Source of the DNA: Nonlabens ulvanivorans
GTDB taxonomy: Bacteria; Bacteroidota; Bacteroidia; Flavobacteriales; Flavobacteriaceae
Direction of reading: 5' to 3'
Length of the DNA: 64,000 bases
NCBI RefSeq assembly: GCF_000755285.1
Contig: NZ_BBMK01000002.1
Coordinates: forward strand, 372,001-436,000
Under the pieces are notes generated by a model, which did no database searches, was not told the origin of the DNA, and was given only the letters and a program-made list of their open reading frames with translations. The translations under genes and the position numbers were made by a program. Positions 1-64,000 of this stretch are shown here, piece after piece (the first letter of the stretch is position 1; every line of letters begins with the position of its first letter).

Positions 1-36
1 CATTATTACCTATAGATGTTTCAAAGGTAAAGGTCA
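1..36 (-). promoter_or_regulatory. Possible promoter and start codon of a gene off the left edge
   Basis: On the minus strand a TACCTTTG box (22-29) matches the Bacteroidetes -7 consensus TAnnTTTG. It is followed 18 bases later by an ATG at 3-1, which would open a gene lying outside the window. No protein can be read, so this rests only on the box and the start codon. Confidence 0.3.
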
Positions 37-1250
37 TTAACGTACTAATTTAGTAACTACCTGAGTATCGCTATGCAAAGTTTTGTGAACCGGACATTTA
101 TCTGCTATTTGAAGAACTCGTTGTAGTTGTTTTTCATCTAGGTCTCCTGTAATTTTAATCTCTCTGGTAAAGGTGTCTATTTTTGCACTTGATTCTTCAC
201 AATTCTCACAATCTATCGCATGTTGCTTATCATAATCTACATGACATTCTACATTCTCGATCAACCATTTTTTACGTCTAGCGTACATTTGAATGGTCAT
301 GACCGTACAAGCTGCTAATCCACTGGACAAAAGCTCGTATGGAGTAGGACCAAAGTCATTACCACCTATACTAGTAGGTTCATCTGCTGTAAAATAATGA
401 TTACCTGCTCGCATTTGTGTAGTAAATAAGCTATCATTATTTAGACTAGCCACTACATTGTGTCTTGCTGCTAGTGCGATATCTTCCTTGATGTCAATAT
501 ACCTAGAGGACCATCCTGCAATGACCTCACCTACATATTTAGAATCTTTTTTATCCATTAATAAATGGTCTGCACCATCTAAACTGACAAAACTCTTAGG
601 ATGAACTGCTGCATGATACAACTTCTCTGCGTGCTCAATACCTACAGTTTGATCTTGTGGAGAGTGCATGATCAATATAGGTTTACGTAAGCTTTTAAGT
701 GTTTGTGTCACCTTTTGCTCATTAAGATCTTTAAGTAATTGCTCTTTAATTTTAAACGGTCTGCCACTTAATTGTACGGTAGCCTCTCCATTTTCTACGA
801 TAGCATCAAGTTGATCACCAAATAAATGTCGAACATGTTTAGTATCACTAGGAGCACCTACTGTAGCTACAGCTTTTATAGAGTCTGCTTTTGCAGAGGC
901 ATATATCACCGCAGCACCACCTAGACTATGTCCAACCAGTAGAGAAGGAGCTTTATAATGCTCTTTTAAATAATCAATTGCAGCCAATAAGTCATCAACA
1001 TTTCCTGAGAAATTGGAGTCGGCAAAATCACCGTCACTATCTCCCAATCCTGTAAAATCAAAACGCAATACACCAAATCCAGCACTAGTCATAGCCCGTG
1101 TAATATTCTTAGTGGCACTGAAGTTTTACTACAAGTAAAACAGTGAGCAAAGACGGCATAACTGTGTGGATGCCTGTCTGCAGGTAATTCTAGACGACCG
1201 CTAAGTTCATAACCAGCGGTATTTTTAAAGTTGATTTTCTCAAAGTTCAT
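37..1250 (-). CDS. Bifunctional alpha/beta hydrolase-OsmC family protein (one frameshift)
   Basis: Fusion of an N-terminal serine alpha/beta hydrolase with a C-terminal OsmC-type peroxiredoxin domain, about 404 aa. The hydrolase half shows the nucleophile elbow GHSLGG and a late GADH histidine. The OsmC half carries the two redox cysteines expected for peroxide reduction (in GLAACTVMT and ADKCPVHKTL). The long open frame begins only at 1092, but the N-terminus (MNFEKINFKNTAGYEL, then AHCFTCSK) continues in another frame from an ATG at 1250. The frames join at an A-run at 1124-1127 that needs one more A, giving SKNFSATKNITRAMTSAG. I infer a sequencing deletion rather than a pseudogene. The role is probably detoxification of organic hydroperoxides; the hydrolase substrate is unknown. 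Confidence 0.85.
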
Positions 1251-1424
1251 GCGTTTCTCTATTTATCTCTACAATTTACAACATCACTAAATGATACTAA
1301 CTATGGGCGGGAATTATGCGTAAGGAATCAGGAAATTTTTAATGATTTTATCATTGTGCTTAATTCCTAATATATAGTTCATATTGTAATGCACGATATT
1401 GAGCTTAAAGTGTTTTATTTCATG

Positions 1425-4400
1425 CTATTCCCATAAGTCTATAGTCACTTCTTTCATCTCAACCACAAAAGGATCCCAGTTTTCTGTAAGCCATGTTTGT
1501 GACTCGATAATTCTTTCATTTGCTAATTCTCTAGCTTGATTAAATAATTGTGTTTCTGTAGCAGTTTGTGGACCTTGACGGCTGCTTATGTATTGATTTG
1601 CTAGTCCTACACGATTCATTACAGTTACTTCAGGATTACGAGTAATTCCCTGACGTTTATCTGGTGTACCAAAGTATTTATTCTGCTCAAGTTCAATACC
1701 TTTTATAATAGAATCGGTTCTTTTTGATTTGATCTTTGTATGCTTTTTTGTCCTTATCCTTCATCAACTTAAGGAAGGTTTGAGCTTTCTTTTTGTTTTC
1801 GGCCAGTTGCTCAGTGATTCCAGATACGGTAATCGATAGGGCTTCTAATCTTTTTTGTGCTTCATATTTAGACTTCATGTCTGCCATGCTCAGCTCATCA
1901 ATCCTAGGATCTTCTTTAATAGTAATACTGGTTTCATTTTTGGTATTTCCATATTCTAATACGGCTCTATAAGTTCCTGGTAAAACTTGTACACCACTAG
2001 GTTCTCTTTTTGAAGTATTGATGTTTCTCGATGGTCGATCAGCTCCTTTTTCTCGCATTCTCCAGCTCCAGGTATGAATACCTTTTTCTTTAGGAGTTTT
2101 ACTAGATAACGTGCGTATCAATCGTTCATCATCATAGATTTTTAAATAGATTGAATCTGATTTTACGGTATCGCTTTTTGCTTTTAATTCTTTGTCAAAG
2201 AAATATTTAAATTTAGCACCACTACCACGATTTTCTCCATGGAACATCGCGTCTGCACCAAATCTACTTCCAGTAGGTTGTTGATATCTAGCAAAGTATG
2301 CAGTAGGTGGCTGGTATAGAGCAATAGGTTGTTGAGGTTGCGTTTCGCGAAAGCAACGAAAGGAGCAAGGTCGTCTAAAACCCAAGCCGCACGACCAAAT
2401 GTACCTATCACTAGATCATTCTCGCGCTCTTGAATAGCAAGGTCTTTAACAGAAACGGTAGGGAAACCATTAGTATATTTTACCCAATCATCACCAGCGT
2501 TAATACTTACATACAGACCATCATCAGTACCTAAAACATCAAGTTATTCTCTTCTGGATGTTCGATGATACATAAGGCATAGCTTTCTACATCATCACTA
2601 TCTACAATTCTAGTCCAACTTTTACCATAGTTCGTGGTACGATATGCATAGGCCTCAAAGTTGAATCTACGATAATCATTTGCCACGAGTAGCGCATGAC
2701 CTTTTTTAGTTTTTGAGGCTTTTATTTGAGTAATCCAGCTGCCTTGTGGTAGACCTTTTAAACCTTTTGAAATATCTTCCCAACTATCACCACCATTTTT
2801 TGTGATGTGTACTCGGCCATCGTCTGATCCTGTGTACAGAACATCACGTTCTACAGCACTAGGTTCTATCACTAGTATAGTTGTATGATTCTCTGCTCCG
2901 GTAGCATCCATTGTTAATCCTCCAGATTCTGATTGTTTTTGCTTCTCAGGATCATTAGTTGTTAAGTCTGGAGAAATCACTTTCCACGTCAGTCCTTTAT
3001 CTGTAGATTTATGAACAAACTGACTACCAAAGTATAAGGTAGCACTATCAAATGGGTCCATATTAATGGCTGCGTTCCAGTTAAAACGTAACTGTACATC
3101 AGGAGCTGGATGTGTAGGTCTAACACTATAGTTATTACCGGTTTGCCAGTCATAACGACTTACAAATCCTTGCTGACTCATAGAATAACCGAATCTACTA
3201 TTATCTGGATCTGGTACAACATCAAATCCATCACCAAAGCTGATCTCTTGCCAGTAACTATTTCTGATGCCTTGCGCACGCCATGAGTATGCCGGTCCAC
3301 GCCAACTACCATTATCTTGCATACCACCATAAACGTTATAAGGCACTTCATTATCTACATTAATATGATAGAATTGTGCCACAGGTAGATTCCCTATAAA
3401 TCGCCATGTCTTACCACGATCACGTGTGATGTTTAAACCACCATCATTTCCATCAATCATAAATTTTCCATTAGTAGGGTGGATGTACCAGGCATGGTGA
3501 TCGGGATGGACACCATTATCTGCATTATAAGCAGGCATCAGTTGTTTAAAGCTTTTACCACCATCTTCAGAGACGTTTATGTATGTGAAAACAGAGTAAA
3601 CACGATTCTCGTTTTGTGAATCCACATATATTTCAGAATAATAGAAAGGTCTATTACCTATGTCACTTTTATCATTAATCTTTTTCCACTTAAAACCACC
3701 ATCTGTAGATTTGTACAATGCATTTTTCTTTGCCTCTACTAGTGCATAAACAACATTAGGCTCGCTAGGAGCAATGGCAACACCTATACGACCTAGTTCA
3801 CCTTTAGGTAATCCATCTTCATCGGTTATTTTTTTCCAGTTTTCTCCACCATCATGTGTCATATACAATCCAGATCCTTCACCACCAGATTTAAAAAACC
3901 ATGGATCACGTTTGTGTTCCCACATGGCAGCAATTAATTTGTTAGGATTAGTAGGGTCCATTACTAGATCTGCCGCACCAGACTTATCGTTGGTGTAAAG
4001 AATTTTTTCCCATGTTTTTCCACCATCAGTGGTTTTAAAAACACCACGTTCTGGATGAATTCCCCATGGTGAACCTATCGCAGCGGCATAAACGACATCT
4101 GGATTAGTAGGGTCAATAATGACTCTATGGATGTTACGGGTTTTTTTAAGTCCCATAGATTTCCATGATTTACCACCATCGAGTGACTTGTATATGCCAT
4201 ATCCACCGTTCAAAGAGTTACGTGGATTTCCCTCGCCAGTTCCTACCCATATCACACTAGGATTAGATTGTTGTATGGCTACAGCACCTATAGAAGCAGT
4301 AACTTCATCTTCAAAAATAGGTTCCCAGGTCACGCCACCGTTATGTGAACTCCATAGTCCTCCACTAGCCGTACCAGCATAAATAATATCTGGATTATCG

Positions 4401-4549
4401 TGTACCACATCTATAGACGTTACACGACCAGACATACCGCCAGGACCTATGTTGCGAGGTTCTAGATTTTTAACTAATTCTAAATCAAGTTTTTGAGAAA
4501 ATGCGAAGCTGGAAATCAAGCAAACGCATAATAGTAGAGTTCTTTTCAT
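1425..4549 (-). CDS. Secreted BNR/VPS10-like beta-propeller protein (three frameshifts)
   Basis: About 1040 aa, starting with a signal peptide (MKRTLLLCVCLISSFAFSQ). The first 670 residues hold many BNR/Asp-box motifs of the form S-x-D-G-G-x-x-W, as in sortilin/VPS10-like propellers often annotated as glycosyl hydrolases; no catalytic residues can be assigned. The frame breaks at 2532-2535 (A-run one short), at 2342-2343 inside a CGCTTTCGCGAAAGCG palindrome that has lost one base, and at 1721-1725 (run of five that needs six). Restoring each base joins LMF-LGTDDG, VAFAKA-QPQQPIAL and QIKKKRTDSII into one reading. The C-terminal third has a coiled-coil-like region (DMKSKYEAQKRLEALSITV) and no T9SS tail. 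Likely exported; substrate unknown. Confidence 0.8.
2342..2355. repeat. Iterated palindrome copy P1 (one base missing), in the BNR gene
   Basis: Reads CGTTTCGCGAAAGC. One C is missing from the GCTTTCGCGAAAGC core, and the gene loses frame exactly here. Restoring it gives AFAKA in frame. Confidence 0.7.
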
Positions 4550-4587
4550 GGTAAAAATTATAGAACTCTAAAGATAAGTCATGAAAC

Positions 4588-4603
4588 CGCTTTCGCGAAA
4601 GCG
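4588..4603. repeat. Iterated palindrome copy P2, upstream of the BNR gene
   Basis: Perfect CGCTTTCGCGAAAGCG in the 78-bp gap between the flavin oxidoreductase stop and the BNR start codon, 39 bp upstream of that start. There is no T-tract, so a terminator role is not evident. Confidence 0.9.
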
Positions 4604-4627
4604 TGTTAACAAAGCATTTGGATTCCG

Positions 4628-5692
4628 TTAACTATTTGAAGAAACTATAAATTCAAAAACAGACCGTGCCCTTCTAACGGCACCTTCCATATAACCTGCG
4701 TATTGAGAAGCAGTTTCAGTACCTGAAATAATTAGTTTATTGTTGAAGTACAAATGATTATATACTGAATGGCCATTATTTTGATGAGGTGATAATAAAT
4801 GATGGCTTTGCGCCCGAGTGAATTTTTCTTGAGCCCAACATTGTTCCTCATAAGAAATGAAATCTAGAGCTTCTTTACCTAAAAAGTTCTCTAATTGATT
4901 TAAAATCATTTCTTTGCGCTGGGATGACGATAAATCTGAAAGCGCTGGTTTCATAAATCCAGCAAGTGCAAAACGATTTTCATTATAATTAGTATGATCA
5001 TATAGTTCTGTAAATGGACCTACATTGCTGAAACAAGAACCGGATAGACCTTTCTCTTTCCAGAACGGTTTATGGTAAGAGAGCCCAAATTTTATAGAGT
5101 CTGCCATCCATGTGTGTGTGTTATTTGCAATGTTTACTAAAGAGTCTGGAAGGTTAGGAGTAAACTCAATATTGTTAACTAGCAATCCTGGCGGAATGGT
5201 TGAAACAACCAAATCAGCTTGGTAAGTAGACTGTGAAGTCCTTACATCAATTTGATGAACATTTTCTTCAAGGTTTAATACCGGTTCATTAAGTTTTAAA
5301 TCTATAGAACTTAATATGGAGGAAAGTTTTTTAATGATAGAGTTTGTACCACCAGCCATTCTATAACTAGGTTCTTGATTTTCTGGCAATTGAAATAATT
5401 GTGGTGGCTGGCTAGCCATGGATTGATAACAAGCGTTACCAGTCGCAAATTGTTGATGTATAGGTATCTCTAATTCTTTAAGGAGATTGAGAAGATTGGT
5501 GTTTTGGTTCCATAACCATGCTGGACCTAAATCGATAGGAGTTTCACCTGACGTATTTTTAGTAAGAATGCGTCCTCCTAAACGATTTCTTGCTTCAATT
5601 ACCGTGATTTGATAATTAGAGTTTCTAAGCAAGTAAGCCAGTGTAAGTCCGCATAATCCGGCTCCTAGGATGATGATGTTTTTGTTTTTCAT
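4628..5692 (-). CDS. FAD-dependent flavin amine oxidase family protein
   Basis: 354 aa, starting with a dinucleotide-binding Rossmann motif (IILGAGLCGLTLAYLL) and an acidic residue after strand 2 (VIEARNRLGGRI), as in monoamine oxidase/phytoene-desaturase-type flavoproteins. The C-terminus has the FAD-contact motif ISGTETASQYAGYMEGAV. No signal peptide, so probably cytosolic. It is the third gene of a minus-strand set TetR-SDR-this gene, separated from the SDR by a 62-bp gap holding a nested inverted repeat. It is shorter than many amine oxidases (about 430-450 aa). The substrate cannot be deduced. An oxidoreductase pair under a TetR repressor suggests degradation or detoxification of a small organic inducer. 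Confidence 0.85.
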   Translation of the reverse strand: MKNKNIIILGAGLCGLTLAYLLRNSNYQITVIEARNRLGGRILTKNTSGETPIDLGPAWLWNQNTNLLNLLKELEIPIHQQFATGNACYQSMASQPPQLFQLPENQEPSYRMAGGTNSIIKKLSSILSSIDLKLNEPVLNLEENVHQIDVRTSQSTYQADLVVSTIPPGLLVNNIEFTPNLPDSLVNIANNTHTWMADSIKFGLSYHKPFWKEKGLSGSCFSNVGPFTELYDHTNYNENRFALAGFMKPALSDLSSSQRKEMILNQLENFLGKEALDFISYEEQCWAQEKFTRAQSHHLLSPHQNNGHSVYNHLYFNNKLIISGTETASQYAGYMEGAVRRARSVFEFIVSSNS

Positions 5693-5700
5693 AAAAGATA

Positions 5701-5736
5701 AAGCAAGGTCTTAATAATTGTATTAAAACCTTGCTT
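5701..5736 (-). terminator. Nested inverted repeat between SDR and flavin oxidoreductase
   Basis: Outer arms AAGCAAGGT (5701-5709) and ACCTTGCTT (5728-5736) enclose inner arms TTAATA (5711-5716) and TATTAA (5721-5726) around a 4-base loop. It lies 18 bp after the SDR stop on the transcribed strand and has no long T-tract. It could be an intercistronic terminator/attenuator or an mRNA-stabilising hairpin. Confidence 0.5.
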
Positions 5737-5754
5737 AAATGTATTTAGAATATT

Positions 5755-6499
5755 TTAATTTCTACCAGCTCGTACACCACCATCAGTATCCCAAATCGCT
5801 CCAGTTACCCAAGATGCTTTATCAGACAATAAGAATGTAATCGTATTAGATACGTCTTGTGCGGTACCATTTCTACCTATAGGATGAAAGGCATTGAAAC
5901 CTTCAAGTGCCTTTGCTGCTTCATCAGATCCACCGAAAACGCATCGTACACTGGTGTATGAACGACAGCTGGCGATACTGCATTAACACGTATGTTATGA
6001 TCTGCAAGTTCCATTGCAAGATGCTGTGTTAAAGAATGTAATCCAGCTTTTTGCATAGAATAAGCACTTGAAGGTGTTGCTTTTACGGCTTGCTTTGCCA
6101 CATAGCGCCTATATTAACAATAGATCCACCTTGAGTTTCTTTCATTTTATTTGCAACGGCTTGTGTAATAAAAAAGAATCCACGGTTTAAATCTTGATAA
6201 GAATCATAATCTGCTATAGTATGATCTAAGAATGGTTTAGGTCCAAAGATACCAGAAGCATTTACCAGATAATCTACGTTGTCTAATGTATTTATTGAGT
6301 TTCTAAAGTTCTCTACTTCAGATTTGTTAGTAATGTCTACTTGATGTTTGAATAGGTTAGGAGCATCTGCTACTTTATCTGTATTACGACCTACAATATG
6401 AACCTGAGCTCCTTGTTGTAATAAATCTTGTGCAGTAGCATTTCCTATTCCACTGGTTCCACCTATTATGATGGCTACTTTGTTTTTAAATTCTGACAT
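5755..6499 (-). CDS. Short-chain dehydrogenase/reductase (two frameshifts)
   Basis: About 248 aa, a classical SDR. N-terminal NAD(P) motif [11 protein letters not shown] (TGxxxGIG-like), NASG at the end of beta-4, catalytic Tyr and Lys in AYSMQKAGL, and the post-catalytic [13 protein letters not shown] loop. Frame breaks at 6098-6099 (GG where GGG restores [20 protein letters not shown]) and at 5936-5939 (run of four where five restores [18 protein letters not shown]). After the second fix the frame continues to a stop at 5755 and ends in [12 protein letters not shown], a normal SDR C-terminus. Both breaks look like consensus errors. It follows the TetR gene and has an operator-like palindrome just upstream (6516-6537). 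Confidence 0.85.
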
Positions 6500-6515
6500 A
6501 ATAAAAGTTTAATAA

Positions 6516-6537
6516 AGACAGAACAGTCTGTCTTTTT
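6516..6537. promoter_or_regulatory. TetR operator candidate upstream of the SDR
   Basis: Inverted repeat with arms AAAGACAGA and TCTGTCTTT around a 4-base centre, 17 bp upstream of the SDR start. Its inner 16 bases match the second site at 7144-7159 at 14 of 16 positions. Two matching sites flanking a TetR gene are best explained as sites for that TetR protein. Confidence 0.7.
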
Positions 6538-6554
6538 TAGATTAAAAAAAAGGG

Positions 6555-7115
6555 TTAAATAATTTTGTTACATAATTGTTTTGAAGAAGTGATAGGCCAT
6601 GCATCCTTATGTAAATGACTTTCTGAAACTGCTGCTTCATATAAGAGGTACACTTGTTTTGCCATTATAAAACTTTCTTGAACGTTAATATCTTGAATGT
6701 TGTCAATAATAAGCTGCTCAATAAATCGTATGAAATCTTTTTTTTGGGTTTGAATCTCGGCTAAAATAATCTCGTTATCTCGAGGGATTTCAGCAACGGT
6801 TTTGATACACCAGCAACCGTTAAAATCCTGATCATTAAAAAAGAGTTCCAAAAATTCAAAAAGAGCAAGGACTTTACCTTTACCATGTTCTTTTGAAAAA
6901 CAAAAGGCCTCAATTTGTTTTATAAATGAATTGTTTTTGTGTTGTAGGTAAGCTACACAAATATCTTCTTTAGATTTGAAATGATTATATAAAGTGGCTT
7001 TTGCCACGCCAGAAGTTGAGATAATCTCATTGATACCAGTAAGATTATATCCATTGCGATAGAACAGCTGCGAGGCTGTCTCAATAATGTGATGTTTAAT
7101 TTCTGATCGTTTCAC
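6555..7115 (-). CDS. TetR/AcrR family transcriptional regulator
   Basis: About 186 aa. N-terminal helix-turn-helix typical of TetR (IIETASQLFYRNGYNLTG, then ATLYNHFKSKEDI), followed by a variable ligand-binding domain. A longer frame opens with TTG at 7151, but that codon lies inside an operator palindrome and upstream of a TATATTTG box (7120-7127). I therefore choose GTG at 7115, which reads VKRSEIKHHI, a usual TetR beginning. The start lies four bases after the box, so the mRNA may be leaderless. Gene order TetR-SDR-flavin oxidoreductase and near-identical operators before both TetR and SDR suggest autorepression plus control of the two enzymes. Confidence 0.85.
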   Translation of the reverse strand: MKRSEIKHHIIETASQLFYRNGYNLTGINEIISTSGVAKATLYNHFKSKEDICVAYLQHKNNSFIKQIEAFCFSKEHGKGKVLALFEFLELFFNDQDFNGCWCIKTVAEIPRDNEIILAEIQTQKKDFIRFIEQLIIDNIQDINVQESFIMAKQVYLLYEAAVSESHLHKDAWPITSSKQLCNKII

Positions 7116-7119
7116 GATG

Positions 7120-7127
7120 CAAATATA
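7120..7127 (-). promoter_or_regulatory. TAnnTTTG promoter box of the TetR gene
   Basis: TATATTTG on the minus strand, four bases before the GTG start. A TTG about 20 bp upstream lies in the operator palindrome, so repressor binding would cover the promoter. Confidence 0.6.
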
Positions 7128-7143
7128 GAAAATATTTATAAAA

Positions 7144-7159
7144 ACAGACAAGTCTGTCT
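7144..7159. promoter_or_regulatory. TetR operator candidate upstream of the TetR gene
   Basis: ACAGACAAGTCTGTCT, with half-sites ACAGAC and GTCTGT separated by two bases. It matches the site before the SDR (ACAGAACAGTCTGTCT) at 14 of 16 positions. It overlaps the presumed -33 region of the TetR promoter and touches the end of the preceding RDD gene. Confidence 0.7.
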
Positions 7160-7724
7160 ATTTTTTATTTTCAATCACCTTAGTCTTAGAAAATATATCG
7201 TGAAAACCGTCTTTCATAAAAGCAAAAGAAAGGGCTTCTAAAGGAATAAAACGACAAGCCGTTCTCATTAATAATTCGGTAATACTAGGTTTTTGATCTT
7301 TTTCTGAAACGACAATGGTACCAGTCACAATTTTACCTAGTGTTTTATTCCAAAAGAATTCTTGGATAAAATAATACAGAAATAGTATAACAGAACCTAT
7401 AATACGCTGGTAATTGGACCAATTATACTTAATACTATCAGAGCCGAAATTTGAAAGAATAACATGTATTAAACTAATCAAAACTACAAAACTGAAAAAG
7501 TCAACGATAAAGTTAATAAGCCTTAATCGTATTGATGCTCTGTTTTCAATTACTTTTTCTTTTTTAGCAATTCTGTAATAAGTGTCTCTATCATTAATAT
7601 ATAAATAAATGTCAAGACCTCGCTTTTCTGCAATAAGTTGCGCTTGCTTTATGTCAGCTAATTTGTGAGAATCTTTGTCATCGGTGATGATGTTTAGGAT
7701 TTCTAGGTCAGATAAGGATTCCAT
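7158..7724 (-). CDS. RDD family membrane protein
   Basis: 188 aa. The N-terminal 75 residues are soluble (MESLSDLEILNIITDDKDSH onward). An RDD-like domain with two to three hydrophobic helices follows (LINFIVDFFSFVVLISLIHV; IGSVILFLYYFIQEF), then the typical NKTLGKIVTG motif and a late Arg (MRTACRFIPLEALSF). Its ATG overlaps the stop of the upstream 217-aa gene as TAATG, so the two are translationally coupled. RDD proteins are membrane proteins of mostly unknown function, some linked to ion transport. No specific role can be assigned. Confidence 0.8.
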   Translation of the reverse strand: MESLSDLEILNIITDDKDSHKLADIKQAQLIAEKRGLDIYLYINDRDTYYRIAKKEKVIENRASIRLRLINFIVDFFSFVVLISLIHVILSNFGSDSIKYNWSNYQRIIGSVILFLYYFIQEFFWNKTLGKIVTGTIVVSEKDQKPSITELLMRTACRFIPLEALSFAFMKDGFHDIFSKTKVIENKK

Positions 7725-8377
7725 TAATTAGGTTTATTTGGATTACTATTCGGACTATTTTGAGTTAACATATCTTTCATTAAATCCAATTCTTTTTCCT
7801 CTTCGTCTATGGTAAGTTGATAATCTCTTAGGATGTTTTGTGTCAAAGTATCAGCCTTAGATATTAATTGATTTCGTTTCTGTAATTTTCTTGATAATCG
7901 ACTTATATAAAAGAAACTTATTGCAAGCAATATGATTAAAACAGCTAGAAATTGAATAGTGAAAGTAACTTCTTCTTCAATCATTTTTTTACGAGCATTT
8001 ACAAAAGTGTCAATTGTGAGGTCAAATAGATTTTTACGCTCTGTGAGGTTTGTCTCTAAACTGGCTTGAACTACCTTTGTTTTAAAATCTTTGATTTCAT
8101 CTTTACTTACCTCATCTATAATAAGTGCTTTAGTTTCAGGTGAGTCAAATATAATATCAGGTGCTATAAAAAAAGTCAATCCTGTTACTAACAAAACTAT
8201 TCCTAATAGTAATAACAGTATTCTTTTTATGAAATAGTATGTGGTGCGTAAACCTCTTGTGAATTTAGAACCTATTAAATCAAAATCTAATTGCTCTAAT
8301 TCAACTTTGCGGTGTCTAAGGATTGCTTGTCTTTCGGCTTTTTTAATTATAAATTCGTTGATATTCTGGCTGGTCAT
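7724..8377 (-). CDS. Two-helix membrane protein of unknown function
   Basis: 217 aa, not recognised. Two strong hydrophobic segments (IKRILLLLLGIVLLVTGLTF near residue 55; FLAVLIILLAISFFYISRL near residue 145) bracket a polar region that is probably periplasmic. A charged C-terminal helix (QKRNQLISKADTLTQNILRD) may form a coiled coil. First gene of a two-gene unit with the RDD protein, coupled by a one-base overlap. Confidence 0.65.
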   Translation of the reverse strand: MTSQNINEFIIKKAERQAILRHRKVELEQLDFDLIGSKFTRGLRTTYYFIKRILLLLLGIVLLVTGLTFFIAPDIIFDSPETKALIIDEVSKDEIKDFKTKVVQASLETNLTERKNLFDLTIDTFVNARKKMIEEEVTFTIQFLAVLIILLAISFFYISRLSRKLQKRNQLISKADTLTQNILRDYQLTIDEEEKELDLMKDMLTQNSPNSNPNKPN

Positions 8378-8484
8378 GAATAAAATAATTTAGTGATAAT
8401 TAAACTTGACAAAATTTATTAAAAAATTGTAAGATAATTCGCTAAAATACAACTAATTTATAATTTAAATGATTAGTTAACTAC

Positions 8485-9915
8485 TTAATCTAATGGAGCT
8501 ACATACATCTCTTGACTAAAAGGTTTCAGCTCCATACTGCCACTTAACTCGTCATATTGGATGCTAGATTTATTAAAACTAGGTCTTCCATTTGCCATAA
8601 TGTCTTGAAGACATGCCGCTAGTAGTGGTTCATTTATATCACCTATAACTCCTAGGTTTTCAAAATCCTCACGCAATGCTATATCAGGAGCAAGGCCATT
8701 AAAGTAATCTGTAAATCCAGCGCTGTTGATACTTTTTAATACTAATGGCTGTAATGCATATCTATGAGCAGGATTTGCACCAGATCTACCAAAATCGCTA
8801 CTGTCATATAAGGTAATACTTGCTTGAAATTTACCTGCGGTATCATCACCTACTTGAATAACATCTACATAAGGTTCTAAAGCAGCAATAACTAACTCAC
8901 TAGCACTAGCGCTGCTACCAGTTGTAATGACATGAACTTTAGAAAGTCCTAGAGTATTTAAAGGTGTGCCAGCATTAGTGGTTGTTTTAAAGAAATTAGT
9001 CAAACGATCTGGTTGATTGTTTTCAAAAAATTCTTGTACATCAGGATTCCATTCTTCTGTCGAAAAAACGTCTGTAGTAGGTTGTCCTGCTATAAGGCTT
9101 CCTAAGATGATGGAAGTATTTACAGATCCACCACCATTATATCTTAAATCTAATACCAGATGAGTTACTCCTGCAGATTGTAAAGTCCCAAATGCATCAT
9201 TTAATTCTTCATCAAAATTTGACGTAAAGCTATTATACATTAAGTATCCTATTTTTTGTGAACCTTGATCAATTATGGCAGTTCTGAAAACAGGATTTTC
9301 AGTTATGGATGTTTTATCTAAGGTGATTGTCATTCCATTACTAGTAGCAACACCAGTATTTAAATCTGCTAGACCTATGGTATAAGAATTTTGTCCTAAC
9401 AATACACTAAAGTTATCACGTGTTAATTGAATTCCATCTATTTGATTAAATATCATTCCGCGTGCAACACCTTGTGTACTGGCACTCGAGTTGGGTAGCA
9501 CATAACGCACATAACCCCCCCATACATTAGACGCGCTTCCTGTTTCACCTACCAGACCGAATTCCATACCGTTATTAAGCGTGGTACCAGCAAATAATTG
9601 TTCTAATGCTATATAGTCACTTACAATAACGCTAAACCGGTCTGTGAGTGATCGATCAAAAACTAATGATTCAAAAAAGTCCTCTGGTATATCATAAATA
9701 CTGTGAAACTCTTCTAATTCTGGAACTGTCGCAAAACGATCGTCTGCCAGTTCTGGAACATCTGGTTTATATAAATAAAAAGCATTCATACCTCTGTAAA
9801 CAAAGTTTTTTATAGAAGTGGAAGAAGCAAAATTATCGTCGTTATCCTTAAAACAACTCACGGTAATTAAAACGGTAAGGCATAATAGGATTATATTTTT
9901 ATAAGATTTCATCAT
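8485..9915 (-). CDS. S41 family peptidase, lipoprotein (CtpA/Tsp-like)
   Basis: 476 aa. Lipoprotein signal (LLCLTVLITVSC), so anchored at an envelope membrane. A PDZ-like part lies in the first half (NSSASTQGVARGMIFNQIDG), and the S41 core follows (LVLDLRYNGGG, then the nucleophile region TTGSSASASELVIAALEP and a Lys in VGDDTAGK). The expected catalytic Ser/Lys dyad is visible. Residues NVWGGYVRYVLP are encoded across a run of seven C at 9515-9521; family members as I recall them have a single Gly there, so one Gly may be artefactual. MMKSYKN offers two possible starts. It probably trims envelope proteins or peptides. Confidence 0.85.
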   Translation of the reverse strand: MMKSYKNIILLCLTVLITVSCFKDNDDNFASSTSIKNFVYRGMNAFYLYKPDVPELADDRFATVPELEEFHSIYDIPEDFFESLVFDRSLTDRFSVIVSDYIALEQLFAGTTLNNGMEFGLVGETGSASNVWGGYVRYVLPNSSASTQGVARGMIFNQIDGIQLTRDNFSVLLGQNSYTIGLADLNTGVATSNGMTITLDKTSITENPVFRTAIIDQGSQKIGYLMYNSFTSNFDEELNDAFGTLQSAGVTHLVLDLRYNGGGSVNTSIILGSLIAGQPTTDVFSTEEWNPDVQEFFENNQPDRLTNFFKTTTNAGTPLNTLGLSKVHVITTGSSASASELVIAALEPYVDVIQVGDDTAGKFQASITLYDSSDFGRSGANPAHRYALQPLVLKSINSAGFTDYFNGLAPDIALREDFENLGVIGDINEPLLAACLQDIMANGRPSFNKSSIQYDELSGSMELKPFSQEMYVAPLD

Positions 9916-9966
9916 TATTAGTGCTTATAATTAAGGTTTAAAGGTAATTGTATTCTAGATAATGCT

Positions 9967-10529
9967 CTAATCACCACAATTATCATTGTAGAATTCTATA
10001 GCTTCAGGAATTCTTTTATTTTTCATTTTTCCATCTTCGAGTTTAGAAACGAGCTCTGGACAGTCTTTCAACATTTTAAGATGTCTCCTTTTAAGTTTAG
10101 TTCCTATTCTTACAAAACGGTCGTCTATGACCATAAAATATATAGTATATGGCTCTTGATCTACATAAACAGATTGTAAGTTAGTACCAGGTCCAAAACC
10201 TATACTAGAAGTTCCACCTTGCATGTATAATCCATATAACATGATTTTTCCACTTTCAATCTCTAAATAAAGTGATGGTGGATCAGTACGATTAGTCCTT
10301 ACATACCTGTATTTTAATCCATCAATATCAAAACCTATGATGTGCTTATGGTCATAGACTACGGTTTCATCTTCTTCATTTTCTTTAAATTTCACACTGT
10401 CATTTGCTCGTGTTTTAATGAAACCAGCCTTACTAGTGTTATTATTAAAGATAATGATGCCTTCTTGATACTGCGCTTTTAACGAAATACTACACAGTAA
10501 AAAAAATGCGAAAAGAATAATATTTTCAT
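9967..10529 (-). CDS. Small secreted protein of unknown function (frameshift in the signal peptide)
   Basis: About 187 aa. The open frame to the ATG at 10395 lacks a signal sequence, but upstream codons in the same frame read FFLLCSISLKAQYQEGIIIF, and an ATG at 10529 reads MKILFF in a neighbouring frame. The frames join at an A-run (10511-10514) needing one more base, giving MKILFFFAFFLLCSISLKAQ, a clear signal peptide. The mature part is mostly beta-type (KYRYVRTNRTDPPSLYLEIE) and ends with a short acidic tail. I do not recognise the family; small secreted proteins of this kind are common in Flavobacteriia. Confidence 0.65.
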
Positions 10530-10623
10530 GAAAACATTTTCGGATTTAGAACTCAAAGATAACGAGCAGTTATCACACGTACATAACGTATTATTCTTTT
10601 ATTTAGTTTGATTTTTCAGGATT

Positions 10624-10639
10624 CGCTTTCGCGAAAGCG
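10624..10639. repeat. Iterated palindrome copy P3, divergent intergenic
   Basis: Perfect CGCTTTCGCGAAAGCG in the 217-bp region between the divergent secreted-protein gene and the sigma factor gene. No other clear structure is seen in this gap. Confidence 0.9.
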
Positions 10640-10746
10640 AACTCATAATACCCATTGATTCTTTATGAAAGGATGATATTTGAAAAAAAATAAAGGATCT
10701 TGTAACAATAAAATAACATGCTCGTCATGGTAGTATAACCAACACA

Positions 10747-11256
10747 ATGAACCAACAAAAATTCATAGCTGTTTTTAAAGAAGTACAACACAAAATGTAC
10801 TTTTTATCAAAACGCTTGCTTACCTCGCATGAAGAGGCAGCAGACGCTGTGCAAGAAGTAATGGCAAAGTTATGGGAGAAAAGAGACACTCTAGAAGAGG
10901 TGAAAAATAAAGAAGCATATGCCATGCAAATGGTAAAAAACTTTTCTCTAGATCGCTTGAAGAGTAAACAGGCTGGACATTTAAGAATTGTACATAGCAA
11001 TTATGAAGATGACCATCGCAATGCTCAAGAAGAGATGGAACGCAAGGCAAAAGTCACAATGGTACAGAATGTGATTAATACCTTACCAGAGCAGTATAAA
11101 GTGGTACTGCAACTGCGAGATATACAGCAATATGACTTTGAAGCCATAGAGCGCATATTAGATATGAAAGCCACCGCAGTAAGAGTCACTTTAAGTCGAG
11201 CCCGTAAAATGCTCAAAGAAAAAATTGAAGAACAGTATCAAATAGACATCGCATGA
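10747..11256 (+). CDS. ECF-type RNA polymerase sigma factor
   Basis: 169 aa. Region 2 is visible as EEAADAVQEVMAKLWEKRDT, and region 4 as LPEQYKVVLQLRDIQQYDFE followed by the recognition-helix segment ATAVRVTLSRARKMLKE. Length is normal for ECF sigma factors. The next gene overlaps by four bases (ATGA) and has the layout of a single-pass anti-sigma factor, followed by two DUF4252 proteins. This is a familiar Bacteroidetes arrangement, probably an envelope-stress or surface-sensing unit. Confidence 0.93.
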   Translation: MNQQKFIAVFKEVQHKMYFLSKRLLTSHEEAADAVQEVMAKLWEKRDTLEEVKNKEAYAMQMVKNFSLDRLKSKQAGHLRIVHSNYEDDHRNAQEEMERKAKVTMVQNVINTLPEQYKVVLQLRDIQQYDFEAIERILDMKATAVRVTLSRARKMLKEKIEEQYQIDIA

Positions 11257-11717
11257 ACGAACTATTACATAAATATTGGGAAGGACAATCCAGTCTGGAA
11301 GAAGAGCAAAAGCTCATAGCTTACTTTAATAGTGAGGCTGTAGCTCCAGAACATGAGGTCTACCGCAGCATCTTTAACGCCTTTGAAGAAGAAAGCGTGA
11401 TGAAAGAGGAAATAGATTTTGATGCTTTTGCAAAACTTGCACCAGAAGAAAAACCTAAAGATCACTCAAAAATCAGAGTACTTAAGGGATTAGGTATTGC
11501 TGCAGGACTTGCCGCATTAATAGCTGTAGGTTCTAATTATATAGGAACAACTAAAGCTAACACAGATTTAGGAACCTATGAAGATCCTAAAGAGGCATAT
11601 TATGCAACGGTAGAGGCTTTACAACTGGTATCTACTAAGTTTAATAATGGACGTAAGAATCTAAAACCATTAAGTGAAATTAATAATAAGACAGAGAAAG
11701 TCTTTAAAACTAAATAA
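11253..11717 (+). CDS. Probable anti-sigma factor, single-pass membrane protein
   Basis: 154 aa. Cytoplasmic N-terminus of about 75 residues (LLHKYWEGQSSLEEEQKLIA, resembling anti-sigma N-termini), one membrane helix (LGIAAGLAALIAVGSNYIG), and a short periplasmic tail. It overlaps the sigma gene by four bases, which supports a sigma/anti-sigma pair. No zinc-binding ZAS histidine/cysteine pattern is obvious. Function inferred from position and topology. Confidence 0.75.
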   Translation: MNELLHKYWEGQSSLEEEQKLIAYFNSEAVAPEHEVYRSIFNAFEEESVMKEEIDFDAFAKLAPEEKPKDHSKIRVLKGLGIAAGLAALIAVGSNYIGTTKANTDLGTYEDPKEAYYATVEALQLVSTKFNNGRKNLKPLSEINNKTEKVFKTK

Positions 11718-11748
11718 TTAAAATCAAGAATCTCTTAAAATAAAAAAC

Positions 11749-12273
11749 ATGAAAAATTTAATTTACATAACAGCTTTCTTGCTTACCAGCGGTATAGCAA
11801 TGGCACAAAACTTCAGCGCACTAGATAATCTTAAAAACACATCAGAGACTGTTGTGACCGATGAGATGTTTGCATTAATTGCAGGAGTAGATATCGATAG
11901 TGATGATAAAGAATTCAACGAGATTAAAAAAATCATTGATAATCTTAAGGAATTACGCATATATGCTACAGATAACCCTACTAGTGCTGCGACCTTAAAT
12001 TCATTTGCTCAAAAATATATCGCAAATAATAACCTTGTGAAATTAATGCATGTTAAAGAAGATGGACAGATGTTCTCTTTCCACATGCGCAAAGGTAGTA
12101 ATGATAAAAAAGTACGTGATCTAGTGATGTTGATTAATGGATCTGGTGATAATGATGATAAAGACACCGTTTTTCTCATTATATCTGGAGATATTGATTT
12201 AAATCAAATATCAAAACTTACTAAAATGATGAATGTGCCAGGTCAGAAGCAAATAGAAGACGCTACTAACTAA
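11749..12273 (+). CDS. DUF4252 domain-containing secreted protein
   Basis: 174 aa. Signal peptide MKNLIYITAFLLTSGIAMAQ, followed by a DUF4252-type sequence with alternating helices (LDNLKNTSETVVTDEMFALI; IKKIIDNLKELRIYATDNP) and a C-terminal strand pair (TVFLIISGDIDLNQISKLTK). Third gene of the sigma operon, 31 bp after the anti-sigma gene. The family has no established function; co-occurrence with ECF sigma factors suggests a periplasmic partner. Confidence 0.8.
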   Translation: MKNLIYITAFLLTSGIAMAQNFSALDNLKNTSETVVTDEMFALIAGVDIDSDDKEFNEIKKIIDNLKELRIYATDNPTSAATLNSFAQKYIANNNLVKLMHVKEDGQMFSFHMRKGSNDKKVRDLVMLINGSGDNDDKDTVFLIISGDIDLNQISKLTKMMNVPGQKQIEDATN

Positions 12274-12349
12274 TCATTCACTCATAACTTATAGGCCAGA
12301 TAGTTGACCAGTATCTGGCCTTATTTACAAACCATTAAAACTTACCATT

Positions 12350-13002
12350 ATGAATAATCTTATAATTAGAGTCCTTGCATTAGGTATAACCTTAATTCTG
12401 TTTCTTACTTCATGCAGTTCAGATCCTACATTGCAACAATATTTTGTAGATAGTCAAGAAAAGCAAGGTTTTATCACAACAACCATCCCTAAGAGTATAT
12501 TGGGACTAGATGTTTCTCAAATGAGCGCTAGTTCTCAAGAAGCTTATAACTCAATTAATAAAGTAAATTTACTTTATTACCCAATTGATAAGCAAAATAC
12601 AGCCGCTTTTGAAAAAGAAAATGCACAACTTAATGCGATTTTAAAAAGCATGATTTTAAAACTTTAATGACTCACAAGTCTGATGGTATTAACATGCGTT
12701 TTTTATACGACGGTTCTAGCGAGAGCATTGATGAGATGATTATATACGGTTCTTCTCCAGAAATGGGATTAGGTGTCGCTAGAGTATTAGGTGACGACAT
12801 GAAGCTGGGTTCTATTATGAAAATGATGGAAGAAATGAAAAACGTGAATCTAGATCAAACAGGTATTAATAAGATTCTTAAAGACATAGGTGTAGATTTA
12901 AATGAAGAAGGAGAAATAGATGAAGAAGCCGTTAAAAAGATTATGGCTTCAAAAGGTATGGATACTACTAATTTGAATATTGACATGAATAGTAAAGAGT
13001 AA
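12350..13002 (+). CDS. DUF4252 domain-containing lipoprotein (frameshift)
   Basis: About 217 aa. Lipobox LFLTSC near residue 21 predicts a lipoprotein paralogous in position to the preceding DUF4252 protein. The frame closes at 12667 after LNAILKSMILKL, but adding one A to the run 12643-12647 gives AILKKHDFKTLMTHKSDGI and continues through MRFLYDGSSESIDEMIIYG to 13002. The C-terminal 60 residues are unusually rich in Met, Glu and Lys (KLGSIMKMMEEMKNVNLDQ). A strong terminator follows at 13024. Confidence 0.75.
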
Positions 13003-13023
13003 GAATAAGCATTTTTATTTTGA

Positions 13024-13054
13024 AACCGCCATAGTTTTCTATGGCGGTTTTTTT
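13024..13054 (+). terminator. Rho-independent terminator after the sigma/DUF4252 operon
   Basis: Perfect 11-bp stem AACCGCCATAG / CTATGGCGGTT with a TTTT loop and a following T-tract. Confidence 0.9.
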
Positions 13055-13103
13055 GTGTTTAAAAGTGACCATTTTTAAATATAACAAATTGCAAGAATCG
13101 GTT

Positions 13104-13111
13104 TATATTTG
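13104..13111 (+). promoter_or_regulatory. TAnnTTTG promoter box of ychF
   Basis: TATATTTG with an upstream TTG at 13089-13091 and a 75-bp leader containing palindrome copy P4 before the ychF ATG. Confidence 0.6.
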
Positions 13112-13145
13112 CACGCCTTTTAAGATAGTGATGATGGTTTATCTC

Positions 13146-13161
13146 GCTTTCGCAAAAGCGC
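13146..13161. repeat. Iterated palindrome copy P4 (one mismatch), ychF leader
   Basis: CGCTTTCGCAAAAGCG, one substitution from the consensus, between the ychF promoter box and its start codon. Confidence 0.75.
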
Positions 13162-13185
13162 AATAACAACAAACATTACAACACA

Positions 13186-14281
13186 TGAAAGCAGGAATTG
13201 TAGGACTACCTAACGTGGGAAAATCTACCTTTTTAACTGTCTGTCTAACGCCAAAGCGCAAAGTGCAAACTTCCCGTTTTGTACCATAGAACCTAATGTA
13301 GGTGTGGTAAACGTACCAGATCCTAGATTGAAAAAGCTTGAGGAGCTAGTAAATCCAGAACGTGTCATTCCAGCAACTGTAGAGATTGTGGATATCGCTG
13401 GGCTAGTTAAAGGAGCAAGTAAAGGAGAAGGATTAGGGAATCAGTTTTTAGGTAATATACGTGAGACAGATGCTATTATTCACGTTTTACGTTGTTTTGA
13501 TAATGATAATATCATACATGTAGATGGAAAGATCAACCCCCCCATAAGTGATAAAGAAACGATTGACATAGAGTTACAATTAAAAGATCTTGAGACGGTA
13601 GATAAAAAACTAGAAAAAGTAAAGCGTGCTGCTCGTACTGGTAATAAAGAAGCACAAAAAGAAGAAGAAGCTTTAATGAAAGTTAAAGATGCTCTTGAGG
13701 CTGGTAAATCTGTACGTACGATAGAATTTGATGAAGCTATTCATGATGAGTTTATCAAACCATTACAGTTTATCACAGACAAGCCAGTAATGTATTTGTG
13801 TAATGTGGACGACGCATCTGCAGTGACTGGTAATGCTTATGTCGACCAGGTACGTGAAATGGTAAAAGATGAAAATGCAGAAGTACTTGTGCTTGCAGTA
13901 GGTACAGAAGCAGATATCGCCGAGCTTGAAGATTTTGAAGAGCGCGAGATGTTTCTAGCCGATATAGGTCTAGAAGAAGCAGGTAGTGCAAAATTAATAC
14001 GTAGTGCTTATAAATTACTGAATCAGCAAACATATTTTACCGCTGGTGTAAAAGAGGTAAGAGCATGGACGGTAAAGATAGGAGCAACGGGACCACAGGC
14101 AGCTGGTGTCATCCACACAGATTTTGAAAAAGGATTTATACGTGCTGAGGTGATTAAATACGACACCTTTGTAGAATATGGTTCTGAAGCAAAAGTAAAA
14201 GAAGCAGGAAAGCTTAAAATTGAAGGTAAAGAATATATCGTGCAAGATGGTGATGTGATGCACTTCTTGTTTAATGTTTAA
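13186..14281 (+). CDS. ychF: Redox-regulated/ribosome-associated ATPase YchF (frameshift)
   Basis: About 364 aa, an Obg-family P-loop NTPase. The P-loop GLPNVGKST lies at the N-terminus. The T-run at 13230-13234 is one base short, and restoring it gives STLFNCLSNAKAQSANFPF, the invariant YchF start. Downstream are DIAGLVKGASKGEGLGNQFL (G3 region), NVDD (in YLCNVDDAS, the altered G4 typical of YchF), and the TGS-like C-terminus GVIHTDFEKGFIRAEVIKYD ending in DGDVMHFLFNV. A run of seven C at 13537-13543 encodes NPPISDKET where I expect a single Pro. YchF prefers ATP and acts with ribosomes and the stress response. Confidence 0.93.
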
Positions 14282-14319
14282 AAATTAAATCTCGAGGTTC
14301 AACTCGAAATATAATCTAT

Positions 14320-14356
14320 AAAAAACCGAATCTACTTTATGTAGATTCGGTTTTTT
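14320..14356. terminator. Bidirectional terminator between ychF and the AsmA-like gene
   Basis: Perfect 16-bp stem with arms AAAAAACCGAATCTAC and GTAGATTCGGTTTTTT around a 5-base TTTAT loop. A-tract and T-tract on opposite sides suit convergent transcription. Confidence 0.92.
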
Positions 14357-14386
14357 ATTTATCCTAAGAATAGAGAATACTTAATA

Positions 14387-15661
14387 TTAAGTATCACTTT
14401 TTATTTGTTCAATCTCATATTCTAGATCAATGTTATCATCAGGATTGTCATTTGAATTACGGCGTTGGGCTCGATTTGTTACACGTTCAATTCGACGTTC
14501 TTCTCTACGTAACCTTCTTGCTTCTTTGCGCGCCTCAGCCGAATCATTTTTTTCAGTAATGGCGTCGTTGAATCCTATTGTATCATCTACATTGCTATCA
14601 AACGCATTAAACCATCCATTCTCAAAAATGTTAAAAACAGAACTCCAAATTCCAATCTCTGAATTTTCTACAGATCCTTCAATAGGAATGTTAGTAGCAA
14701 GTGTGTCAGTACCTTGATTTTTAAGAACAAATTTGAATAAACCTACAAAACTTTCCCAAGCTATTTTAAATATATTAGTATCCTCATCACTCCATTTATC
14801 GACAATTTTAGTATCTGTCATCAGTGGTTTAAAATAACCTTTCATATAACCATCTGCTATTGCCAGTTCACTAGCAAGTTCAAACTTTCCTTCTTCAAAA
14901 TCTATTCCTGCATAATGCAAGGTGAGGTCATTGAGTGCTGTTATGTCGGCATTTTTTATGGTCATGTCCAGGTTCATATCTGGGATTTCTTTGATAAGGT
15001 CAAGTTTCCCATTTAAATCTAGATTTCCATTCCCTATAGTGGTTGCAGTAGCTTTAAGTGTAGAAGGTAATGCGAGAGATGATTGCTCTGCATTCTGTAA
15101 GTTAGTAGCAAGCGCGTTTACGTTAGATAGGTATAAATCAATATTAGGCTCAGCATATAAACCTGTAAATGTAAATTCACCATCTATAGTTTCAAATCGA
15201 TTGATTTGTAAAGGAACAATATCAGTAAGAACTGCATACCACACATCGGCACTCGGTTCATCTAGAGAACCATCAGCTGCTACGTGATCCTCAAAAGTAT
15301 AGCTTATAGATGGGTGCTGCATTTCTATTTCACTAACAACGCGACCATCGAGTAATGCGCCCCCCCATTGTATAGAGATATCTGTCTTGGGGGGGAAATT
15401 GAGAAAAGGTGTTTGTGTTTTAGAATCAACTTTATCTAAATACAATCCATTAAGTTGATAAGCACCACGGTATAGTGAGATACCTACATCATCTATATGA
15501 CCGTAATATCCTGGGATATCAGCTAATGTTTTATTTAACTCATCACGCACATAGTATGGCAAGTAAATTCGGCCTGCAACTAATATGATAATTAGAGTAA
15601 GTGGAATTAGAACCTTCTTACGCTTAAACCACTTTTTCTTTTTTATAGCTCTTTCATTCAT
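14387..15661 (-). CDS. DUF748/AsmA-like membrane-anchored protein
   Basis: 424 aa. A basic N-terminus (KKKKWFKRKK) and one membrane helix (VLIPLTLIIILVAGRIYLP) precede a long periplasmic region with beta-rich AsmA/DUF748 character (ISLYRGAYQLNGLYLDKVD; VVSEIEMQHPSISYTFEDH; DLTLHYAGIDFEEGKFELAS). The tail is strongly charged (EARKEARRLRREERRIERV). Two seven-base runs (15360-15366 and 15389-15395) encode WGG and FPP in this one gene, so one Gly and one Pro may be spurious. The family is linked to envelope lipid/outer membrane homeostasis; the role here is inferred. Confidence 0.7.
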   Translation of the reverse strand: MNERAIKKKKWFKRKKVLIPLTLIIILVAGRIYLPYYVRDELNKTLADIPGYYGHIDDVGISLYRGAYQLNGLYLDKVDSKTQTPFLNFPPKTDISIQWGGALLDGRVVSEIEMQHPSISYTFEDHVAADGSLDEPSADVWYAVLTDIVPLQINRFETIDGEFTFTGLYAEPNIDLYLSNVNALATNLQNAEQSSLALPSTLKATATTIGNGNLDLNGKLDLIKEIPDMNLDMTIKNADITALNDLTLHYAGIDFEEGKFELASELAIADGYMKGYFKPLMTDTKIVDKWSDEDTNIFKIAWESFVGLFKFVLKNQGTDTLATNIPIEGSVENSEIGIWSSVFNIFENGWFNAFDSNVDDTIGFNDAITEKNDSAEARKEARRLRREERRIERVTNRAQRRNSNDNPDDNIDLEYEIEQIKSDT

Positions 15662-15745
15662 TTAACAAAAATATCCAGTATATGTCTGGCATATTGTTAA
15701 TTACTTGTTATGTTTATTATTTTATATACTAAATGAGTTTGTTTC

Positions 15746-16183
15746 TTAAAAACTCATTTTGGCATTTAATAATTGAAATAACTTCTCGGGATCTTTACTT
15801 AACAGGATAATGGTTTTACAAATTCTATTATGATCAAATTGGATTTCGATTTTTTTATGATCTCTAGTCACTGATTTCAACGACCTTAATGGGATGATAT
15901 GAAGCAAGTCAAACCTGTCTGCAATACTTGCCATAAAGGTGTTTGTAGTAATCCATAATTCTTCATCAGTAACTCTTATTCTTAAAGCTTTATTTGCACC
16001 ACCATATTTTGTAATAATGGATTTTGTTGAATAACCAGAAGCGCCATCTTCTTTATAGATAAATTTAGAGTTGCCTAGTTTAGGAAAAGGTTTTAGCGCT
16101 TTTCTACCGTCAATTACAAATTTTGTACAGATCAAAATAGCTACAATTAGCCAAATGATTAAGAAAATATACTGTAGCTCCAT
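15746..16183 (-). CDS. Membrane-anchored small protein of unknown function
   Basis: 145 aa. One N-terminal transmembrane helix (YIFLIIWLIVAILICTKFVI), then a compact beta-rich domain resembling bacterial PH-like folds (ALRIRVTDEELWITTNTFMA; HIIPLRSLKSVTRDHKKIEI). The PH-like idea is only from pattern. Last gene of a three-gene minus-strand unit with the phosphatase and the VF530-type gene, three bases after the latter. Confidence 0.6.
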   Translation of the reverse strand: MELQYIFLIIWLIVAILICTKFVIDGRKALKPFPKLGNSKFIYKEDGASGYSTKSIITKYGGANKALRIRVTDEELWITTNTFMASIADRFDLLHIIPLRSLKSVTRDHKKIEIQFDHNRICKTIILLSKDPEKLFQLLNAKMSF

Positions 16184-16186
16184 ATA

Positions 16187-16419
16187 TTATTCTTCCTCAT
16201 CTACAGAAGCGCAGGTCTCTACCCAAAGTGCTTCCACTTTATCACGAGCCATTGGGTACGCCTTAAGAATTTTAAACTTGACTTTATGGTAGGGTTAGTA
16301 TTAAAAGAGTTGATTCTTATACGGTCGCCCAGCTCATCCCAGCCAAATTTCTCAACGAGATCTTCAACGATTTGAGCCAGTTTAATACCGTGTAACGGAT
16401 TGTTAGGTTGTTTGCTCAT
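16187..16419 (-). CDS. VF530 family DNA-binding protein (DUF2132, frameshift)
   Basis: About 77 aa. It begins [20 protein letters not shown] and contains [17 protein letters not shown] and [12 protein letters not shown], the signature of the VF530/DUF2132 family, whose structure suggests DNA binding. The frame breaks at 16249-16250 (GG that should be GGG). Restoring it gives [16 protein letters not shown] and a stop at 16187, the normal C-terminus. Sits two bases from the phosphatase gene and three from the membrane protein gene. Confidence 0.8.
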
Positions 16420-16421
16420 AG

Positions 16422-16952
16422 TTAATCCTCCATAAAATCCATAGATTCCTTAACACCACTGGACTTACCAGATCCGCTAACGCGCACATAGAAATAAGAG
16501 TCATAATCGTTATCATCTAGTGCGTTATAAATGCTATCATTTTGAAGCTGGTTAGTATACTCATTAATCGTATTGCTATGTCCAAAAAGAGCAACCGTTT
16601 TACCTCTATACTTTTCTAGTAAATCGAGTGCCTTAACCGTGCGCACATCATAGATTTCCACCTCCATATCGTGTGCGGCAGCAAGTGGTGCAGCGGTAGC
16701 TTTGGTACGTTTGTAATCAGAGCTTATGATGTTGTCTACATTTTTAAGAAAAAAATAGTTCACCCATGCATCAGCACGTTTTTTTCCTTCTTCAGTAAGT
16801 TCAGGATCGCTACCTTGGTCGGTACGTTTTTCTGCATGTCTTATAAAATAAAACGTAGTGATTCCTTGATTATCAACTGGCTCTCCTTGTTTAGGGCCTG
16901 TGTTACAAGAGAATAAGCTTAAGATGGTTACGAGTAATAATAACTTTTTCAT
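16422..16952 (-). CDS. Histidine phosphatase (phosphoglycerate mutase-like) lipoprotein
   Basis: 176 aa. Lipoprotein signal ([12 protein letters not shown]), then the histidine-phosphatase signature [10 protein letters not shown]. The second catalytic His is in [13 protein letters not shown], with a middle motif [16 protein letters not shown]. An envelope location implies a periplasmic phosphatase rather than glycolytic PGM. First gene of the three-gene operon, divergent from parE across a 171-bp gap with palindrome P5. Confidence 0.85.
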
Positions 16953-17052
16953 GATTTTTTAATAAAGCTTAAAGCTACTGCTTTTTAGACTTTTATAGCG
17001 TCTCGATAGCTGTTGATATTTATCCACAATTGAATTAGAAATGATGTTAATT

Positions 17053-17078
17053 AATTTCGCTTTCGCGAAAGCGAAATT
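17053..17078. repeat. Iterated palindrome copy P5, extended to 26 bp
   Basis: The 16-bp core CGCTTTCGCGAAAGCG (17058-17073) is extended by AATTT and AAATT into a perfect 26-bp palindrome, the longest in the window. It is centred in the divergent promoter region of the phosphatase operon and parE, 15 bp before the parE -7-like TATATTTC (17093-17100). Confidence 0.92.
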
Positions 17079-17123
17079 CAAACAGATATACTTATATTTC
17101 GGGAAAGACTGCAGAATTAATTT

Positions 17124-18989
17124 ATGGCTGAAAACACGCAATATACCGAGGATAACATCCGCTCACTAGACTGGAAAGAACACATCAGAATGCGTCCTGG
17201 AATGTATATTGGGAAACTGGGCGATGGATCCAGTGCAGATGATGGAATTTATATCCTTGTAAAAGAAGTCATCGATAACTCTATTGATGAATTTGTAATG
17301 GGATCTGGTAAAACCATTGAGGTTTCTATACAAGGTGAACGCGTTACCGTACGAGATTATGGTCGTGGTATACCGCTAGGTAAAGTCGTGGACGTAGTTT
17401 CTAAAATGAATACTGGTGGTAAGTACGATTCTCGTGCCTTTAAGAAATCAGTAGGTTTGAATGGAGTAGGTACTAAGGCCGTAAATGCGCTGTCGAGCTA
17501 TTTTCGTGTAGAGTCTACCAGAGATGGAAAAAGCGCCAGTGCCGAGTTTTCTCGTGGTGAATTAAATGATCAGGAGATGTTAGAAGAAACATCGCGACGC
17601 AAAGGAACTAAAATGACCTTTGTGCCCGATAGTGAGATCTTTAAAAACTTTAAATACCGTCCAGAATATGTAGCACGTATGTTGAAATACTATGTGTATC
17701 TTAATCCTGGACTTACCATTATGTTTAATGGCGAGAAGTTTTTCTCTGAGAATGGATTAAAAGATTTACTAAGTGAAACCATATTAGATACTGACCGTAT
17801 GTATCCTATTGTTCATCTAGTAGGTGATGATATAGAAGTGGCGCTTACACATAGTAGAACGCAGTACAGTGAAGAATATCACTCATTTGTAAATGGGCAA
17901 AATACTACACAAGGTGGAACGCATCTAGCCGCATTTAGAGAAGCACTGGTAAAAACAATAAGAGAATTTTATGGCAAGAACTATGAGGCAAGTGATATAC
18001 GCAAGTCTATAGTAAGTGCTATTGCTATTAAAGTAATGGAGCCTGTCTTTGAGTCACAGACAAAGACTAAACTAGGTTCTACAGATATGGGTGGCGATCT
18101 ACCGACTGTGCGTACTTTTATAAACGATTTTTTAAAGACTAAACTAGATAATTACCTTCATAAACATAGTGATGTTGCCGAAGCTATACAGCGCAAGATT
18201 ATACAGGCAGAGCGCGAACGTAAAGACCTTTCTGGAATTAGAAAGCTGGCTCGTGATCGTGCTAAAAAATCAAGTCTACACAATAAAAAACTGCGTGACT
18301 GCCGTGTTCATTTAACAGACAGTAAAAAAGAGAATAATCTAGAAAGCACCTTATTTATTACCGAAGGTGATTCTGCAAGTGGATCTATCACAAAATCTCG
18401 TAATGTAAATACACAAGCCGTTTTCTCTTTGCGAGGTAAGCCGTTGAATTCTTATAATATGTCTAAGAAGATTGTGTATGAGAATGAAGAATTTAATCTT
18501 TTACAAGCTGCTCTTAATATAGAAGACAGTATGGAAGATTTGCGTTATAACAAGATCGTAATTGCTACTGATGCCGATGTGGATGGTATGCACATTAGAT
18601 TATTACTTATTACATTCTTTTTACAATTCTTTCCAGAATTAATAAAGAAAGGGCACATTTATATCTTACAAACGCCACTCTTTAGAGTACGTAACAAGAA
18701 AGAAACTAGATATTGTTATACACCTGAAGAGCGCGCTGCAGCACTAGCAGCACTAGGTAAAAATCCAGAAATTACTCGATTTAAAGGATTAGGTGAAATA
18801 AGCCCAGATGAGTTTAAGCATTTTATAGGTGAGGACATGCGTCTAGATCCTTTAATGCTAGATGATAATATGAGTATTGAAGATTTACTACGTTTTTATA
18901 TGGGGGGGAAAAATACACCAGACCGTCAGGAGTTTATCATTGATAATTTGAAGGTAGAACTTGATATAATTGAAGAAGATACTGTATAG
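17124..18989 (+). CDS. parE: DNA topoisomerase IV subunit B
   Basis: 621 aa. GHKL ATPase motifs [20 protein letters not shown] and [14 protein letters not shown]; transducer region [22 protein letters not shown] motifs [12 protein letters not shown] and [14 protein letters not shown]-terminus [15 protein letters not shown]. Length fits flavobacterial ParE and is shorter than a GyrB with insertion. It is followed at once by the A subunit, which supports topoisomerase IV. A run of seven G (18902-18908) encodes [12 protein letters not shown] where ParE usually has a single Gly. Role: ATP-dependent chromosome decatenation. Confidence 0.95.
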
Positions 18990-19050
18990 TAAGTTTTTGC
19001 AAAAGCGTGATTAATCTAACAACCGTTAACCGATAACCGTTAACTAACAA

Positions 19051-21731
19051 ATGAGTGAAGAAAACGAAGAATTAGAGTCCATAAATGATGGTGAAATACT
19101 GGAGCCTACTGAAAGTATAACTCGTATTACGGGAATGTACAAAGAGTGGTTTCTGGATTATGCTAGTTATGTAATTCTAGAACGTGCGGTACCAGCGATA
19201 GAAGATGGCTTTAAACCAGTACAGCGCCGTATCATGCAGTCTATGAAGGATCTGGATGATGGACGTTATAATAAGGTAGCAAATATTGTAGGTCACACGA
19301 TGCAGTATCATCCACATGGAGATGCTAGTATAAGTGATGCTATGGTGCAAATTGGGCAAAAAGATATGCTCATCGATATGCAGGGAAACTGGGGGAAATA
19401 TCTTTACAGGTGATCCAGCAGCTGCATCTCGTTATATAGAAGCAAGATTATCAAAGTTTGCGCTAGAAATTCTTTTTAATCCTAAAATTACAGAGTGGCA
19501 ATCTAGTTATGATGGCCGTCGTAAAGAACCCGTTAACCTACCGGTAAAATTCCCACTTCTACTCGCACAAGGAGCTGAAGGGATCGCAGTAGGACTAAGT
19601 ACTAAGGTTTTACCACACAACTTTATTGAATTAATAGATGCTTCTATAAAGCACTTACAGGGCAAACGATTTACCATATATCCAGATTTCCCAACTGGTG
19701 GAGAAATAGACATTTCTAACTATAATGACGGTTTGCGTGGTGGAAAAGTGCGTGTACGTGCCAAAATGCATGCGCCAGACAAGAACACGATTATTATTAC
19801 TGAGATTCCGTATTCTACAAATACGAGCTCATTGATTGATTCGATTTTGAAAGCCAATGAAAAAGGTAAAATCAAAATTAAAAAGATAGAAGACAACACT
19901 GCTGCAGATGTTGAAATAATGATTCATCTTCATGCTGGTATTTCACCAGATAAGACCATGGATGCTTTATTTGCATTCACAAATTGTGAGTCGAGTATTT
20001 CTCCACTAGGTTGTGTTATTGAAGATAACAAACCACTATTTGTTGGTGTAACAGAGATGTTGCGTCGTAGTGCAGATCATACAGTGGACTTATTAAAACA
20101 AGAATTAGAAATACAACTCGATGAAGTAGAAGAGCAGTGGCACTTTGCATCTCTAGAACGTATTTTTATTGAGAACAGAATCTATCGCGATATTGAAGAA
20201 GAGGAAACCTGGGATGGTGTTATCGCTGCGATAGATAAAGGCTTAAAACCACACATAGGTCACTTAAAAAGAGCTATTACTGAAGATGATATCACAAGAT
20301 TAACAGAGATCCGTATCAAACGTATTTCAAAATTTGATATTGATAAAGCGCAGCAAAAAATAGATGCTCTTGAAGAACGTATTGCACAACTCAAACATCA
20401 TTTAGCAAATCTTATTGAGTATGCTATAGATTACTTTACTTCTCTTAAAAAGAATTATGGAGCAGGAAGAGAACGCCAGACAGAAATCAAAACTTTTGAT
20501 GACATCGTGGCTACTAAAGTAGTCATGAGAAATACTAAGCTGTATGTAAATAGAGAAGAAGGCTTTATTGGAACTGCCTTAAAAAGGATGAATACGTTAC
20601 CGATTGTGCAGACATTGATGATATTATAGTATTTACTAAAGATGGAACGATGATGGTCACTAAGGTTGATGCAAAAACCTTTATTGGTAAAGACATTATC
20701 CATGTTGCTGTATTTAAGAAAAAAGATAAACGTACCATTTATAATGTGATTTATCGAGATGGTAAAACAGGACCTAGTTATGTAAAGAGATTTGCCGTAA
20801 CGAGTATGACCAGAGATAAAGCCTATCCTATGGGCAAGGCAGATAAAGGTTCTCAAATACATTACTTCAGTGCAAACCCTAATGGAGAGGCAGAGTCGTA
20901 AGCATCAACTTACGCCAGCAAGGAAGTATTAAGAAAGTGAAATGGGATTTAGATTTCTCTGAAATTCTAATTAAAGGTAGAGCTTCTAGAGGTAATCAGG
21001 TGACTAAATATAATATCAAGAAAGTAGAGCTCAAAGAAGAAGGTGTAAGTACATTGAAACCACGTAAAATTTGGTTTGATGACACGGTACAACGTTTAAA
21101 TGTTGATGGAAGAGGAGAGCTTTTAGGTGAATTCAGAGGAGAAGATAGATTGTTAATTATCAATCAAAAAGGATTAGTAAAAACTATCATTCCTGAGGTG
21201 ACCGCACGTTTTGATGATGACATGATTGTTTTAGAAAAATGGTCTCCAAAAAAGCCTATTAGTGCTATTTATTTTCATGGTGAAAAAGAATTGTTTTACG
21301 TTAAGAGATTCTTAGTTGAAAATGAGGAAAGAGAAGAAACATTCTTACCAGAAGTAGATGGATCTTATCTTGAAGTTGTTTCTACAGACTATAAACCAGT
21401 TGCCGAGCTTGTTTTTAACAAACCTAGAGGTAAGGAACAACCACCTAACGAGCCTGTTGATGTAGATGAGTTTATCGCGGTAAAAGGAATAGGAGCACAA
21501 GGTAACCAGCTTACTAAGAGTAAAGTAAAACAAATCAATTGGCTAGATCCATTACCGTTTGAAGAGCCAGAAACCACGCCTGCTGTTGAGGTAGAGGTTA
21601 ATGATGAAACTATAGTATCTAGTACTGAATCTTCAGATGGTAATGCAGCAGCAAAACCTAATAAAGAAACTAAAGATGATAATGCGCCAGATCCGGATAT
21701 CGATGATAGTGGACAGGCTAGCCTCTTTTAA
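19051..21731 (+). CDS. parC: DNA topoisomerase IV subunit A (three frameshifts)
   Basis: About 893 aa. Breakage-reunion domain with DGFKPVQRRIMQSM, HPHGDASISDAMV and the catalytic Tyr in AAASRYIEARLS; C-terminal pinwheel repeats (KVRVRAKMH; LIKGRASRGNQVTKYNIKKV; FIAVKGIGAQGNQLTK) and an acidic tail. Three frame breaks: 19391-19395 (five G where four give MQGNWGNIFTGD), 20581-20585 (five A where six give KKDEYVTDCADIDDIIVF), and 20895 (G missing, giving AEVVSINLRQQGSIKKV). All three are single-base changes, which in an essential gene points to consensus errors. Sixty-one bases separate it from parE, and a degenerate half-palindrome (about 18992-19005) lies in the gap. Confidence 0.93.
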
Positions 21732-21750
21732 AAGTTAAATATTTATATAA

Positions 21751-21780
21751 TCCTGCTTTCGCGAAAGCAGGATTTTTATT
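21751..21780 (+). terminator. Palindrome copy P6 forming a terminator after parC
   Basis: A 22-bp perfect palindrome (21751-21772) containing the core GCTTTCGCGAAAGC, followed directly by TTTTTATTTTTAT. Flanking TCC/GGA extends the core stem. This is a copy of the window-wide repeat that also has terminator form. Confidence 0.8.
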
Positions 21781-21802
21781 TTTATACCACAATTAAAAAA
21801 CT

Positions 21803-22243
21803 ATGGGAATACTAACTGAATTTAAAGAGTTTGCTGTAAAAGGGAATATGATTGATATGGCTATAGGTATCATCATAGGAACGGCGTTTAATAATGTTGT
21901 GCAAACCTTAGTTAAAAAGATTTTACTACCGCCATTATCATACCTTACAGATGGTATTAATTATGAGGATAAGAAATGGGTGCTAAGAGCCGCAAATCCA
22001 GATTTAACAGGAGATGCTTCAAAAGCTATTGAAATAGGATATGGAGAGTTTTTTCAAGTAAGCCTGGACTTCCTAGTCATAGGCTTTACAGTGTTTTTAG
22101 TAGTTAAAGGAATGAACAAACTACGTAATAAGTCACATGATTCTAAAAATAAAACTGTGGTAACACCTAAGGATATAGAATTACTATCAGACCTTAAAGA
22201 ATTGATGAAAGAACAAAATGAAATGCTTTCTAAAAAATCTTAA
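21803..22243 (+). CDS. mscL: Large-conductance mechanosensitive channel MscL
   Basis: 146 aa. N-terminal amphipathic segment EFKEFAVKGNMIDMAIGIII, TM1 with the gate region, a periplasmic loop, TM2 (FFQVSLDFLVIGFTVFLVVK) and a charged C-terminal helix (ELLSDLKELMKEQNEML). Length and pattern are normal for MscL, the inner-membrane pentamer that releases solutes on hypo-osmotic shock. Confidence 0.95.
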   Translation: MGILTEFKEFAVKGNMIDMAIGIIIGTAFNNVVQTLVKKILLPPLSYLTDGINYEDKKWVLRAANPDLTGDASKAIEIGYGEFFQVSLDFLVIGFTVFLVVKGMNKLRNKSHDSKNKTVVTPKDIELLSDLKELMKEQNEMLSKKS

Positions 22244-22360
22244 CATCGGTTAACGGTTAAGTAGGTTACTTAAAAATATGTATTTTGACGTGTATTTAAG
22301 TATTTTGTCTTTTTGTAGTATTTAGTAAATGACGCTAATAGCAAATGAATAAGCAGGTTA

Positions 22361-22368
22361 TACATTTG
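22361..22368 (+). promoter_or_regulatory. TAnnTTTG promoter box of the giant surface protein
   Basis: TACATTTG 20 bp upstream of the ATG at 22389. The 145-bp gap before the gene holds nothing else recognisable. Confidence 0.5.
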
Positions 22369-22388
22369 CATTCCCTATTAATAGCGTT

Positions 22389-25247
22389 ATGAAATTTTTT
22401 ATCAGTTTACTTTTTTTTAGTCTGTCTACCGTTCTTGTTGCTCAAGTCGGAATTAATACAGATAATCCATTTGCAACATTAGATATAAATACAGATACAC
22501 CGGTATTACCTAGTACGGGAATACTTATTCCACGAGTAGATGATTTTGCCACTACTAATCCAGACATAAACCAGCAATCTTTACTTGTATATCTTACTAC
22601 GGCAGTAAATCGTAACATTACTGGTACAGGAGTTGAAACTTATGAATCTGGTTTTTATTACTGGGATAATGCCTCTACAAACTGGATATCAATTACAGCC
22701 GGTGGAACCGGATGGAATATAGAAGGTAATGATAACATTGACGATACCCAGCATTTTATGGGAACCACCACAGCACAAGATGTAGTATTTAAGGTCAACG
22801 ATATTCAAAGGTTTAGAATGACTGAATCTGGTCAACTAGAAGTTTTTACCGATGCAAAATCTATATTTATAGGTGAAGATGCCGGTAATAGTTATATACC
22901 TACTGATGGAAGTGGAAGGAAAGGAGAACAAAATGTGTTTATAGGTTATCAATCTGGAACTCTTAATACAATTGGTCGTGATAACATGGCGGTAGGTACT
23001 TTGAGTCTATCTAAAAATATAGATGGTAATTTTAATACAGCGATAGGTGATGAGGCTTTGGAGAATTCAATATCGTCTTCTAATAATACTGCGATAGGTA
23101 ATGATGCCATGCGTTATGCAACTAATAGTGCTGATAACACTGCAATAGGAGCTGGGTCTCTTGCAAATGCACGCAGTTCAAATCATGTAGCTGTTGGATA
23201 TCAAGCAGGTAATTCTGTTAGTAACGGTGCAGGTAATACTATTATAGGTGCAAATGCAGATGTGACTGCTGGGAATTTATCAAATTCTGTTGCAGTAGGT
23301 AATCAATCCCAAATAGGTAATAATACAGCTACAGCGATAGGATACCGATCAACTGCGGCTGGTCAAAATTCTATTGCATTAGGACAGTCTAGTTCTGTAA
23401 CTGCTCAAAATGCTATAGTTATAGGTAGCCTGAGTACTTCAAATGGTTCTAACTCTATCGCTATAGGAGAGTCCGCTAGTGCTAGTAATAATGACGCCAT
23501 TGCGATGGGAAGTGATGCCACTGTTAATGGTGTGAATACAATCGCGATAGGTCATAACGCTAGTGCTGCAAACTCTAGTTCAATAGCAATTGGTTCATCA
23601 ACAGCAGCACCACAGCAATATGCTATATCTATAGGAGCAAATGCTACTACAGCATCTACTCGTGCTATTGCTGTCGGATTCAACGCTGAGGCTACAGGTG
23701 ATAATGCAGCATCTTTTGGTTATCTAGCTATCTCTACAGGAACTAATGCCTTAGCTTTAGGTACAACTTCTAAAGCGACAGGATCTGATGTCATTGCAAT
23801 AGGTAATAGCGCTACCAATACTTCAAGCAACTCTGTTGCCATAGGTAGTAGCGTTAACAATACAGGTGGCAATAGTGTAACGATCGGTGATACAGCCATC
23901 AACACAGCCGCAAACTCTGTTGTAATAGGATCTAATACAAATGCGACAGGACAAAACTCTGTAAATGTAGGTAGAAATGCAGACACATCTGGATCTAATG
24001 CCATCGCCGTAGGAGCAAATACTGATGCTACACTTACAGCAATCGCTATAGGTAGCGATGCTCAAGCGCTAGGAGAAAGTTCTACAGTAATAGGAGATGA
24101 CGCAAAAGCTAATAATCTTAATGCTGTTTCTATAGGTAATGAATCTGATGCAAACGGTAATCAATCTATTTCTCTAGGTCATAGATCTAGCACTACTGCT
24201 ACTAATAGTATAGCTATAGGAAACTCATCATCCGGAGAGAATATTTCTGCGGTAGCTATAGGAAATATGGCACGTGCTTCAAAACAAAATTCTATAGCGA
24301 TAGGAGAAGATACAGATGCTTTAGGAGAAAATGCTCTTGCTATAGGAACAAAGGCTAATGCAAATGGCGCTCGATCTCTAGCAATAGGCCAGGACGCTTT
24401 AAGTTCTTCAGATAGTGCAACATCATTAGGATACAATTCAGGTGCAAGTGGAGCTTTAAGTACAGCGATAGGAGCTGAAGCTAAGGCAAGTGCAAACAAT
24501 TCATCTAGTTTAGGAAATAAAGCAAATGCCTCTGGTACCGAATCACTAGCACTAGGTTTTGAAGCCAAAGCATCACAAAATACGGCAATAGCTATAGGTA
24601 AGAAATCAACATCGAGTGGTGTAGATGCTATCACGATAGGTAACGCTGCATCTGTAGTAGGAACTCGCAATATTGCTATAGGTTCTCAATCTGGAGCTAG
24701 CAATAGTGCTGCGTCTAACTCAGTTGCTATTGGTACTGGTACTGTAGTTAAGCATAATAGATCCATTGCATTAGGAGATGGAGCAATCACTACAAAAGAT
24801 AACCAATTAATATTAGGAAACATTTCTGAATTAGAAGCTGTTTCTGCAAATATTAAAACTACGGGTACCATTACAGCAAACAATTTTGTCTCTTCAACTG
24901 GTGTTGCCGGTTATGCAGATTATGTATTTGATATCTACTATGAGGGCAAATCAGAATTGAGTAAAACTTATAAATTTCCAACTATTGATGAGGCAGAAGC
25001 TTTTGTTAGGGCTAATGGACATTTAATAGGAGTGAAGTCTATTGAGGATATTCAAGCACAAGGAATGACGGTAAATGTTACCGAGACGGCACTTAAGAAT
25101 TTAGAAAAATTAGAAGAACAATTTCTTTACATAACAGAATTACATTCCAAATTAAAAGCTCAAGAAATAAGAATCCAAAAATTAGAACAATCACTGGAGC
25201 GTATTGATGCATTAGAAAAAAAACTAGATGCTTTAAGTAACGATTAG
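22389..25247 (+). CDS. Giant YadA-head-like repeat surface protein
   Basis: 952 aa. Signal peptide (FISLLFFSLSTVLVAQ), then the flavobacterial module VGINTDNPFATLDINTD. From about residue 150 to 800 runs a long series of roughly 14-residue left-handed beta-roll repeats of the form x-A-I-G-x-x-A-x-A-x-G-x-x-S, as in YadA/Hia trimeric autotransporter heads. The C-terminus is a short globular segment (FPTIDEAEAFVRANGHLIGV) and a heptad coiled coil (KLKAQEIRIQKLEQSLERID). It lacks the membrane-spanning YadA beta-barrel anchor and a T9SS tail. It resembles flavobacterial tail-fibre/adhesin proteins ending in a trimerising stalk. Likely surface adhesin; export route unknown. Confidence 0.85.
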   Translation: MKFFISLLFFSLSTVLVAQVGINTDNPFATLDINTDTPVLPSTGILIPRVDDFATTNPDINQQSLLVYLTTAVNRNITGTGVETYESGFYYWDNASTNWISITAGGTGWNIEGNDNIDDTQHFMGTTTAQDVVFKVNDIQRFRMTESGQLEVFTDAKSIFIGEDAGNSYIPTDGSGRKGEQNVFIGYQSGTLNTIGRDNMAVGTLSLSKNIDGNFNTAIGDEALENSISSSNNTAIGNDAMRYATNSADNTAIGAGSLANARSSNHVAVGYQAGNSVSNGAGNTIIGANADVTAGNLSNSVAVGNQSQIGNNTATAIGYRSTAAGQNSIALGQSSSVTAQNAIVIGSLSTSNGSNSIAIGESASASNNDAIAMGSDATVNGVNTIAIGHNASAANSSSIAIGSSTAAPQQYAISIGANATTASTRAIAVGFNAEATGDNAASFGYLAISTGTNALALGTTSKATGSDVIAIGNSATNTSSNSVAIGSSVNNTGGNSVTIGDTAINTAANSVVIGSNTNATGQNSVNVGRNADTSGSNAIAVGANTDATLTAIAIGSDAQALGESSTVIGDDAKANNLNAVSIGNESDANGNQSISLGHRSSTTATNSIAIGNSSSGENISAVAIGNMARASKQNSIAIGEDTDALGENALAIGTKANANGARSLAIGQDALSSSDSATSLGYNSGASGALSTAIGAEAKASANNSSSLGNKANASGTESLALGFEAKASQNTAIAIGKKSTSSGVDAITIGNAASVVGTRNIAIGSQSGASNSAASNSVAIGTGTVVKHNRSIALGDGAITTKDNQLILGNISELEAVSANIKTTGTITANNFVSSTGVAGYADYVFDIYYEGKSELSKTYKFPTIDEAEAFVRANGHLIGVKSIEDIQAQGMTVNVTETALKNLEKLEEQFLYITELHSKLKAQEIRIQKLEQSLERIDALEKKLDALSND

Positions 25248-25259
25248 AAGTATTCATAT

Positions 25260-25275
25260 CGCTTTCGCGAAAGCG
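25260..25275. repeat. Iterated palindrome copy P7, after the surface-protein gene
   Basis: Perfect CGCTTTCGCGAAAGCG, 12 bp past the stop codon and just before a separate, conventional terminator. Confidence 0.9.
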
Positions 25276-25281
25276 GAATTT

Positions 25282-25313
25282 AAAAAGCCCATCTATTATG
25301 ATGGGCTTTTTTT
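25282..25313 (+). terminator. Rho-independent terminator after the giant surface protein
   Basis: Stem AAAAGCCCATC / GATGGGCTTTT with a 6-base loop and T-tract. Confidence 0.9.
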
Positions 25314-25368
25314 ATGTTATGACTAAACTATTGCACAATTGTTAAGTCAAATAAGAAAGCCAATTTAT

Positions 25369-25689
25369 ATGAAAGCACTTAAATCAGTAGCAATAGCAGT
25401 AGGAGTTGTAATATTAACGAGTTGTGGTTCAACAAATACCGCTGAAAAATCAGCAACTTCTAGAAACGGAGAAAAGCCGGACGCGGCAACTCTCATCCAA
25501 CAAATGGATACTAACAAAGATGGAAAGTTATCAAAAGAAGAGGTTCAGGGACCGCTTAAAAATGACTTTGATACTATAGATACAGATGATGACGGTTTTC
25601 TATCATTAGAAGAGCTTAAAAACGCTCCTGTACCAGAAAGACGATCTGGAGGACCTGGTCAAGGCGGTAGGCCTAACGGTGGTAGATAA
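25369..25689 (+). CDS. EF-hand domain lipoprotein
   Basis: 106 aa from the ATG at 25369. An upstream in-frame start at 25339 would put extra residues before the lipoprotein signal, so I prefer MKALKSVAIAVG. Lipobox VILTSC. Two EF-hand loops: DTNKDGKLSKEE and DTDDDGFLSLEE, with the Asp, Asn/Asp, Gly and Glu ligands in place for calcium. The C-terminus is rich in Gly, Arg and Pro (RRSGGPGQGGRPNGGR). Probably a Ca-binding envelope lipoprotein; role unknown. Confidence 0.85.
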   Translation: MKALKSVAIAVGVVILTSCGSTNTAEKSATSRNGEKPDAATLIQQMDTNKDGKLSKEEVQGPLKNDFDTIDTDDDGFLSLEELKNAPVPERRSGGPGQGGRPNGGR

Positions 25690-25705
25690 ATATTATCACT
25701 TCATT

Positions 25706-25741
25706 AAAAAGCGCGTAAATTAATAATTTACGGCGCTTTTT
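25706..25741. terminator. Terminator between the EF-hand lipoprotein and terC-like gene
   Basis: AAAAAGCGC / GCGCTTTTT outer arms with inner GTAAATTA / AATTTAC arms. The A/T tracts suit convergent genes. Confidence 0.8.
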
Positions 25742-25761
25742 AAGTTTTAATTAGTGAGTGG

Positions 25762-26597
25762 CTATTTAATGATTTCATCTTCCTCTAGAAGGTCTGTAGT
25801 TTTCTTGTGTTTAATTTTCTTTCCTCTTAATTTAAAATTTAAGAACTCTATGAACATGGAAAAGAAAATAGCAAAGTATAAATAACCTTTAGGAATTGTA
25901 CCAGTACTTTGATTAAAGATAACTAGGTCTGCCATATGAGCACCTTCAGCAATTAGCATAAATCCAATCAATAATAAGAAGGCTAGTCCTAGAACCTGTA
26001 CAGACGGATGCTTATTTACAAACTTCCCAACAGGATGTGCAAATACCAGCATAATGATAACAGATATTACGATTGCTATTATCATTAACAGTAAAGCACC
26101 ATCTGGGTCATCACTAAGTCCATTAGTCATTCCTATAGCAGTCAGTATGCTATCAAAAGAAAACACGATGTTGATCATAGTAATTTCCATGATAACTTTT
26201 GATAATGCCGATGTTCTTTTACGTTTCACTTCTCTTTGGTCATGTCCTATGTCTTCAACCTTTTCATAAATCTCTTGAGTAGATTTATATAAAAGAAAAA
26301 TACCACCAGCGATAAGAATTAAAGACTGCCCAGATATGGATCCATGAGCCAGCCCCAATCGAATATAAACCATGGAGCTTGTAGAGATATCAAAACACTA
26401 ATCCCAAAGAGTAGTGCGATACGTAAAAGCATCGCAAGCGCTAGACCTATGTTAGTAGCTTTCTTTCTTTGATCTGCAGGTAACTTGTCTGCCGCTAGGG
26501 AAATAAATATGATATTATCTATTCCTAGGACAATCTCTAGAAAAATTAATGTTATTAATGCAATCCAGGCATCAACACTTGAGAAGATTTCAAACAT
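25762..26597 (-). CDS. TerC family integral membrane protein (frameshift)
   Basis: About 278 aa with seven or so hydrophobic helices. The start is typical: WIALITLIFLEIVLGIDNII with the conserved Glu and Asp-Asn of TerC proteins, then SFDSILTAIGMTNGLSDDPD with a second Asp motif and a basic C-terminus. The frame breaks near 26353-26356 (C4 on the plus strand, or an adjacent doublet). One extra base restores WG-type sequence into HGSISGQSLILIAGGIFLLY. TerC proteins are linked to metal-ion efflux (Mn) during protein metallation, and historically to tellurite resistance. No ter operon partners are present. Confidence 0.85.
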
Positions 26598-26607
26598 AAT
26601 ATGTGAT

Positions 26608-26976
26608 TTATTTTTTTACGGCAATACCTTGATAAGTTTGATCTCTACCGGATTGTTTAAATTCAAAGGTGTAAGAGTCTTCAGTAGTATTTAAAATTCT
26701 AAAAAGATAAGCCCTGCTATCTGCATTTGTTTTAGGATTGATAGGTATAATTCTCCACTCGCAATCATTTATCCATTCTACTCGAGAACTATCAACAACT
26801 CCTTCATAGGTTTCAATTTGGAATTCGTCTGTTCTTGTAAAAGTTGTTTTCAATAATTTACCACCACTTTCTTGTTCCCATATAAAGGTACCAGTTTTGA
26901 AATCTGAACAACTTCTTTCTACTTGATAACATGAACTAGTTATAAAAACCAGTAAAAGAATTCCTAATATGCGCAT
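26608..26976 (-). CDS. Small lipoprotein of unknown function
   Basis: 122 aa. Lipobox LLVFITSSC at residues 8-16, and a second Cys in VERSCSDFKTGTF. The mature part is a compact beta-type domain (TRTDEFQIETYEGVVDSSRV; WINDCEWRIIPINPKTNA). I recall relatives carrying a misleading topoisomerase IV name in databases; nothing in the sequence supports that. Ten bases upstream of the TerC-like gene, so probably co-transcribed. Confidence 0.65.
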   Translation of the reverse strand: MRILGILLLVFITSSCYQVERSCSDFKTGTFIWEQESGGKLLKTTFTRTDEFQIETYEGVVDSSRVEWINDCEWRIIPINPKTNADSRAYLFRILNTTEDSYTFEFKQSGRDQTYQGIAVKK

Positions 26977-27011
26977 GACTTATTTTTAAACAAATTTAAG
27001 CAATAGCCCAT

Positions 27012-27470
27012 CTATTCTGGGAAGTAATCTTTAAAACTTCCATCAGAATAAAGGATGATTATTTTTGATATATTTTTCCCTTTATTTAATTCAGTCTGTA
27101 TTTTGTTGTTTTCTAAATTTGAAGTAGAGAAGAGGTCTGGAGAATGGTGTGCCGGTGGATTAACTTCTGTAGGTGTTTCAACTTTCTCTTCCTTTTTAAT
27201 ATCAGGAGTTATTGGTGAAGGAATAGAAACGTTTGGTATTTCTTTTTTAGGATAAGATCCTTTACCATTTAGTAACCAATATAAATCAACCTCTGGAAAT
27301 TGATCAACGATATTCATCACAAGATCCAGACTAGGTTTGTTTCTTCCTGACAATATATGGGAGATAGAACTACGACCGACATTTATAGCCTCAGCAAATG
27401 ATGAAGCATTCAAGTCATTTTTTTCCATGATTTTATGGATTCTCTTAGTAAAATCGACTGAATTAATCAT
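27012..27470 (-). CDS. XRE-family helix-turn-helix regulator
   Basis: 152 aa. N-terminal Cro/C1-type HTH: RIHKIMEKNDLNASSFAEAI and VGRSSISHILSGRNKPSLDL. A Pro/Glu-rich linker follows (PSPITPDIKKEEKVETPTEV) and a short C-terminal segment ending in IILYSDGSFKDYFPE. The HTH ends in VDLYWLLNGKGSY, a common form in Flavobacteriia. Its promoter region and the divergent M14 gene share an array of TTTACA..TGTAAA palindromes, so it is the best candidate to bind them. Confidence 0.88.
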   Translation of the reverse strand: MINSVDFTKRIHKIMEKNDLNASSFAEAINVGRSSISHILSGRNKPSLDLVMNIVDQFPEVDLYWLLNGKGSYPKKEIPNVSIPSPITPDIKKEEKVETPTEVNPPAHHSPDLFSTSNLENNKIQTELNKGKNISKIIILYSDGSFKDYFPE

Positions 27471-27472
27471 GT

Positions 27473-27523
27473 GTTACATTTGTAAACAAAAACATCTTTG
27501 TTTTAGTGTTTACAAATCTAAAC
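27473..27523. promoter_or_regulatory. Operators O1 and O2 in the XRE promoter region
   Basis: O1 GTTACATTTGTAAAC (27473-27487) and O2 GTTTACAAATCTAAAC (27508-27523). O2 on the minus strand contains the -7-like TAGATTTG (27513-27520). O1 lies in the presumed leader. Placement fits autorepression by the XRE protein. Confidence 0.6.
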
Positions 27524-27699
27524 AATATGTACTTCATATGCAATAAGACCTTTTAAATAGTGTTTTTTGAATAAAGTATTAGGTTACTTCATTGTACTTA
27601 ATAAACTGATATTAAAATAACTAATATATTTAACTGATTGACTAGTTATTGCTAATGCTCTTCTGGGGGCACACATCGCGTGTTTGAATATCTCTATTG
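27524..27699. other. Intergenic spacer between the two operator clusters
   Basis: AT-rich stretch with no open frame or RNA structure that I can support. It includes an isolated run of five G (27665-27669). With its flanking operators it makes up the 369-bp divergent region between the XRE and M14 genes. Confidence 0.5.
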
Positions 27700-27794
27700 A
27701 TTACACTTGTAAACAATCAGGCAGCTTGTTTTGTTTACAATTGTAAATTAGTAAATGTTTACAGATGTAACTGTAGATGCGTTACATTTGTATC
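27700..27794. promoter_or_regulatory. Operators O3-O6 and promoter of the M14 peptidase gene
   Basis: O3 ATTACACTTGTAAAC (27700-27714), O4 TTTACAATTGTAAA (27734-27747, a perfect 14-bp palindrome), O5 GTTTACAGATGTAAC (27757-27771) and O6 GTTACATTTGTATC (27781-27794). O6 contains the promoter box TACATTTG (27783-27790), 49 bp upstream of the M14 ATG. Spacing between centres is about 24-34 bp. Confidence 0.65.
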
Positions 27795-27839
27795 ACCGAT
27801 TTTAAAACATTACACAGCAACTTATTTAACCCTACCATT

Positions 27840-28934
27840 ATGGCACCTATTCTTGATAAACGTTACTTTGTCTATGAAGATTTTATTAGTTCTTTAGATA
27901 CCGTTATAGCTACTTTTAAGGGCGACCATTGTGTCATGAATGAGCTGGGTAAATCTGTTTTAGGAGATTCTATTTATAATTTACAATTAGGATCTGGTTC
28001 CATTAAAATTTTGATATGGTCACAAATGCATGGTAATGAATCTACCACTACTAGATCACTGTTCCCTTTTATAGAATGGTTTCTTAATTCAGATTATTTC
28101 CATAAATACAAATTATATATTATTCCTGTTTTAAATCCAGATGGATTAAAGAAATGGACTAGAGAAAATGCAAATTCTGTAGATTTAAATCGAGATGCTC
28201 AAGATCTTTCTCAACCAGAAAGCGTTCTTTTAAAAACGGCTTTTGGTACTTTTAAACCAGACTATTGTTTTAATCTACATGACCAAAGAACAATCTATGG
28301 AACGCCAGATGGACAGCATGGGATTCATTGTTCTTTCTTGTCTCCTGCAGCAAATAAAACTAGAGATATAACACCAGCGCGTTTAAGCGCCATGAATATT
28401 ATCAATCATATCGCCAATCATATTAAAGTTGATTCTAATCATGTTATAGGAAGATATGGTGATGGTTTTAACGCAAATTGTGTTGGTGATACGTTTCAAT
28501 CTTTAGGTGTGCCTACGATATTATTTGAGGCAGGACAGGATGACGATGATTATTATCGTACCGAAACCGTTCATTCAATACTTAAGTCATTACAACGCGC
28601 TATTGAGGTTATAGCGTCAAATGATGAGGTAGATTCTCAAAAAGTGCCTAGTGAGTATCATTCGATCACTCCAATAGAAACTAATTTTTGCGATATCCTT
28701 ATAAAAAATGTTTCGTCTGGGAATAGCACTGTTGATTTATCTATAATGTATCGAGAAGTTTTACAAGATGATATTCTATACTTTGTACCGTTTCTAACTG
28801 GTGTTAATGATGATAAAGTAAAAAATGCTCATCGTATTATAGACATGCGATTGAATGATATAGCAGTTGATTTTGAGATCTCTACTGGGCAAAAAATTAT
28901 TAGTAATAGTTTAGATATTCAAATTTTCTATTAA
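27840..28934 (+). CDS. M14 family zinc carboxypeptidase
   Basis: 364 aa from the ATG at 27840. A longer frame from 27777 would start inside the promoter box and is rejected. Zinc ligands HGNE (H64, E67) and H147 in NLHDQR; substrate Arg in VDLNRDAQ (R118); the general-base Glu is probably in ILFEAGQDDDD (E230). The core is followed by about 100 residues of beta-type C-terminal domain. No signal peptide, so cytosolic. The family cleaves C-terminal amino acids from peptides or murein fragments, or deacylates amino acids. The operator array upstream suggests tight control by the divergent XRE gene. Confidence 0.85.
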   Translation: MAPILDKRYFVYEDFISSLDTVIATFKGDHCVMNELGKSVLGDSIYNLQLGSGSIKILIWSQMHGNESTTTRSLFPFIEWFLNSDYFHKYKLYIIPVLNPDGLKKWTRENANSVDLNRDAQDLSQPESVLLKTAFGTFKPDYCFNLHDQRTIYGTPDGQHGIHCSFLSPAANKTRDITPARLSAMNIINHIANHIKVDSNHVIGRYGDGFNANCVGDTFQSLGVPTILFEAGQDDDDYYRTETVHSILKSLQRAIEVIASNDEVDSQKVPSEYHSITPIETNFCDILIKNVSSGNSTVDLSIMYREVLQDDILYFVPFLTGVNDDKVKNAHRIIDMRLNDIAVDFEISTGQKIISNSLDIQIFY

Positions 28935-29014
28935 TTATATTATAAAACTGTGTTTTTATTCGGGTTTATCTTAGTTTTTTGTGTTTTTTTGTAAATAATT
29001 GATAAAATAAAGAA

Positions 29015-29488
29015 ATGGCAAGGATTGATGATATAGATAAGCAAATACTTGATGTGTTAATAGAGAACACAAGAACACCTTTTACAGATATAGCAAAGCG
29101 ACTGAACATATCTGCAGGAACGGTTCATGTGCGTGTTAAAAAGATGGAAGAAAGCGGTATTATAAAAGGATCGTCGCTAACTGTAGACTATGAGCAATTA
29201 GGATACACATTTATCGCATACATAGGTGTGTTTCTAGAGAAAACATCACAAACTCAATTTGTAATCAGTCGTATTAAAGAAATTCCTTTTGTTACCGTAG
29301 CTCATATTACTACAGGTAAATTTAATATTTTCTGTAAAATTAGAGCACAAGACACTACTCATGCAAAGAAAATTATTTTTATGCTAGATGATATCGAAGG
29401 AGTTAGCCGCACAGAAACGATGATTTCATTAGAGGAAAGCATTAATGATAAGAAAAGATTACTTCATAAAGTTTTTCAAGATCTATAA
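29015..29488 (+). CDS. Lrp/AsnC family transcriptional regulator
   Basis: 157 aa. N-terminal winged HTH (IDKQILDVLIENTRTPFTDI; NISAGTVHVRVKKMEESGII) and a C-terminal RAM/ACT-like ligand domain (YIGVFLEKTSQTQFVISRIK; VTVAHITTGKFNIFCKIRAQ). Typical length. Downstream of the M14 peptidase and three bases before the DinB-like gene, hence probably co-transcribed with the latter. Regulates amino-acid-responsive genes; target not deducible. Confidence 0.92.
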   Translation: MARIDDIDKQILDVLIENTRTPFTDIAKRLNISAGTVHVRVKKMEESGIIKGSSLTVDYEQLGYTFIAYIGVFLEKTSQTQFVISRIKEIPFVTVAHITTGKFNIFCKIRAQDTTHAKKIIFMLDDIEGVSRTETMISLEESINDKKRLLHKVFQDL

Positions 29489-29491
29489 ATA

Positions 29492-30010
29492 ATGACTCGT
29501 AAAGAACTAAAATCAGAAGAGTACAACAGCTATTACGATCATTATCTAAATTTAGTGCCAGAGGCAGCAACCATTGATACGATTCTTAAAACTAGTTTAG
29601 AGGACACTTTAGATTTTGTAAAGGCCATAGATAAGCCTTTTGATTCGACTTATGGAGAAGGAAAGTGGACCATAGGTGAAGTATTGATGCATAATATAGA
29701 CACAGAACGAGTATTTGCTTATCGAGCTCTTCGTTTTATGAGAGGCGATTTAACGCCTTTACCAGGATTTGATCAAGATATTTTTGCACGAGATTATAAA
29801 AATTACGCTTTCGCGAAAGCGGATTTATTAAATTCATTTCAAACAACAAGAAATGCAACAATTGATTTATTTAAATCCATTACAGCAGATCAGCTTATGA
29901 CTAAAGGAATGGCAAGTGATAGTGCTATGAGTGTAAGAGTGATCCCTTTTTTAATAGCTGGACATAATAAACACCATGAAAATGTAATAATGGAACGTTA
30001 TTTAAGTTAA
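29492..30010 (+). CDS. DinB family protein with in-frame palindrome
   Basis: 172 aa, a four-helix-bundle DinB/YfiT-like protein. Metal-binding His residues are likely in EVLMHNIDTERVFAYRALRF and in the C-terminal AGHNKHHENVIMERYL. Function is uncertain: the family includes thiol-dependent transferases and damage-inducible proteins. The iterated palindrome at 29806-29821 codes NYAFAKADLLNSF in the middle of the protein. Confidence 0.85.
   Translation: MTRKELKSEEYNSYYDHYLNLVPEAATIDTILKTSLEDTLDFVKAIDKPFDSTYGEGKWTIGEVLMHNIDTERVFAYRALRFMRGDLTPLPGFDQDIFARDYKNYAFAKADLLNSFQTTRNATIDLFKSITADQLMTKGMASDSAMSVRVIPFLIAGHNKHHENVIMERYLS
29806..29821. repeat. Iterated palindrome copy P8, inside the DinB-like gene
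   Basis: Perfect CGCTTTCGCGAAAGCG, read in frame as AFAKA. Confidence 0.92.
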
Positions 30011-30033
30011 TTTTTGATAATATAATAAATTTT

Positions 30034-30065
30034 AAGAGCCTGCTAAGTAAATCTTAGCAGCTCTT
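30034..30065 (+). terminator. Hairpin after the DinB-like gene
   Basis: Arms AAGAGCCTGCTAAG and CTTAGCAGCTCTT with a one-base bulge and a TAAAT loop; weak T-tract. Confidence 0.6.
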
Positions 30066-30124
30066 ATTATATAAACTAATGATAGTGTGGCACTTTTGTA
30101 TGGAATCAGAAAATAATAAATACC

Positions 30125-30672
30125 ATGAAAAAGAAAGTAGCATATTAGCCACAAACGGATTTGAAGAGATAGAATTAACCAGTCCTAAAAAAGCATTAGA
30201 AGATGCAGGAGCAACTGTGCATATTATAAGCCCATCAGGAGAGTCTATAAAAGCTTGGAATGATGGAAACTGGTCAGACACCTATAAAGTAGACTATGCG
30301 GTGTCAGACGTATCTGCAAGTGACTATAATTCTCTTATGCTACCAGGTGGAGTATTAAATCCAGATCAACTAAGACAAGATGATAAATCAATAGATTTAA
30401 TTAAGGACTTTTTTAAACAACATAAACCAGTAAGCGCCATTTGCCATGGTATACAGCCCTTGATTGATGCAGATGTTTTAAAAGGACGTAAACTAACCTC
30501 ATATCCATCATTACAAAAAGACATTGAAAACGCAGGCGGGAATTGGGTGAATGAGGAAGTTGTGGTAGATGAAGGTTTTACCACTAGTAGAACACCAGAT
30601 GATTTGGATGCATTTAATGCCAAGCTCGTAGAAGAAGTTAAGGAAGGAAAACATGAAGAACAACATGCATAA
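30125..30672 (+). CDS. DJ-1/PfpI family type 1 glutamine amidotransferase-like protein (frameshift)
   Basis: About 182 aa. The start is ATG at 30125 reading MKKKVA. One base is missing after 30142, and restoring it gives ILATNGFEEIELTSPKKALE, the usual PfpI opening; upstream open frames are spurious. Nucleophile Cys in VSAICHGIQPLIDA (His next to it), and the acidic partner in GFEEIELTSP. The residue after the CHG motif is Ile rather than the usual Pro. Family members are deglycases, chaperones or proteases active against glyoxal damage. Confidence 0.87.
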
Positions 30673-30692
30673 TGTTGTCTGACTAATAATAG

Positions 30693-30719
30693 AAAAAGGC
30701 TCGCATTGCGAGCCTTTTT
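30693..30719. terminator. Terminator between the PfpI gene and dnaN
   Basis: AAAAAGGCTCGC / GCGAGCCTTTTT with an ATT loop; tracts on both sides suit the convergent genes. Confidence 0.92.
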
Positions 30720-30739
30720 CTATTTATAAATGATAACGT

Positions 30740-31854
30740 TTATTGATTAAGCATAACCGGCATTACTAGCATGGTTACATGTTCACCTTCATCTAGTCCA
30801 TCTACTGGAGTTAGAATACCAGCTCTATTAGGCATAGACATTTCAAGAGATACGTCTTCACAATTTAGATTATTTAGCATTTCAATTAAGAAACGACTGT
30901 TGAAACCTATTTGCATATCATCTCCTTGATAATCACAAGTTAATCTTTCATCCGCCTTGTTACTATAGTCTAAATCTTCTGCAGATATATTTAACTCTGC
31001 ACCAGCCATTTTAAGTCTGATTTGGTGAGTTGTCTTATTAGAAAAGATACTTACACGTCTAACAGAGTTTAAAAATTGATTTCGTGTAATCACTAATTTA
31101 TTAGGGTTTTCCTTTGGAATTACCGCTTCATAGTTAGGATACTTACCATCAATTAATCTACATATGATACTTGTAGAATCAAAAGTAAATTGAGCATTAC
31201 TCTCGTTATATTCAATTAAAACCTCTGTCTCACTACCTTGCAACATTGCTTTTAAGAGATTCAATGGCTTTTTAGGCATAATGAACTCTGCTGTTTCACT
31301 TGCAGATAAATCTTCTCTACGGTATCTTACTAATTTGTGAGCATCTGTTGCTACAAAGGTTAATGAATCTGTTGAGAATTGAAAGAATACACCAGACATT
31401 ACTGGTCTAAGGTCGTCATTTCCAGCAGCAAAAATGGTTTTGTTAATAGCAGTTGCTAGAGTATCACCTAATATAGAGGTACTACTCGGGTCTGTTAAAC
31501 TAACCGCCTTAGGGAATTCTTCACCGTTTGCACAGGCTATTTCAGAACTACCCTTGTCATGGCTCACAGTCATGATATTCTTATCAGCACTAAAGGTTAG
31601 TGCTGCTCAGGGAATGTTTTTAAAGTATCGAGCAATAGCTTTGCCGGTATTGCGATGCTACCGTCATCTTCACTTTCTACCTCTAGTGCAGTGAGCATGG
31701 TTGTTTCCATGTCAGATGCAGATACTTTAAGCTCTTTACCATTTAACTCTAGTAAAAAGTTGTCTAATATTGGTAGTGTGTTATTACTATTTATAACGCC
31801 ACCTAACATTTGAAGGTGTTTCTGTAAATAAGAACTTGAGACAATAAATTTCAT
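30740..31854 (-). CDS. dnaN: DNA polymerase III beta sliding clamp (frameshift)
   Basis: About 371 aa. Opens MKFIVSSSYLQKHLQMLGGV and NNTLPILDNFLLELNGKELK, contains TDAHKLVRYRRE and NRAGILTPVDG, and ends VTMLVMPVMLNQ, all standard for DnaN. The frame breaks near 31602 after TLKTFPEQ; one added C gives PLTFSADKNIMTVSHDKG. The gene is essential, so this is almost surely a consensus error. No dnaA or recF neighbours and no DnaA-box cluster in the 186-bp upstream gap, so it does not mark an origin here. Confidence 0.95.
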
Positions 31855-32040
31855 ATTGTGTTATGCTTTTGTGATACTATTATAGCTTATTTGTGTCATT
31901 AGAATTAGTTAAATACAAACCAATTGTAATTTTTTTACGTATTTTTCGACTCTAATACAGTAATTTCTGCAAAGATATTTTAATATCGATAAAGCTGAAA
32001 GATACTTATTAACAAAAGAACCCTACTTATAAATAAAAAC

Positions 32041-33969
32041 ATGAAAAAGACTACACTTATCCTTGGATTAGCTTTGCTTAGTTCAGGTCTTTCTTTTGGG
32101 CAAACTGCTGAAGAGCGTGCACAAATTACAAAAGATTATGATCAAGCAAAATTAGAAGAGCTAAGACTTGAGTATCAACAAGAGTATGAAGTAAGAATTG
32201 AACGTGCTACTCGTCTTGCAAACGACAATGGATGGCCATTACGTAAAACTTTTGAGGATGGCTCATCTGGTTCATTATACGATGTAATTGACGGTAAACC
32301 TATTTATATTACTACAGATAATAGAATAGCTGGTTTAATGCAAGGTGCAAATGAACTATGGAATGGTGGATCTTTGGGTATTAACATTGAAGGGCAAAAT
32401 ATGCAAGTCGGTGTTTGGGATGGTGCGAGAGTACTACAAACTCATGAAGCTTTAGTTGGTAGAGTAGTTGCAGGAGAAGCGCCAGTTTTTTCTGGAGATC
32501 CTGATGATGATGATCATGCAACGCACGTTACTGGAACAATTATAGCAAATGGGCCTGATAATAATGCCACTGGTATTGCACCTCAAGCTACCGCTAAGTT
32601 TTATAATTTTGCAAATGATAACTCAGAAATGACAACAGAAGCTAGTAATGGTATGTTAATTTCTAACCATAGTTATGGTATACCTGCTGGAAATGTCAAT
32701 AGAGTATTTTTAGGACGTTATGGTACTGAGGCAGCAGCAGTTGATAATATTACATTTAACGCTCCATATTATTTACCGGTTATGTCTGCTGGTAATTCTA
32801 GAAACACAGGAGTTAATACCATGGACAATGGCTATGACCTTTTAACAGGTGATAAGCTTTCTAAAAACGCTATGATAGTAGGTGCTGCTGTAGGAAATCC
32901 TAACTATGCGAGTCCTGCATCTGTCCCTATGTCATCATTTAGTTCTTGGGGGGGTCCTGCTGATGATGGTCGTGTAAAGCCAGACATTACTACTAAAGGT
33001 GTTAACATGTATTCTTCTTATTATAATCAAGGTAATTCTGGATATGCAACTATAAGTGGTACAAGTATGTCTGCACCTGCGGTTTCTGGAGGTTTAATAT
33101 TATTGCAACAATATTATAACTCATTGAACTCTCAATATATGAAGTCTGCTACTGTAAAAGGTTTAGCCCTGCATACAGTAAAAGAAGCAGGTACTTTTGA
33201 TGGTCCTGATTATCAGTTTGGATGGGGGGGACTTTTAGATACTGAGGCTGCTGCTTTAGCAATTCAAGATAATGGTAACAGTTCTTCAATAGAAGAATTA
33301 TCATTAGCAAATTCAACTACTTATACAAAATCTACTTTTTCAGTGTCAGGAGGAAATGATTTAGTAATATCAATTTCTTGGACTGATTTTAGATCGCTAC
33401 AACCATTTCCTAGTTCTGATAATACTTCAGAGGACCCAACACGTCCAGCCATTACAAATGACTTAGATATGGTGGTAACTGATGCCTCAGGGAATACTTA
33501 CTATCCATGGAGCTTAGATCCGGCAACACCAGCTGCTGCTGCGACTAATATAGCTTCTAACGATGTAGATAATTTTGAGAAAATAGAAATTGATAATGCA
33601 TCTGGTTCTTACACAATTACTGTGTCTCATAAAGGAAACCTATTTTTTGCTCCACAAGCTTTTTCATTAATAATAACAGGTGCAGATCCTGCAACTTTCT
33701 CTAATAAAGAAGATCAATTAGATGGTTTTAGTATTTATCCTAATCCGGCTACAGATCATTTTACTGTAGCTTTTAATAACCAACTATCTGGTGATAAGAT
33801 TAATGTGAATGTATATGACGTGTTAGGACAACAAGTTATGTCTAAATCATTTGACAACAATGGTTTATTTGAGCAACGTATTTCTACGGCCGACTTAAAT
33901 TCTGGTATCTATCTTGTAAGAGTTGGAAATGGTATAACGGCAAGTACAAGAAAGTTAATAGTTAGATAA
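32041..33969 (+). CDS. S8 subtilisin-like peptidase with T9SS sorting domain
   Basis: 642 aa. Signal peptide to about residue 20. Catalytic Asp127 (VGVWDGAR), His162 (DHATHVTGT), oxyanion Asn252 (SAGNSRN) and Ser342 (SGTSMSAPAVSGG). A beta-sandwich domain follows, then a type A T9SS tail (GFSIYPNPATDHFTVAF to GIYLVRVGN and TRKLIVR). Two seven-G runs (32948-32954 and 33224-33230) encode SSWGGPADDG and FGWGGLLD, where subtilases normally have SSWGP and GWGLL with a single Gly. Secreted cell-surface protease. Confidence 0.93.
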   Translation: MKKTTLILGLALLSSGLSFGQTAEERAQITKDYDQAKLEELRLEYQQEYEVRIERATRLANDNGWPLRKTFEDGSSGSLYDVIDGKPIYITTDNRIAGLMQGANELWNGGSLGINIEGQNMQVGVWDGARVLQTHEALVGRVVAGEAPVFSGDPDDDDHATHVTGTIIANGPDNNATGIAPQATAKFYNFANDNSEMTTEASNGMLISNHSYGIPAGNVNRVFLGRYGTEAAAVDNITFNAPYYLPVMSAGNSRNTGVNTMDNGYDLLTGDKLSKNAMIVGAAVGNPNYASPASVPMSSFSSWGGPADDGRVKPDITTKGVNMYSSYYNQGNSGYATISGTSMSAPAVSGGLILLQQYYNSLNSQYMKSATVKGLALHTVKEAGTFDGPDYQFGWGGLLDTEAAALAIQDNGNSSSIEELSLANSTTYTKSTFSVSGGNDLVISISWTDFRSLQPFPSSDNTSEDPTRPAITNDLDMVVTDASGNTYYPWSLDPATPAAAATNIASNDVDNFEKIEIDNASGSYTITVSHKGNLFFAPQAFSLIITGADPATFSNKEDQLDGFSIYPNPATDHFTVAFNNQLSGDKINVNVYDVLGQQVMSKSFDNNGLFEQRISTADLNSGIYLVRVGNGITASTRKLIVR

Positions 33970-33993
33970 TAATATATTCTTACTTTTATTATA

Positions 33994-34024
33994 AACCGCT
34001 TCAAGTTAAATGAAGCGGTTTTTT
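33994..34024 (+). terminator. Terminator after the S8 peptidase gene
   Basis: Stem AACCGCTTCA / TGAAGCGGTT with a 7-base loop and T-tract. Confidence 0.9.
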
Positions 34025-34037
34025 ACATCTTCAATTT

Positions 34038-34706
34038 ATGATACATAATGAACTTCTTACTTTTTTAACTAAGCTCGAAAAAAACAATAATAGGCCATGG
34101 TTTGAGGACCATAAAGAGCAATTTTTAAAATTAGATAATTGTTTTAAAAATCAAGTAAATGACATTATGAGCTTACTGAATCAACATGATGTTATTGAAA
34201 AATCTAAAACTTATAGAATATATCGAGATATTAGGTTCTCCAAAGATAAAACACCATTTAAGGTCCATAGAAGTGCAAACTGGATGCGTTCAGGTGTAGA
34301 TCGACGTGGTAGTTATTATATGCGTATCAAGCCAGGACATCATTTAATAGGAGTAGGGTTTTTTGGTCCGGAGAAAGAAGACTTGCTAAGAGTACGAAAG
34401 GAACTGGATATTGATGCACAAGAATTGAGAAACATTATTCAAAAACCAGAGTTTTCAAAAACATGGGGGGGAACTTTTCAAGGCGAACAATTAAAAACCG
34501 CACCTCGAAATTTTGATAAAACACACCCAGATATTGATCTTATTAGATTTAAAAGTTATCACTTTTTGAAAAGCTTCACAGATCAAGAAATTCAAAGTCC
34601 AGATTTTTTTAATGAAGTGAATAAAGCATTTAAAGTTGCTCGACCATTCCTAGATTATATGACAGATGTCTTAACTACAGATTTAAATGGTGAATCTTTA
34701 ATTTAA
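34038..34706 (+). CDS. DUF2461 domain-containing protein
   Basis: 222 aa. Contains the family landmarks LTKLEKNNNRPWFEDHKEQF, YRIYRDIRFSKDKTPFKVH and YYMRIKPGHHLIGVG, characteristic of the TIGR02453/DUF2461 family. No catalytic role is established. A seven-G run at 34465-34471 encodes TWGGTFQGEQL; one Gly may be extra. Convergent with the next gene, with a 4-bp overlap of the stop ends. Confidence 0.88.
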   Translation: MIHNELLTFLTKLEKNNNRPWFEDHKEQFLKLDNCFKNQVNDIMSLLNQHDVIEKSKTYRIYRDIRFSKDKTPFKVHRSANWMRSGVDRRGSYYMRIKPGHHLIGVGFFGPEKEDLLRVRKELDIDAQELRNIIQKPEFSKTWGGTFQGEQLKTAPRNFDKTHPDIDLIRFKSYHFLKSFTDQEIQSPDFFNEVNKAFKVARPFLDYMTDVLTTDLNGESLI

Positions 34707-35149
34707 TTGATTTTTAAAATCTTGCGAGTCATTCCATTAAAAGTAAAAGAATCACCAGCGATTAAATCTTTCATAGCCTCATAGATAGGCGCCTTGGAAG
34801 AAATAGCAAAAAACTTATCTCCTTCATCTGTAATAAGCTCGCCTAATGAGACACTTATTAAAAAAGTATTTGAATCTGTAGTAATTAAGGCACCTTCTGT
34901 GACCATTGTTTTTCCACTACCGTAAGAGATATTTTCAAAAACCCTTTTAAGCTTTTCATGTTCATCTTTAAGATTATTATATCGCTCAAAATCGGCCATT
35001 AATTCGCCAGAACCATCATCATCTTCTGCATCATTACTAGCATCGTTGTCTGCTAGAGAATCACTTAATTCTTGAACACGCACTTTATAGCGGTCTATAC
35101 TACTTTGTATAACCTCTTTACACTTATTTACAGCACTGATTTTAAGCAT
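34703..35149 (-). CDS. GreA/GreB-like small protein
   Basis: 148 aa. A helical N-terminus with charged heptads (CKEVIQSSIDRYKVRVQELS) and an acidic stretch (NDASNDAEDDDGSGELMADF), then a C-terminal beta domain with hallmarks of the Gre FKBP-like fold (VSLGELITDEGDKFFAISSK; PIYEAMKDLIAGDSFTFNG). Resembles short Gre-factor-like proteins often misnamed 3-oxoacyl-ACP synthase in Bacteroidetes genomes (from memory). Probably binds RNA polymerase; uncertain. Confidence 0.6.
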   Translation of the reverse strand: MLKISAVNKCKEVIQSSIDRYKVRVQELSDSLADNDASNDAEDDDGSGELMADFERYNNLKDEHEKLKRVFENISYGSGKTMVTEGALITTDSNTFLISVSLGELITDEGDKFFAISSKAPIYEAMKDLIAGDSFTFNGMTRKILKIN

Positions 35150-35214
35150 GATATATAGAGTTTTAAGTATTGGATAACCATTATACTATCCTATGTAAAT
35201 GTATACTTAAACTT

Positions 35215-35623
35215 TTATAATTCTACTGGTGGACGTTCAAAAAGTTGAATGCTATTTATCAATCGTTCACGCACTAAATTCATCATACGCTTGTTAAGAG
35301 CACTAGAGTTTTTGATGTATATAAGGTATTCATTAACAGTTAATTGACCTATTATGATCCCTTTTAAAGAATTACGGAATTTCTGATCTCTATTAACAGC
35401 ATTCTCGATATAATCAATACGTTTATTAGAGGTTAGACCAAAAAACATTCTTATGTTTTTTGATGTAATTGTGAAAAACGGCTATTAACAAATCGTGCTG
35501 CAATTTAGCTATCGGCCTCAGTGTCCTATTTTGAAATTGTTCTTCAACAGACATGTCATCACTTACTCGTGCATTAGGAATCTCAGGTCTTAATGCTACT
35601 AGGTATTCGTCTCGATTATTCAT
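35215..35623 (-). CDS. Conserved flavobacterial protein, glyoxalase-like by name only (frameshift)
   Basis: About 136 aa from the ATG at 35623 (MNNRDEYLVALRPEIPNARV). A longer frame from 35794 is rejected because its upstream codons are just a translation of palindrome P9 (NLRFRESV). Two overlapping frames join at an A-run (35440-35445, indel) as KKHKNVFFGLTSNKRIDYIE. The C-terminus is IQLFERPPVEL. I recall relatives labelled glyoxalase without domain support; no metal motif is visible. Divergent from the aldehyde dehydrogenase gene. Confidence 0.6.
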
Positions 35624-35664
35624 AGTAGAAGGTTTTTTAAAGTTAAGAAGGCTAGTGGTTATTA

Positions 35665-35680
35665 CGCTTTCGCGAAAGCG
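35665..35680. repeat. Iterated palindrome copy P9, divergent intergenic
   Basis: Perfect CGCTTTCGCGAAAGCG between the start at 35623 and the aldehyde dehydrogenase start at 35782; flanking A/T extends it to an 18-bp palindrome. Confidence 0.9.
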
Positions 35681-35781
35681 TAGGTTCTCAACAACCTTAT
35701 CAACACCGTGTTTGTAGTCGTTAAACTCGTGTAAATCTTTCTTATTGTAGTACCTATAATCAGTACCTTTAAAATAAAAAA

Positions 35782-37137
35782 GTGATACAGACAATCAATC
35801 CATATAACGGTCAAGAGCTTGAACAATTTCAAGAAGATAACTCAAAAGCAATAGAGGAAAAACTGAACAACGCACAAGATCAATTTGAACAATGGCGATT
35901 AACAAGCTATAAACACCGATCTCAACTTATATTAAAGGTTGCAGATTTATTGCGCAAGAACACGGATGATTATGCTATTAAAATGACTCGAGAAATGGGG
36001 GAAACCCATTGCCCAATCTCGCAGTGAACTTGAAAAATGCGCTTGGTTGTGTGAGTATTATGCATTAAACGCAGAAAGTCACCTTAAAAGTGAACAAGTC
36101 GATACAGATCATTTTAAGTCATATGTGGCTTACGAACCTTAGGAGTAATTCTAGCAGTTATGCCATGGAACTATCCGTTCTGGCAAGTGATGCGCTTTAT
36201 TGTACCTGCCTTAATGGCTGGTAATGTAGGCGTACTTAAACATGCTAGTAGTGTCATGGGTAGCGCTATACTGATGGAAGATATATTTATAAAAGCTGGA
36301 TTTCCTAAAGGTTGTTTTACAAATCTGGTTGTAGGTAGTAAAGCGGTAGAAGATATCATCAAGAACCCAATTGTCAAAGCAGTTACCCTTACAGGATCAA
36401 AACCAGCAGGTAGTGCTGTTGCAGGAACGGCAGGAAGTGAAATTAAAAAAACTGTATTAGAATTGGGAGGCAATAATGCGCTAGTCGTATTTGAAGATGC
36501 TGATATTGATAAATCTGTTGAGACTTGTGTAGCAGCACGTTATCAAAACACTGGACAAAGCTGTATTGCAGGTAAGAGACTCTTATTGCATGAAGCTATT
36601 GCAGATGTATTTATGGAAAAATTCAAAACTGCTGTAAAAGATTTAAAAGTAGGAGATCCCGAAGATGAGAATACTTACATAGGCGTCATGTCCAGAGAAG
36701 ACCTTGCCGAAGAGCTTCAAGAACTCATGAATGATTCCATAAAAATGGGAGCAAAACTCGAGCTAGGAGGAAAGCGTGAAAAAGCATTTTTTGAACCTAC
36801 TATATTGACAAATGTCACTAGGGAAATGCCAGTATTTAAAGAAGAAACTTTCGGCCCTTTAATGGCAGTGACCACATTTGAAACCGATGAAGAAGTAGTA
36901 GAGTTAGTAAATGATTCTGAATTTGGTCTAGGAGTATCTCTATTTACACAAGATCTAGAAAAAGCTGAAAAACTCGTTTCTAGATTTGATGATGGTGCTG
37001 TATTTGTAAATGCTAAGGTTGCTAGTCATCCTGCATTACCATTTGGTGGTACAGGAATCTCAGGCTATGGTAGAGAATTATCGCATTTTGGTATCAGAGA
37101 GTTTTGTAATATTAAAACTGTAGTGATGGATAAGTAA
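35782..37137 (+). CDS. Aldehyde dehydrogenase, succinate-semialdehyde dehydrogenase type (two frameshifts)
   Basis: About 452 aa. GTG start at 35782 reading MIQTINPYNGQELEQF. The catalytic Glu is in LELGGNNALVVFEDAD, the nucleophile Cys in NTGQSCIAGKR, and the cofactor region in TLTGSKPAGSAVAG. Breaks: 35997-36001 (five G where four give EMGKPIAQSRSELEKCAW) and 36137-36140 (one base short, giving YEPLGVILAVMPWNYPFW). Both restored frames match the family. Length is typical of the short NAD(P)-dependent SSADH class. Substrate assignment is by similarity and moderately sure. Confidence 0.87.
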
Positions 37138-37165
37138 ATCTTTGATATTCCCAATATGAAACCAA

Positions 37166-37405
37166 ATGAAAGATAAACAGTTACTTCAAAATGATTCCAA
37201 TAATTCAGAGGAAAATCTCAATACAGGCAAACCTGATGATATTGACCCTAAGAAGGTACTAAATAAGAAGTCTTTTATTCAAAAATGGGAGCAAAGTCCT
37301 TACTGGTTCGTTAGTGGATCTTATAAAGTACTTCATTCTATTTGGATGGTTTTTATGGCAGTAGGGATGTTTATAGCGTGGCTTATTGCATTACTCGCGA
37401 CATGA
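37166..37405 (+). CDS. Small single-pass membrane protein
   Basis: 79 aa, not recognised. A polar N-terminus (NNSEENLNTGKPDDIDPKKV) and one C-terminal helix (IWMVFMAVGMFIAWLIALL). Its stop overlaps the next start as ATGA, so the two are coupled. Lies 28 bp after the aldehyde dehydrogenase gene. Confidence 0.55.
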   Translation: MKDKQLLQNDSNNSEENLNTGKPDDIDPKKVLNKKSFIQKWEQSPYWFVSGSYKVLHSIWMVFMAVGMFIAWLIALLAT

Positions 37406-37767
37406 TACAGCGATTGCCTTTAAAAATACTTCATTTTATATTTGTCATTTGCCTATTGATTTACTGGACAGTTCAAGTGATGAAGTCAGTAGGTTACGTG
37501 ACACATCCATTTGTTTATAATCACTTAAATGATTTAGTAGTTATTCCTATTGTAGCTACAATAGGTCTGCATGTGATATGGATGGTTAAAAAGAATCGTC
37601 AATTACGTGTAGGGACGATTAGTTTACTAAGTTTAGTAATATTGTATTCTGTTTATTTTGAATATTATTTACCGTTGAATAATGCGAGGTACACCAGTGA
37701 TTTTTGGGATATAGTTTGTTATGCAGCCGGAGCTTTAATTTTTTACATCGCTCAAAAACTGCCCTAA
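37402..37767 (+). CDS. Multi-pass membrane protein
   Basis: 121 aa from ATG at 37402, chosen because it overlaps the previous stop (ATGA) and removes an unlikely upstream extension. Four hydrophobic helices are likely (ILHFIFVICLLIYWTVQVM; DLVVIPIVATIGLHVIWMV; GTISLLSLVILYSVYFEYYL; IVCYAAGALIFYIAQKL). No known motif. Resembles proteins labelled magnesium-citrate transporter in relatives, but at this size I would not assign that. The nearby Nudix gene is convergent. Confidence 0.55.
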   Translation: MIQRLPLKILHFIFVICLLIYWTVQVMKSVGYVTHPFVYNHLNDLVVIPIVATIGLHVIWMVKKNRQLRVGTISLLSLVILYSVYFEYYLPLNNARYTSDFWDIVCYAAGALIFYIAQKLP

Positions 37768-37768
37768 A

Positions 37769-38344
37769 TTAATCATTCATTTTATTTAATAAATACCACT
37801 GTATACCAATTAATGATATAGAATTATTAAAAGCACCTTCATTAAGGAGCTTTTTAAGTTCTCCTTTTTTGATTTTTATTAGCTCAATATCTTCTTTCTC
37901 TGTTATAGCACCGCCACCTTTTAGGGTTTTGTCTGTATAACTGACCTCAGTATAATACAAATGAATTTGCTCAGAACAACCACCGGGCGACGGAAAGTAG
38001 GTCGTGATTAATTCAAGTTCATTTGTTTCATAACCTATTTCCTCTTCAATTTCTCGTTGCGCACAATCGATTGGGTTTTCACCTTTTTCTATAGATCCTG
38101 CAACGAGTTCTAGCATCCATGGACAATCACGTCTTGCGCTAGGATATCTGAATTGTCTGGTAAACAAAAAGGTATCAGTATCTTTTTCATAAATTAATAC
38201 AGCAATACTATCGCCACGTTCTAGACAAAGGCGTGTTGCTTCTATAGTACCACTATCATTGAGTTTATCGTGAGTGACCTTAGCCTCTATGACTTTGAAG
38301 AAGCCGTTGTAGACTGTTTTTTCGTTATTAATTATGTATTTCAT
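37769..38344 (-). CDS. Nudix hydrolase, NudK/ADP-sugar pyrophosphatase type
   Basis: 191 aa. A complete Nudix box GX5EX7REUXEEXGU is visible: GSIEKGENPIDCAQREIEEE followed by IGY. N-terminal segment TVYNGFFKVIEAKVTHDKLN and the upstream Arg-rich RQFRYPSARRDCPW resemble GDP-mannose/ADP-ribose pyrophosphatases. Cytosolic, divalent metal dependent; precise nucleotide sugar substrate not determined. Confidence 0.9.
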   Translation of the reverse strand: MKYIINNEKTVYNGFFKVIEAKVTHDKLNDSGTIEATRLCLERGDSIAVLIYEKDTDTFLFTRQFRYPSARRDCPWMLELVAGSIEKGENPIDCAQREIEEEIGYETNELELITTYFPSPGGCSEQIHLYYTEVSYTDKTLKGGGAITEKEDIELIKIKKGELKKLLNEGAFNNSISLIGIQWYLLNKMND

Positions 38345-38355
38345 GAAAAGATATT

Positions 38356-38383
38356 AAAAAGCCAGTCACAAAGGACTGGCTTT
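38356..38383 (-). terminator. Hairpin between the amidohydrolase and Nudix genes
   Basis: Perfect 10-bp stem AAAGCCAGTC / GACTGGCTTT with a 6-base loop; it lies upstream of the Nudix start region and after no convergent gene, so it probably ends a leader or stray transcript. Short flanking A/T tracts. Confidence 0.55.
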
Positions 38384-38401
38384 AAGAATTATAATTCTAA
38401 T

Positions 38402-39687
38402 CTATTGCTTATTATACTTCTCCATATAGCGATCGTTCAAATCCTTCTGTCTGGTATTTAAAGAGATATCACGTCCATCTATAAAAGCACGAGTCAATTG
38501 ATTACCTCTCATATCTAGGGCATCGCCTTTTGAGATAAAAAGGGTAGCACTTTTACCTTGTTCTAGCGATCCATAATCTTTATCGATTCCTAAAACAGTC
38601 GCTGCATTTAAGGTTACTAATTGTAACGCTTTTTCGGGATCCATACCAAAACCTACTATAGTTCCTGCATAAAAAGGAAAGTTACGTGCTTGGTGACGTT
38701 CCATATCTCCTGAGTTCTCAAGAGCAACCATAACACCGGCATCACTTAATAACTTTGGGAACTTATAAGGCATGTCATAGTCAGCATCATCTCGTGCTGG
38801 TAAATCGTGTACACGACCTGCAAGAACAGGAATGTTCATCGCTACCAGTTCTTTAGTCACATTTTCAGCACCTTGAGCACCTACAAGAACTACCTTTTTT
38901 AAATCTTGATCTTTTATAAAACCTAGTACATCGCGTATAGCTTTTTCTCCATTTACATGAATATAAGCCGTTGCCTTTCCCGCAAGCACTGGTTTTAAAG
39001 AAGCATACTTTAAATCTTTTTTTCCAGTTCCTGTGTAAGCTCTAGCCGCATTTAAGAATTGAGTTAACTCGTCTAATTGCTCATCATAGTTCTTACTTGG
39101 AATAGTAGGTCCAGGCTCATACCAGCTGCCTGATCTACTAAAAGTTCTAGGCCAGTTGATGTGTACACCATCATCTACTCGCACAGCAGCGTCTTCCCAG
39201 TTCCATGCATCCATTTGCATCACACTACTCTGACCAGAAATACGACCACCACGTGGTACTACTTGAGCAATAAGAACACCATTAGTCTCATGGTTTCTAC
39301 CACACGACTCTCGGCATTATAAGCTATCAAACTGCGTATATGTGGATTAAAAGTTCCTATTTCTCTATCATCGTCACTTGCTTTTACAGCATCTATCTCT
39401 ACTAGACCTAGCGTTGTATTACAAGCGATAATCCCAGGATAGACATGTAATCCACTAGCATTTATAACTTCACCTTTAGGTTGCATTTTTACAGTTGTAG
39501 CGTCAGCGACTGTGGTAATTTTACCGTTTTCTATAACGATGACACTATTTTCTATAAGCTCTCCATTACCTATGTGTGCCGTAGCGTTCATAATAGTATA
39601 TGACTTATTTGTGGCAGGTGCTGGAGTTTGTTGTGCTGCTGCGGTAAATCCTACTACAGCGCATAATATATATATGATTCTTTTCAT
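38402..39687 (-). CDS. Secreted amidohydrolase family protein B (frameshift)
   Basis: About 428 aa. Signal peptide MKRIIYILCAVVGFTAAAQ; the start at 39687 is used because an upstream in-frame ATG lies in the preceding gene. N-terminal imidazolonepropionase-like barrel edge (IVIENGKITTVADATTVKMQ and LHVYPGIIACNTTLG), then the C-terminal composite domain with EQGKSATLFISKGDALDMRG. The frame breaks at 39286-39287, where one A restores ETMRTNGVLIAQVVPRGGRI. Two bases after amidohydrolase A, so one operon. The HxH of the first metal site is replaced by IIACNT, so this member may lack classical metal catalysis. Confidence 0.8.
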
Positions 39688-39689
39688 GA

Positions 39690-42643
39690 TTACCATTCTA
39701 GCGTGTTACACTCATAAAGAGTTTTAGTAGATTGTTTAGGCTCTTGTGTTTTAAGTCCTTTATTCTTTGCAGAGATCATTTCATTGATGAGCTGCTGGCG
39801 TTCTTCTTTTATGCTTTCGCGAAAGCGTAAATCACGTTCCTTATCAAAAAATACAATCCCATCAATCATAGTAATCTCTGCAGTAGCGGTTACTGATAAC
39901 GGATTATCTGACCAAAGAACTAGATCTGCATCTTTTCCTGTTTTAATACTTCCTGTACGATCATCGATATGTAAAAGTTTTGCAGGGTTTAAGGTTACAA
40001 ATTTCCAAGCATCTTCTTCACTTACGTTCCCATACTTTACTGTTTTTGCAGCTTCTTGATTTAAACGTCTAGACATTTCAGCATCATCAGAGTTGATTGC
40101 TGTAACGACACCTTGAGAATGCATGATGGCTGCGTTATAAGGTATAGCGTCATTTACTTCATATTTATAAGCCCACCAATCAGAGAATGTAGATCCACCT
40201 ACACCATGTTCTTTCATCTTATCGGCCATTTTATAACCTTCTAGAATATGCGTAAAGGTGTTGATACGGAAACCGTGTTTCTCAGCAACTTTCATTAACA
40301 TATTGATCTCGGTCTGCACATAAGAGTGACAAGACACAAAACGCTCACTTTCTAGAATTTCTAGAATAACTTCCATTTCTTCATCATAGCGGAAGTTCTT
40401 TTTTCCTTTTGAATCAGCATATTCTCGTGCACGAGTAAGTAGTCTTCAAATACTTGTTCTACACCCATACGAGTCTGCGGAAAACGCACACCATTCTGGT
40501 AACGAGATTGTTTAACGTTTTCACCTAATGCAAATTTGATAAACTTAGGACTGTCTGAATAAATCATTTCTTCTGGAGAATAGCCCCCCCATTTCAATTT
40601 GATAATAGCACTACGTCCACCTATCGGGTTTGCAGATCCGTGTAATAGTTGTGATGTCGTAACACCACCAGCAAGGTCTCTGTAAATATTTACATCCTCA
40701 TGATCTACTACGTCTTCGATAGTAACCTCGGCAGTAGAGTTATGTCCGGCTTCATTAACACCACTATCAATAGCAATGTGACTGTGTTCATCTATGATAC
40801 CGCTGGTTAGGTGCTTACCTGTTGCGTCTATAACACGAGCGTTACCAGCACTAAGGTTTTTACCTATCTTAGATATTTTACCATTTTTAACCAGTACATC
40901 TGTGTTTTCTAAAATTCCATCTTTCTCATTAGTCCACACGGTTGCGTTGCGATATAGAATGGTTTCTTCTTGGGGGGGTTTTGTAGCGCTTCCATAGCTT
41001 ACATTGGGAAAGGTGAGTGGACCTAAAGTTTTAGTCTCTTTTTTCTCTTCGTCCTTTTCTTTTTCATCCTTTTCTTTCTCAACATCTTTAGTTGCGGTAA
41101 AAGAAATTTCATTACCATTTGATAGGTATGCAGTACCTGTCAAACGATCTTCTTTAGATACTTTACTAATCATTCTAGTAAAGGTCTTATCATTTGCATC
41201 TTTTTGAGAAGCCGTAATAGTAATCCAGTTACCATCATAAGCGATTTTTCCACCTAATTTAGTACTGTCTATTTTGATACTAACTTTTTTAGCATCTCCA
41301 GAGATATCCATTTTATAAGTATCTCCTGCGATAAGAGCCGTGTAAGATCCGTCGATATCCTTAAGGTGACGATCTTTAATGACATGCTTAGAGCCTTGAA
41401 CCCAATTTTCAAATATCTTGCTGTCTTTTTCAAATAAAGGCCCTGAAGTCATAATAAAGTTAGCGACTTTACCTTTTTCAAGAGTTCCCACCATATCGCT
41501 TACGCCCAAAATCTGTGCAGGTTTTGTCGTTAATGCTGCAAGAGCTTGGTCTGCAGTAAGTCCATATTCCATTGCCATCTTTAATTTCTCCATCAATTTA
41601 TCTGGTGATTTTAATCCTTGACTTGTGATGGCATAATTAATTCCAGCTTTAGAAAGTAAAAATGGATTTGCTGGTGCTTGTTTCCATTCACGCATATCTG
41701 CTAAATTCACATACCATTCTTGATATGGATTAGTCACATCATATGCATCTGGAAAGTTGATAGGTAAAATTAATGACGCATTGGTTGCTTTAATATCTTC
41801 AATCATTTCATAAGCATCTTCACCACCTACAATCACAAATTGTTTACCGACACGATCACCCATTTTATCTACTCTCAATACATTCTTCTTGTCACCAGCT
41901 TCAATAAATTGAACTAAGTTTTTATTAGCGACTAAAGCTTCAAGGGATAGATCGCGTGTAGCACTATTGCCTTTTGAATACCAGTCTGCATCAAAATGAG
42001 TCTGACGCAATAGTGCCAATGTACCCATTAATGAAGTAGGATAAGATTGTCTAGTTTGAACACTACGTTTTAATGAGAAAAAGCTTCCACTTTCTTCTTT
42101 AAGAATTCTCATTCCATCATCACCGTTGTTGTTAAGAGCTACCAGCATACCAGTTCCGCGAGCAATACCGTCATTCATATGTGTCTGAACCGCACCATAA
42201 CCTGCATCGATCATTTTCTTAGCTTCTTTCTCGTCATATTTATAGAAGTCTAGTGCATCCTGCTCTGCACGGATGTGGTCATTCCAGTAGTAACCTTGAC
42301 GACTCTCATCATATTGCTGACCGCTACCTGAGGCGCGTTTTGCTTTTTCCATTCCAAAATCTGCATAAGGCTCGATAAAAGATGGGTAAATGTAACTTCC
42401 ATTTGCATCTTGAATAACTGCTCCGGCAGGAATGGTAATACCGCTACCGATATTAGAGATTTTACCATCCTTAAGGATGATAGTTCCATTATTAATAACG
42501 GTACCTGGTTGTGTCACTATAGTTGCATTTGTAATCGCAACTACCACCTCACCACGTGCAGAAATATCGTCATTATTAGGGAAGTATTCCTGTGCACTGG
42601 CCATACCATATACAAGGAATAAGAGTAGTAGAACTCGTTTCAT
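39690..42643 (-). CDS. Secreted two-unit amidohydrolase family protein A (frameshift)
   Basis: About 984 aa, signal peptide MKRVLLLLFLVYGMASAQ. Two amidohydrolase-like units: the first opens NATIVTQPGTVINNGTIILK and ends EKGKVANFIMTSGP, without a metal HxH. The second opens NATVWTNEKDGILENTDVLV, has the metal motif GIIDEHSHIA, and ends IKTGKDADLVLWSDNPLSV. The frame breaks at 40435-40436; one base restores TRAREYADSKGKKNFRYDEE. Seven-base runs at 40584-40590 and 40972-40978 add probable extra Gly and Pro. Palindrome P10 encodes DLRFRESIKEE near the C-terminus. Likely acts on dipeptides or cyclic amides outside the cytoplasm. Confidence 0.83.
39812..39827. repeat. Iterated palindrome copy P10, inside amidohydrolase A
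   Basis: TGCTTTCGCGAAAGCG, perfect 14-bp core, in frame (RFRES on the minus-strand gene). Confidence 0.9.
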
Positions 42644-42835
42644 TAATAAAGTTTTTGAAATTAGCTTTTAAAGATAGGTATTCCATTAATCTACAATTCT
42701 TAAAAAGTGTTAAGAACTACAGAAAATTCACATCCACTTTTGGTAAATACGAGGATAAAAAATACCTGTATGGGGGGGTATTACCTGCATAATCAATTCC
42801 ATGTAGTTTTGAAAAACACTTTAAATCAGTTTATT

Positions 42836-44014
42836 ATGAAAAACTTTACTTTAATTATTATGTTTTTGTTCAGCACTTTACTTGTTGCTCAAAACCAATT
42901 ACTTTCATCTATAGATGAGTATTATGACACAGCGTCCAGCCAGTGGATAAATAGTTCAGGAAATAATTATGCCTACGACAGCAATGGTAATTTAACCTCT
43001 GAAGAATATTTCTTTTGGGACACATCTACATCTTTATGGCAACAAAGCTACCAGACTATTTATTCTTATAATGCTAACAGTCTCGCCACGATGGTTCTAG
43101 AGCAGAATTACAATAGTACAACCAGTCAGTATGAAGATAGCTATAGGATTACGTATTCTTATAACTCATCAAATCAATTGATTAGTCAGGTGTTTGAAGA
43201 ATATGTAGGATCTGCTTGGGTACCTAGTGATCGATTTACTGTAACTTATACTAATGGTGTTTTAACTACTGCTATAATAGAGATTTGGAACGGTTCACAG
43301 TACGATCTTGAAGAGCGATTTACTTTATCTTATAATGGTTCTAATATCACACAATTTCTAATAGAATACTGGGTAGGTTCTCAATGGGTATTAGGTGAAC
43401 GCGATTTAATAAATTATAACGGAAGTAATCAACGCACTAATAGAATTTATGAGGAATGGGATGGTACTACTTGGAATGAAACAGATAGAGAAACCTATAC
43501 CTCAGACACCTTTGGAAATAGAATCTCTACACTTTCATCTTTTATAGGTAACCCATCTCAAGATTATAAGATCGATTTGAACTTTGATACTAGTATACAG
43601 CTTAGCACATTAGACCATCCTTTTAAAGATAAAACGGGTATCGATTTTATATATGATGAAAGTCCTTATGTCAGTAAAGTAATAACTTCAACAGAGTCTC
43701 TATATGACTCTGCAGCTATGATGTTTTCACCTAATTATCGTACTACCTTTAATTATAATAGCACTTTATCAAACAGTGATATAGCAATAGAAAATCTACC
43801 ATTTAAAGTTTACCCAAATCCAACTAGTGAATTCGTGTTTATTGAAGGACCAGAGTTAATACATACGGTTGAATTATATGACATGATGGGAAGAAAAGTT
43901 ATGGAATCTACAAATGAAAGAATATCGATTCATCATTTACCAACCGGGTTATATAATTTAATGATCGAAGATATTAATGGGTTAAAAAGTGATTTTAAAA
44001 TTATAAAGAACTAG
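42836..44014 (+). CDS. T9SS-sorted repeat protein (YD/RHS-like repeats)
   Basis: 392 aa from ATG at 42836, where a signal peptide begins (MKNFTLIIMFLFSTLLVAQ); the longer upstream frame is rejected. Residues about 40-260 hold about six repeats of 35-40 residues with Tyr, Trp and Asn pattern (YAYDSNGNLTSEEYFFWD; YSYNSSNQLISQVFEEYVG; LSYNGSNITQFLIEYWVGS). The C-terminus is a T9SS type A domain (FKVYPNPTSEFVFIEGPE to GLYNLMIEDINGLKSDFKII). Exported to the surface; binding partner unknown. Confidence 0.82.
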   Translation: MKNFTLIIMFLFSTLLVAQNQLLSSIDEYYDTASSQWINSSGNNYAYDSNGNLTSEEYFFWDTSTSLWQQSYQTIYSYNANSLATMVLEQNYNSTTSQYEDSYRITYSYNSSNQLISQVFEEYVGSAWVPSDRFTVTYTNGVLTTAIIEIWNGSQYDLEERFTLSYNGSNITQFLIEYWVGSQWVLGERDLINYNGSNQRTNRIYEEWDGTTWNETDRETYTSDTFGNRISTLSSFIGNPSQDYKIDLNFDTSIQLSTLDHPFKDKTGIDFIYDESPYVSKVITSTESLYDSAAMMFSPNYRTTFNYNSTLSNSDIAIENLPFKVYPNPTSEFVFIEGPELIHTVELYDMMGRKVMESTNERISIHHLPTGLYNLMIEDINGLKSDFKIIKN

Positions 44015-44030
44015 CCATCTTTAAATTCTT

Positions 44031-44072
44031 AGTATACTGCTTGAATTTTACTATCTATTTGAGCAGTATACT
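44031..44072. terminator. Long-loop inverted repeat between two convergent genes
   Basis: Arms AGTATACTGCT (44031-44041) and AGCAGTATACT (44062-44072) with a 20-base AT-rich loop. Ends next to the DUF3810 stop. Possibly a bidirectional terminator. Confidence 0.55.
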
Positions 44073-45135
44073 TTATCCATTCACGAGCAACGATACGACA
44101 TAGCTATAGGTTTTCATTCCATCTGGTTGATTATTTGCTTTTAAATACTGATTATAAGTGGCTTGTGACACTTGCTCAATAACATTGTCATCATATGGCG
44201 CCCAGAAGTCTCTCAGTTCTTGATAGTTTTTTAAAATACCTGGCCTTAGATAAGCTTTTATTTCTTCAAAAGCTTCAGGATCTTTAGTGTATAAATCGTT
44301 CAATAAATACTTCAACCCAAAAATGCTTGCACTATACTGGAAATGTAAATCTTCGTGATTCAGACCAGCTTGAATGGCAACATAGTTAGCCTCATTTTCT
44401 TTTGCAAATCCCAATTGATGAGACATCTCGTGCAGAATTAACACAGGTGTTTTATAGCAATTGATCCATGCATTAGTTTGAGCTTCTCCGGTTATAGGAT
44501 TTAAATAACCGCTATATCCCATATGGGTTAACGGCATGGTGAGCAAGGATTTTTTAATGCTATTTGGCCTTAATTTTTGTTTCAATTGCGGTTGTGGTAA
44601 CTTTTCAAATCCGCTGGGTGCGATTTTGAATAGTTCTTTTTGTGATCGATTGAAAGCTACCGGTAAACTATCGACAGGTTGTAAGGATTCATGTAACTCG
44701 TTAGAAAAGTCAGCATATATGGCAACTGTTTTCTTAAGTTGATCAACGGTATATTCTCGTTCAATGTTTAGCGTCACATTCAGCGGTTGTCGATAATAAT
44801 TAAATCCCCCATAAAACTTGAAAAGTGAATAAGATGATGTTTAATGAAAATAGGAGTTGCGTATAACGCTTCCGCGAAAGCGTAATTAAATCCTTCTTTG
44901 ATATCCATAACCATCTTAATATCATTACAACTCCTGCGATGTATATCAAGTCACCAAAGGATATTGGAATCCAACCTAATCCGATGCGCATGGCTTTAGA
45001 AATGTATGGATATATCCCATTACTGTAATACTTTTCAATAAATGACGGGAAGTTTCTAAGATTATAATAGGTCAGTATTTGTAGAGCCAGAAGGCCTATC
45101 GCTATTACTACATGACGTTTTCTAGTTCCGAGCAT
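44073..45135 (-). CDS. DUF3810 domain-containing membrane zinc-peptidase-like protein (frameshift)
   Basis: About 354 aa. Three N-terminal membrane helices (VVIAIGLLALQILTYYNL; FGDLIYIAGVVMILRWLWI; TQLLFSLNIILFTFQVLWG) precede a soluble domain with HExxH in ILILHEMSHQLGFAKENEAN, typical of DUF3810. The run of five C at 44806-44810 should be four; removing one joins FQVLWG to FNYYRQPLNVTLNIEREY. The second half alone shows a false start at MTLNIE. Palindrome P11 codes ITLSRKRYTQLL. Function not established; zinc peptidase fold suspected. Confidence 0.82.
44867..44882. repeat. Iterated palindrome copy P11 (one mismatch), inside the DUF3810 gene
   Basis: CGCTTCCGCGAAAGCG, in frame as LSRKR. Confidence 0.8.
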
Positions 45136-45240
45136 GGTGCTAAGATACTTTTAAAACTGAAATCTAGATTTTAATCAAAACTTAAAATACCTAGTAACCC
45201 AACAATCTAAAAACCCAATACCTAAACAAACCAAAATCTC

Positions 45241-45248
45241 TACCTTTG
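45241..45248 (+). promoter_or_regulatory. TAnnTTTG promoter box of the GlmU-like gene
   Basis: TACCTTTG, 22 bp upstream of the ATG at 45271. Confidence 0.55.
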
Positions 45249-45270
45249 CACTCGCAAAACTTTTCGTCCC

Positions 45271-46440
45271 ATGAACTACATTCTAGCCGACTTTAATAAA
45301 CATAAAGCTCTTTTACCTTTTACGTATACAAGACCGACCAGCGCCATACGTTGCGGAATTTTAACCTTAAAAGAGAAATGGGAGCAAAGGCTAAATGCTA
45401 CTGTTAGTCATCTGACAGAAGATTACCTACAGACTAAATATCCACTGACTGAAACTAATGATAACATCGTTATTGCCGGAAATATCTTTGCGACAGATGA
45501 ATTATGTAAAGCAATAAACACACTAGCTTTAGGGCAAAAACTAATGTATAACGATACCATTGTAGCTTATCGTGCTGCAGCAGTTCATACACCAACCATT
45601 GAATTAACACAAGTCCTTTTTGAAGGTGATTGTGATGGGATTAATCATACCTGGGATATTTTCTCAAAAAATGGAAAAGCACTAGAAGCAGATTTTGAGC
45701 TGATTACAAAAGGAAGAACAAGCCAGCCTATACCAGATAACGTCCAAGTCATTCATCCAGAGCGTGTTTTTATCGAAGAAGGCGCCGTATTAAATTTTGC
45801 AATTCTTAATGCAAGTAGCGGTTCTATCTATATAGGTAAAAATGCTGAGGTGATGGAAGGTAGTATTATACGTGGTGGATTTGCATTATTAGAGCACAGT
45901 GCAACTAAACTGGGAACAAAGATATATGGACCTACAACCGTTGGACCTCATTCTAAAGTTGGCGGCGAGTTAAATAACTCAGTCATCTTTGGGTATAGTA
46001 ATAAAGGTCACGAAGGATTCTTAGGAAACAGTGTATTAGGCGAGTGGTGCAATATCGGTGCAGACTCTAACACGAGTAATCTTAAAAACAACTATGCTGA
46101 GGTGAAACTATGGGACTATGAATCTGGTCGTTTTGCAAAAACTGGTCTTCAATTCTGTGGTCTTATGTTAGGCGATCATTCAAAATGTGGAATCAATACC
46201 ATGTTCAATACAGGAACTGTAGTAGGCGTGAGCGCTAACATTTATGGTGCAGGATATCCTCGCAATTTTATCCCATCTTTCAATTGGGGTGGACCTCAAG
46301 GTAATATGACTTACAAGACTAATAAGGCTTATGAAGTCGCAGACGTGGTGATGAAAAGGCGCGGTCTTTCATTACAACAAATAGATATTGACATATTAGA
46401 TGCCGTATTTGAGAAAACTGCCGCTTATAGAAAAGACTAG
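45271..46440 (+). CDS. Nucleotidyltransferase/left-handed beta-helix protein (GlmU-like)
   Basis: 389 aa. Opening MNYILADFNKHKALLPFTYT with RPTSAIRCGILTLKEKWE resembles sugar-nucleotidyltransferase N-termini in Bacteroidetes, but the strict GxGTRM P-loop is not present. The C-terminal half is a hexapeptide left-handed beta-helix (HPERVFIEEGAVLNFAILNA; HSKVGGELNNSVIFGYSNKG). Likely a sugar-1-phosphate nucleotidyltransferase/acyltransferase-like enzyme of unknown substrate. Confidence 0.75.
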   Translation: MNYILADFNKHKALLPFTYTRPTSAIRCGILTLKEKWEQRLNATVSHLTEDYLQTKYPLTETNDNIVIAGNIFATDELCKAINTLALGQKLMYNDTIVAYRAAAVHTPTIELTQVLFEGDCDGINHTWDIFSKNGKALEADFELITKGRTSQPIPDNVQVIHPERVFIEEGAVLNFAILNASSGSIYIGKNAEVMEGSIIRGGFALLEHSATKLGTKIYGPTTVGPHSKVGGELNNSVIFGYSNKGHEGFLGNSVLGEWCNIGADSNTSNLKNNYAEVKLWDYESGRFAKTGLQFCGLMLGDHSKCGINTMFNTGTVVGVSANIYGAGYPRNFIPSFNWGGPQGNMTYKTNKAYEVADVVMKRRGLSLQQIDIDILDAVFEKTAAYRKD

Positions 46441-46839
46441 TTAATCTTTCTATATCTAGACTGGCAAGCCTCTATGCAAAAATAGCTGATGTCCATGGTA
46501 AGATTATCGATAGTGTAGGAGATAGGTAAGTTAGTAGTGCCGCAATTTGCGTTAATCGTTTTGTCAGTAGTGTTATAAGTACCGTTATTATTTGTACTGG
46601 TCGTTATGGACATATCGCAAACGTCTCCATTTGATGTAAATGTACCATCTGCATTAAAGGTTATAGTTTTGTTACTACTAACCGATTGAAAACTACCACT
46701 TCCATCGCCAGGATCAGACAGATTTGCCGTCAATTGCCAGGTTCCTACAATGTCGCTTGTCAAAACATTTCCTGCATCATCGCTAGAATCGCAACTGATC
46801 AAGAGAATTATCTATTAGGGTGAAAAACATTTGTTTCAT
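46437..46839 (-). CDS. Lipocalin-like lipoprotein (frameshift in the signal)
   Basis: About 133 aa. The frame ending at 46437 reads ISCDSSDDAGNVLTSDIVGT with a lipocalin-like pattern (WQLTANLSDPGDGSGSFQSV; TFNADGTFTSNGDVCD; YTIDNLTMDISYFCIEAC). Upstream the frame is closed, but an ATG at 46839 reads MKQMFFTLI in another frame. An indel around 46806-46814 would give a lipobox just before Cys. Convergent with the GlmU-like gene, with the two stop ends overlapping by four bases. Confidence 0.62.
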
Positions 46840-46937
46840 GGTCTTTTATATTAAGATGCTATTATTCAAAAATAGTTGCTTTTAACAAGCAAATTACTCA
46901 AATCTCTTTTCTTAACTTACGGCTTTAATTCAATAAC

Positions 46938-49318
46938 ATGAAAAGAATTCTATTTATAAGTACTTTAGTTTTGTTTTATTCCGCTTTCGCGAAAGCGCAA
47001 TCACAATCATCCAAACAAGAATTTAAAGGCTACTATAACTTTACTTACTCAGAAGATAAAGGTAACATCCTTCTAGAAGTCAAAGATTTAGATAAGGAAT
47101 TTCTATATGTTTATTCATTAAGTACTGGTCTAGGATCTAATGATATAGGTCTCGATAGAGGTAAGTTGGGTGATGGAGTTGTCGTGAAATGGGTAAAAAG
47201 TGGTCATAAATTACTACTCATGCAGCCCAACCTTAAATACCGTGCGAGTAGTGATAATGAAAAGGAACGCGCTTCTATCAATCAAGCATTTGCACAGTCG
47301 GTTTTATACGGTTTTGAAATAAAATCACAGAAAGATGGTGTTTACACGATTGATATAACATCGTTTTTAATGCAGGATACTTTTGGTGTAGCGGCAACAC
47401 TCAAACGAAACAAAGAAGGTACTTATAAAGTAGATAAATCTCGTAGTGTCCTGTGGATGGAAAACACAAAATCCTTCCCTGAAAACAGTGAATTTGAAGC
47501 CATGCTCACTTTTACAGGAACACCGACTGGTCGCAATATAAGAAGCGTCGCACCAGATGCAAAGTCCATTACTGTTATACAACATCACAGTTTTGTAAAA
47601 TTACCAGATGCTGGGTATGAGCCTCGAGTTTTTCATCCACGTAGTGGTTCTTTTTTATGTGAGTTATATGGATTATAGTACACCAGTTTATGAACCTATT
47701 CAAAAACGTTTTATAACCAGACATCGATTAGAGAAAAAAAATCCTGACGCTGCTTTAAGTGAACCAGTAGAGCCTATTATTTATTATCTAGATCCTGGTA
47801 CACCAGAACCAGTGCGTAGTGCCTTGTTAGATGGAGCTGGCTGGTGGAATACCGCTTTTGAAAGTGCAGGATATAAAAATGCATTCCAAGTAAAAATGTT
47901 ACCCGATGGCGCAGATCCTATGGATTTGAGATATAATGTCATTCAATGGGTACACCGCAGCACACGTGCTGGAGTTATGGCGCGAGTATTACGGATCCAC
48001 GAACTGGCGAAATCATCAAAGGTCATGTAAGTCTAGGAAGTTTGCGAATAAGACAAGATTTTATGATCGCTCAAGGTTTACTTAAAGAACCTTTTAAAGA
48101 TAGCGATGAGAACCACAATGAGATGATGGAACTAGCACTAGCACGTATCAGGCAATTAGGAGCTCATGAGGTAGGACACACGCTAGGCTTTGCACATAAT
48201 TTTGCTGCCAGTACCAATGATAGAGCTAGTGTGATGGATTATCCACATCCTAGATTAGAATTAGTTGAAGGAGAAATACGTTTTGAAGATGCTTATGATG
48301 CAGGAATGGGCGCATGGATGATTTAACGGTTCAATATTCTTATGGAAACCCAGATAAGACTCAATCTGAAGAGCAATATTTAAAAGCTATTATTGATAAA
48401 GCTACTGCTCAAAATTTAAGATTTATATCAGACAGCGATTCTAGAGCTGCTGGTGGCGCACATGCTCAGGCACATTTATGGGATAATGGAAGTCAACCTG
48501 GAGCAGAACTAGAGCGTATGCTAGAAATACGTCAAGTAGCGATGAATCAATTTAGTATTGATAACATAAGAACTGATGAACCTTTAAGCGTTCTAGAAGA
48601 TGTTTTTGTACCTGTTTATTATGGCCATCGTTATCAGGTAGAAGCAACCGCAAAATGGATAGGCGGAATGGAATACAACTATGCTACAAAAGGTGATCCT
48701 GTAGAAATGAGATATCTTTCAAAACAAGAACAAATGAGTGCTTTAAAAGCTCTTTTAAAAACTCTTGAGGTAGAACAATTAATGATACCGACTGATTTAC
48801 TAGAGTTGTTCCCACCACGAGCTTATGGTTACTCTCGCGGCAGAGAAAGTTTTAAGAGTGAAGTAGGCGTGGCATTTGATCCATTGCATGCTGCTGCCAG
48901 TAGTGCAGACATGACATTGAGTTTCTTAATGCATCCACAGCGTGTGAATCGATTGGTTCAAATTAAAGCTATAGAGCAAGATAATCTAGGACTAAAAGAG
49001 TTATTAGAAAACATTACTGAAGTGGTTTTTGAAAATGAAACCAATTCTAACTATCAAAATGCCATTGAGCAACGAGTTCAAGAACGACTCGTCATGCAAT
49101 TGATAAATGCTCATGCTAACTCACGAACTAATCTAGCAGCTAAAGGTCTAATCAGAAATCAATTGTTAACCATCGACAAGAAACTTAAAAGACTTAAAAA
49201 TGCCACGGCTCTAGAATTACGTTCTCAAATCGAGCAATATTTTAAAGATCCAACTCAGTTTAAAGTAGTGAATTTACCTAGTTTGCCAGATGGAAGTCCT
49301 ATAGGTTGTGGTGAGTAG
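46938..49318 (+). CDS. Secreted zinc metalloprotease, DUF5117 type (three frameshifts)
   Basis: About 794 aa. Signal peptide ending YSAFAKAQ, whose last residues are encoded by palindrome P12. Active site in [19 protein letters not shown] (HExxHxxGxxH), followed by the Met-turn [12 protein letters not shown]. The DUF5117-like N-terminus contains [20 protein letters not shown]. Frame breaks: 47651-47656 (one T too many; [16 protein letters not shown]), 47968 (G missing; [18 protein letters not shown]-type reading) and 48316-48317 (G missing; [17 protein letters not shown]). The restored protein is continuous through [17 protein letters not shown]. Likely exported; substrate unknown. Confidence 0.85.
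46982..46997. repeat. Iterated palindrome copy P12, in the metalloprotease signal peptide
   Basis: Perfect CGCTTTCGCGAAAGCG, in frame as AFAKA. It supplies the end of the signal peptide. Confidence 0.92.
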
Positions 49319-49320
49319 GT

Positions 49321-50913
49321 TTAATTTGTTTTGTTAACCCTACTCAAATCTAACATATTCACCGCATTCGTTTCTAAACCAGAAACTTTCTTGCTTATAA
49401 ATCGTACACTTTCATCATAATAAAGAGGAACGATAGGAGCTTCACTAATAATGATAGAATCCATTTTTATATAGAGTTCTTTACGATCTGCAGCGTTAGG
49501 TAAGGTGAGTGCTTGCTCGTAGAGCTGGTCGTAAGTGTCGTTTTTAAAGTGCGTGTAGTTAGGTCCGTTAGGAGAGAAGTTTTTAGAATATCCTAGCGAT
49601 AAATAATTTTCGGCATCGGGATAATCGGCAATCCAGCTGGAGCGGAAGATATCTAGGTTTCCAGCGCTACGGGCTTGGCGTAATGTAGATGGTGGCATGA
49701 CTTCTACACTCGTTTTTACACCTATTTTTTCTAGTTCTTTCTGGATGAATTCACATAAGTCAAGGTAGTTAGCACCAGTGGTGATGGTGATCTCAGGATT
49801 TGTATCTCCAGTTTCGGTAATGTATTGTTGTACTAATCGTTGTGCCTCATTGATGTCATATTCATAACCTTTTACAACTCCACCAGCTGGTAACCCAGCG
49901 GGAATGATTCCGCTAGTTGCAGGAATACCTATGTTGTTACGCAGGTATTTGATCATTTTTTTTCTATCAAATCCTTTATTAATCGCCTGTCTAAGTAATT
50001 TGCTTTGTATTTCTGGTGTGTCGCTGTCTAGGTATAAACCTAGATATTCTGTATTCAAAAATGGAGCTTTCACCAAATTAGTTGTGGAAAGGTATTTAGC
50101 TTTTAAGTCTCCAGTTGTGGTCAGCAATTCATCTTTATAACTAGGATCTATAGCATTTATAAAATCTAGATTTCCTTGAGCATATTCTAGGAATTCACTT
50201 TGTTTATCGCTTTTAAAAGTGATGGCGACTGCTTCTAGGTAAGGTAATGCCTTACCAGTGCTGTCTTTTTCGTGGTAGTTATTATTCTTACGCAGTACCA
50301 TTTTTACATTTTCTTCCCATCGTTTCAAATAGAAAGGTCCAGTGCCCACAGGATTTGAACGGTATTCATTTCCATATTTTTCTACAGCTTCTGGTAGTAC
50401 CACGCTGCAAAACTTCATGGTAAGTAATCCTAAGAATGCTGGAAATGGCTTTTTTAAAGTGATCCTTAATTGGTTCTCATCAATCGCGTTTATCGCAGCA
50501 ACATTAGACATAACCCAAGCACCAGGAGATGCTACCACAGGATCTGTTAATCGTTCTAGAGAATATTTGAAGTCTAGTGCGGTTACTTTTCTCGCTTTCG
50601 CGAAAGCGTCAAAGTCTTGAAAATAAATATCCTTTCTAAGTTGAAAAGTATAAACTAGTCCATCTTCACTAATGTACCATTCACTAGCAAGGTCGGGAAC
50701 TACCTCGAGGTTTTTATCCAGTTTTACTAAACCATTATAAATTAAATTGCAAGCCCATATATTGCGTTGATCTTTTGCAAATGCAGGATCTAGTGTAGTA
50801 ATGTTTGCATGTTCATTATATCTGAAAACTGTTGTTTCATCAATGGTAATACTAGTATCACCGCAATTGACGAATAGGAGCGACAGTAATAAAAAACAGC
50901 AATTTTTAATCAT
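49321..50913 (-). CDS. ABC transporter substrate-binding lipoprotein (SBP_bac_5, peptide type)
   Basis: 530 aa. Lipobox LLLSLLFVNC; then the family signature YNGLVKLDKNLEVVPDLASE, WYISEDGLVYTFQLRKDIYF, and the late FRSSWIADYPDAENYLSLGY. Family 5 solute-binding proteins bind peptides or nickel. No permease or ATPase genes lie alongside, so it is an orphan. Palindrome P13 encodes FDAFAKARKVTALDFKYS in the N-terminal lobe, a position where homologues I recall have a loop of similar length. Confidence 0.9.
   Translation of the reverse strand: MIKNCCFLLLSLLFVNCGDTSITIDETTVFRYNEHANITTLDPAFAKDQRNIWACNLIYNGLVKLDKNLEVVPDLASEWYISEDGLVYTFQLRKDIYFQDFDAFAKARKVTALDFKYSLERLTDPVVASPGAWVMSNVAAINAIDENQLRITLKKPFPAFLGLLTMKFCSVVLPEAVEKYGNEYRSNPVGTGPFYLKRWEENVKMVLRKNNNYHEKDSTGKALPYLEAVAITFKSDKQSEFLEYAQGNLDFINAIDPSYKDELLTTTGDLKAKYLSTTNLVKAPFLNTEYLGLYLDSDTPEIQSKLLRQAINKGFDRKKMIKYLRNNIGIPATSGIIPAGLPAGGVVKGYEYDINEAQRLVQQYITETGDTNPEITITTGANYLDLCEFIQKELEKIGVKTSVEVMPPSTLRQARSAGNLDIFRSSWIADYPDAENYLSLGYSKNFSPNGPNYTHFKNDTYDQLYEQALTLPNAADRKELYIKMDSIIISEAPIVPLYYDESVRFISKKVSGLETNAVNMLDLSRVNKTN
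50593..50608. repeat. Iterated palindrome copy P13, inside the peptide-binding gene
   Basis: Perfect CGCTTTCGCGAAAGCG, in frame as AFAKA on the minus-strand gene. Confidence 0.92.
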
Positions 50914-50982
50914 GCTGTAAATATACCTTAACTCTTATTTTTTAATCAATTTTGAGTTACTAAATGAATGAGCGATGCAGCA

Positions 50983-51768
50983 TCAGGGATATGTAGACTT
51001 TTCTTCTTCAGATTTTTTGGGATGTTCTTCTGGCTGGCAAGTGATGATATTCCACTGGTTATTGTGATATTCTAATGCGGTTAAATTTTCTACCCAATCA
51101 CCACTGTTAAGATATAATGTACTTCCTTTTGTATTAGTGACTACTCGTTTTTGAGGTTGATGTATGTGACCACAAATAACGGCTTCATAACCGTTTTCTA
51201 TGGCTAGATCTGTAGCTGTTTCTTCAAAATCAGTAATGAATTTAACAGCACCTTTCACTGATTTTTTAATCTTTTTAGACAAAGAATACCTGTCTTTGCC
51301 CATTTTAAGTAAAAACCAATTGATCATTTGATTGATTAAAATCAGTAGGTCATAGCCCCAACCACCTAATTTTGCAAGCCACTTACTGTGTTGAATGGAT
51401 GCGTCAAAAACATCGCCATGAAATATCCATATCTTTTGATGATTCAATTCAAGTACTAGTTTATCTACTAAGGTGATGTTCCCTAAAATGGTAGGCGAGA
51501 ACTTGCGCAACATCTCATCATGATTACCAGTGATATAAGTGACCACAGTTCCTTTACTGGCCATGTTAATTATGGTTTTTAAAACCTTTAAATGCGACTG
51601 CGGGAAATATCTTTTTCTAAACTGCCAGATGTCAATGATATCACCATTTAGGATTAATTGCTCTGGTTTAATGGATTTTAAGTAGGCGTTAAGCTCTCTC
51701 GCATGACAACCATAGGTGCCTAGATGGACATCTGATATGACAACTATTTTAACGGGTCTTTTTTTCAA
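50983..51768 (-). CDS. Calcineurin-like phosphoesterase, LpxH-like
   Basis: 261 aa. Metal motifs of the metallophosphoesterase fold: ISDVHLGTYG, LNGDIIDIW, YITGNHDEML, WIFHGDVFDAS and VICGHIHQPQ. The best match is UDP-2,3-diacylglucosamine diphosphatase of the LpxH/LpxG group, which liberates lipid X in lipid A synthesis. Length near LpxH-type. No adjacent lipid A genes support this further. Confidence 0.8.
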   Translation of the reverse strand: MKKRPVKIVVISDVHLGTYGCHARELNAYLKSIKPEQLILNGDIIDIWQFRKRYFPQSHLKVLKTIINMASKGTVVTYITGNHDEMLRKFSPTILGNITLVDKLVLELNHQKIWIFHGDVFDASIQHSKWLAKLGGWGYDLLILINQMINWFLLKMGKDRYSLSKKIKKSVKGAVKFITDFEETATDLAIENGYEAVICGHIHQPQKRVVTNTKGSTLYLNSGDWVENLTALEYHNNQWNIITCQPEEHPKKSEEEKSTYP

Positions 51769-51912
51769 GGCTACTCTGTTTGTTCAAAGTAATTATTTCC
51801 TTAGCGATTCTGTATTAACCTAAGATTAAATGATAGTTAGCATTTAAAAATTAATTTATCGCAACAACTCAATAAGGCTAAGAGTATTAACAGATACCTA
51901 ACGAATACTTCT

Positions 51913-51920
51913 TATCTTTG
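51913..51920 (+). promoter_or_regulatory. TAnnTTTG promoter box of mtaB
   Basis: TATCTTTG, 21 bp upstream of the ATG at 51942. Confidence 0.55.
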
Positions 51921-51941
51921 CCGGCCTATTTAATTACCTCT

Positions 51942-53261
51942 ATGTCTACAGAAATCGCTACAAAATCTGTTGCTTTTTATACGCTAGGTTGTAAACTCAA
52001 CTTTAGTGAAACCAGTACTATTGCTCGTAGTTTTGAGCAAGAAGGATTTGAGCGCGTTGATTTTGAAAAACGTGCAGATATTTATGTAATCAATACCTGT
52101 AGTGTCACAGAAAATGCAGATAAGCGTTTTAAATCTATCGTTAAGAAAGCACAACAAGTTAATGAAGATGCCTTTACTATTGCTGTAGGTTGCTATGCAC
52201 AATTAAAGCCAGAAGAACTAGCAGCTGTAGATGGTGTAGATCTCGTACTAGGAGCAACAGAAAAATTTAAAATCACCGATTATCTGAATCAGTTAAGTAA
52301 AGAAGAGCCTACTCAGATTCATTCTTGTGAGATTGACGAGGCAGACTTCTATGTAGGATCTTATTCTATAGGCGATCGTACTCGTGCTTTTCTAAAAGTA
52401 CAAGATGGTTGTGATTATAAATGTACTTATTGTACTATTCCATTAGCTCGTGGTATTTCAAGAAGTGACACGCTAGAAAACGTGATGGAAAATGCTCGGT
52501 TAATATCTGAGCAAGGTATTAAAGAGATCGTGCTTACCGGAGTGAACATAGGAGATTATGGAAAAGGTGAGTTTGGTAATAAACGACATGAGCACACTTT
52601 TCTTGATCTGGTTCACGCACTTGACACAGTCAACGGAATCGAGCGATTGCGTATTTCTTCTATAGAGCCCAATCTTTTAAAGAACGAAACTATAGAATTT
52701 GTGTCTGGAGCAAATGCATTTGTACCACATTTTCACATACCGTTGCAAGCTGGTAATAATGAGCTGCTGGGTAAAATGAAACGACGTTACAATCGTGAAT
52801 TATACACAAATCGAGTTGTAAAGATTAAAGAAGTCATGCCGGACTGTTGTATAGGTGTGGACGTGATTGTAGGTTTCCCAGGTGAGACTGATGACCACTT
52901 TCTAGACACTTACAATTACCTGAGTAGTCTTAATATATCCTATTTACACGTCTTTACTTATTCTGAACGTGATAACACTGAAGCTGCTACCATGGAAGGT
53001 GTTGTGCCTAAAAATGTACGTGCAAAACGTTCTAAGATGTTGCGCGGTCTGTCAGTTAAAAAACGTCGTGCTTTTTATGAAAGCCAGTTGGGTAAGACCA
53101 AAACGGTTTTATGGGAAGCAGAGAATAGAGAAGGATTTATTCAAGGATTTACAGAGAACTATGTAAAGGTGAAAACTTACTGGAATCCAGAATTAGTGAA
53201 TGAACTTCAAACAGTAACGCTAGATGTTATTGATGAAGATGGACTGGTGAGAATCGTTTAG
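51942..53261 (+). CDS. mtaB: tRNA (N6-threonylcarbamoyladenosine37) methylthiotransferase MtaB
   Basis: 439 aa from ATG at 51942; an earlier start at 51918 lies in the promoter box and is rejected. Radical-SAM enzyme of the MiaB/MtaB family. N-terminal cluster cysteines in LGCKLNFSE, INTCSVTENAD and VGCYAQLKPEE; radical SAM CxxxCxxC in QDGCDYKCTYCTIPLARG; C-terminal TRAM-like EGFIQGFTENYVKVKTYW. It converts t6A37 to ms2t6A37 in tRNA for ANN codons. Cytosolic. Confidence 0.9.
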   Translation: MSTEIATKSVAFYTLGCKLNFSETSTIARSFEQEGFERVDFEKRADIYVINTCSVTENADKRFKSIVKKAQQVNEDAFTIAVGCYAQLKPEELAAVDGVDLVLGATEKFKITDYLNQLSKEEPTQIHSCEIDEADFYVGSYSIGDRTRAFLKVQDGCDYKCTYCTIPLARGISRSDTLENVMENARLISEQGIKEIVLTGVNIGDYGKGEFGNKRHEHTFLDLVHALDTVNGIERLRISSIEPNLLKNETIEFVSGANAFVPHFHIPLQAGNNELLGKMKRRYNRELYTNRVVKIKEVMPDCCIGVDVIVGFPGETDDHFLDTYNYLSSLNISYLHVFTYSERDNTEAATMEGVVPKNVRAKRSKMLRGLSVKKRRAFYESQLGKTKTVLWEAENREGFIQGFTENYVKVKTYWNPELVNELQTVTLDVIDEDGLVRIV

Positions 53262-53272
53262 AATCTTTATGA

Positions 53273-53288
53273 CGCTTTCGCGGAAGCG
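53273..53288. repeat. Iterated palindrome copy P14 (one mismatch), between mtaB and padR
   Basis: CGCTTTCGCGGAAGCG, with A/T flanks, after the mtaB stop; no T-tract. Confidence 0.8.
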
Positions 53289-53320
53289 TAAAATCACAAA
53301 TTTATTTGTTTACTTAAGAA

Positions 53321-53342
53321 TCTTATGTATATTTACATAAGA
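53321..53342. promoter_or_regulatory. Candidate PadR operator overlapping its promoter
   Basis: Perfect inverted repeat with arms TCTTATGTA and TACATAAGA around TATT. It encloses a -7-like TATATTTA box and ends nine bases before the PadR start, fitting autorepression. PadR sites often contain ATGT...ACAT, as here. Confidence 0.7.
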
Positions 53343-53351
53343 ATTTTAGGT

Positions 53352-53690
53352 ATGTCTACATCACAATTATATCGAGGAAGTCTCACCACCATAATTCTCA
53401 AGTTAGTCGAGGAAAATGGAGAAATGTACGGTTATGAAATCACACAACGTGTAAAGGAATTAACGCAAGGTGATTTAGAAATTAAAGAAGGAGCGCTATA
53501 TCCATCATTACATAAAATGGAAGCGGCAGGACATCTTACCGTTACTGCAAAGAAAGTAGATAATCGAATACGCAAGTATTATGATATTACACCAGCAGGA
53601 AAAGAAGAGACCGTTAACAGACTTGCAGAATTAGATGAGTTTCTTGCAAATATGCAACGTATTATTAATCCTAAACTAAGTTTTGAATGA
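53352..53690 (+). CDS. PadR family transcriptional regulator
   Basis: 112 aa from ATG at 53352 (MSTSQLYRGSLTTIILKLVE). PadR winged-helix features: ENGEMYGYEITQRVKELTQG, ALYPSLHKMEAAGHLTVTAK and RKYYDITPAGKEE. A small single-domain member. Its gene overlaps the next by four bases (ATGA). A palindrome just upstream suggests self-regulation. The partner membrane protein is usual in Bacteroidetes. Confidence 0.9.
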   Translation: MSTSQLYRGSLTTIILKLVEENGEMYGYEITQRVKELTQGDLEIKEGALYPSLHKMEAAGHLTVTAKKVDNRIRKYYDITPAGKEETVNRLAELDEFLANMQRIINPKLSFE

Positions 53691-54393
53691 AATTGAATGA
53701 CTCTCAAATAGAAGACTTATATGCTTTTACTAGAAAGCATTACGTAGAGTATTATGATTTACAAACAGAGCTTGTGGATCATCTTGCAAATGCAATCGAA
53801 GATCAATGGGAATTAAAACCTCATTTATTCTTTGAAGACGCGCTGCAAATAGAGTTTAAGAAATTTGGCGTTTTTGGGTTTACGGAAGTGGTAGAACAAC
53901 GACAGAAAGCAATGGCAAGAAAGTATAGCAAACTTATCTGGAAACATCTCAAAGAGTACTTTAAACTACCTAAGATTTTATTATTGATGTCTTTAACAGT
54001 AATATTGTATGTATTTATTTCCTATCAAATTATAGGAACGTTGCTTTTAACTATTTTGATAACAGCCCTTGTAATAGGAATAGGTGTAGATGGTTTTAGA
54101 AAACGACGTGCAAGATATAAGCTTAAAAAAAAGGAAAGAAGAAATGGATGTTTGAAGAAATGATATTTCAATATGGGACAGGTATGACTGTTTTTATGTT
54201 TCCCATTCAATTTGTGAGTATTATTAATAATGGGTTTACCGATATTTCTTCCTTGAATCCTTTCATAACAGGAGTCTTAAGTTTTATAGTCGTATTAATG
54301 TTGATGATAGGTTACATTATCAGATTTGAAATCACTAAAAAAGCTCAAATCTATCTAGAGCAAACTTATCCAGAATATAAACTCGTTAACTAA
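53687..54393 (+). CDS. PadR-linked membrane protein (probable frameshift)
   Basis: About 235 aa if joined. The first part (MKLNDSQIEDLYAFTRKHYV, then LQTELVDHLANAIEDQWELK) is a soluble helical region typical of PadR partners, followed by two membrane helices (KILLLMSLTVILYVFISYQI; LLLTILITALVIGIGVDGF). The frame ends at KKERRNGCLKK, but adding one A to the run 54142-54144 gives RRKWMFEEMIFQYGTG and two more helices to 54393. Alternatively these are two adjacent genes. Co-transcribed with padR. Confidence 0.7.
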
Positions 54394-54408
54394 TATAAAT
54401 CGCATAAA

Positions 54409-54444
54409 AAAAGTCCTTTTCAGAATATGAAAAGGACTTTTCTA
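54409..54444 (+). terminator. Terminator after the PadR operon
   Basis: AAAAGTCCTTTTC / GAAAAGGACTTTT stem with a 7-base loop and T-rich end; A-tract on the other side also suits the convergent lipoprotein gene. Confidence 0.88.
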
Positions 54445-54460
54445 GTTTTAAATACTCTTT

Positions 54461-55246
54461 TTAATTTACAGTGTAAATAGTTAAGTCTTGAGTGGTTAGT
54501 ACACTTGCACTTTGTGGTACAGGTAGATTAACGCCTAATGAAGAAAAGTCTTCAAGCATATAGTCTAATTGATTATCAGACTTTACTAGTCCTACATCTT
54601 GTGCCCAGTAATTATCTACTACTATTACATCTTGTGCGTCTAATAAGGTAATCGTCTGTGAAATAGGGCCTATAGCAATGTCTGTACTAATACTTACATT
54701 AATAATAAGTTGTGAGTGCAATAAGTCCGTAAACGTTCCAGCCGGAACTGTTATACTCGATTCATCTGATAATTGTTTAGTAGAAACAACATAGTTAATG
54801 TCTAGGTCATAACCATCTACGGTTTCTGTAAACGTACCAGAAGTTGTGTAAAGCTCTTCATTATTATTAGCGTTTTGATCATATAATATACCGTCTACGA
54901 TATCAATAGAGAAATCACCAACACCTTGAAAATCAAAACCGATAGTTCCGTTACCGATTAATTGCCCATTTGCAGCGGTTAACTCACCACTAGAAAGTAC
55001 GCCTGTCATTAATCCAGCAGGAACTGCAGGATTTGCAGTTAGTGTGTAATTAGAACCTGAAACAGAACTTACCGTCAGTTCATCACTAGAACTATCAGTT
55101 CCAGTAGCAACATCATAAGTCCATGTATTATTGGTTGCTAGTGGTAAATAACTAAAGTTATCATTGCTACGTCCAGTATCATCACTTTCTGTACAAGAAA
55201 TGACGGCAACACTAGCAATACAAATTAAAGCAATCTTCTTAAACAT
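54461..55246 (-). CDS. Lipoprotein of unknown function
   Basis: 261 aa. Lipobox ASVAVISC, then a Ser/Asp-rich linker and a predicted all-beta domain (YLPLATNNTWTYDVATGTDS; GIDIVDGILYDQ-like and LDINYVVSTKQLSDESSI). Not recognised. Three bases after the TonB-like gene, so same transcript. Confidence 0.6.
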   Translation of the reverse strand: MFKKIALICIASVAVISCTESDDTGRSNDNFSYLPLATNNTWTYDVATGTDSSSDELTVSSVSGSNYTLTANPAVPAGLMTGVLSSGELTAANGQLIGNGTIGFDFQGVGDFSIDIVDGILYDQNANNNEELYTTSGTFTETVDGYDLDINYVVSTKQLSDESSITVPAGTFTDLLHSQLIINVSISTDIAIGPISQTITLLDAQDVIVVDNYWAQDVGLVKSDNQLDYMLEDFSSLGVNLPVPQSASVLTTQDLTIYTVN

Positions 55247-55249
55247 CTT

Positions 55250-55708
55250 TTAATTATTTTGTGGTTGAGAAGGAGCTACAAGTGAATTAGATATCTTCTT
55301 TTTTGCAGGCTCTACAATAAGAGGTAATGTATATGTAACTGCCTTAGATTCACCTTTCATAGTTCCTGGAGTCACTTTAGGTAATAAAGAAAAAATCCTT
55401 ATGACTTCTTCTTTAATATCATTATTAAGAGCTTTAACTTTTACATCTGTAAAATCACCATCTGCAGTGATTGTAAATTGAACAACGACTTGTTGTTTAC
55501 TCGATAAACTAGAAGTAATTTTACTGTTAAAATTCTTAGTGATTTCTTCTTGTAATTTAGCTTGGAAACATTTTTTGTCGCCATTGTCGCAACCAGGATA
55601 AGTAGGTGCTTTTTCAATTACTGCATAAGATACATCTTTAGCCTCTTGGACTTGAGCTGTAAGAGTTACACTTGAGAACACAGCTATAAAGAATATTATT
55701 TTTTTCAT
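55250..55708 (-). CDS. Energy transducer TonB-like periplasmic protein
   Basis: 152 aa. Signal peptide (IIFFIAVFSSVTLTAQ), then a TonB C-terminal-like domain: CFQAKLQEEITKNFNSKITS, VVVQFTITADGDFTDVKVKA and VTYTLPLIVEPAKK. There is no inner-membrane anchor with proline-rich linker, so it is not a classical TonB. Follows the second TonB-like lipoprotein (118-bp gap) with which it shares the domain. Confidence 0.8.
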   Translation of the reverse strand: MKKIIFFIAVFSSVTLTAQVQEAKDVSYAVIEKAPTYPGCDNGDKKCFQAKLQEEITKNFNSKITSSLSSKQQVVVQFTITADGDFTDVKVKALNNDIKEEVIRIFSLLPKVTPGTMKGESKAVTYTLPLIVEPAKKKISNSLVAPSQPQNN

Positions 55709-55826
55709 GTTATATATTTATGGGATAAAGATATCATTTTTTGAAGGCTTTACTAGAGATTCAACTTTAAGCAAATATGATTAAGACGAACAGGCTTAAT
55801 TAATCGTTGAAAAACTACTTAATTTA

Positions 55827-56606
55827 TTAATCTACAGTAAAACGTATAGGTATAGTATAAGATACGACTACTTTTTCTCCATTTGTATATCCAGGTGTTA
55901 CCTGTGGTAATTGCGCCATAACACGATGAGCTTCTAGATTTAAGAACTTATTTTTACCAGTAGCTTTGATATTACTAATATGTCCTGTTGTGTCAATTTC
56001 ATAATTAACATACGATCTTATAAATCCTGTATTAGAAGTCACCTGGGCGATATCCACATCTATAGTACGTACAATATGTTTTGCAACACCGCGTGACATA
56101 CATTTGTTCCATGTTTCTTGTGGTAAAGTTTCACAACCGGGAAACATAGGAGGTACTTCAATTGCTTTAATTGCATTTTTAAACTCAGTAGAATCTTTTA
56201 AGCGTTCTATCTCTTTCGTTAATGGTGCTTTCTCTTCGTTATTAATCAACATTAATTGTTGCACTTTTTTCTTTTCACCAGTACTTACATCGTTAGCATT
56301 AATGATGCTTTGATAAATTAAGTTTGCTTCTTCTTTTTCACCAGTTACTTGCAATATCATCGCTTTGTAACGTTGTGGAGTATAGTCACCACTATTAAGT
56401 TGTAATGCCGTCATATGGTCAATGTTTAGAATGGCGCTAGAGTACTTTTCTCTTCCTATTAATTCTTTGGCATTTTGAAATCGATCGCGATATTCTTGAT
56501 CATCAGATTTTTCTGAATTCTTACCGTTTTGACTCATTCCAGATTTTTGAGAGCCACAAGCGATTGATAGTAGGATCAGAGCGATTAGCAGTATCGTTTT
56601 TTTCAT
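55827..56606 (-). CDS. TonB C-terminal domain lipoprotein
   Basis: 259 aa. Lipobox LILLSIAC. A helical middle part with TPR-like packing (FQNAKELIGREKYSSAILNI; YKAMILQVTGEKEEANLIYQ) and a TonB-like C-terminus (IRSYVNYEIDTTGHISNIKA; LPQVTPGYTNGEKVVVSYTI). The two TonB-like genes are adjacent and transcribed in the same direction, divergent from aroC. Possibly an envelope lipoprotein that interacts with a TonB-dependent system; no receptor nearby. Confidence 0.78.
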   Translation of the reverse strand: MKKTILLIALILLSIACGSQKSGMSQNGKNSEKSDDQEYRDRFQNAKELIGREKYSSAILNIDHMTALQLNSGDYTPQRYKAMILQVTGEKEEANLIYQSIINANDVSTGEKKKVQQLMLINNEEKAPLTKEIERLKDSTEFKNAIKAIEVPPMFPGCETLPQETWNKCMSRGVAKHIVRTIDVDIAQVTSNTGFIRSYVNYEIDTTGHISNIKATGKNKFLNLEAHRVMAQLPQVTPGYTNGEKVVVSYTIPIRFTVD

Positions 56607-56644
56607 TGTATGAATTTGAACTCAAAGTTATGAATATGTCTGAC

Positions 56645-56652
56645 TATATTTG
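56645..56652 (+). promoter_or_regulatory. TAnnTTTG promoter box of aroC, nearly leaderless
   Basis: TATATTTG ends five bases before the aroC ATG at 56658, so transcription should begin at or next to the start codon. Confidence 0.65.
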
Positions 56653-56657
56653 CGCAT

Positions 56658-57722
56658 ATGGCAGGAAATACATTTGGTACTTTATTTAAACTTACTACTT
56701 ATGGTGAGTCACACGGTATCGCAATAGGAGGAATTATAGACGGCTGTCCAGCTGGTTTAACACTAGATATGGAAGCTATTCAACGAGATCTAGATAGACG
56801 TAAACCAGGACAAAGTAAAATCGTTACTCAGCGCAAAGAATCTGATACCGTACAGTTTATGTCTGGTATCTTTGAAGGTGTAACCACCGGTACACCTATA
56901 GGTTTTCAAATAGTCAATGAGAATCAAAAATCTAAAGATTATTCACATATTAAAGATACGTACAGGCCTAGTCATGCAGATAAAGTGTATGATGATAAAT
57001 ATGGTGTGCGCGATTATCGTGGTGGTGGACGCAGTAGTGCTCGAGAAACGGCAAGTAGAGTAGTGGCTGGTGCCATTGCAAAACAACTATTGAGCTCCTT
57101 TAAAATTAATGCTTTTACCAGTAGTGTTGGTGATTTATTTATTGATAAACCTTACCAAGATCTTGACTTTAATGAGATTGAAAATAATGCAGTAAGATGT
57201 CCTGATTCCGCTTTCGCGAAAGCGTTTGAAGAAAAAATAATGCAAGTAAGAAAGGCAGGAGATACCATAGGAGGAACCATTACTTGTGTGATTCAAAACG
57301 TGCCTAGCGGTATAGGAGAACCTGTGTTTGACAAACTCCATGCAGATCTCGCTAAAGCGATGTTATCTATCAATGCGGTAAAAGGATTTGAATACGGCAG
57401 TGGATTTTGTGGTGCTAAAATGAAAGGAAGTGATCATAATGATTTATATAACGAAGATGGTACGACTAAGACTAATTTAAGTGGTGGAATACAAGGTGGA
57501 ATCTCTAACGGGATGGATATTTATTTTAGAGTTGCCTTTAAACCAGTTGCCACTTTAATTCAAAATCAAGAAACAATTAACAGTGCTGGCGAGAAAGTGA
57601 TGATGCAAGGAAAAGGTAGACATGACCCTTGTGTCGTACCGCGTGCTGTACCTATTGTTGAGGCTATGGCCGCACTGGTTATGGCAGACCATTTTTTAAG
57701 AGCAAGAACTACAAGATTATAA
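56658..57722 (+). CDS. aroC: Chorismate synthase
   Basis: 354 aa. Signature motifs [52 protein letters not shown] followed by SSARET, and [17 protein letters not shown]. Converts EPSP to chorismate with reduced FMN as cofactor, last step of the shikimate pathway. Palindrome P15 (57209-57224) encodes [12 protein letters not shown] between CPD and the [11 protein letters not shown] region. No operon partner; own promoter, nearly leaderless. Confidence 0.96.
57209..57224. repeat. Iterated palindrome copy P15, inside aroC
   Basis: Perfect CGCTTTCGCGAAAGCG, in frame as AFAKA. Confidence 0.93.
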
Positions 57723-57753
57723 AATATTATATTCGAACAGAATAAAACAATAC

Positions 57754-59083
57754 ATGAAAAAACTAGCACTACACTGGCAAATCTTAATAGGAATGATTCT
57801 TGGGATCACTTTTGGGTTAATTATGACTCAAATGGATTGGGGAAAAGAGTTTGTAGGTGACTGGATCAATCCTTTTGGGACCATATTTGTTAATTTATTG
57901 AAGCTAATTGCGGTGCCGTTAATTCTAGCTTCATTAATAAAAGGTATATCCGATTTAAAAGATATTGCAAAGTTTCGTAATATGGGATTGCGTACTATCG
58001 TCATTTATATAGGAACGACTATAATAGCTATTACCGTAGGTCTAGGATTAGTGAATCTATTCAAGCCAGGAGAAGGGATTTCTAAAGAAACTATCGCTAA
58101 GCTAAGCTCTACCTATGAAGGTAACTCAAACATCGCTGGTAAACTTGCTACTGCAGCAAAAACCAAAGATTCCGGACCATTACAAGCTCTAGTAGATATG
58201 GTACCTAGTAATGCTGTCGAGGCAATGTCTAATAATAGTCTGATGTTGCAAGTAATTTTCTTTGCGATATTCTTAGGTATTTCCATGCTGCTCATAGGAG
58301 AAAAGAAAGCAGAGCCTTTGAAAAACTTCTTTGACAGTTTAAATGATACGGTTCTTAAAATGGTGGACTTAATAATGCTTTTTGCTCCATTTGCAGTATT
58401 TGCTTTACTAGCAAATGTGGTTGTAAGTGCTGATGATCCAGAGGTTTTACTAGCTTTATTATACTATGCACTTACTGTAGTTGCAGGACTATTGATTATG
58501 ATTGTAATTTACTGTTTGATATTTGCTCTGTATGTAAAGAAATCACCTTTTTGGTTTCTACAAAAAAATTGCTCCAGCTCAGTTGCTAGCATTCTCTACC
58601 AGTTCAAGTGCCGCAACGTTACCAGTTACCATGGAGCGTGTAGAAGAGCATATGGGTGTGGAGAAAGAAGTGTCTAGTTTTGTGTTACCAGTTGGTGCTA
58701 CCATCAACATGGACGGAACCAGTTTATACCAAGCTGTAGCAGCTGTTTTTGTTTGTCAGGCTTTAGATATTGATTTAAGCTTCAGCGCTCAATTGACTAT
58801 TATTTTAACAGCGTTACTAGCTTCTATAGGTAGTGCTGCCGTACCAGGAGCAGGAATGGTAATGCTGGTTATTGTTCTAGAGTCTATCGATTTCCCTAGT
58901 GAATTACTACCAGTTGCTCTGGCATTAATTTTTGCGGTAGATAGACCTTTAGATATGCTACGTACTACAGTTAATGTGACTGGAGATGCGACAGTAGCTT
59001 CTATTGTAGCAAAATCTCTTGGAAAATTTGGTAAACCACATGTAGAGAATTGGGATGATAACCTTGATGATGTAACGTCTTAA
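57754..59083 (+). CDS. Dicarboxylate/amino acid:cation symporter (DAACS, frameshift)
   Basis: About 442 aa. N-terminus MKKLALHWQILIGMILGI, then FVNLLKLIAVPLILASLIKG, GLGLVNLFKPGEG and the signature AFSTSSSAATLPVTM, FVLPVGATINMDGT and GSAAVPGAGMVM with the NMDGT sodium/substrate motif. The frame breaks at 58562-58568 (seven A where six give FLQKIAPAQLLAFSTSSS). Eight-helix inner-membrane Na- or H-coupled uptake of glutamate, aspartate or C4-dicarboxylates. Lies 31 bp after aroC in the same direction, perhaps read through. Confidence 0.9.
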
Positions 59084-59186
59084 CGTTATGTTAATAAAAA
59101 TTTAGGTATTTCACCGATTTGTTAAAGCCTAAATAACAATGAAGTGAAACTAAATAGGTACTTTTAAAATACTAAAGCACCTATCT

Positions 59187-61112
59187 ATGAAAGTTTTACG
59201 TTTATTCCTATTGTGCTTATTTGCATTTAATTACAGCTATTCGCAGGTAGGGATAGGTACTGAAACGCCTGATCCTGCAGCAATATTAGATGTGCGTTCT
59301 GAAATCAGCCCAGGAGTTTATGGTGGATTAAAATTGCCGACGCTTACTCTCGCACAAAGAGCAACTATAACAGCACCAATACCAGATGGTTTAATGATTT
59401 ACCTGAGCGATGGGAACAATCGTTGTTTGCAGGTTTATGATGGCACACGTAGTCAATGGATGGATTGGTATTGTATGAATGAATTGCCAGAGGCATCCCT
59501 TGTAGATTTTACAGGTACATTAGAAGTGGATGAAACCTTAACGAGTAGCTACACATACACAGACGGTGAAAATGATACAGAATCTGGAACTTCTTATCAA
59601 TGGTATCGTGCAGACGATGCAACTGGAACTAATGTTATGGCTATTTCAGGAGCAACGGCAGCTACTTATTTAACCACTACTTCAGATGGTAATTTTTATG
59701 TTGCAGTAGGAGTAACTCCTAGAGCAAGTAGTGGAGCTAGTCCAGGTATTGAAGTTTTAAGTCCTTATAGAGAAATCGAGTTCAAACAGACAGAAATCGA
59801 GTTTGCTATAGCTTCTAGTACTATTCCAGAAGATGATGTGAGGACAATCAATATAAATGTTCTCAATCCTAGTCCGACGGTTGCAACAACTGTTGAGGTC
59901 AATTTAAATGCTGCAAGCACCGTCGGTGTTTTAGGTACAGATTATGATATCGATAATAACAGTGTAGCGGTCACTACCTTTCCATTCACCATGACCATTC
60001 CTGCCGGAGCAACAACTGCTAGTTTTGATGTATACGTTTATGCAGATGATAATAACGCTGTAGATGAAATGTTGCAATTAGATTTACAAAACCCAAGTGG
60101 TGGTATAAATACGATTATAGGTACGGTAAATTCGCACTCAGTAACTTTTATCGATGATGACAGTGCTACTGAAGTTGCCTTTGATTCTATCACCTATTCA
60201 GAAGTAGAAAACGGATTAGTAGGTTCTATAGATATTAATATCATTAATCCTTCAGCTATAACAGCGACCACAGTTGAGGTGGCTCTTAATGCATCATCTA
60301 CAGCAATAAATGGAGTTGATTATGATACAGATGGTTTAGGAACAGCACTAAATTTTCCTATCACAATAACATTTCCTGCTAATACGAGTGCTTCACAACA
60401 AATAGATTTCTTTATTACTAATGATCTCATTTCTGAAGGTAACGAAACAATCATACTTGATTTACAAAACATATCTGGTGGAGTAAGTGCCGTTATAGGT
60501 ACAAATACATCTACTACATTCACTATAGTGGATGATGAGGTGCCATTGTATTATATAAATGAGGATTTTGATACTGATGGGAATGGATCTAGATATTCAA
60601 CATCAAGAACTGAGTCAGTTTCTTCAAATATGACTGATTACTTCTCTAGAACTGATGGTTTAAACATCGATGTTACATTTAATAATGTTGACGGTTCTTA
60701 TTTTGCTACTCAAGATATTGATGGTTTAGGAGGATCGCAGGCTCAGCAATTAGTTTTCAATAATTTGAATTTATCAGGTTCAACTACTTTTAATTATTCT
60801 ATCGATTTGGCAGAAGATGATGATGGATCTTCACAAGATTGGGATGCAGCAGACTATTTTAGAATTCAATATAGTTTAGATAGTGGTGCTTGGGTAACCG
60901 TTTTTGAGGTAAGAGGTTCTGGAACGAATACTGAGCCGCGAGTTACTCAAAATGCAGGAGGAACTCCTTTAGGAACTTTTGTGACTGATTCCTTTCAGAC
61001 CTTTACTGGTTCTTTTGTTGCAGCTCCTACTAGCACAATTGAATTTAGGTTAGCGTTTAGTATGGATGCTGGAGATGAAGATATTGCAGTAGATAATTTT
61101 ATTGTCGATTAA
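59187..61112 (+). CDS. Calx-beta domain surface protein
   Basis: 641 aa. Signal peptide LFLLCLFAFNYSYSQ, then VGIGTETPDPAAILDVRSE, a module shared with the giant surface protein and the next gene. Two Calx-beta-like repeats follow about residues 200-330 and 330-455 (EIEFAIASSTIPEDDVRTIN; EVAFDSITYSEVENGLVGSI; YDIDNNSVAVTTFPFTMTIP; DNNAVDEMLQLDLQNPSGGI). The C-terminal 180 residues form a jelly-roll-like domain (DFDTDGNGSRYSTSR to DEDIAVDNFIVD). No T9SS sorting tail visible. Probably a Ca-binding exported surface protein. Confidence 0.8.
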   Translation: MKVLRLFLLCLFAFNYSYSQVGIGTETPDPAAILDVRSEISPGVYGGLKLPTLTLAQRATITAPIPDGLMIYLSDGNNRCLQVYDGTRSQWMDWYCMNELPEASLVDFTGTLEVDETLTSSYTYTDGENDTESGTSYQWYRADDATGTNVMAISGATAATYLTTTSDGNFYVAVGVTPRASSGASPGIEVLSPYREIEFKQTEIEFAIASSTIPEDDVRTININVLNPSPTVATTVEVNLNAASTVGVLGTDYDIDNNSVAVTTFPFTMTIPAGATTASFDVYVYADDNNAVDEMLQLDLQNPSGGINTIIGTVNSHSVTFIDDDSATEVAFDSITYSEVENGLVGSIDINIINPSAITATTVEVALNASSTAINGVDYDTDGLGTALNFPITITFPANTSASQQIDFFITNDLISEGNETIILDLQNISGGVSAVIGTNTSTTFTIVDDEVPLYYINEDFDTDGNGSRYSTSRTESVSSNMTDYFSRTDGLNIDVTFNNVDGSYFATQDIDGLGGSQAQQLVFNNLNLSGSTTFNYSIDLAEDDDGSSQDWDAADYFRIQYSLDSGAWVTVFEVRGSGTNTEPRVTQNAGGTPLGTFVTDSFQTFTGSFVAAPTSTIEFRLAFSMDAGDEDIAVDNFIVD

Positions 61113-61116
61113 TATT

Positions 61117-61994
61117 ATGAAATATTTAATTCTACTACTTCTTATACTACCTATTATGTCCACTGCTCAAGTTGGTATTAATACTGATTTGCCTAACGCA
61201 GCATCTGCTCTAGATATTTATGGTCAGAATACCGTAGGATATGGTGGACTGTCTATACCTATAGTGACAGAATTGCAAAGAGCTCAAATTATAACCACAG
61301 CCCAATCTGAAGGAACCATAGTTTTTGTGTCTTACGCAAGTGGCGTTAGATGTCTTGAGATTTATGATGGACAACAGGACGTCTGGCAAAAAATAAATTG
61401 TCTTAACTTAGATCCTATTACATTGTATTCAGAGGATTTTGAAAGTTATACCTCAGGTACTGGGATTAACGGTTCTGGAAATTCAGGAGATTATCCAGCA
61501 TCTGTTTCTCAATGGACTCTTAATGATGTATACAGCTCGCTAGCATCATCAGATTATGTAGAGACACAATCAGGTGTACTAGAAATTAATGATACTAATG
61601 GACCTATAGAACTAGATACTCAATCTATTAACATTAGTGGTTATAGTAATATTTCGTTTAGTATAGATTTAAGCGGTGCTGGAGAGCTAGAATATAATCC
61701 ATCACTTCATAGTACAGATGATACAAACACGGTAAATGATTATATGGATGTGTCATACTCTATAGATGGTGGTGCATTTGTAACAATTACAGATTTCAAT
61801 GGTAACGGTACAACAGACCATACATTAATTCCCTACTATATAAGCGGTGGAGCAGGAAGTGCGCCTTTTTTTCCAGATGATACAGTTACACAAACTGGTT
61901 TAAGTGGTTCTACCTTAGTCATCAGAGTTAGATTTCAAAACTGGTCTGGAGATGAGTTTTTTATATTGACAATATAATCGTTACTGGCAATTAA
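61117..61994 (+). CDS. Surface protein paralogous in layout to its neighbour (frameshift at the end)
   Basis: About 292 aa from ATG at 61117, four bases after the previous stop. Signal peptide ILLLLILPIMSTAQ, then VGINTDLPNAASALDIYGQN, followed by a C-terminal domain with YSEDFESYTSGTGI and SFSIDLSGAGELEYN like the C-terminal domain of the preceding protein. The frame closes at 61977, but one base restored at 61966-61967 gives ILDNIIVTGN and a stop at 61994, matching the neighbour's AVDNFIVD ending. Same operon as the Calx-beta protein. Confidence 0.8.
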
Positions 61995-62113
61995 GTACTA
62001 GGTTTTTTACCTTCTAGATACTGCTGTTAAAAAAGCCTTATTATTCCATTACGACTCTGGTTACTATCAGATTTTCTTCTTAGTTTTAAACACTACCAAC
62101 TAAAAACGAAAAC

Positions 62114-63097
62114 ATGAATATTTGTTTCATTATGTATCCGTGGAACGAGATACAACCAGAACACGATTCTACACTAGCAATAATTCATGAATGTGTAAAA
62201 CGAGGCCATAAAGTTGCCGTTGCCACACCTGCAAATCTTACCATTAGAGATAGTATTGCATATGCTTTTTCTAGTGTGATTAAAAAGATGGATAAGGTGC
62301 CTGCACAGTTTAAATCTTTTTATAAGCAAGTAGAGCTTAAAGAAAAAATGTTACCTCTCGCAGGCTTTGATATTATAATGATGAGAGCAAATCCGCCATT
62401 AGATCCAATAGCTTTAAACTTCTTAGATTCTGTTAAGGATGATGTTTTTATTGTTAATGATATAGAAGGACTACGAGAAGCAAATAACAAATTATATACT
62501 GCTTGCTTTGAAGATCCTAATAATGAGATTATTCCAGCAACACATGTTTCAAAAAACAAAGAGTACCTAAAAAGCGTTATAAAAGACAATCCTAAAGAAC
62601 GTATGATTATGAAACCTCTAAACGGTTTCGGTGGTAGTGGCGTTATTATGATTGAGAAAAATGCAATGCATAATGTGAACTCTTTATTAGACTTCTATAT
62701 TGATAATAAGGATGGCACCACTAATTATGTCATCCTTCAAGATTATATAGAAGGAGCAGATCAAGGAGATACACGTATTTTATTACTTAATGGTAAGCCT
62801 ATAGGAGCCGTTAAGCGTGTGCCCGGAGACGAAGATCATCGCTCAAACATTAGCGCTGGTGGTACTTTTCAACGACATCAATTAACTAAAGCAGAAAAGA
62901 ATCTATGTCATAAAATAGGACCTAAACTTGTAAAGGATGGATTATATTTTGTAGGTATTGATGTTATTAACGGCATGTTAGTAGAGGTTAATGTGATGTC
63001 GCCAGGTGGTATTACTTATATTAATAAAGTTTCTAAAGTGAAACTTCAATGTAAAGTTGTAGACTTTTTTGAAGAAGTAGTCGGAGAAAAATACTAG
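62114..63097 (+). CDS. gshB: Glutathione synthetase-type ATP-grasp ligase
   Basis: 327 aa. ATP-grasp features: MRANPPLDPIALNFLDSV, KPLNGFGGSGVIMIEK (glycine-rich loop), DTRILLLNGKPIGAVKRVPG and GLYFVGIDVINGMLVEVNVM ending SPGGITYIN, all typical of GshB. Catalyses ligation of gamma-glutamylcysteine with glycine. Note gshA is not in the window. Thirty-nine bases before the N-formylglutamate amidohydrolase gene, so likely one unit. Confidence 0.85.
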   Translation: MNICFIMYPWNEIQPEHDSTLAIIHECVKRGHKVAVATPANLTIRDSIAYAFSSVIKKMDKVPAQFKSFYKQVELKEKMLPLAGFDIIMMRANPPLDPIALNFLDSVKDDVFIVNDIEGLREANNKLYTACFEDPNNEIIPATHVSKNKEYLKSVIKDNPKERMIMKPLNGFGGSGVIMIEKNAMHNVNSLLDFYIDNKDGTTNYVILQDYIEGADQGDTRILLLNGKPIGAVKRVPGDEDHRSNISAGGTFQRHQLTKAEKNLCHKIGPKLVKDGLYFVGIDVINGMLVEVNVMSPGGITYINKVSKVKLQCKVVDFFEEVVGEKY

Positions 63098-63136
63098 CTT
63101 CAGAGAGAAGAGATAAACTAAAAAGCTCTATACGCA

Positions 63137-63976
63137 ATGCTTAAATTAAGTATCAGTGAAATGCTCTTGAAAATCGAGCGAGAAGAACGATTTCATGCTG
63201 TGGCTAGTGATTATTCCTTTTCCATTAAAATAGATAAGTACGTACCTTTTGTATGTGCTGCAGTACATGATGGACATCACTTTCAAAAACAGTTGTGGGA
63301 CGATTGTTTACATACAGAGCATGACCGCTGGTATGAGGAAGATCCTTGTACTGGCGAGATGATTTCTGGGTTGCCTATTACGCTTATTGCTCATGATTCT
63401 AGGTTTGAATATGATTTAAATAGAGATCCATTAGAAGCCATCTATGAGACAGCTTGGGGGGGCAAAGAGTTATGGAGAAAACCGCTTTCGCGAAAGCGAA
63501 AAGATCAAGCTATACTAAGACATAATAATTTTTATAGAGTGGTACTGTCTTTGATAGTAAAACTAGAAGAAATGTTTGGGTCTACCGTTTTTTATGATGT
63601 ACACTCCTATAACTGGAAAAGATGGGATCGTAAAGTGCCTGTGTTTAACATAGGAGCTAAAAATATAGATCAAGACCGGTTTGTACATGATATACAGCAA
63701 TGGAAGGAAATATTAGATAAAATAGAATTACCCATTGAGCAAGAGGTTAGTTGTGGTATCAATGATGTTTTTCAAGGCAACGGATATTTTTTAAAATACG
63801 TTACGTCTAACTCATTGAATACACTGGTCCTAGCTACAGAGATATCTAAAGTATATTGTGATGAAGAAACAGGAGTGATATATCCAGATGTGGTTCACGC
63901 AGTAAAAGATCAATTTAAGTATTATATACAAGCGCACGCGCATAGATTTTATGAAAGACATGAACGTATCGTTTAA
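63137..63976 (+). CDS. N-formylglutamate amidohydrolase family protein
   Basis: 279 aa. Family motifs FVCAAVHDGHHF (metal/catalytic His), RFEYDLNRDPLEAIYETAWG, FYDVHSYNWKR, and EISKVYCDEETGVIYPDV near the C-terminus. A seven-G run (63456-63462) encodes ETAWGGKELWR, and palindrome P16 (63483-63498) codes KPLSRKRKDQ immediately after. Cleaves N-formylglutamate or related amides. Grouping with a GshB homologue is a flavobacterial theme I recall together with a QEGLA-motif gene. Confidence 0.85.
   Translation: MLKLSISEMLLKIEREERFHAVASDYSFSIKIDKYVPFVCAAVHDGHHFQKQLWDDCLHTEHDRWYEEDPCTGEMISGLPITLIAHDSRFEYDLNRDPLEAIYETAWGGKELWRKPLSRKRKDQAILRHNNFYRVVLSLIVKLEEMFGSTVFYDVHSYNWKRWDRKVPVFNIGAKNIDQDRFVHDIQQWKEILDKIELPIEQEVSCGINDVFQGNGYFLKYVTSNSLNTLVLATEISKVYCDEETGVIYPDVVHAVKDQFKYYIQAHAHRFYERHERIV
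63483..63498. repeat. Iterated palindrome copy P16, inside the N-formylglutamate amidohydrolase gene
   Basis: Perfect CGCTTTCGCGAAAGCG, in frame as LSRKR. Confidence 0.92.
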
Positions 63977-64000
63977 GGAAGAAAAGCTTAATCAAGCTGC
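63960..64000 (+). CDS. Possible start of the next gene, cut by the window edge
   Basis: ATG at 63960 reads MNVSFKEEKLNQAA and runs off the window, overlapping the previous gene's end by 17 bp. Relatives I recall carry a QEGLA-motif (DUF1704) gene in this position, but 14 codons cannot confirm it. Confidence 0.3.
   Translation, partial: MNVSFKEEKLNQA

Follow-up and report, generated by a model that had tools for sequence, protein, structure and literature searches.

An evenly spaced 16-bp palindrome with symmetric arms in Nonlabens, a candidate chromosome-maintenance site

The palindrome and its arms

The window, a 64-kb stretch (64,000 nucleotides) of the Nonlabens ulvanivorans genome, contains 16 copies of an element whose unit is the perfect 16-bp palindrome CGCTTTCGCGAAAGCG, which is the consensus of the sites (no strand is assigned to them). 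The first copy is degenerate (GCGTTTCGCGAAAGCA; 2340–2355), with two mismatches to the 14-mer GCTTTCGCGAAAGC, and is followed by perfect 16-mers between ORFs (4588–4603), between divergent ORFs (10624–10639) and just upstream of a gyrB/parE-type ORF (17058–17073; ORF 17124–18989), with a one-mismatch site, also between ORFs, at 13145–13160. Another copy between ORFs retains the exact 14-mer with the outer C and G changed (21754–21769), and a perfect 16-mer (25260–25275) lies 12 bp past the stop of ORF 22389–25247. Between the sites at 17058 and 21754, a possible weak site with four mismatches (18992–19007) is statistical only and may be a chance match. Farther along, perfect 16-mers lie within ORF 29492–30010 (29806–29821) and within a short ORF of doubtful reality (35665–35680), and ORF 39690–40376 contains a copy with one mismatch in the 16-mer and an exact 14-mer (39812–39827). 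The next two sites—one with one mismatch in ORF 44800–45135 (44867–44882) and one perfect in ORF 46938–47678 (46982–46997)—are orthologous in G011, G016 and G002, and a site near the place of the latter also occurs in seven more distant relatives (by extrapolated coordinates). The perfect 16-mer at 50593–50608 lies in a length-variable segment of an ABC substrate-binding-protein gene; it is kept in G011, G002, G016, G019, G020 and G022, and in G003 and G007 a 21-bp hairpin interrupts it. Just after mtaB is a one-mismatch site (53273–53288), and 15 of 18 Nonlabens relatives have a site no more than approximately 0.5 kb downstream of that gene. The last perfect 16-mers lie in ORF 56658–57722 (57209–57224), where 9 of 11 listed homologues keep the site on identical codons (AFAKA), and in ORF 63137–63976 (63483–63498; also in G002 and G001). 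An earlier note on this DNA had reported 16 copies at these places, 12 with the exact 14-mer and four with one change; the places and the 12 exact copies stand, whereas only three of the other four have one mismatch (13146, 44868 and 53274) and the fourth (2341) has two. Its division into half intergenic and half genic was close, given that 7/16 sites lie between and 9/16 inside mechanically called ORFs of at least 100 amino acids.

The copy number is beyond chance, as the note had held. Shuffling of the window gave 0.11 expected sites (maximum of 1 in 100 shuffles), and the 3.09-Mb genome contains 487 exact 14-mers (approximately 157 per Mb) compared with 0 for the reversed control (the G000 assembly is approximately 87% complete). 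A contiguous 436-kb part of the own sequence contains 67 exact copies, and 0/200 palindromes permuted from the same letters occur exactly; at three mismatches, the permuted palindromes gave a mean of 8.4 and up to 96 matches, so that a match to the 14-mer alone with three mismatches is weak proof. Along Nonlabens chromosomes the palindrome recurs approximately every 4,000 letters. The likeness to HIP1 seen at first sight (dispersed, palindromic and tolerated in genes) was borne out: the element is short, perfectly palindromic and vastly more frequent than expected, and it is scattered both within and between genes.

The whole dyad is required, and half-sites alone have no clear excess: outside sites, GAAAGCG occurs 81 times compared with 58 expected, and longer half-sites occur 0–6 times compared with 0.8–4.3. 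Inner CG-rich sub-motifs were not in excess either. Symmetric arms of approximately 30 bp flank the 16-mer; on either strand the 5′ arm is G/T-rich, and in G234 the arms are weak. They are symmetric whichever way transcription runs and lack covariation, which argues against an RNA hairpin. An intrinsic terminator (a hairpin followed by a T run) was likewise rejected, as A and C dominate the 3′ arm and genes contain most of the sites.

Spacing and conservation of the sites

Regular spacing, the arms and genus-wide conservation go beyond the earlier note. The sites exclude each other: only 1/93 gaps in the 436 kb is shorter than 1 kb, compared with 18.3 expected from 5,000 gene-aware random placements (minimum, 6), and the coefficient of variation (CV) of the gaps is 0.54 compared with 0.99 (minimum, 0.70). 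Weak, mutated copies occupy the gaps between strong sites—18% of 22 weak variants lie within 1.5 kb of a strong site, compared with 56% for random places (P ≈ 0.001; part of the four-mismatch weak sites are chance matches)—and 274 six-mismatch controls were positioned as random. Coverage was also even on the complete G001 chromosome, with 0–7 sites per 20 kb at 20 sampled places (index of dispersion, 0.55). One site-free stretch of 17 kb is tolerated, and the gap CV of G234 (0.76) falls among the values given by its random placements.

Each of the 23 Nonlabens genomes searched carries 288–857 copies, and among the other sampled genera only two are as full; G188 is one of the site-poor relatives. 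Orthologous sites are retained in 15/16 cases at approximately 90% identity, compared with 52–66% for controls, and in 12/23 cases at approximately 72% identity, compared with 4–6% for ordinary 16-mers; the count covers 11 of 18 Nonlabens relatives, seven having no synteny there, and G005 (0/1) stands outside the 12/23. Sites in coding sequence are often found in indel-rich, permissive segments of the protein.

Mobile DNA and candidate readers

Sites were absent from a 29-kb Rep3/Mob plasmid, from a polysaccharide cluster and from P12024S and P12024L, two related Nonlabens phages without an annotated integrase. Some phages with an integrase and some Mu-like phages carry sites, as do islands. 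The viral contigs were picked for holding sites (12 loci in 11 records, from at least 120 pattern-matching stretches), and phage relatives were found by protein alone. Among three Mu-like relatives with 66–69% identity, 4/7 pairwise site comparisons, which are not independent, showed retention compared with 8–12%; in another phage group the aligned parts are 89–94% identical, which leaves its shared sites little weight. The consensus 40- and 42-mers had only partial, chance-like matches in phage and plasmid collections.

A reader protein was not found in the ParB family, in three methylase families or among the neighbours of the G003 site cluster, a dense cluster whose region is his/trp. Canonical ParB (TIGR00180) is encoded in 14/14 genomes (6 carriers and 8 others), leaving no carrier-specific ParB or Noc paralogue; a second match occurs in the carrier G019 and in G074 and G076 among the others, and the helix-turn-helix of ParB is conserved, with carriers resembling non-carriers. 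The earlier note had also proposed a methylase target, which found no support: the 22 carriers examined (20 of the 23 Nonlabens, G234 and G250) share no C5, N4/N6 beta-class or Dam-type family, as PF00145 is absent from 9/22, PF01555 from 10/22 and PF02086 from 17/22, and three carriers (G006, G007 and G009) have no match to any of them. Given no common methylase of these three families, no carrier-specific ParB and no clear half-site excess, readings modelled on HIP1 and a methylase or on Noc fail.

Candidate functions of the sites

Abundance and evenness beyond chance suggest that a protein reads the palindrome to organise, maintain or recognise the chromosome, and the full dyad with symmetric arms suggests a dimeric binder of double-stranded DNA. 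The best explanation, which we put a little short of probable, is that CGCTTTCGCGAAAGCG and its arms form the recognition site of a putative dimeric chromosome-maintenance protein; a chromosome-organising role, as raised in the earlier note, is among the best candidates. The reader would be a dimeric (or symmetric higher-order) double-stranded-DNA binder acting on the chromosome in nucleoid architecture, segregation or maintenance. Each site would reach approximately 2–3 kb to either side, a second site within approximately 1.5 kb of the first would add no benefit and a long site-free stretch would be mildly costly; with near sites redundant and long gaps costly, selection would yield a quasi-regular lattice of approximately 4 kb. 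The number, symmetry, arms, spacing, conservation and even sampled coverage of the sites were observed directly, as was the lack of sites in one plasmid and in two related phages; the dimeric reader, its reach and the chromosomal benefit are what we infer. Speaking for this reading are the mutual exclusion of sites, the position of weak copies, the even coverage, the need for the whole dyad, the retention between relatives, and the contrast of some integrase-bearing or Mu-type phages, which carry sites, with the site-free plasmid and P12024 phages. A fuller version, which is possible but more doubtful, is a chromosome-wide lattice in which hundreds of identical palindromes are held approximately 4 kb apart by selection as anchors for a putative dimeric organiser, like boundary or anchor elements, and which chromosome-resident phages would be forced to adopt and plasmids and lytic phages would not. 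The maintenance reading is weakened by the missing reader protein (with the ParB family excluded), the tolerated 17-kb gap, the smaller number and regional placing of most known architectural sites, and the random-like CV and weak arms of G234; moreover, absence from the plasmid, phages and polysaccharide cluster may reflect recent DNA, as under uptake drive, and permissive, indel-rich coding places fit such drive equally well.

The main rival, which we regard as somewhat unlikely, is a DNA-uptake (self-recognition) sequence, with biased uptake and recombination leading to approximately one site per incoming fragment, even spacing, permissive places and none in new DNA. Long, near-perfect oligonucleotides spread evenly in hundreds of copies have their main precedent in known uptake sequences, and in the available parts of three studies (PMC2397512, PMC7811141 and PMC1939737) they lie within and between genes with conversion-tract spacing, in permissive places, and are absent from recently acquired genes. 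Like DUS and USS of Neisseriaceae and Pasteurellaceae, the Nonlabens sites number hundreds of near-perfect copies, are even and conserved, occupy permissive, indel-rich coding segments and are missing from some newly acquired DNA, for which the plasmid, the P12024 phages and the polysaccharide cluster are candidates. In the own genome they are also enriched between genes (26/94 sites compared with 10.7% of bases). For Bacteroidota, self-preference has been reported in Riemerella columbina (Flavobacteriaceae according to the authors), which prefers its own DNA, the responsible motif not being established in the available text (PMC7965970). By contrast, the Nonlabens site is a perfect dyad whose symmetric arms point to a dimeric double-strand binder, some phages and islands carry it, and G234 has no intergenic excess (6/77 compared with 8.5% of bases). 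To our knowledge, known uptake sequences are not palindromic, and nothing on Nonlabens competence was found in the literature searched.

It is less likely still that the palindrome marks sites of recombination, repair or replication restart in a two-way, Chi-like manner, with G/T-rich arms aiding strand exchange from either side of a break and spacing setting the loss of DNA. Escherichia coli Chi occurs approximately once per 4–5 kb across the chromosome, a density that the Nonlabens sites resemble; their arms are G/T-rich 5′ on both strands, and the sampled chromosome is covered while one plasmid and two related phages are site-free. However, known Chi sites are short and asymmetric, whereas this site is a 16-bp palindrome with little or no half-site excess. 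A Chi-type short asymmetric motif read on one strand was itself rejected, with half-sites alone near expectation.

A self-inserting mini-palindrome or REP-like hairpin appears improbable, and the mobile palindrome proposed in the earlier note found no clear support. Gaps do coincide with the site in 60% of 401 comparisons with site-less homologues (many from one locus), compared with 1.8% at control places, so that insertion is possible at such loci; some sites in G003 and G007 form longer elements that enclose a hairpin; and islands carry sites and move them between genera. Yet of 142 coding-site queries, 37 had a usable homologue, and every comparison was free of gaps for 19 of these and at least one comparison for 26 (several queries represent one locus). 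Site-bearing and site-less alleles align without gaps at several coding loci, for example 57209 and 63483, indicating that the site arose there by substitution. Moreover, no constant insert length was seen, and parsimony makes the simple site the older state at the one place compared in the G003/G007 clade (one-gene mtaB tree). The sites share with REP, BIME and MITE elements the dispersed palindromes and, in some, hairpin inserts, and differ in being substitution-born at several loci, often in coding DNA, strongly self-avoiding and evenly spaced.

Packaging sites of a gene-transfer agent or prophage-borne capsid, spaced by approximately one packaged fragment, are very improbable: only the approximately 4-kb spacing and the sites in phage-like contigs favour them, and gene-transfer agents, as far as we know, package DNA without fixed sites. 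Least probable of all is a HIP1-like methylated-site ratchet, with the palindrome as a by-product of DNA methyltransferase activity and mismatch repair. It would account for a palindrome iterated up to a saturating spacing, like the HIP1 model in the available part of PMC4390886, and is opposed by the lack of a methylase family common to the 22 carriers among the three searched, the lack of excess in inner CG-rich sub-motifs and a length of 16 bp, long for a methylase target.

HIP1 (GCGATCGC) of cyanobacteria and the Nonlabens site are both iterated palindromes within and between genes that tend to saturating spacing and are patchy by lineage. HIP1 is 8 bp long and occurs 1,000–2,000 times per Mb, whereas the Nonlabens site has 16 bp with arms, far from that density, a different sequence and a different phylum; every HIP1 carrier genome has a methylase recognizing part of the motif, according to the text available (PMC4390886), and the Nonlabens carriers share none of the three families. 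The parS sites of ParB and the Noc sites resemble the Nonlabens site in being palindromes of 14–16 bp and in the chromosome-wide role proposed; the Nonlabens copies differ in numbering hundreds and being evenly spread, and 5/6 tested carriers have canonical ParB only. Most of the chromosome-organising or architectural sites known from bacteria occur in small numbers or are confined to particular regions, and the highly iterated sequences known so far are, for the most part, short or linked to DNA uptake or to methylation. A 16-bp dyad with strong mutual exclusion throughout a genus and in two other genera is a rare case in which spacing reveals a range of action, and either an architectural lattice or a Bacteroidota uptake sequence would be new relative to the licence-limited literature searched, in which we found no occurrence of the 14-mer and no description of a highly iterated palindrome in flavobacteria; the 10-bp core of the 14-mer appeared there only in papers whose titles are unrelated. 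The other named loci examined, 78 in all and at most 21 kb long, contained no comparable iterated palindrome; among these, one locus had two palindromes twice each, and a Salegentibacter 13-mer occurred four times.

Abundance, sequence and spacing of the palindrome

The abundance claimed in the earlier note was borne out by counting: the window holds 16 copies, 12 of them with the exact 14-bp core, against a mean of 0.11 in shuffled sequence. The Nonlabens ulvanivorans genome (3.09 Mb, 25 contigs) contains 487 exact cores (reversed control, 0), 613 cores at ≤1 mismatch and 372 exact 16-mers. In the contiguous 436 kb that include the window (C24:1-436000), we found 67 exact cores and no exact match to 200 palindromes permuted from the same half-site letters. 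The consensus 16-mer is CGCTTTCGCGAAAGCG (81 sites with ≤1 core mismatch; outer C in 84%, outer G in 93%), and literature searches turned up no description of the palindrome sequence. The mtaB protein is 89–90% identical to those of Nonlabens xiamenensis and N. tegetincola and ≤83% identical to the rest of the best 80 matches listed, which places the organism in Nonlabens.

The flanks of the 81 sites have an outward bias over ~30 bp, with a C-poor 5′ arm, a G-poor 3′ arm and T favoured at several steps (GC skew of 0.44 at 1–15 bp, 0.26 at 16–30 bp and ≤0.06 past 30 bp). The arms are alike on either side with respect to transcription and do not covary, ruling out an extended hairpin. Outside full sites, the half-site GAAAGCG occurs 81 times (58 expected) and longer half-sites 0–6 times (0.8–4.3 expected), so that half-sites overall are near expectation. 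The simplest putative reader of the site is a dimer on double-stranded DNA. Of two carriers (genomes with hundreds of sites) outside the genus, G234 (46% GC) has the identical core with weak arms and G250 has it with clear arms.

Sites exclude one another. Among 94 sites at ≤3 mismatches in the 16-mer, 1 of 93 gaps is <1 kb, against 18.3 expected and a minimum of 6 in 5000 random placements preserving the coding/intergenic split, and the coefficient of variation (CV) of gap length is 0.54 (0.99 expected). Gap CVs are 0.52 versus 0.86 in the relative G001 (20-kb samples; lower than all 2000 simulations), 0.69 versus 0.98 in the relative G003 (exact sites only; P 0.0008) and 0.76 versus 0.84 in G234, the last inside its simulated range; gaps <1.5 kb make up 12% in G234, equal to the lowest simulated share. 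Weak and indel variants occupy the gaps—18% of 22 have a strong site no more than 1.5 kb away, versus 56% for random places—and 274 six-mismatch controls are positioned relative to strong sites as random. In 20 samples of the complete G001 chromosome (0–7 sites per 20 kb; dispersion 0.55), no trend in density was visible along positions not tied to a mapped origin; this even coverage disfavours an origin- or terminus-bound system.

Distribution among genomes, islands and phages

All 23 Nonlabens genomes searched are carriers (288–857 exact copies). Among 249 genomes of the family (three Nonlabens), the only carriers beyond the genus were G234 (536) and G250 (1017, ≤1 mismatch); nine genomes had 9–29 copies and the remainder fewer. 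Among 395 genomes of the order (G234 not among them), the carriers were two Nonlabens and G250. A one-gene tree places G234 apart from Nonlabens and G250 close to an uncertain root, positions compatible with double gain, transfer, or ancient presence and loss.

In the site-poor genome G120, 16 of 16 exact copies lie within 78 kb of one contig, on an island (G120:C3:32331-110016; L286-L290) largely matched on C6 and C98 of G095, from another genus (protein identity about 60–100%, mostly >85%); outside the island, most sites are missing from the chromosomes of both genera. Parts of the island also occur in G117, G145, G033 and G188, and a 933-bp site pair is common to G120, G117 and G145. This sharing of island and pair indicates that sites travel on islands. 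At ≤1 mismatch, G188 has 29 sites and G086 has 25, the exact ones scattered across several contigs; a once complete set may be decaying in these two genomes. The his/trp region of G003 (L400:2159-6878) has five sites in 4.7 kb, unusually dense, in or beside histidine biosynthesis genes.

The closely related Nonlabens phages P12024S and P12024L (71 kb together), taken as lytic and with no integrase annotated, have no site within three mismatches. Neither did we find a core within one mismatch in 80 contigs with a related terminase (831 kb, hosts mostly unknown), nor a site within four mismatches in a 29,179-bp plasmid of the relative G007 with Rep3 and Mob genes. The largest gap seen in N. ulvanivorans (17 kb), in which 6 of 8 proteins searched have glycosyltransferase, pyruvyltransferase or acyltransferase domains, is likely acquired DNA. 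Eleven viral records, selected for having sites among the matches listed, hold 2–6 sites each; one encodes an integrase and another Mu-type portal, head and protease proteins. Relatives were also sought by protein alone. Of the six Mu-like loci obtained in this way, five have sites; three of these encode a protein identical to the query, and the remaining locus shows 34% identity. All four integrase-group loci have sites, one being the query's own contig.

Placement, turnover and possible role of sites

Intergenic sites number 26 of 94 in the N. ulvanivorans genome (10.7% of bases intergenic) and 6 of 77 in G234 (8.5%). Coding sites favour the AFAKA reading frame (30/63 in N. ulvanivorans, 35/53 in G001 and 40/71 in G234) and often fall within length-variable segments; a gap occurred at the site in 60% of 401 comparisons with site-less homologues, many from one locus, versus 1.8% at control places. 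Intergenic sites in the 436 kb lie close to stop codons, the distance to a flanking stop being ≤24 bp in 16 of 19 cases; the tendency is weaker in G001 (10 of 31).

Where relatives could be aligned with blocks of the window, three at ~90% identity retain 15 of 16 sites (control 16-mers, 52–66%), seven at ~72% retain 12 of 23 (controls, 4–6%) and an eighth, G005, at 76%, retains 0 of 1. At several loci, site-bearing and site-less alleles align ungapped—AFAKA versus AMAKE or DFAKA at window position 57209, and LSRKR versus LSEEE at 63483—indicating gain or loss by substitution. Insertion is possible at window position 50593, where the site falls at an indel, and at other indel loci. The residues FAFAKA have site-bearing codons in one Nonlabens and site-free codons in another (L320:13652 compared with the N. 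ulvanivorans genome), so alleles can differ in the site through silent changes alone. Of 99 coding sites in G234 and G250, 19 were mappable to retrieved Nonlabens genes and two, both in G234, lie at the same codons; independent placement would, by our uncomputed estimate, give far fewer than two.

We tentatively favour chromosome organisation or maintenance as the role of the site. A putative reader protein would act on the chromosome in place, and the benefit of each site would saturate, with a reach of 2–3 kb; such a protein fits the proposed saturation, the symmetry, the evenness of the coverage and the presence of sites in some integrating phages. The strongest rival, a DNA-uptake sequence, seems less likely given the symmetry of the site and its carriage by phages, although known uptake sequences are a precedent and the permissive places of the sites agree with it: passages in PMC2397512, PMC7811141 and PMC1939737 attribute even spacing, conservation, permissive places and absence from new DNA to molecular drive, and Riemerella columbina favours its own DNA, with the motif not established in the part of PMC7965970 concerned. 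A recombination or repair site is improbable. The methylase target suggested earlier found no support, as PF00145 is missing in 9, PF01555 in 10 and PF02086 in 17 of 22 carriers tested, and the carriers G006, G007 and G009 have none of the three; the HIP1 pattern of a matching methylase in each carrier, described in a passage of PMC4390886, does not extend to these families because their absences are scattered over carriers. A ParB-family reader was rejected: canonical ParB occurs alike in the carriers and non-carriers tested, its helix-turn-helix conserved.

Hairpin inserts and neighbouring features

A 21-bp hairpin, CCTGCCTGCCGGTCAGGCAGG or a near variant, interrupts some palindromes directly behind CGCTTTCGCG; it is in-frame and adds about seven residues. 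Split copies lie in G003 (L316, about 9165 and 15515), in G007 (L319, about 9499 and 15726, with a degenerate one about 11282) and in L386 (about 284), and there is one in G250. The place orthologous to window position 50593 has a simple site in other Nonlabens, and the relative G020 is simple at another split place. This suggests that a small REP-like hairpin uses the palindrome as its target for insertion. Two copies in G001 carry a different insert.

Two further features were also observed. Between two palindromes, a 952-aa ORF (window 22389-25247) has YadA/EmaA-type trimeric autotransporter repeats scoring below curated cut-offs, and a stretch of Salegentibacter salarius (L188) contains an unrelated repeat, GAACTTGTTTCAG, in 4 copies over 21 kb.
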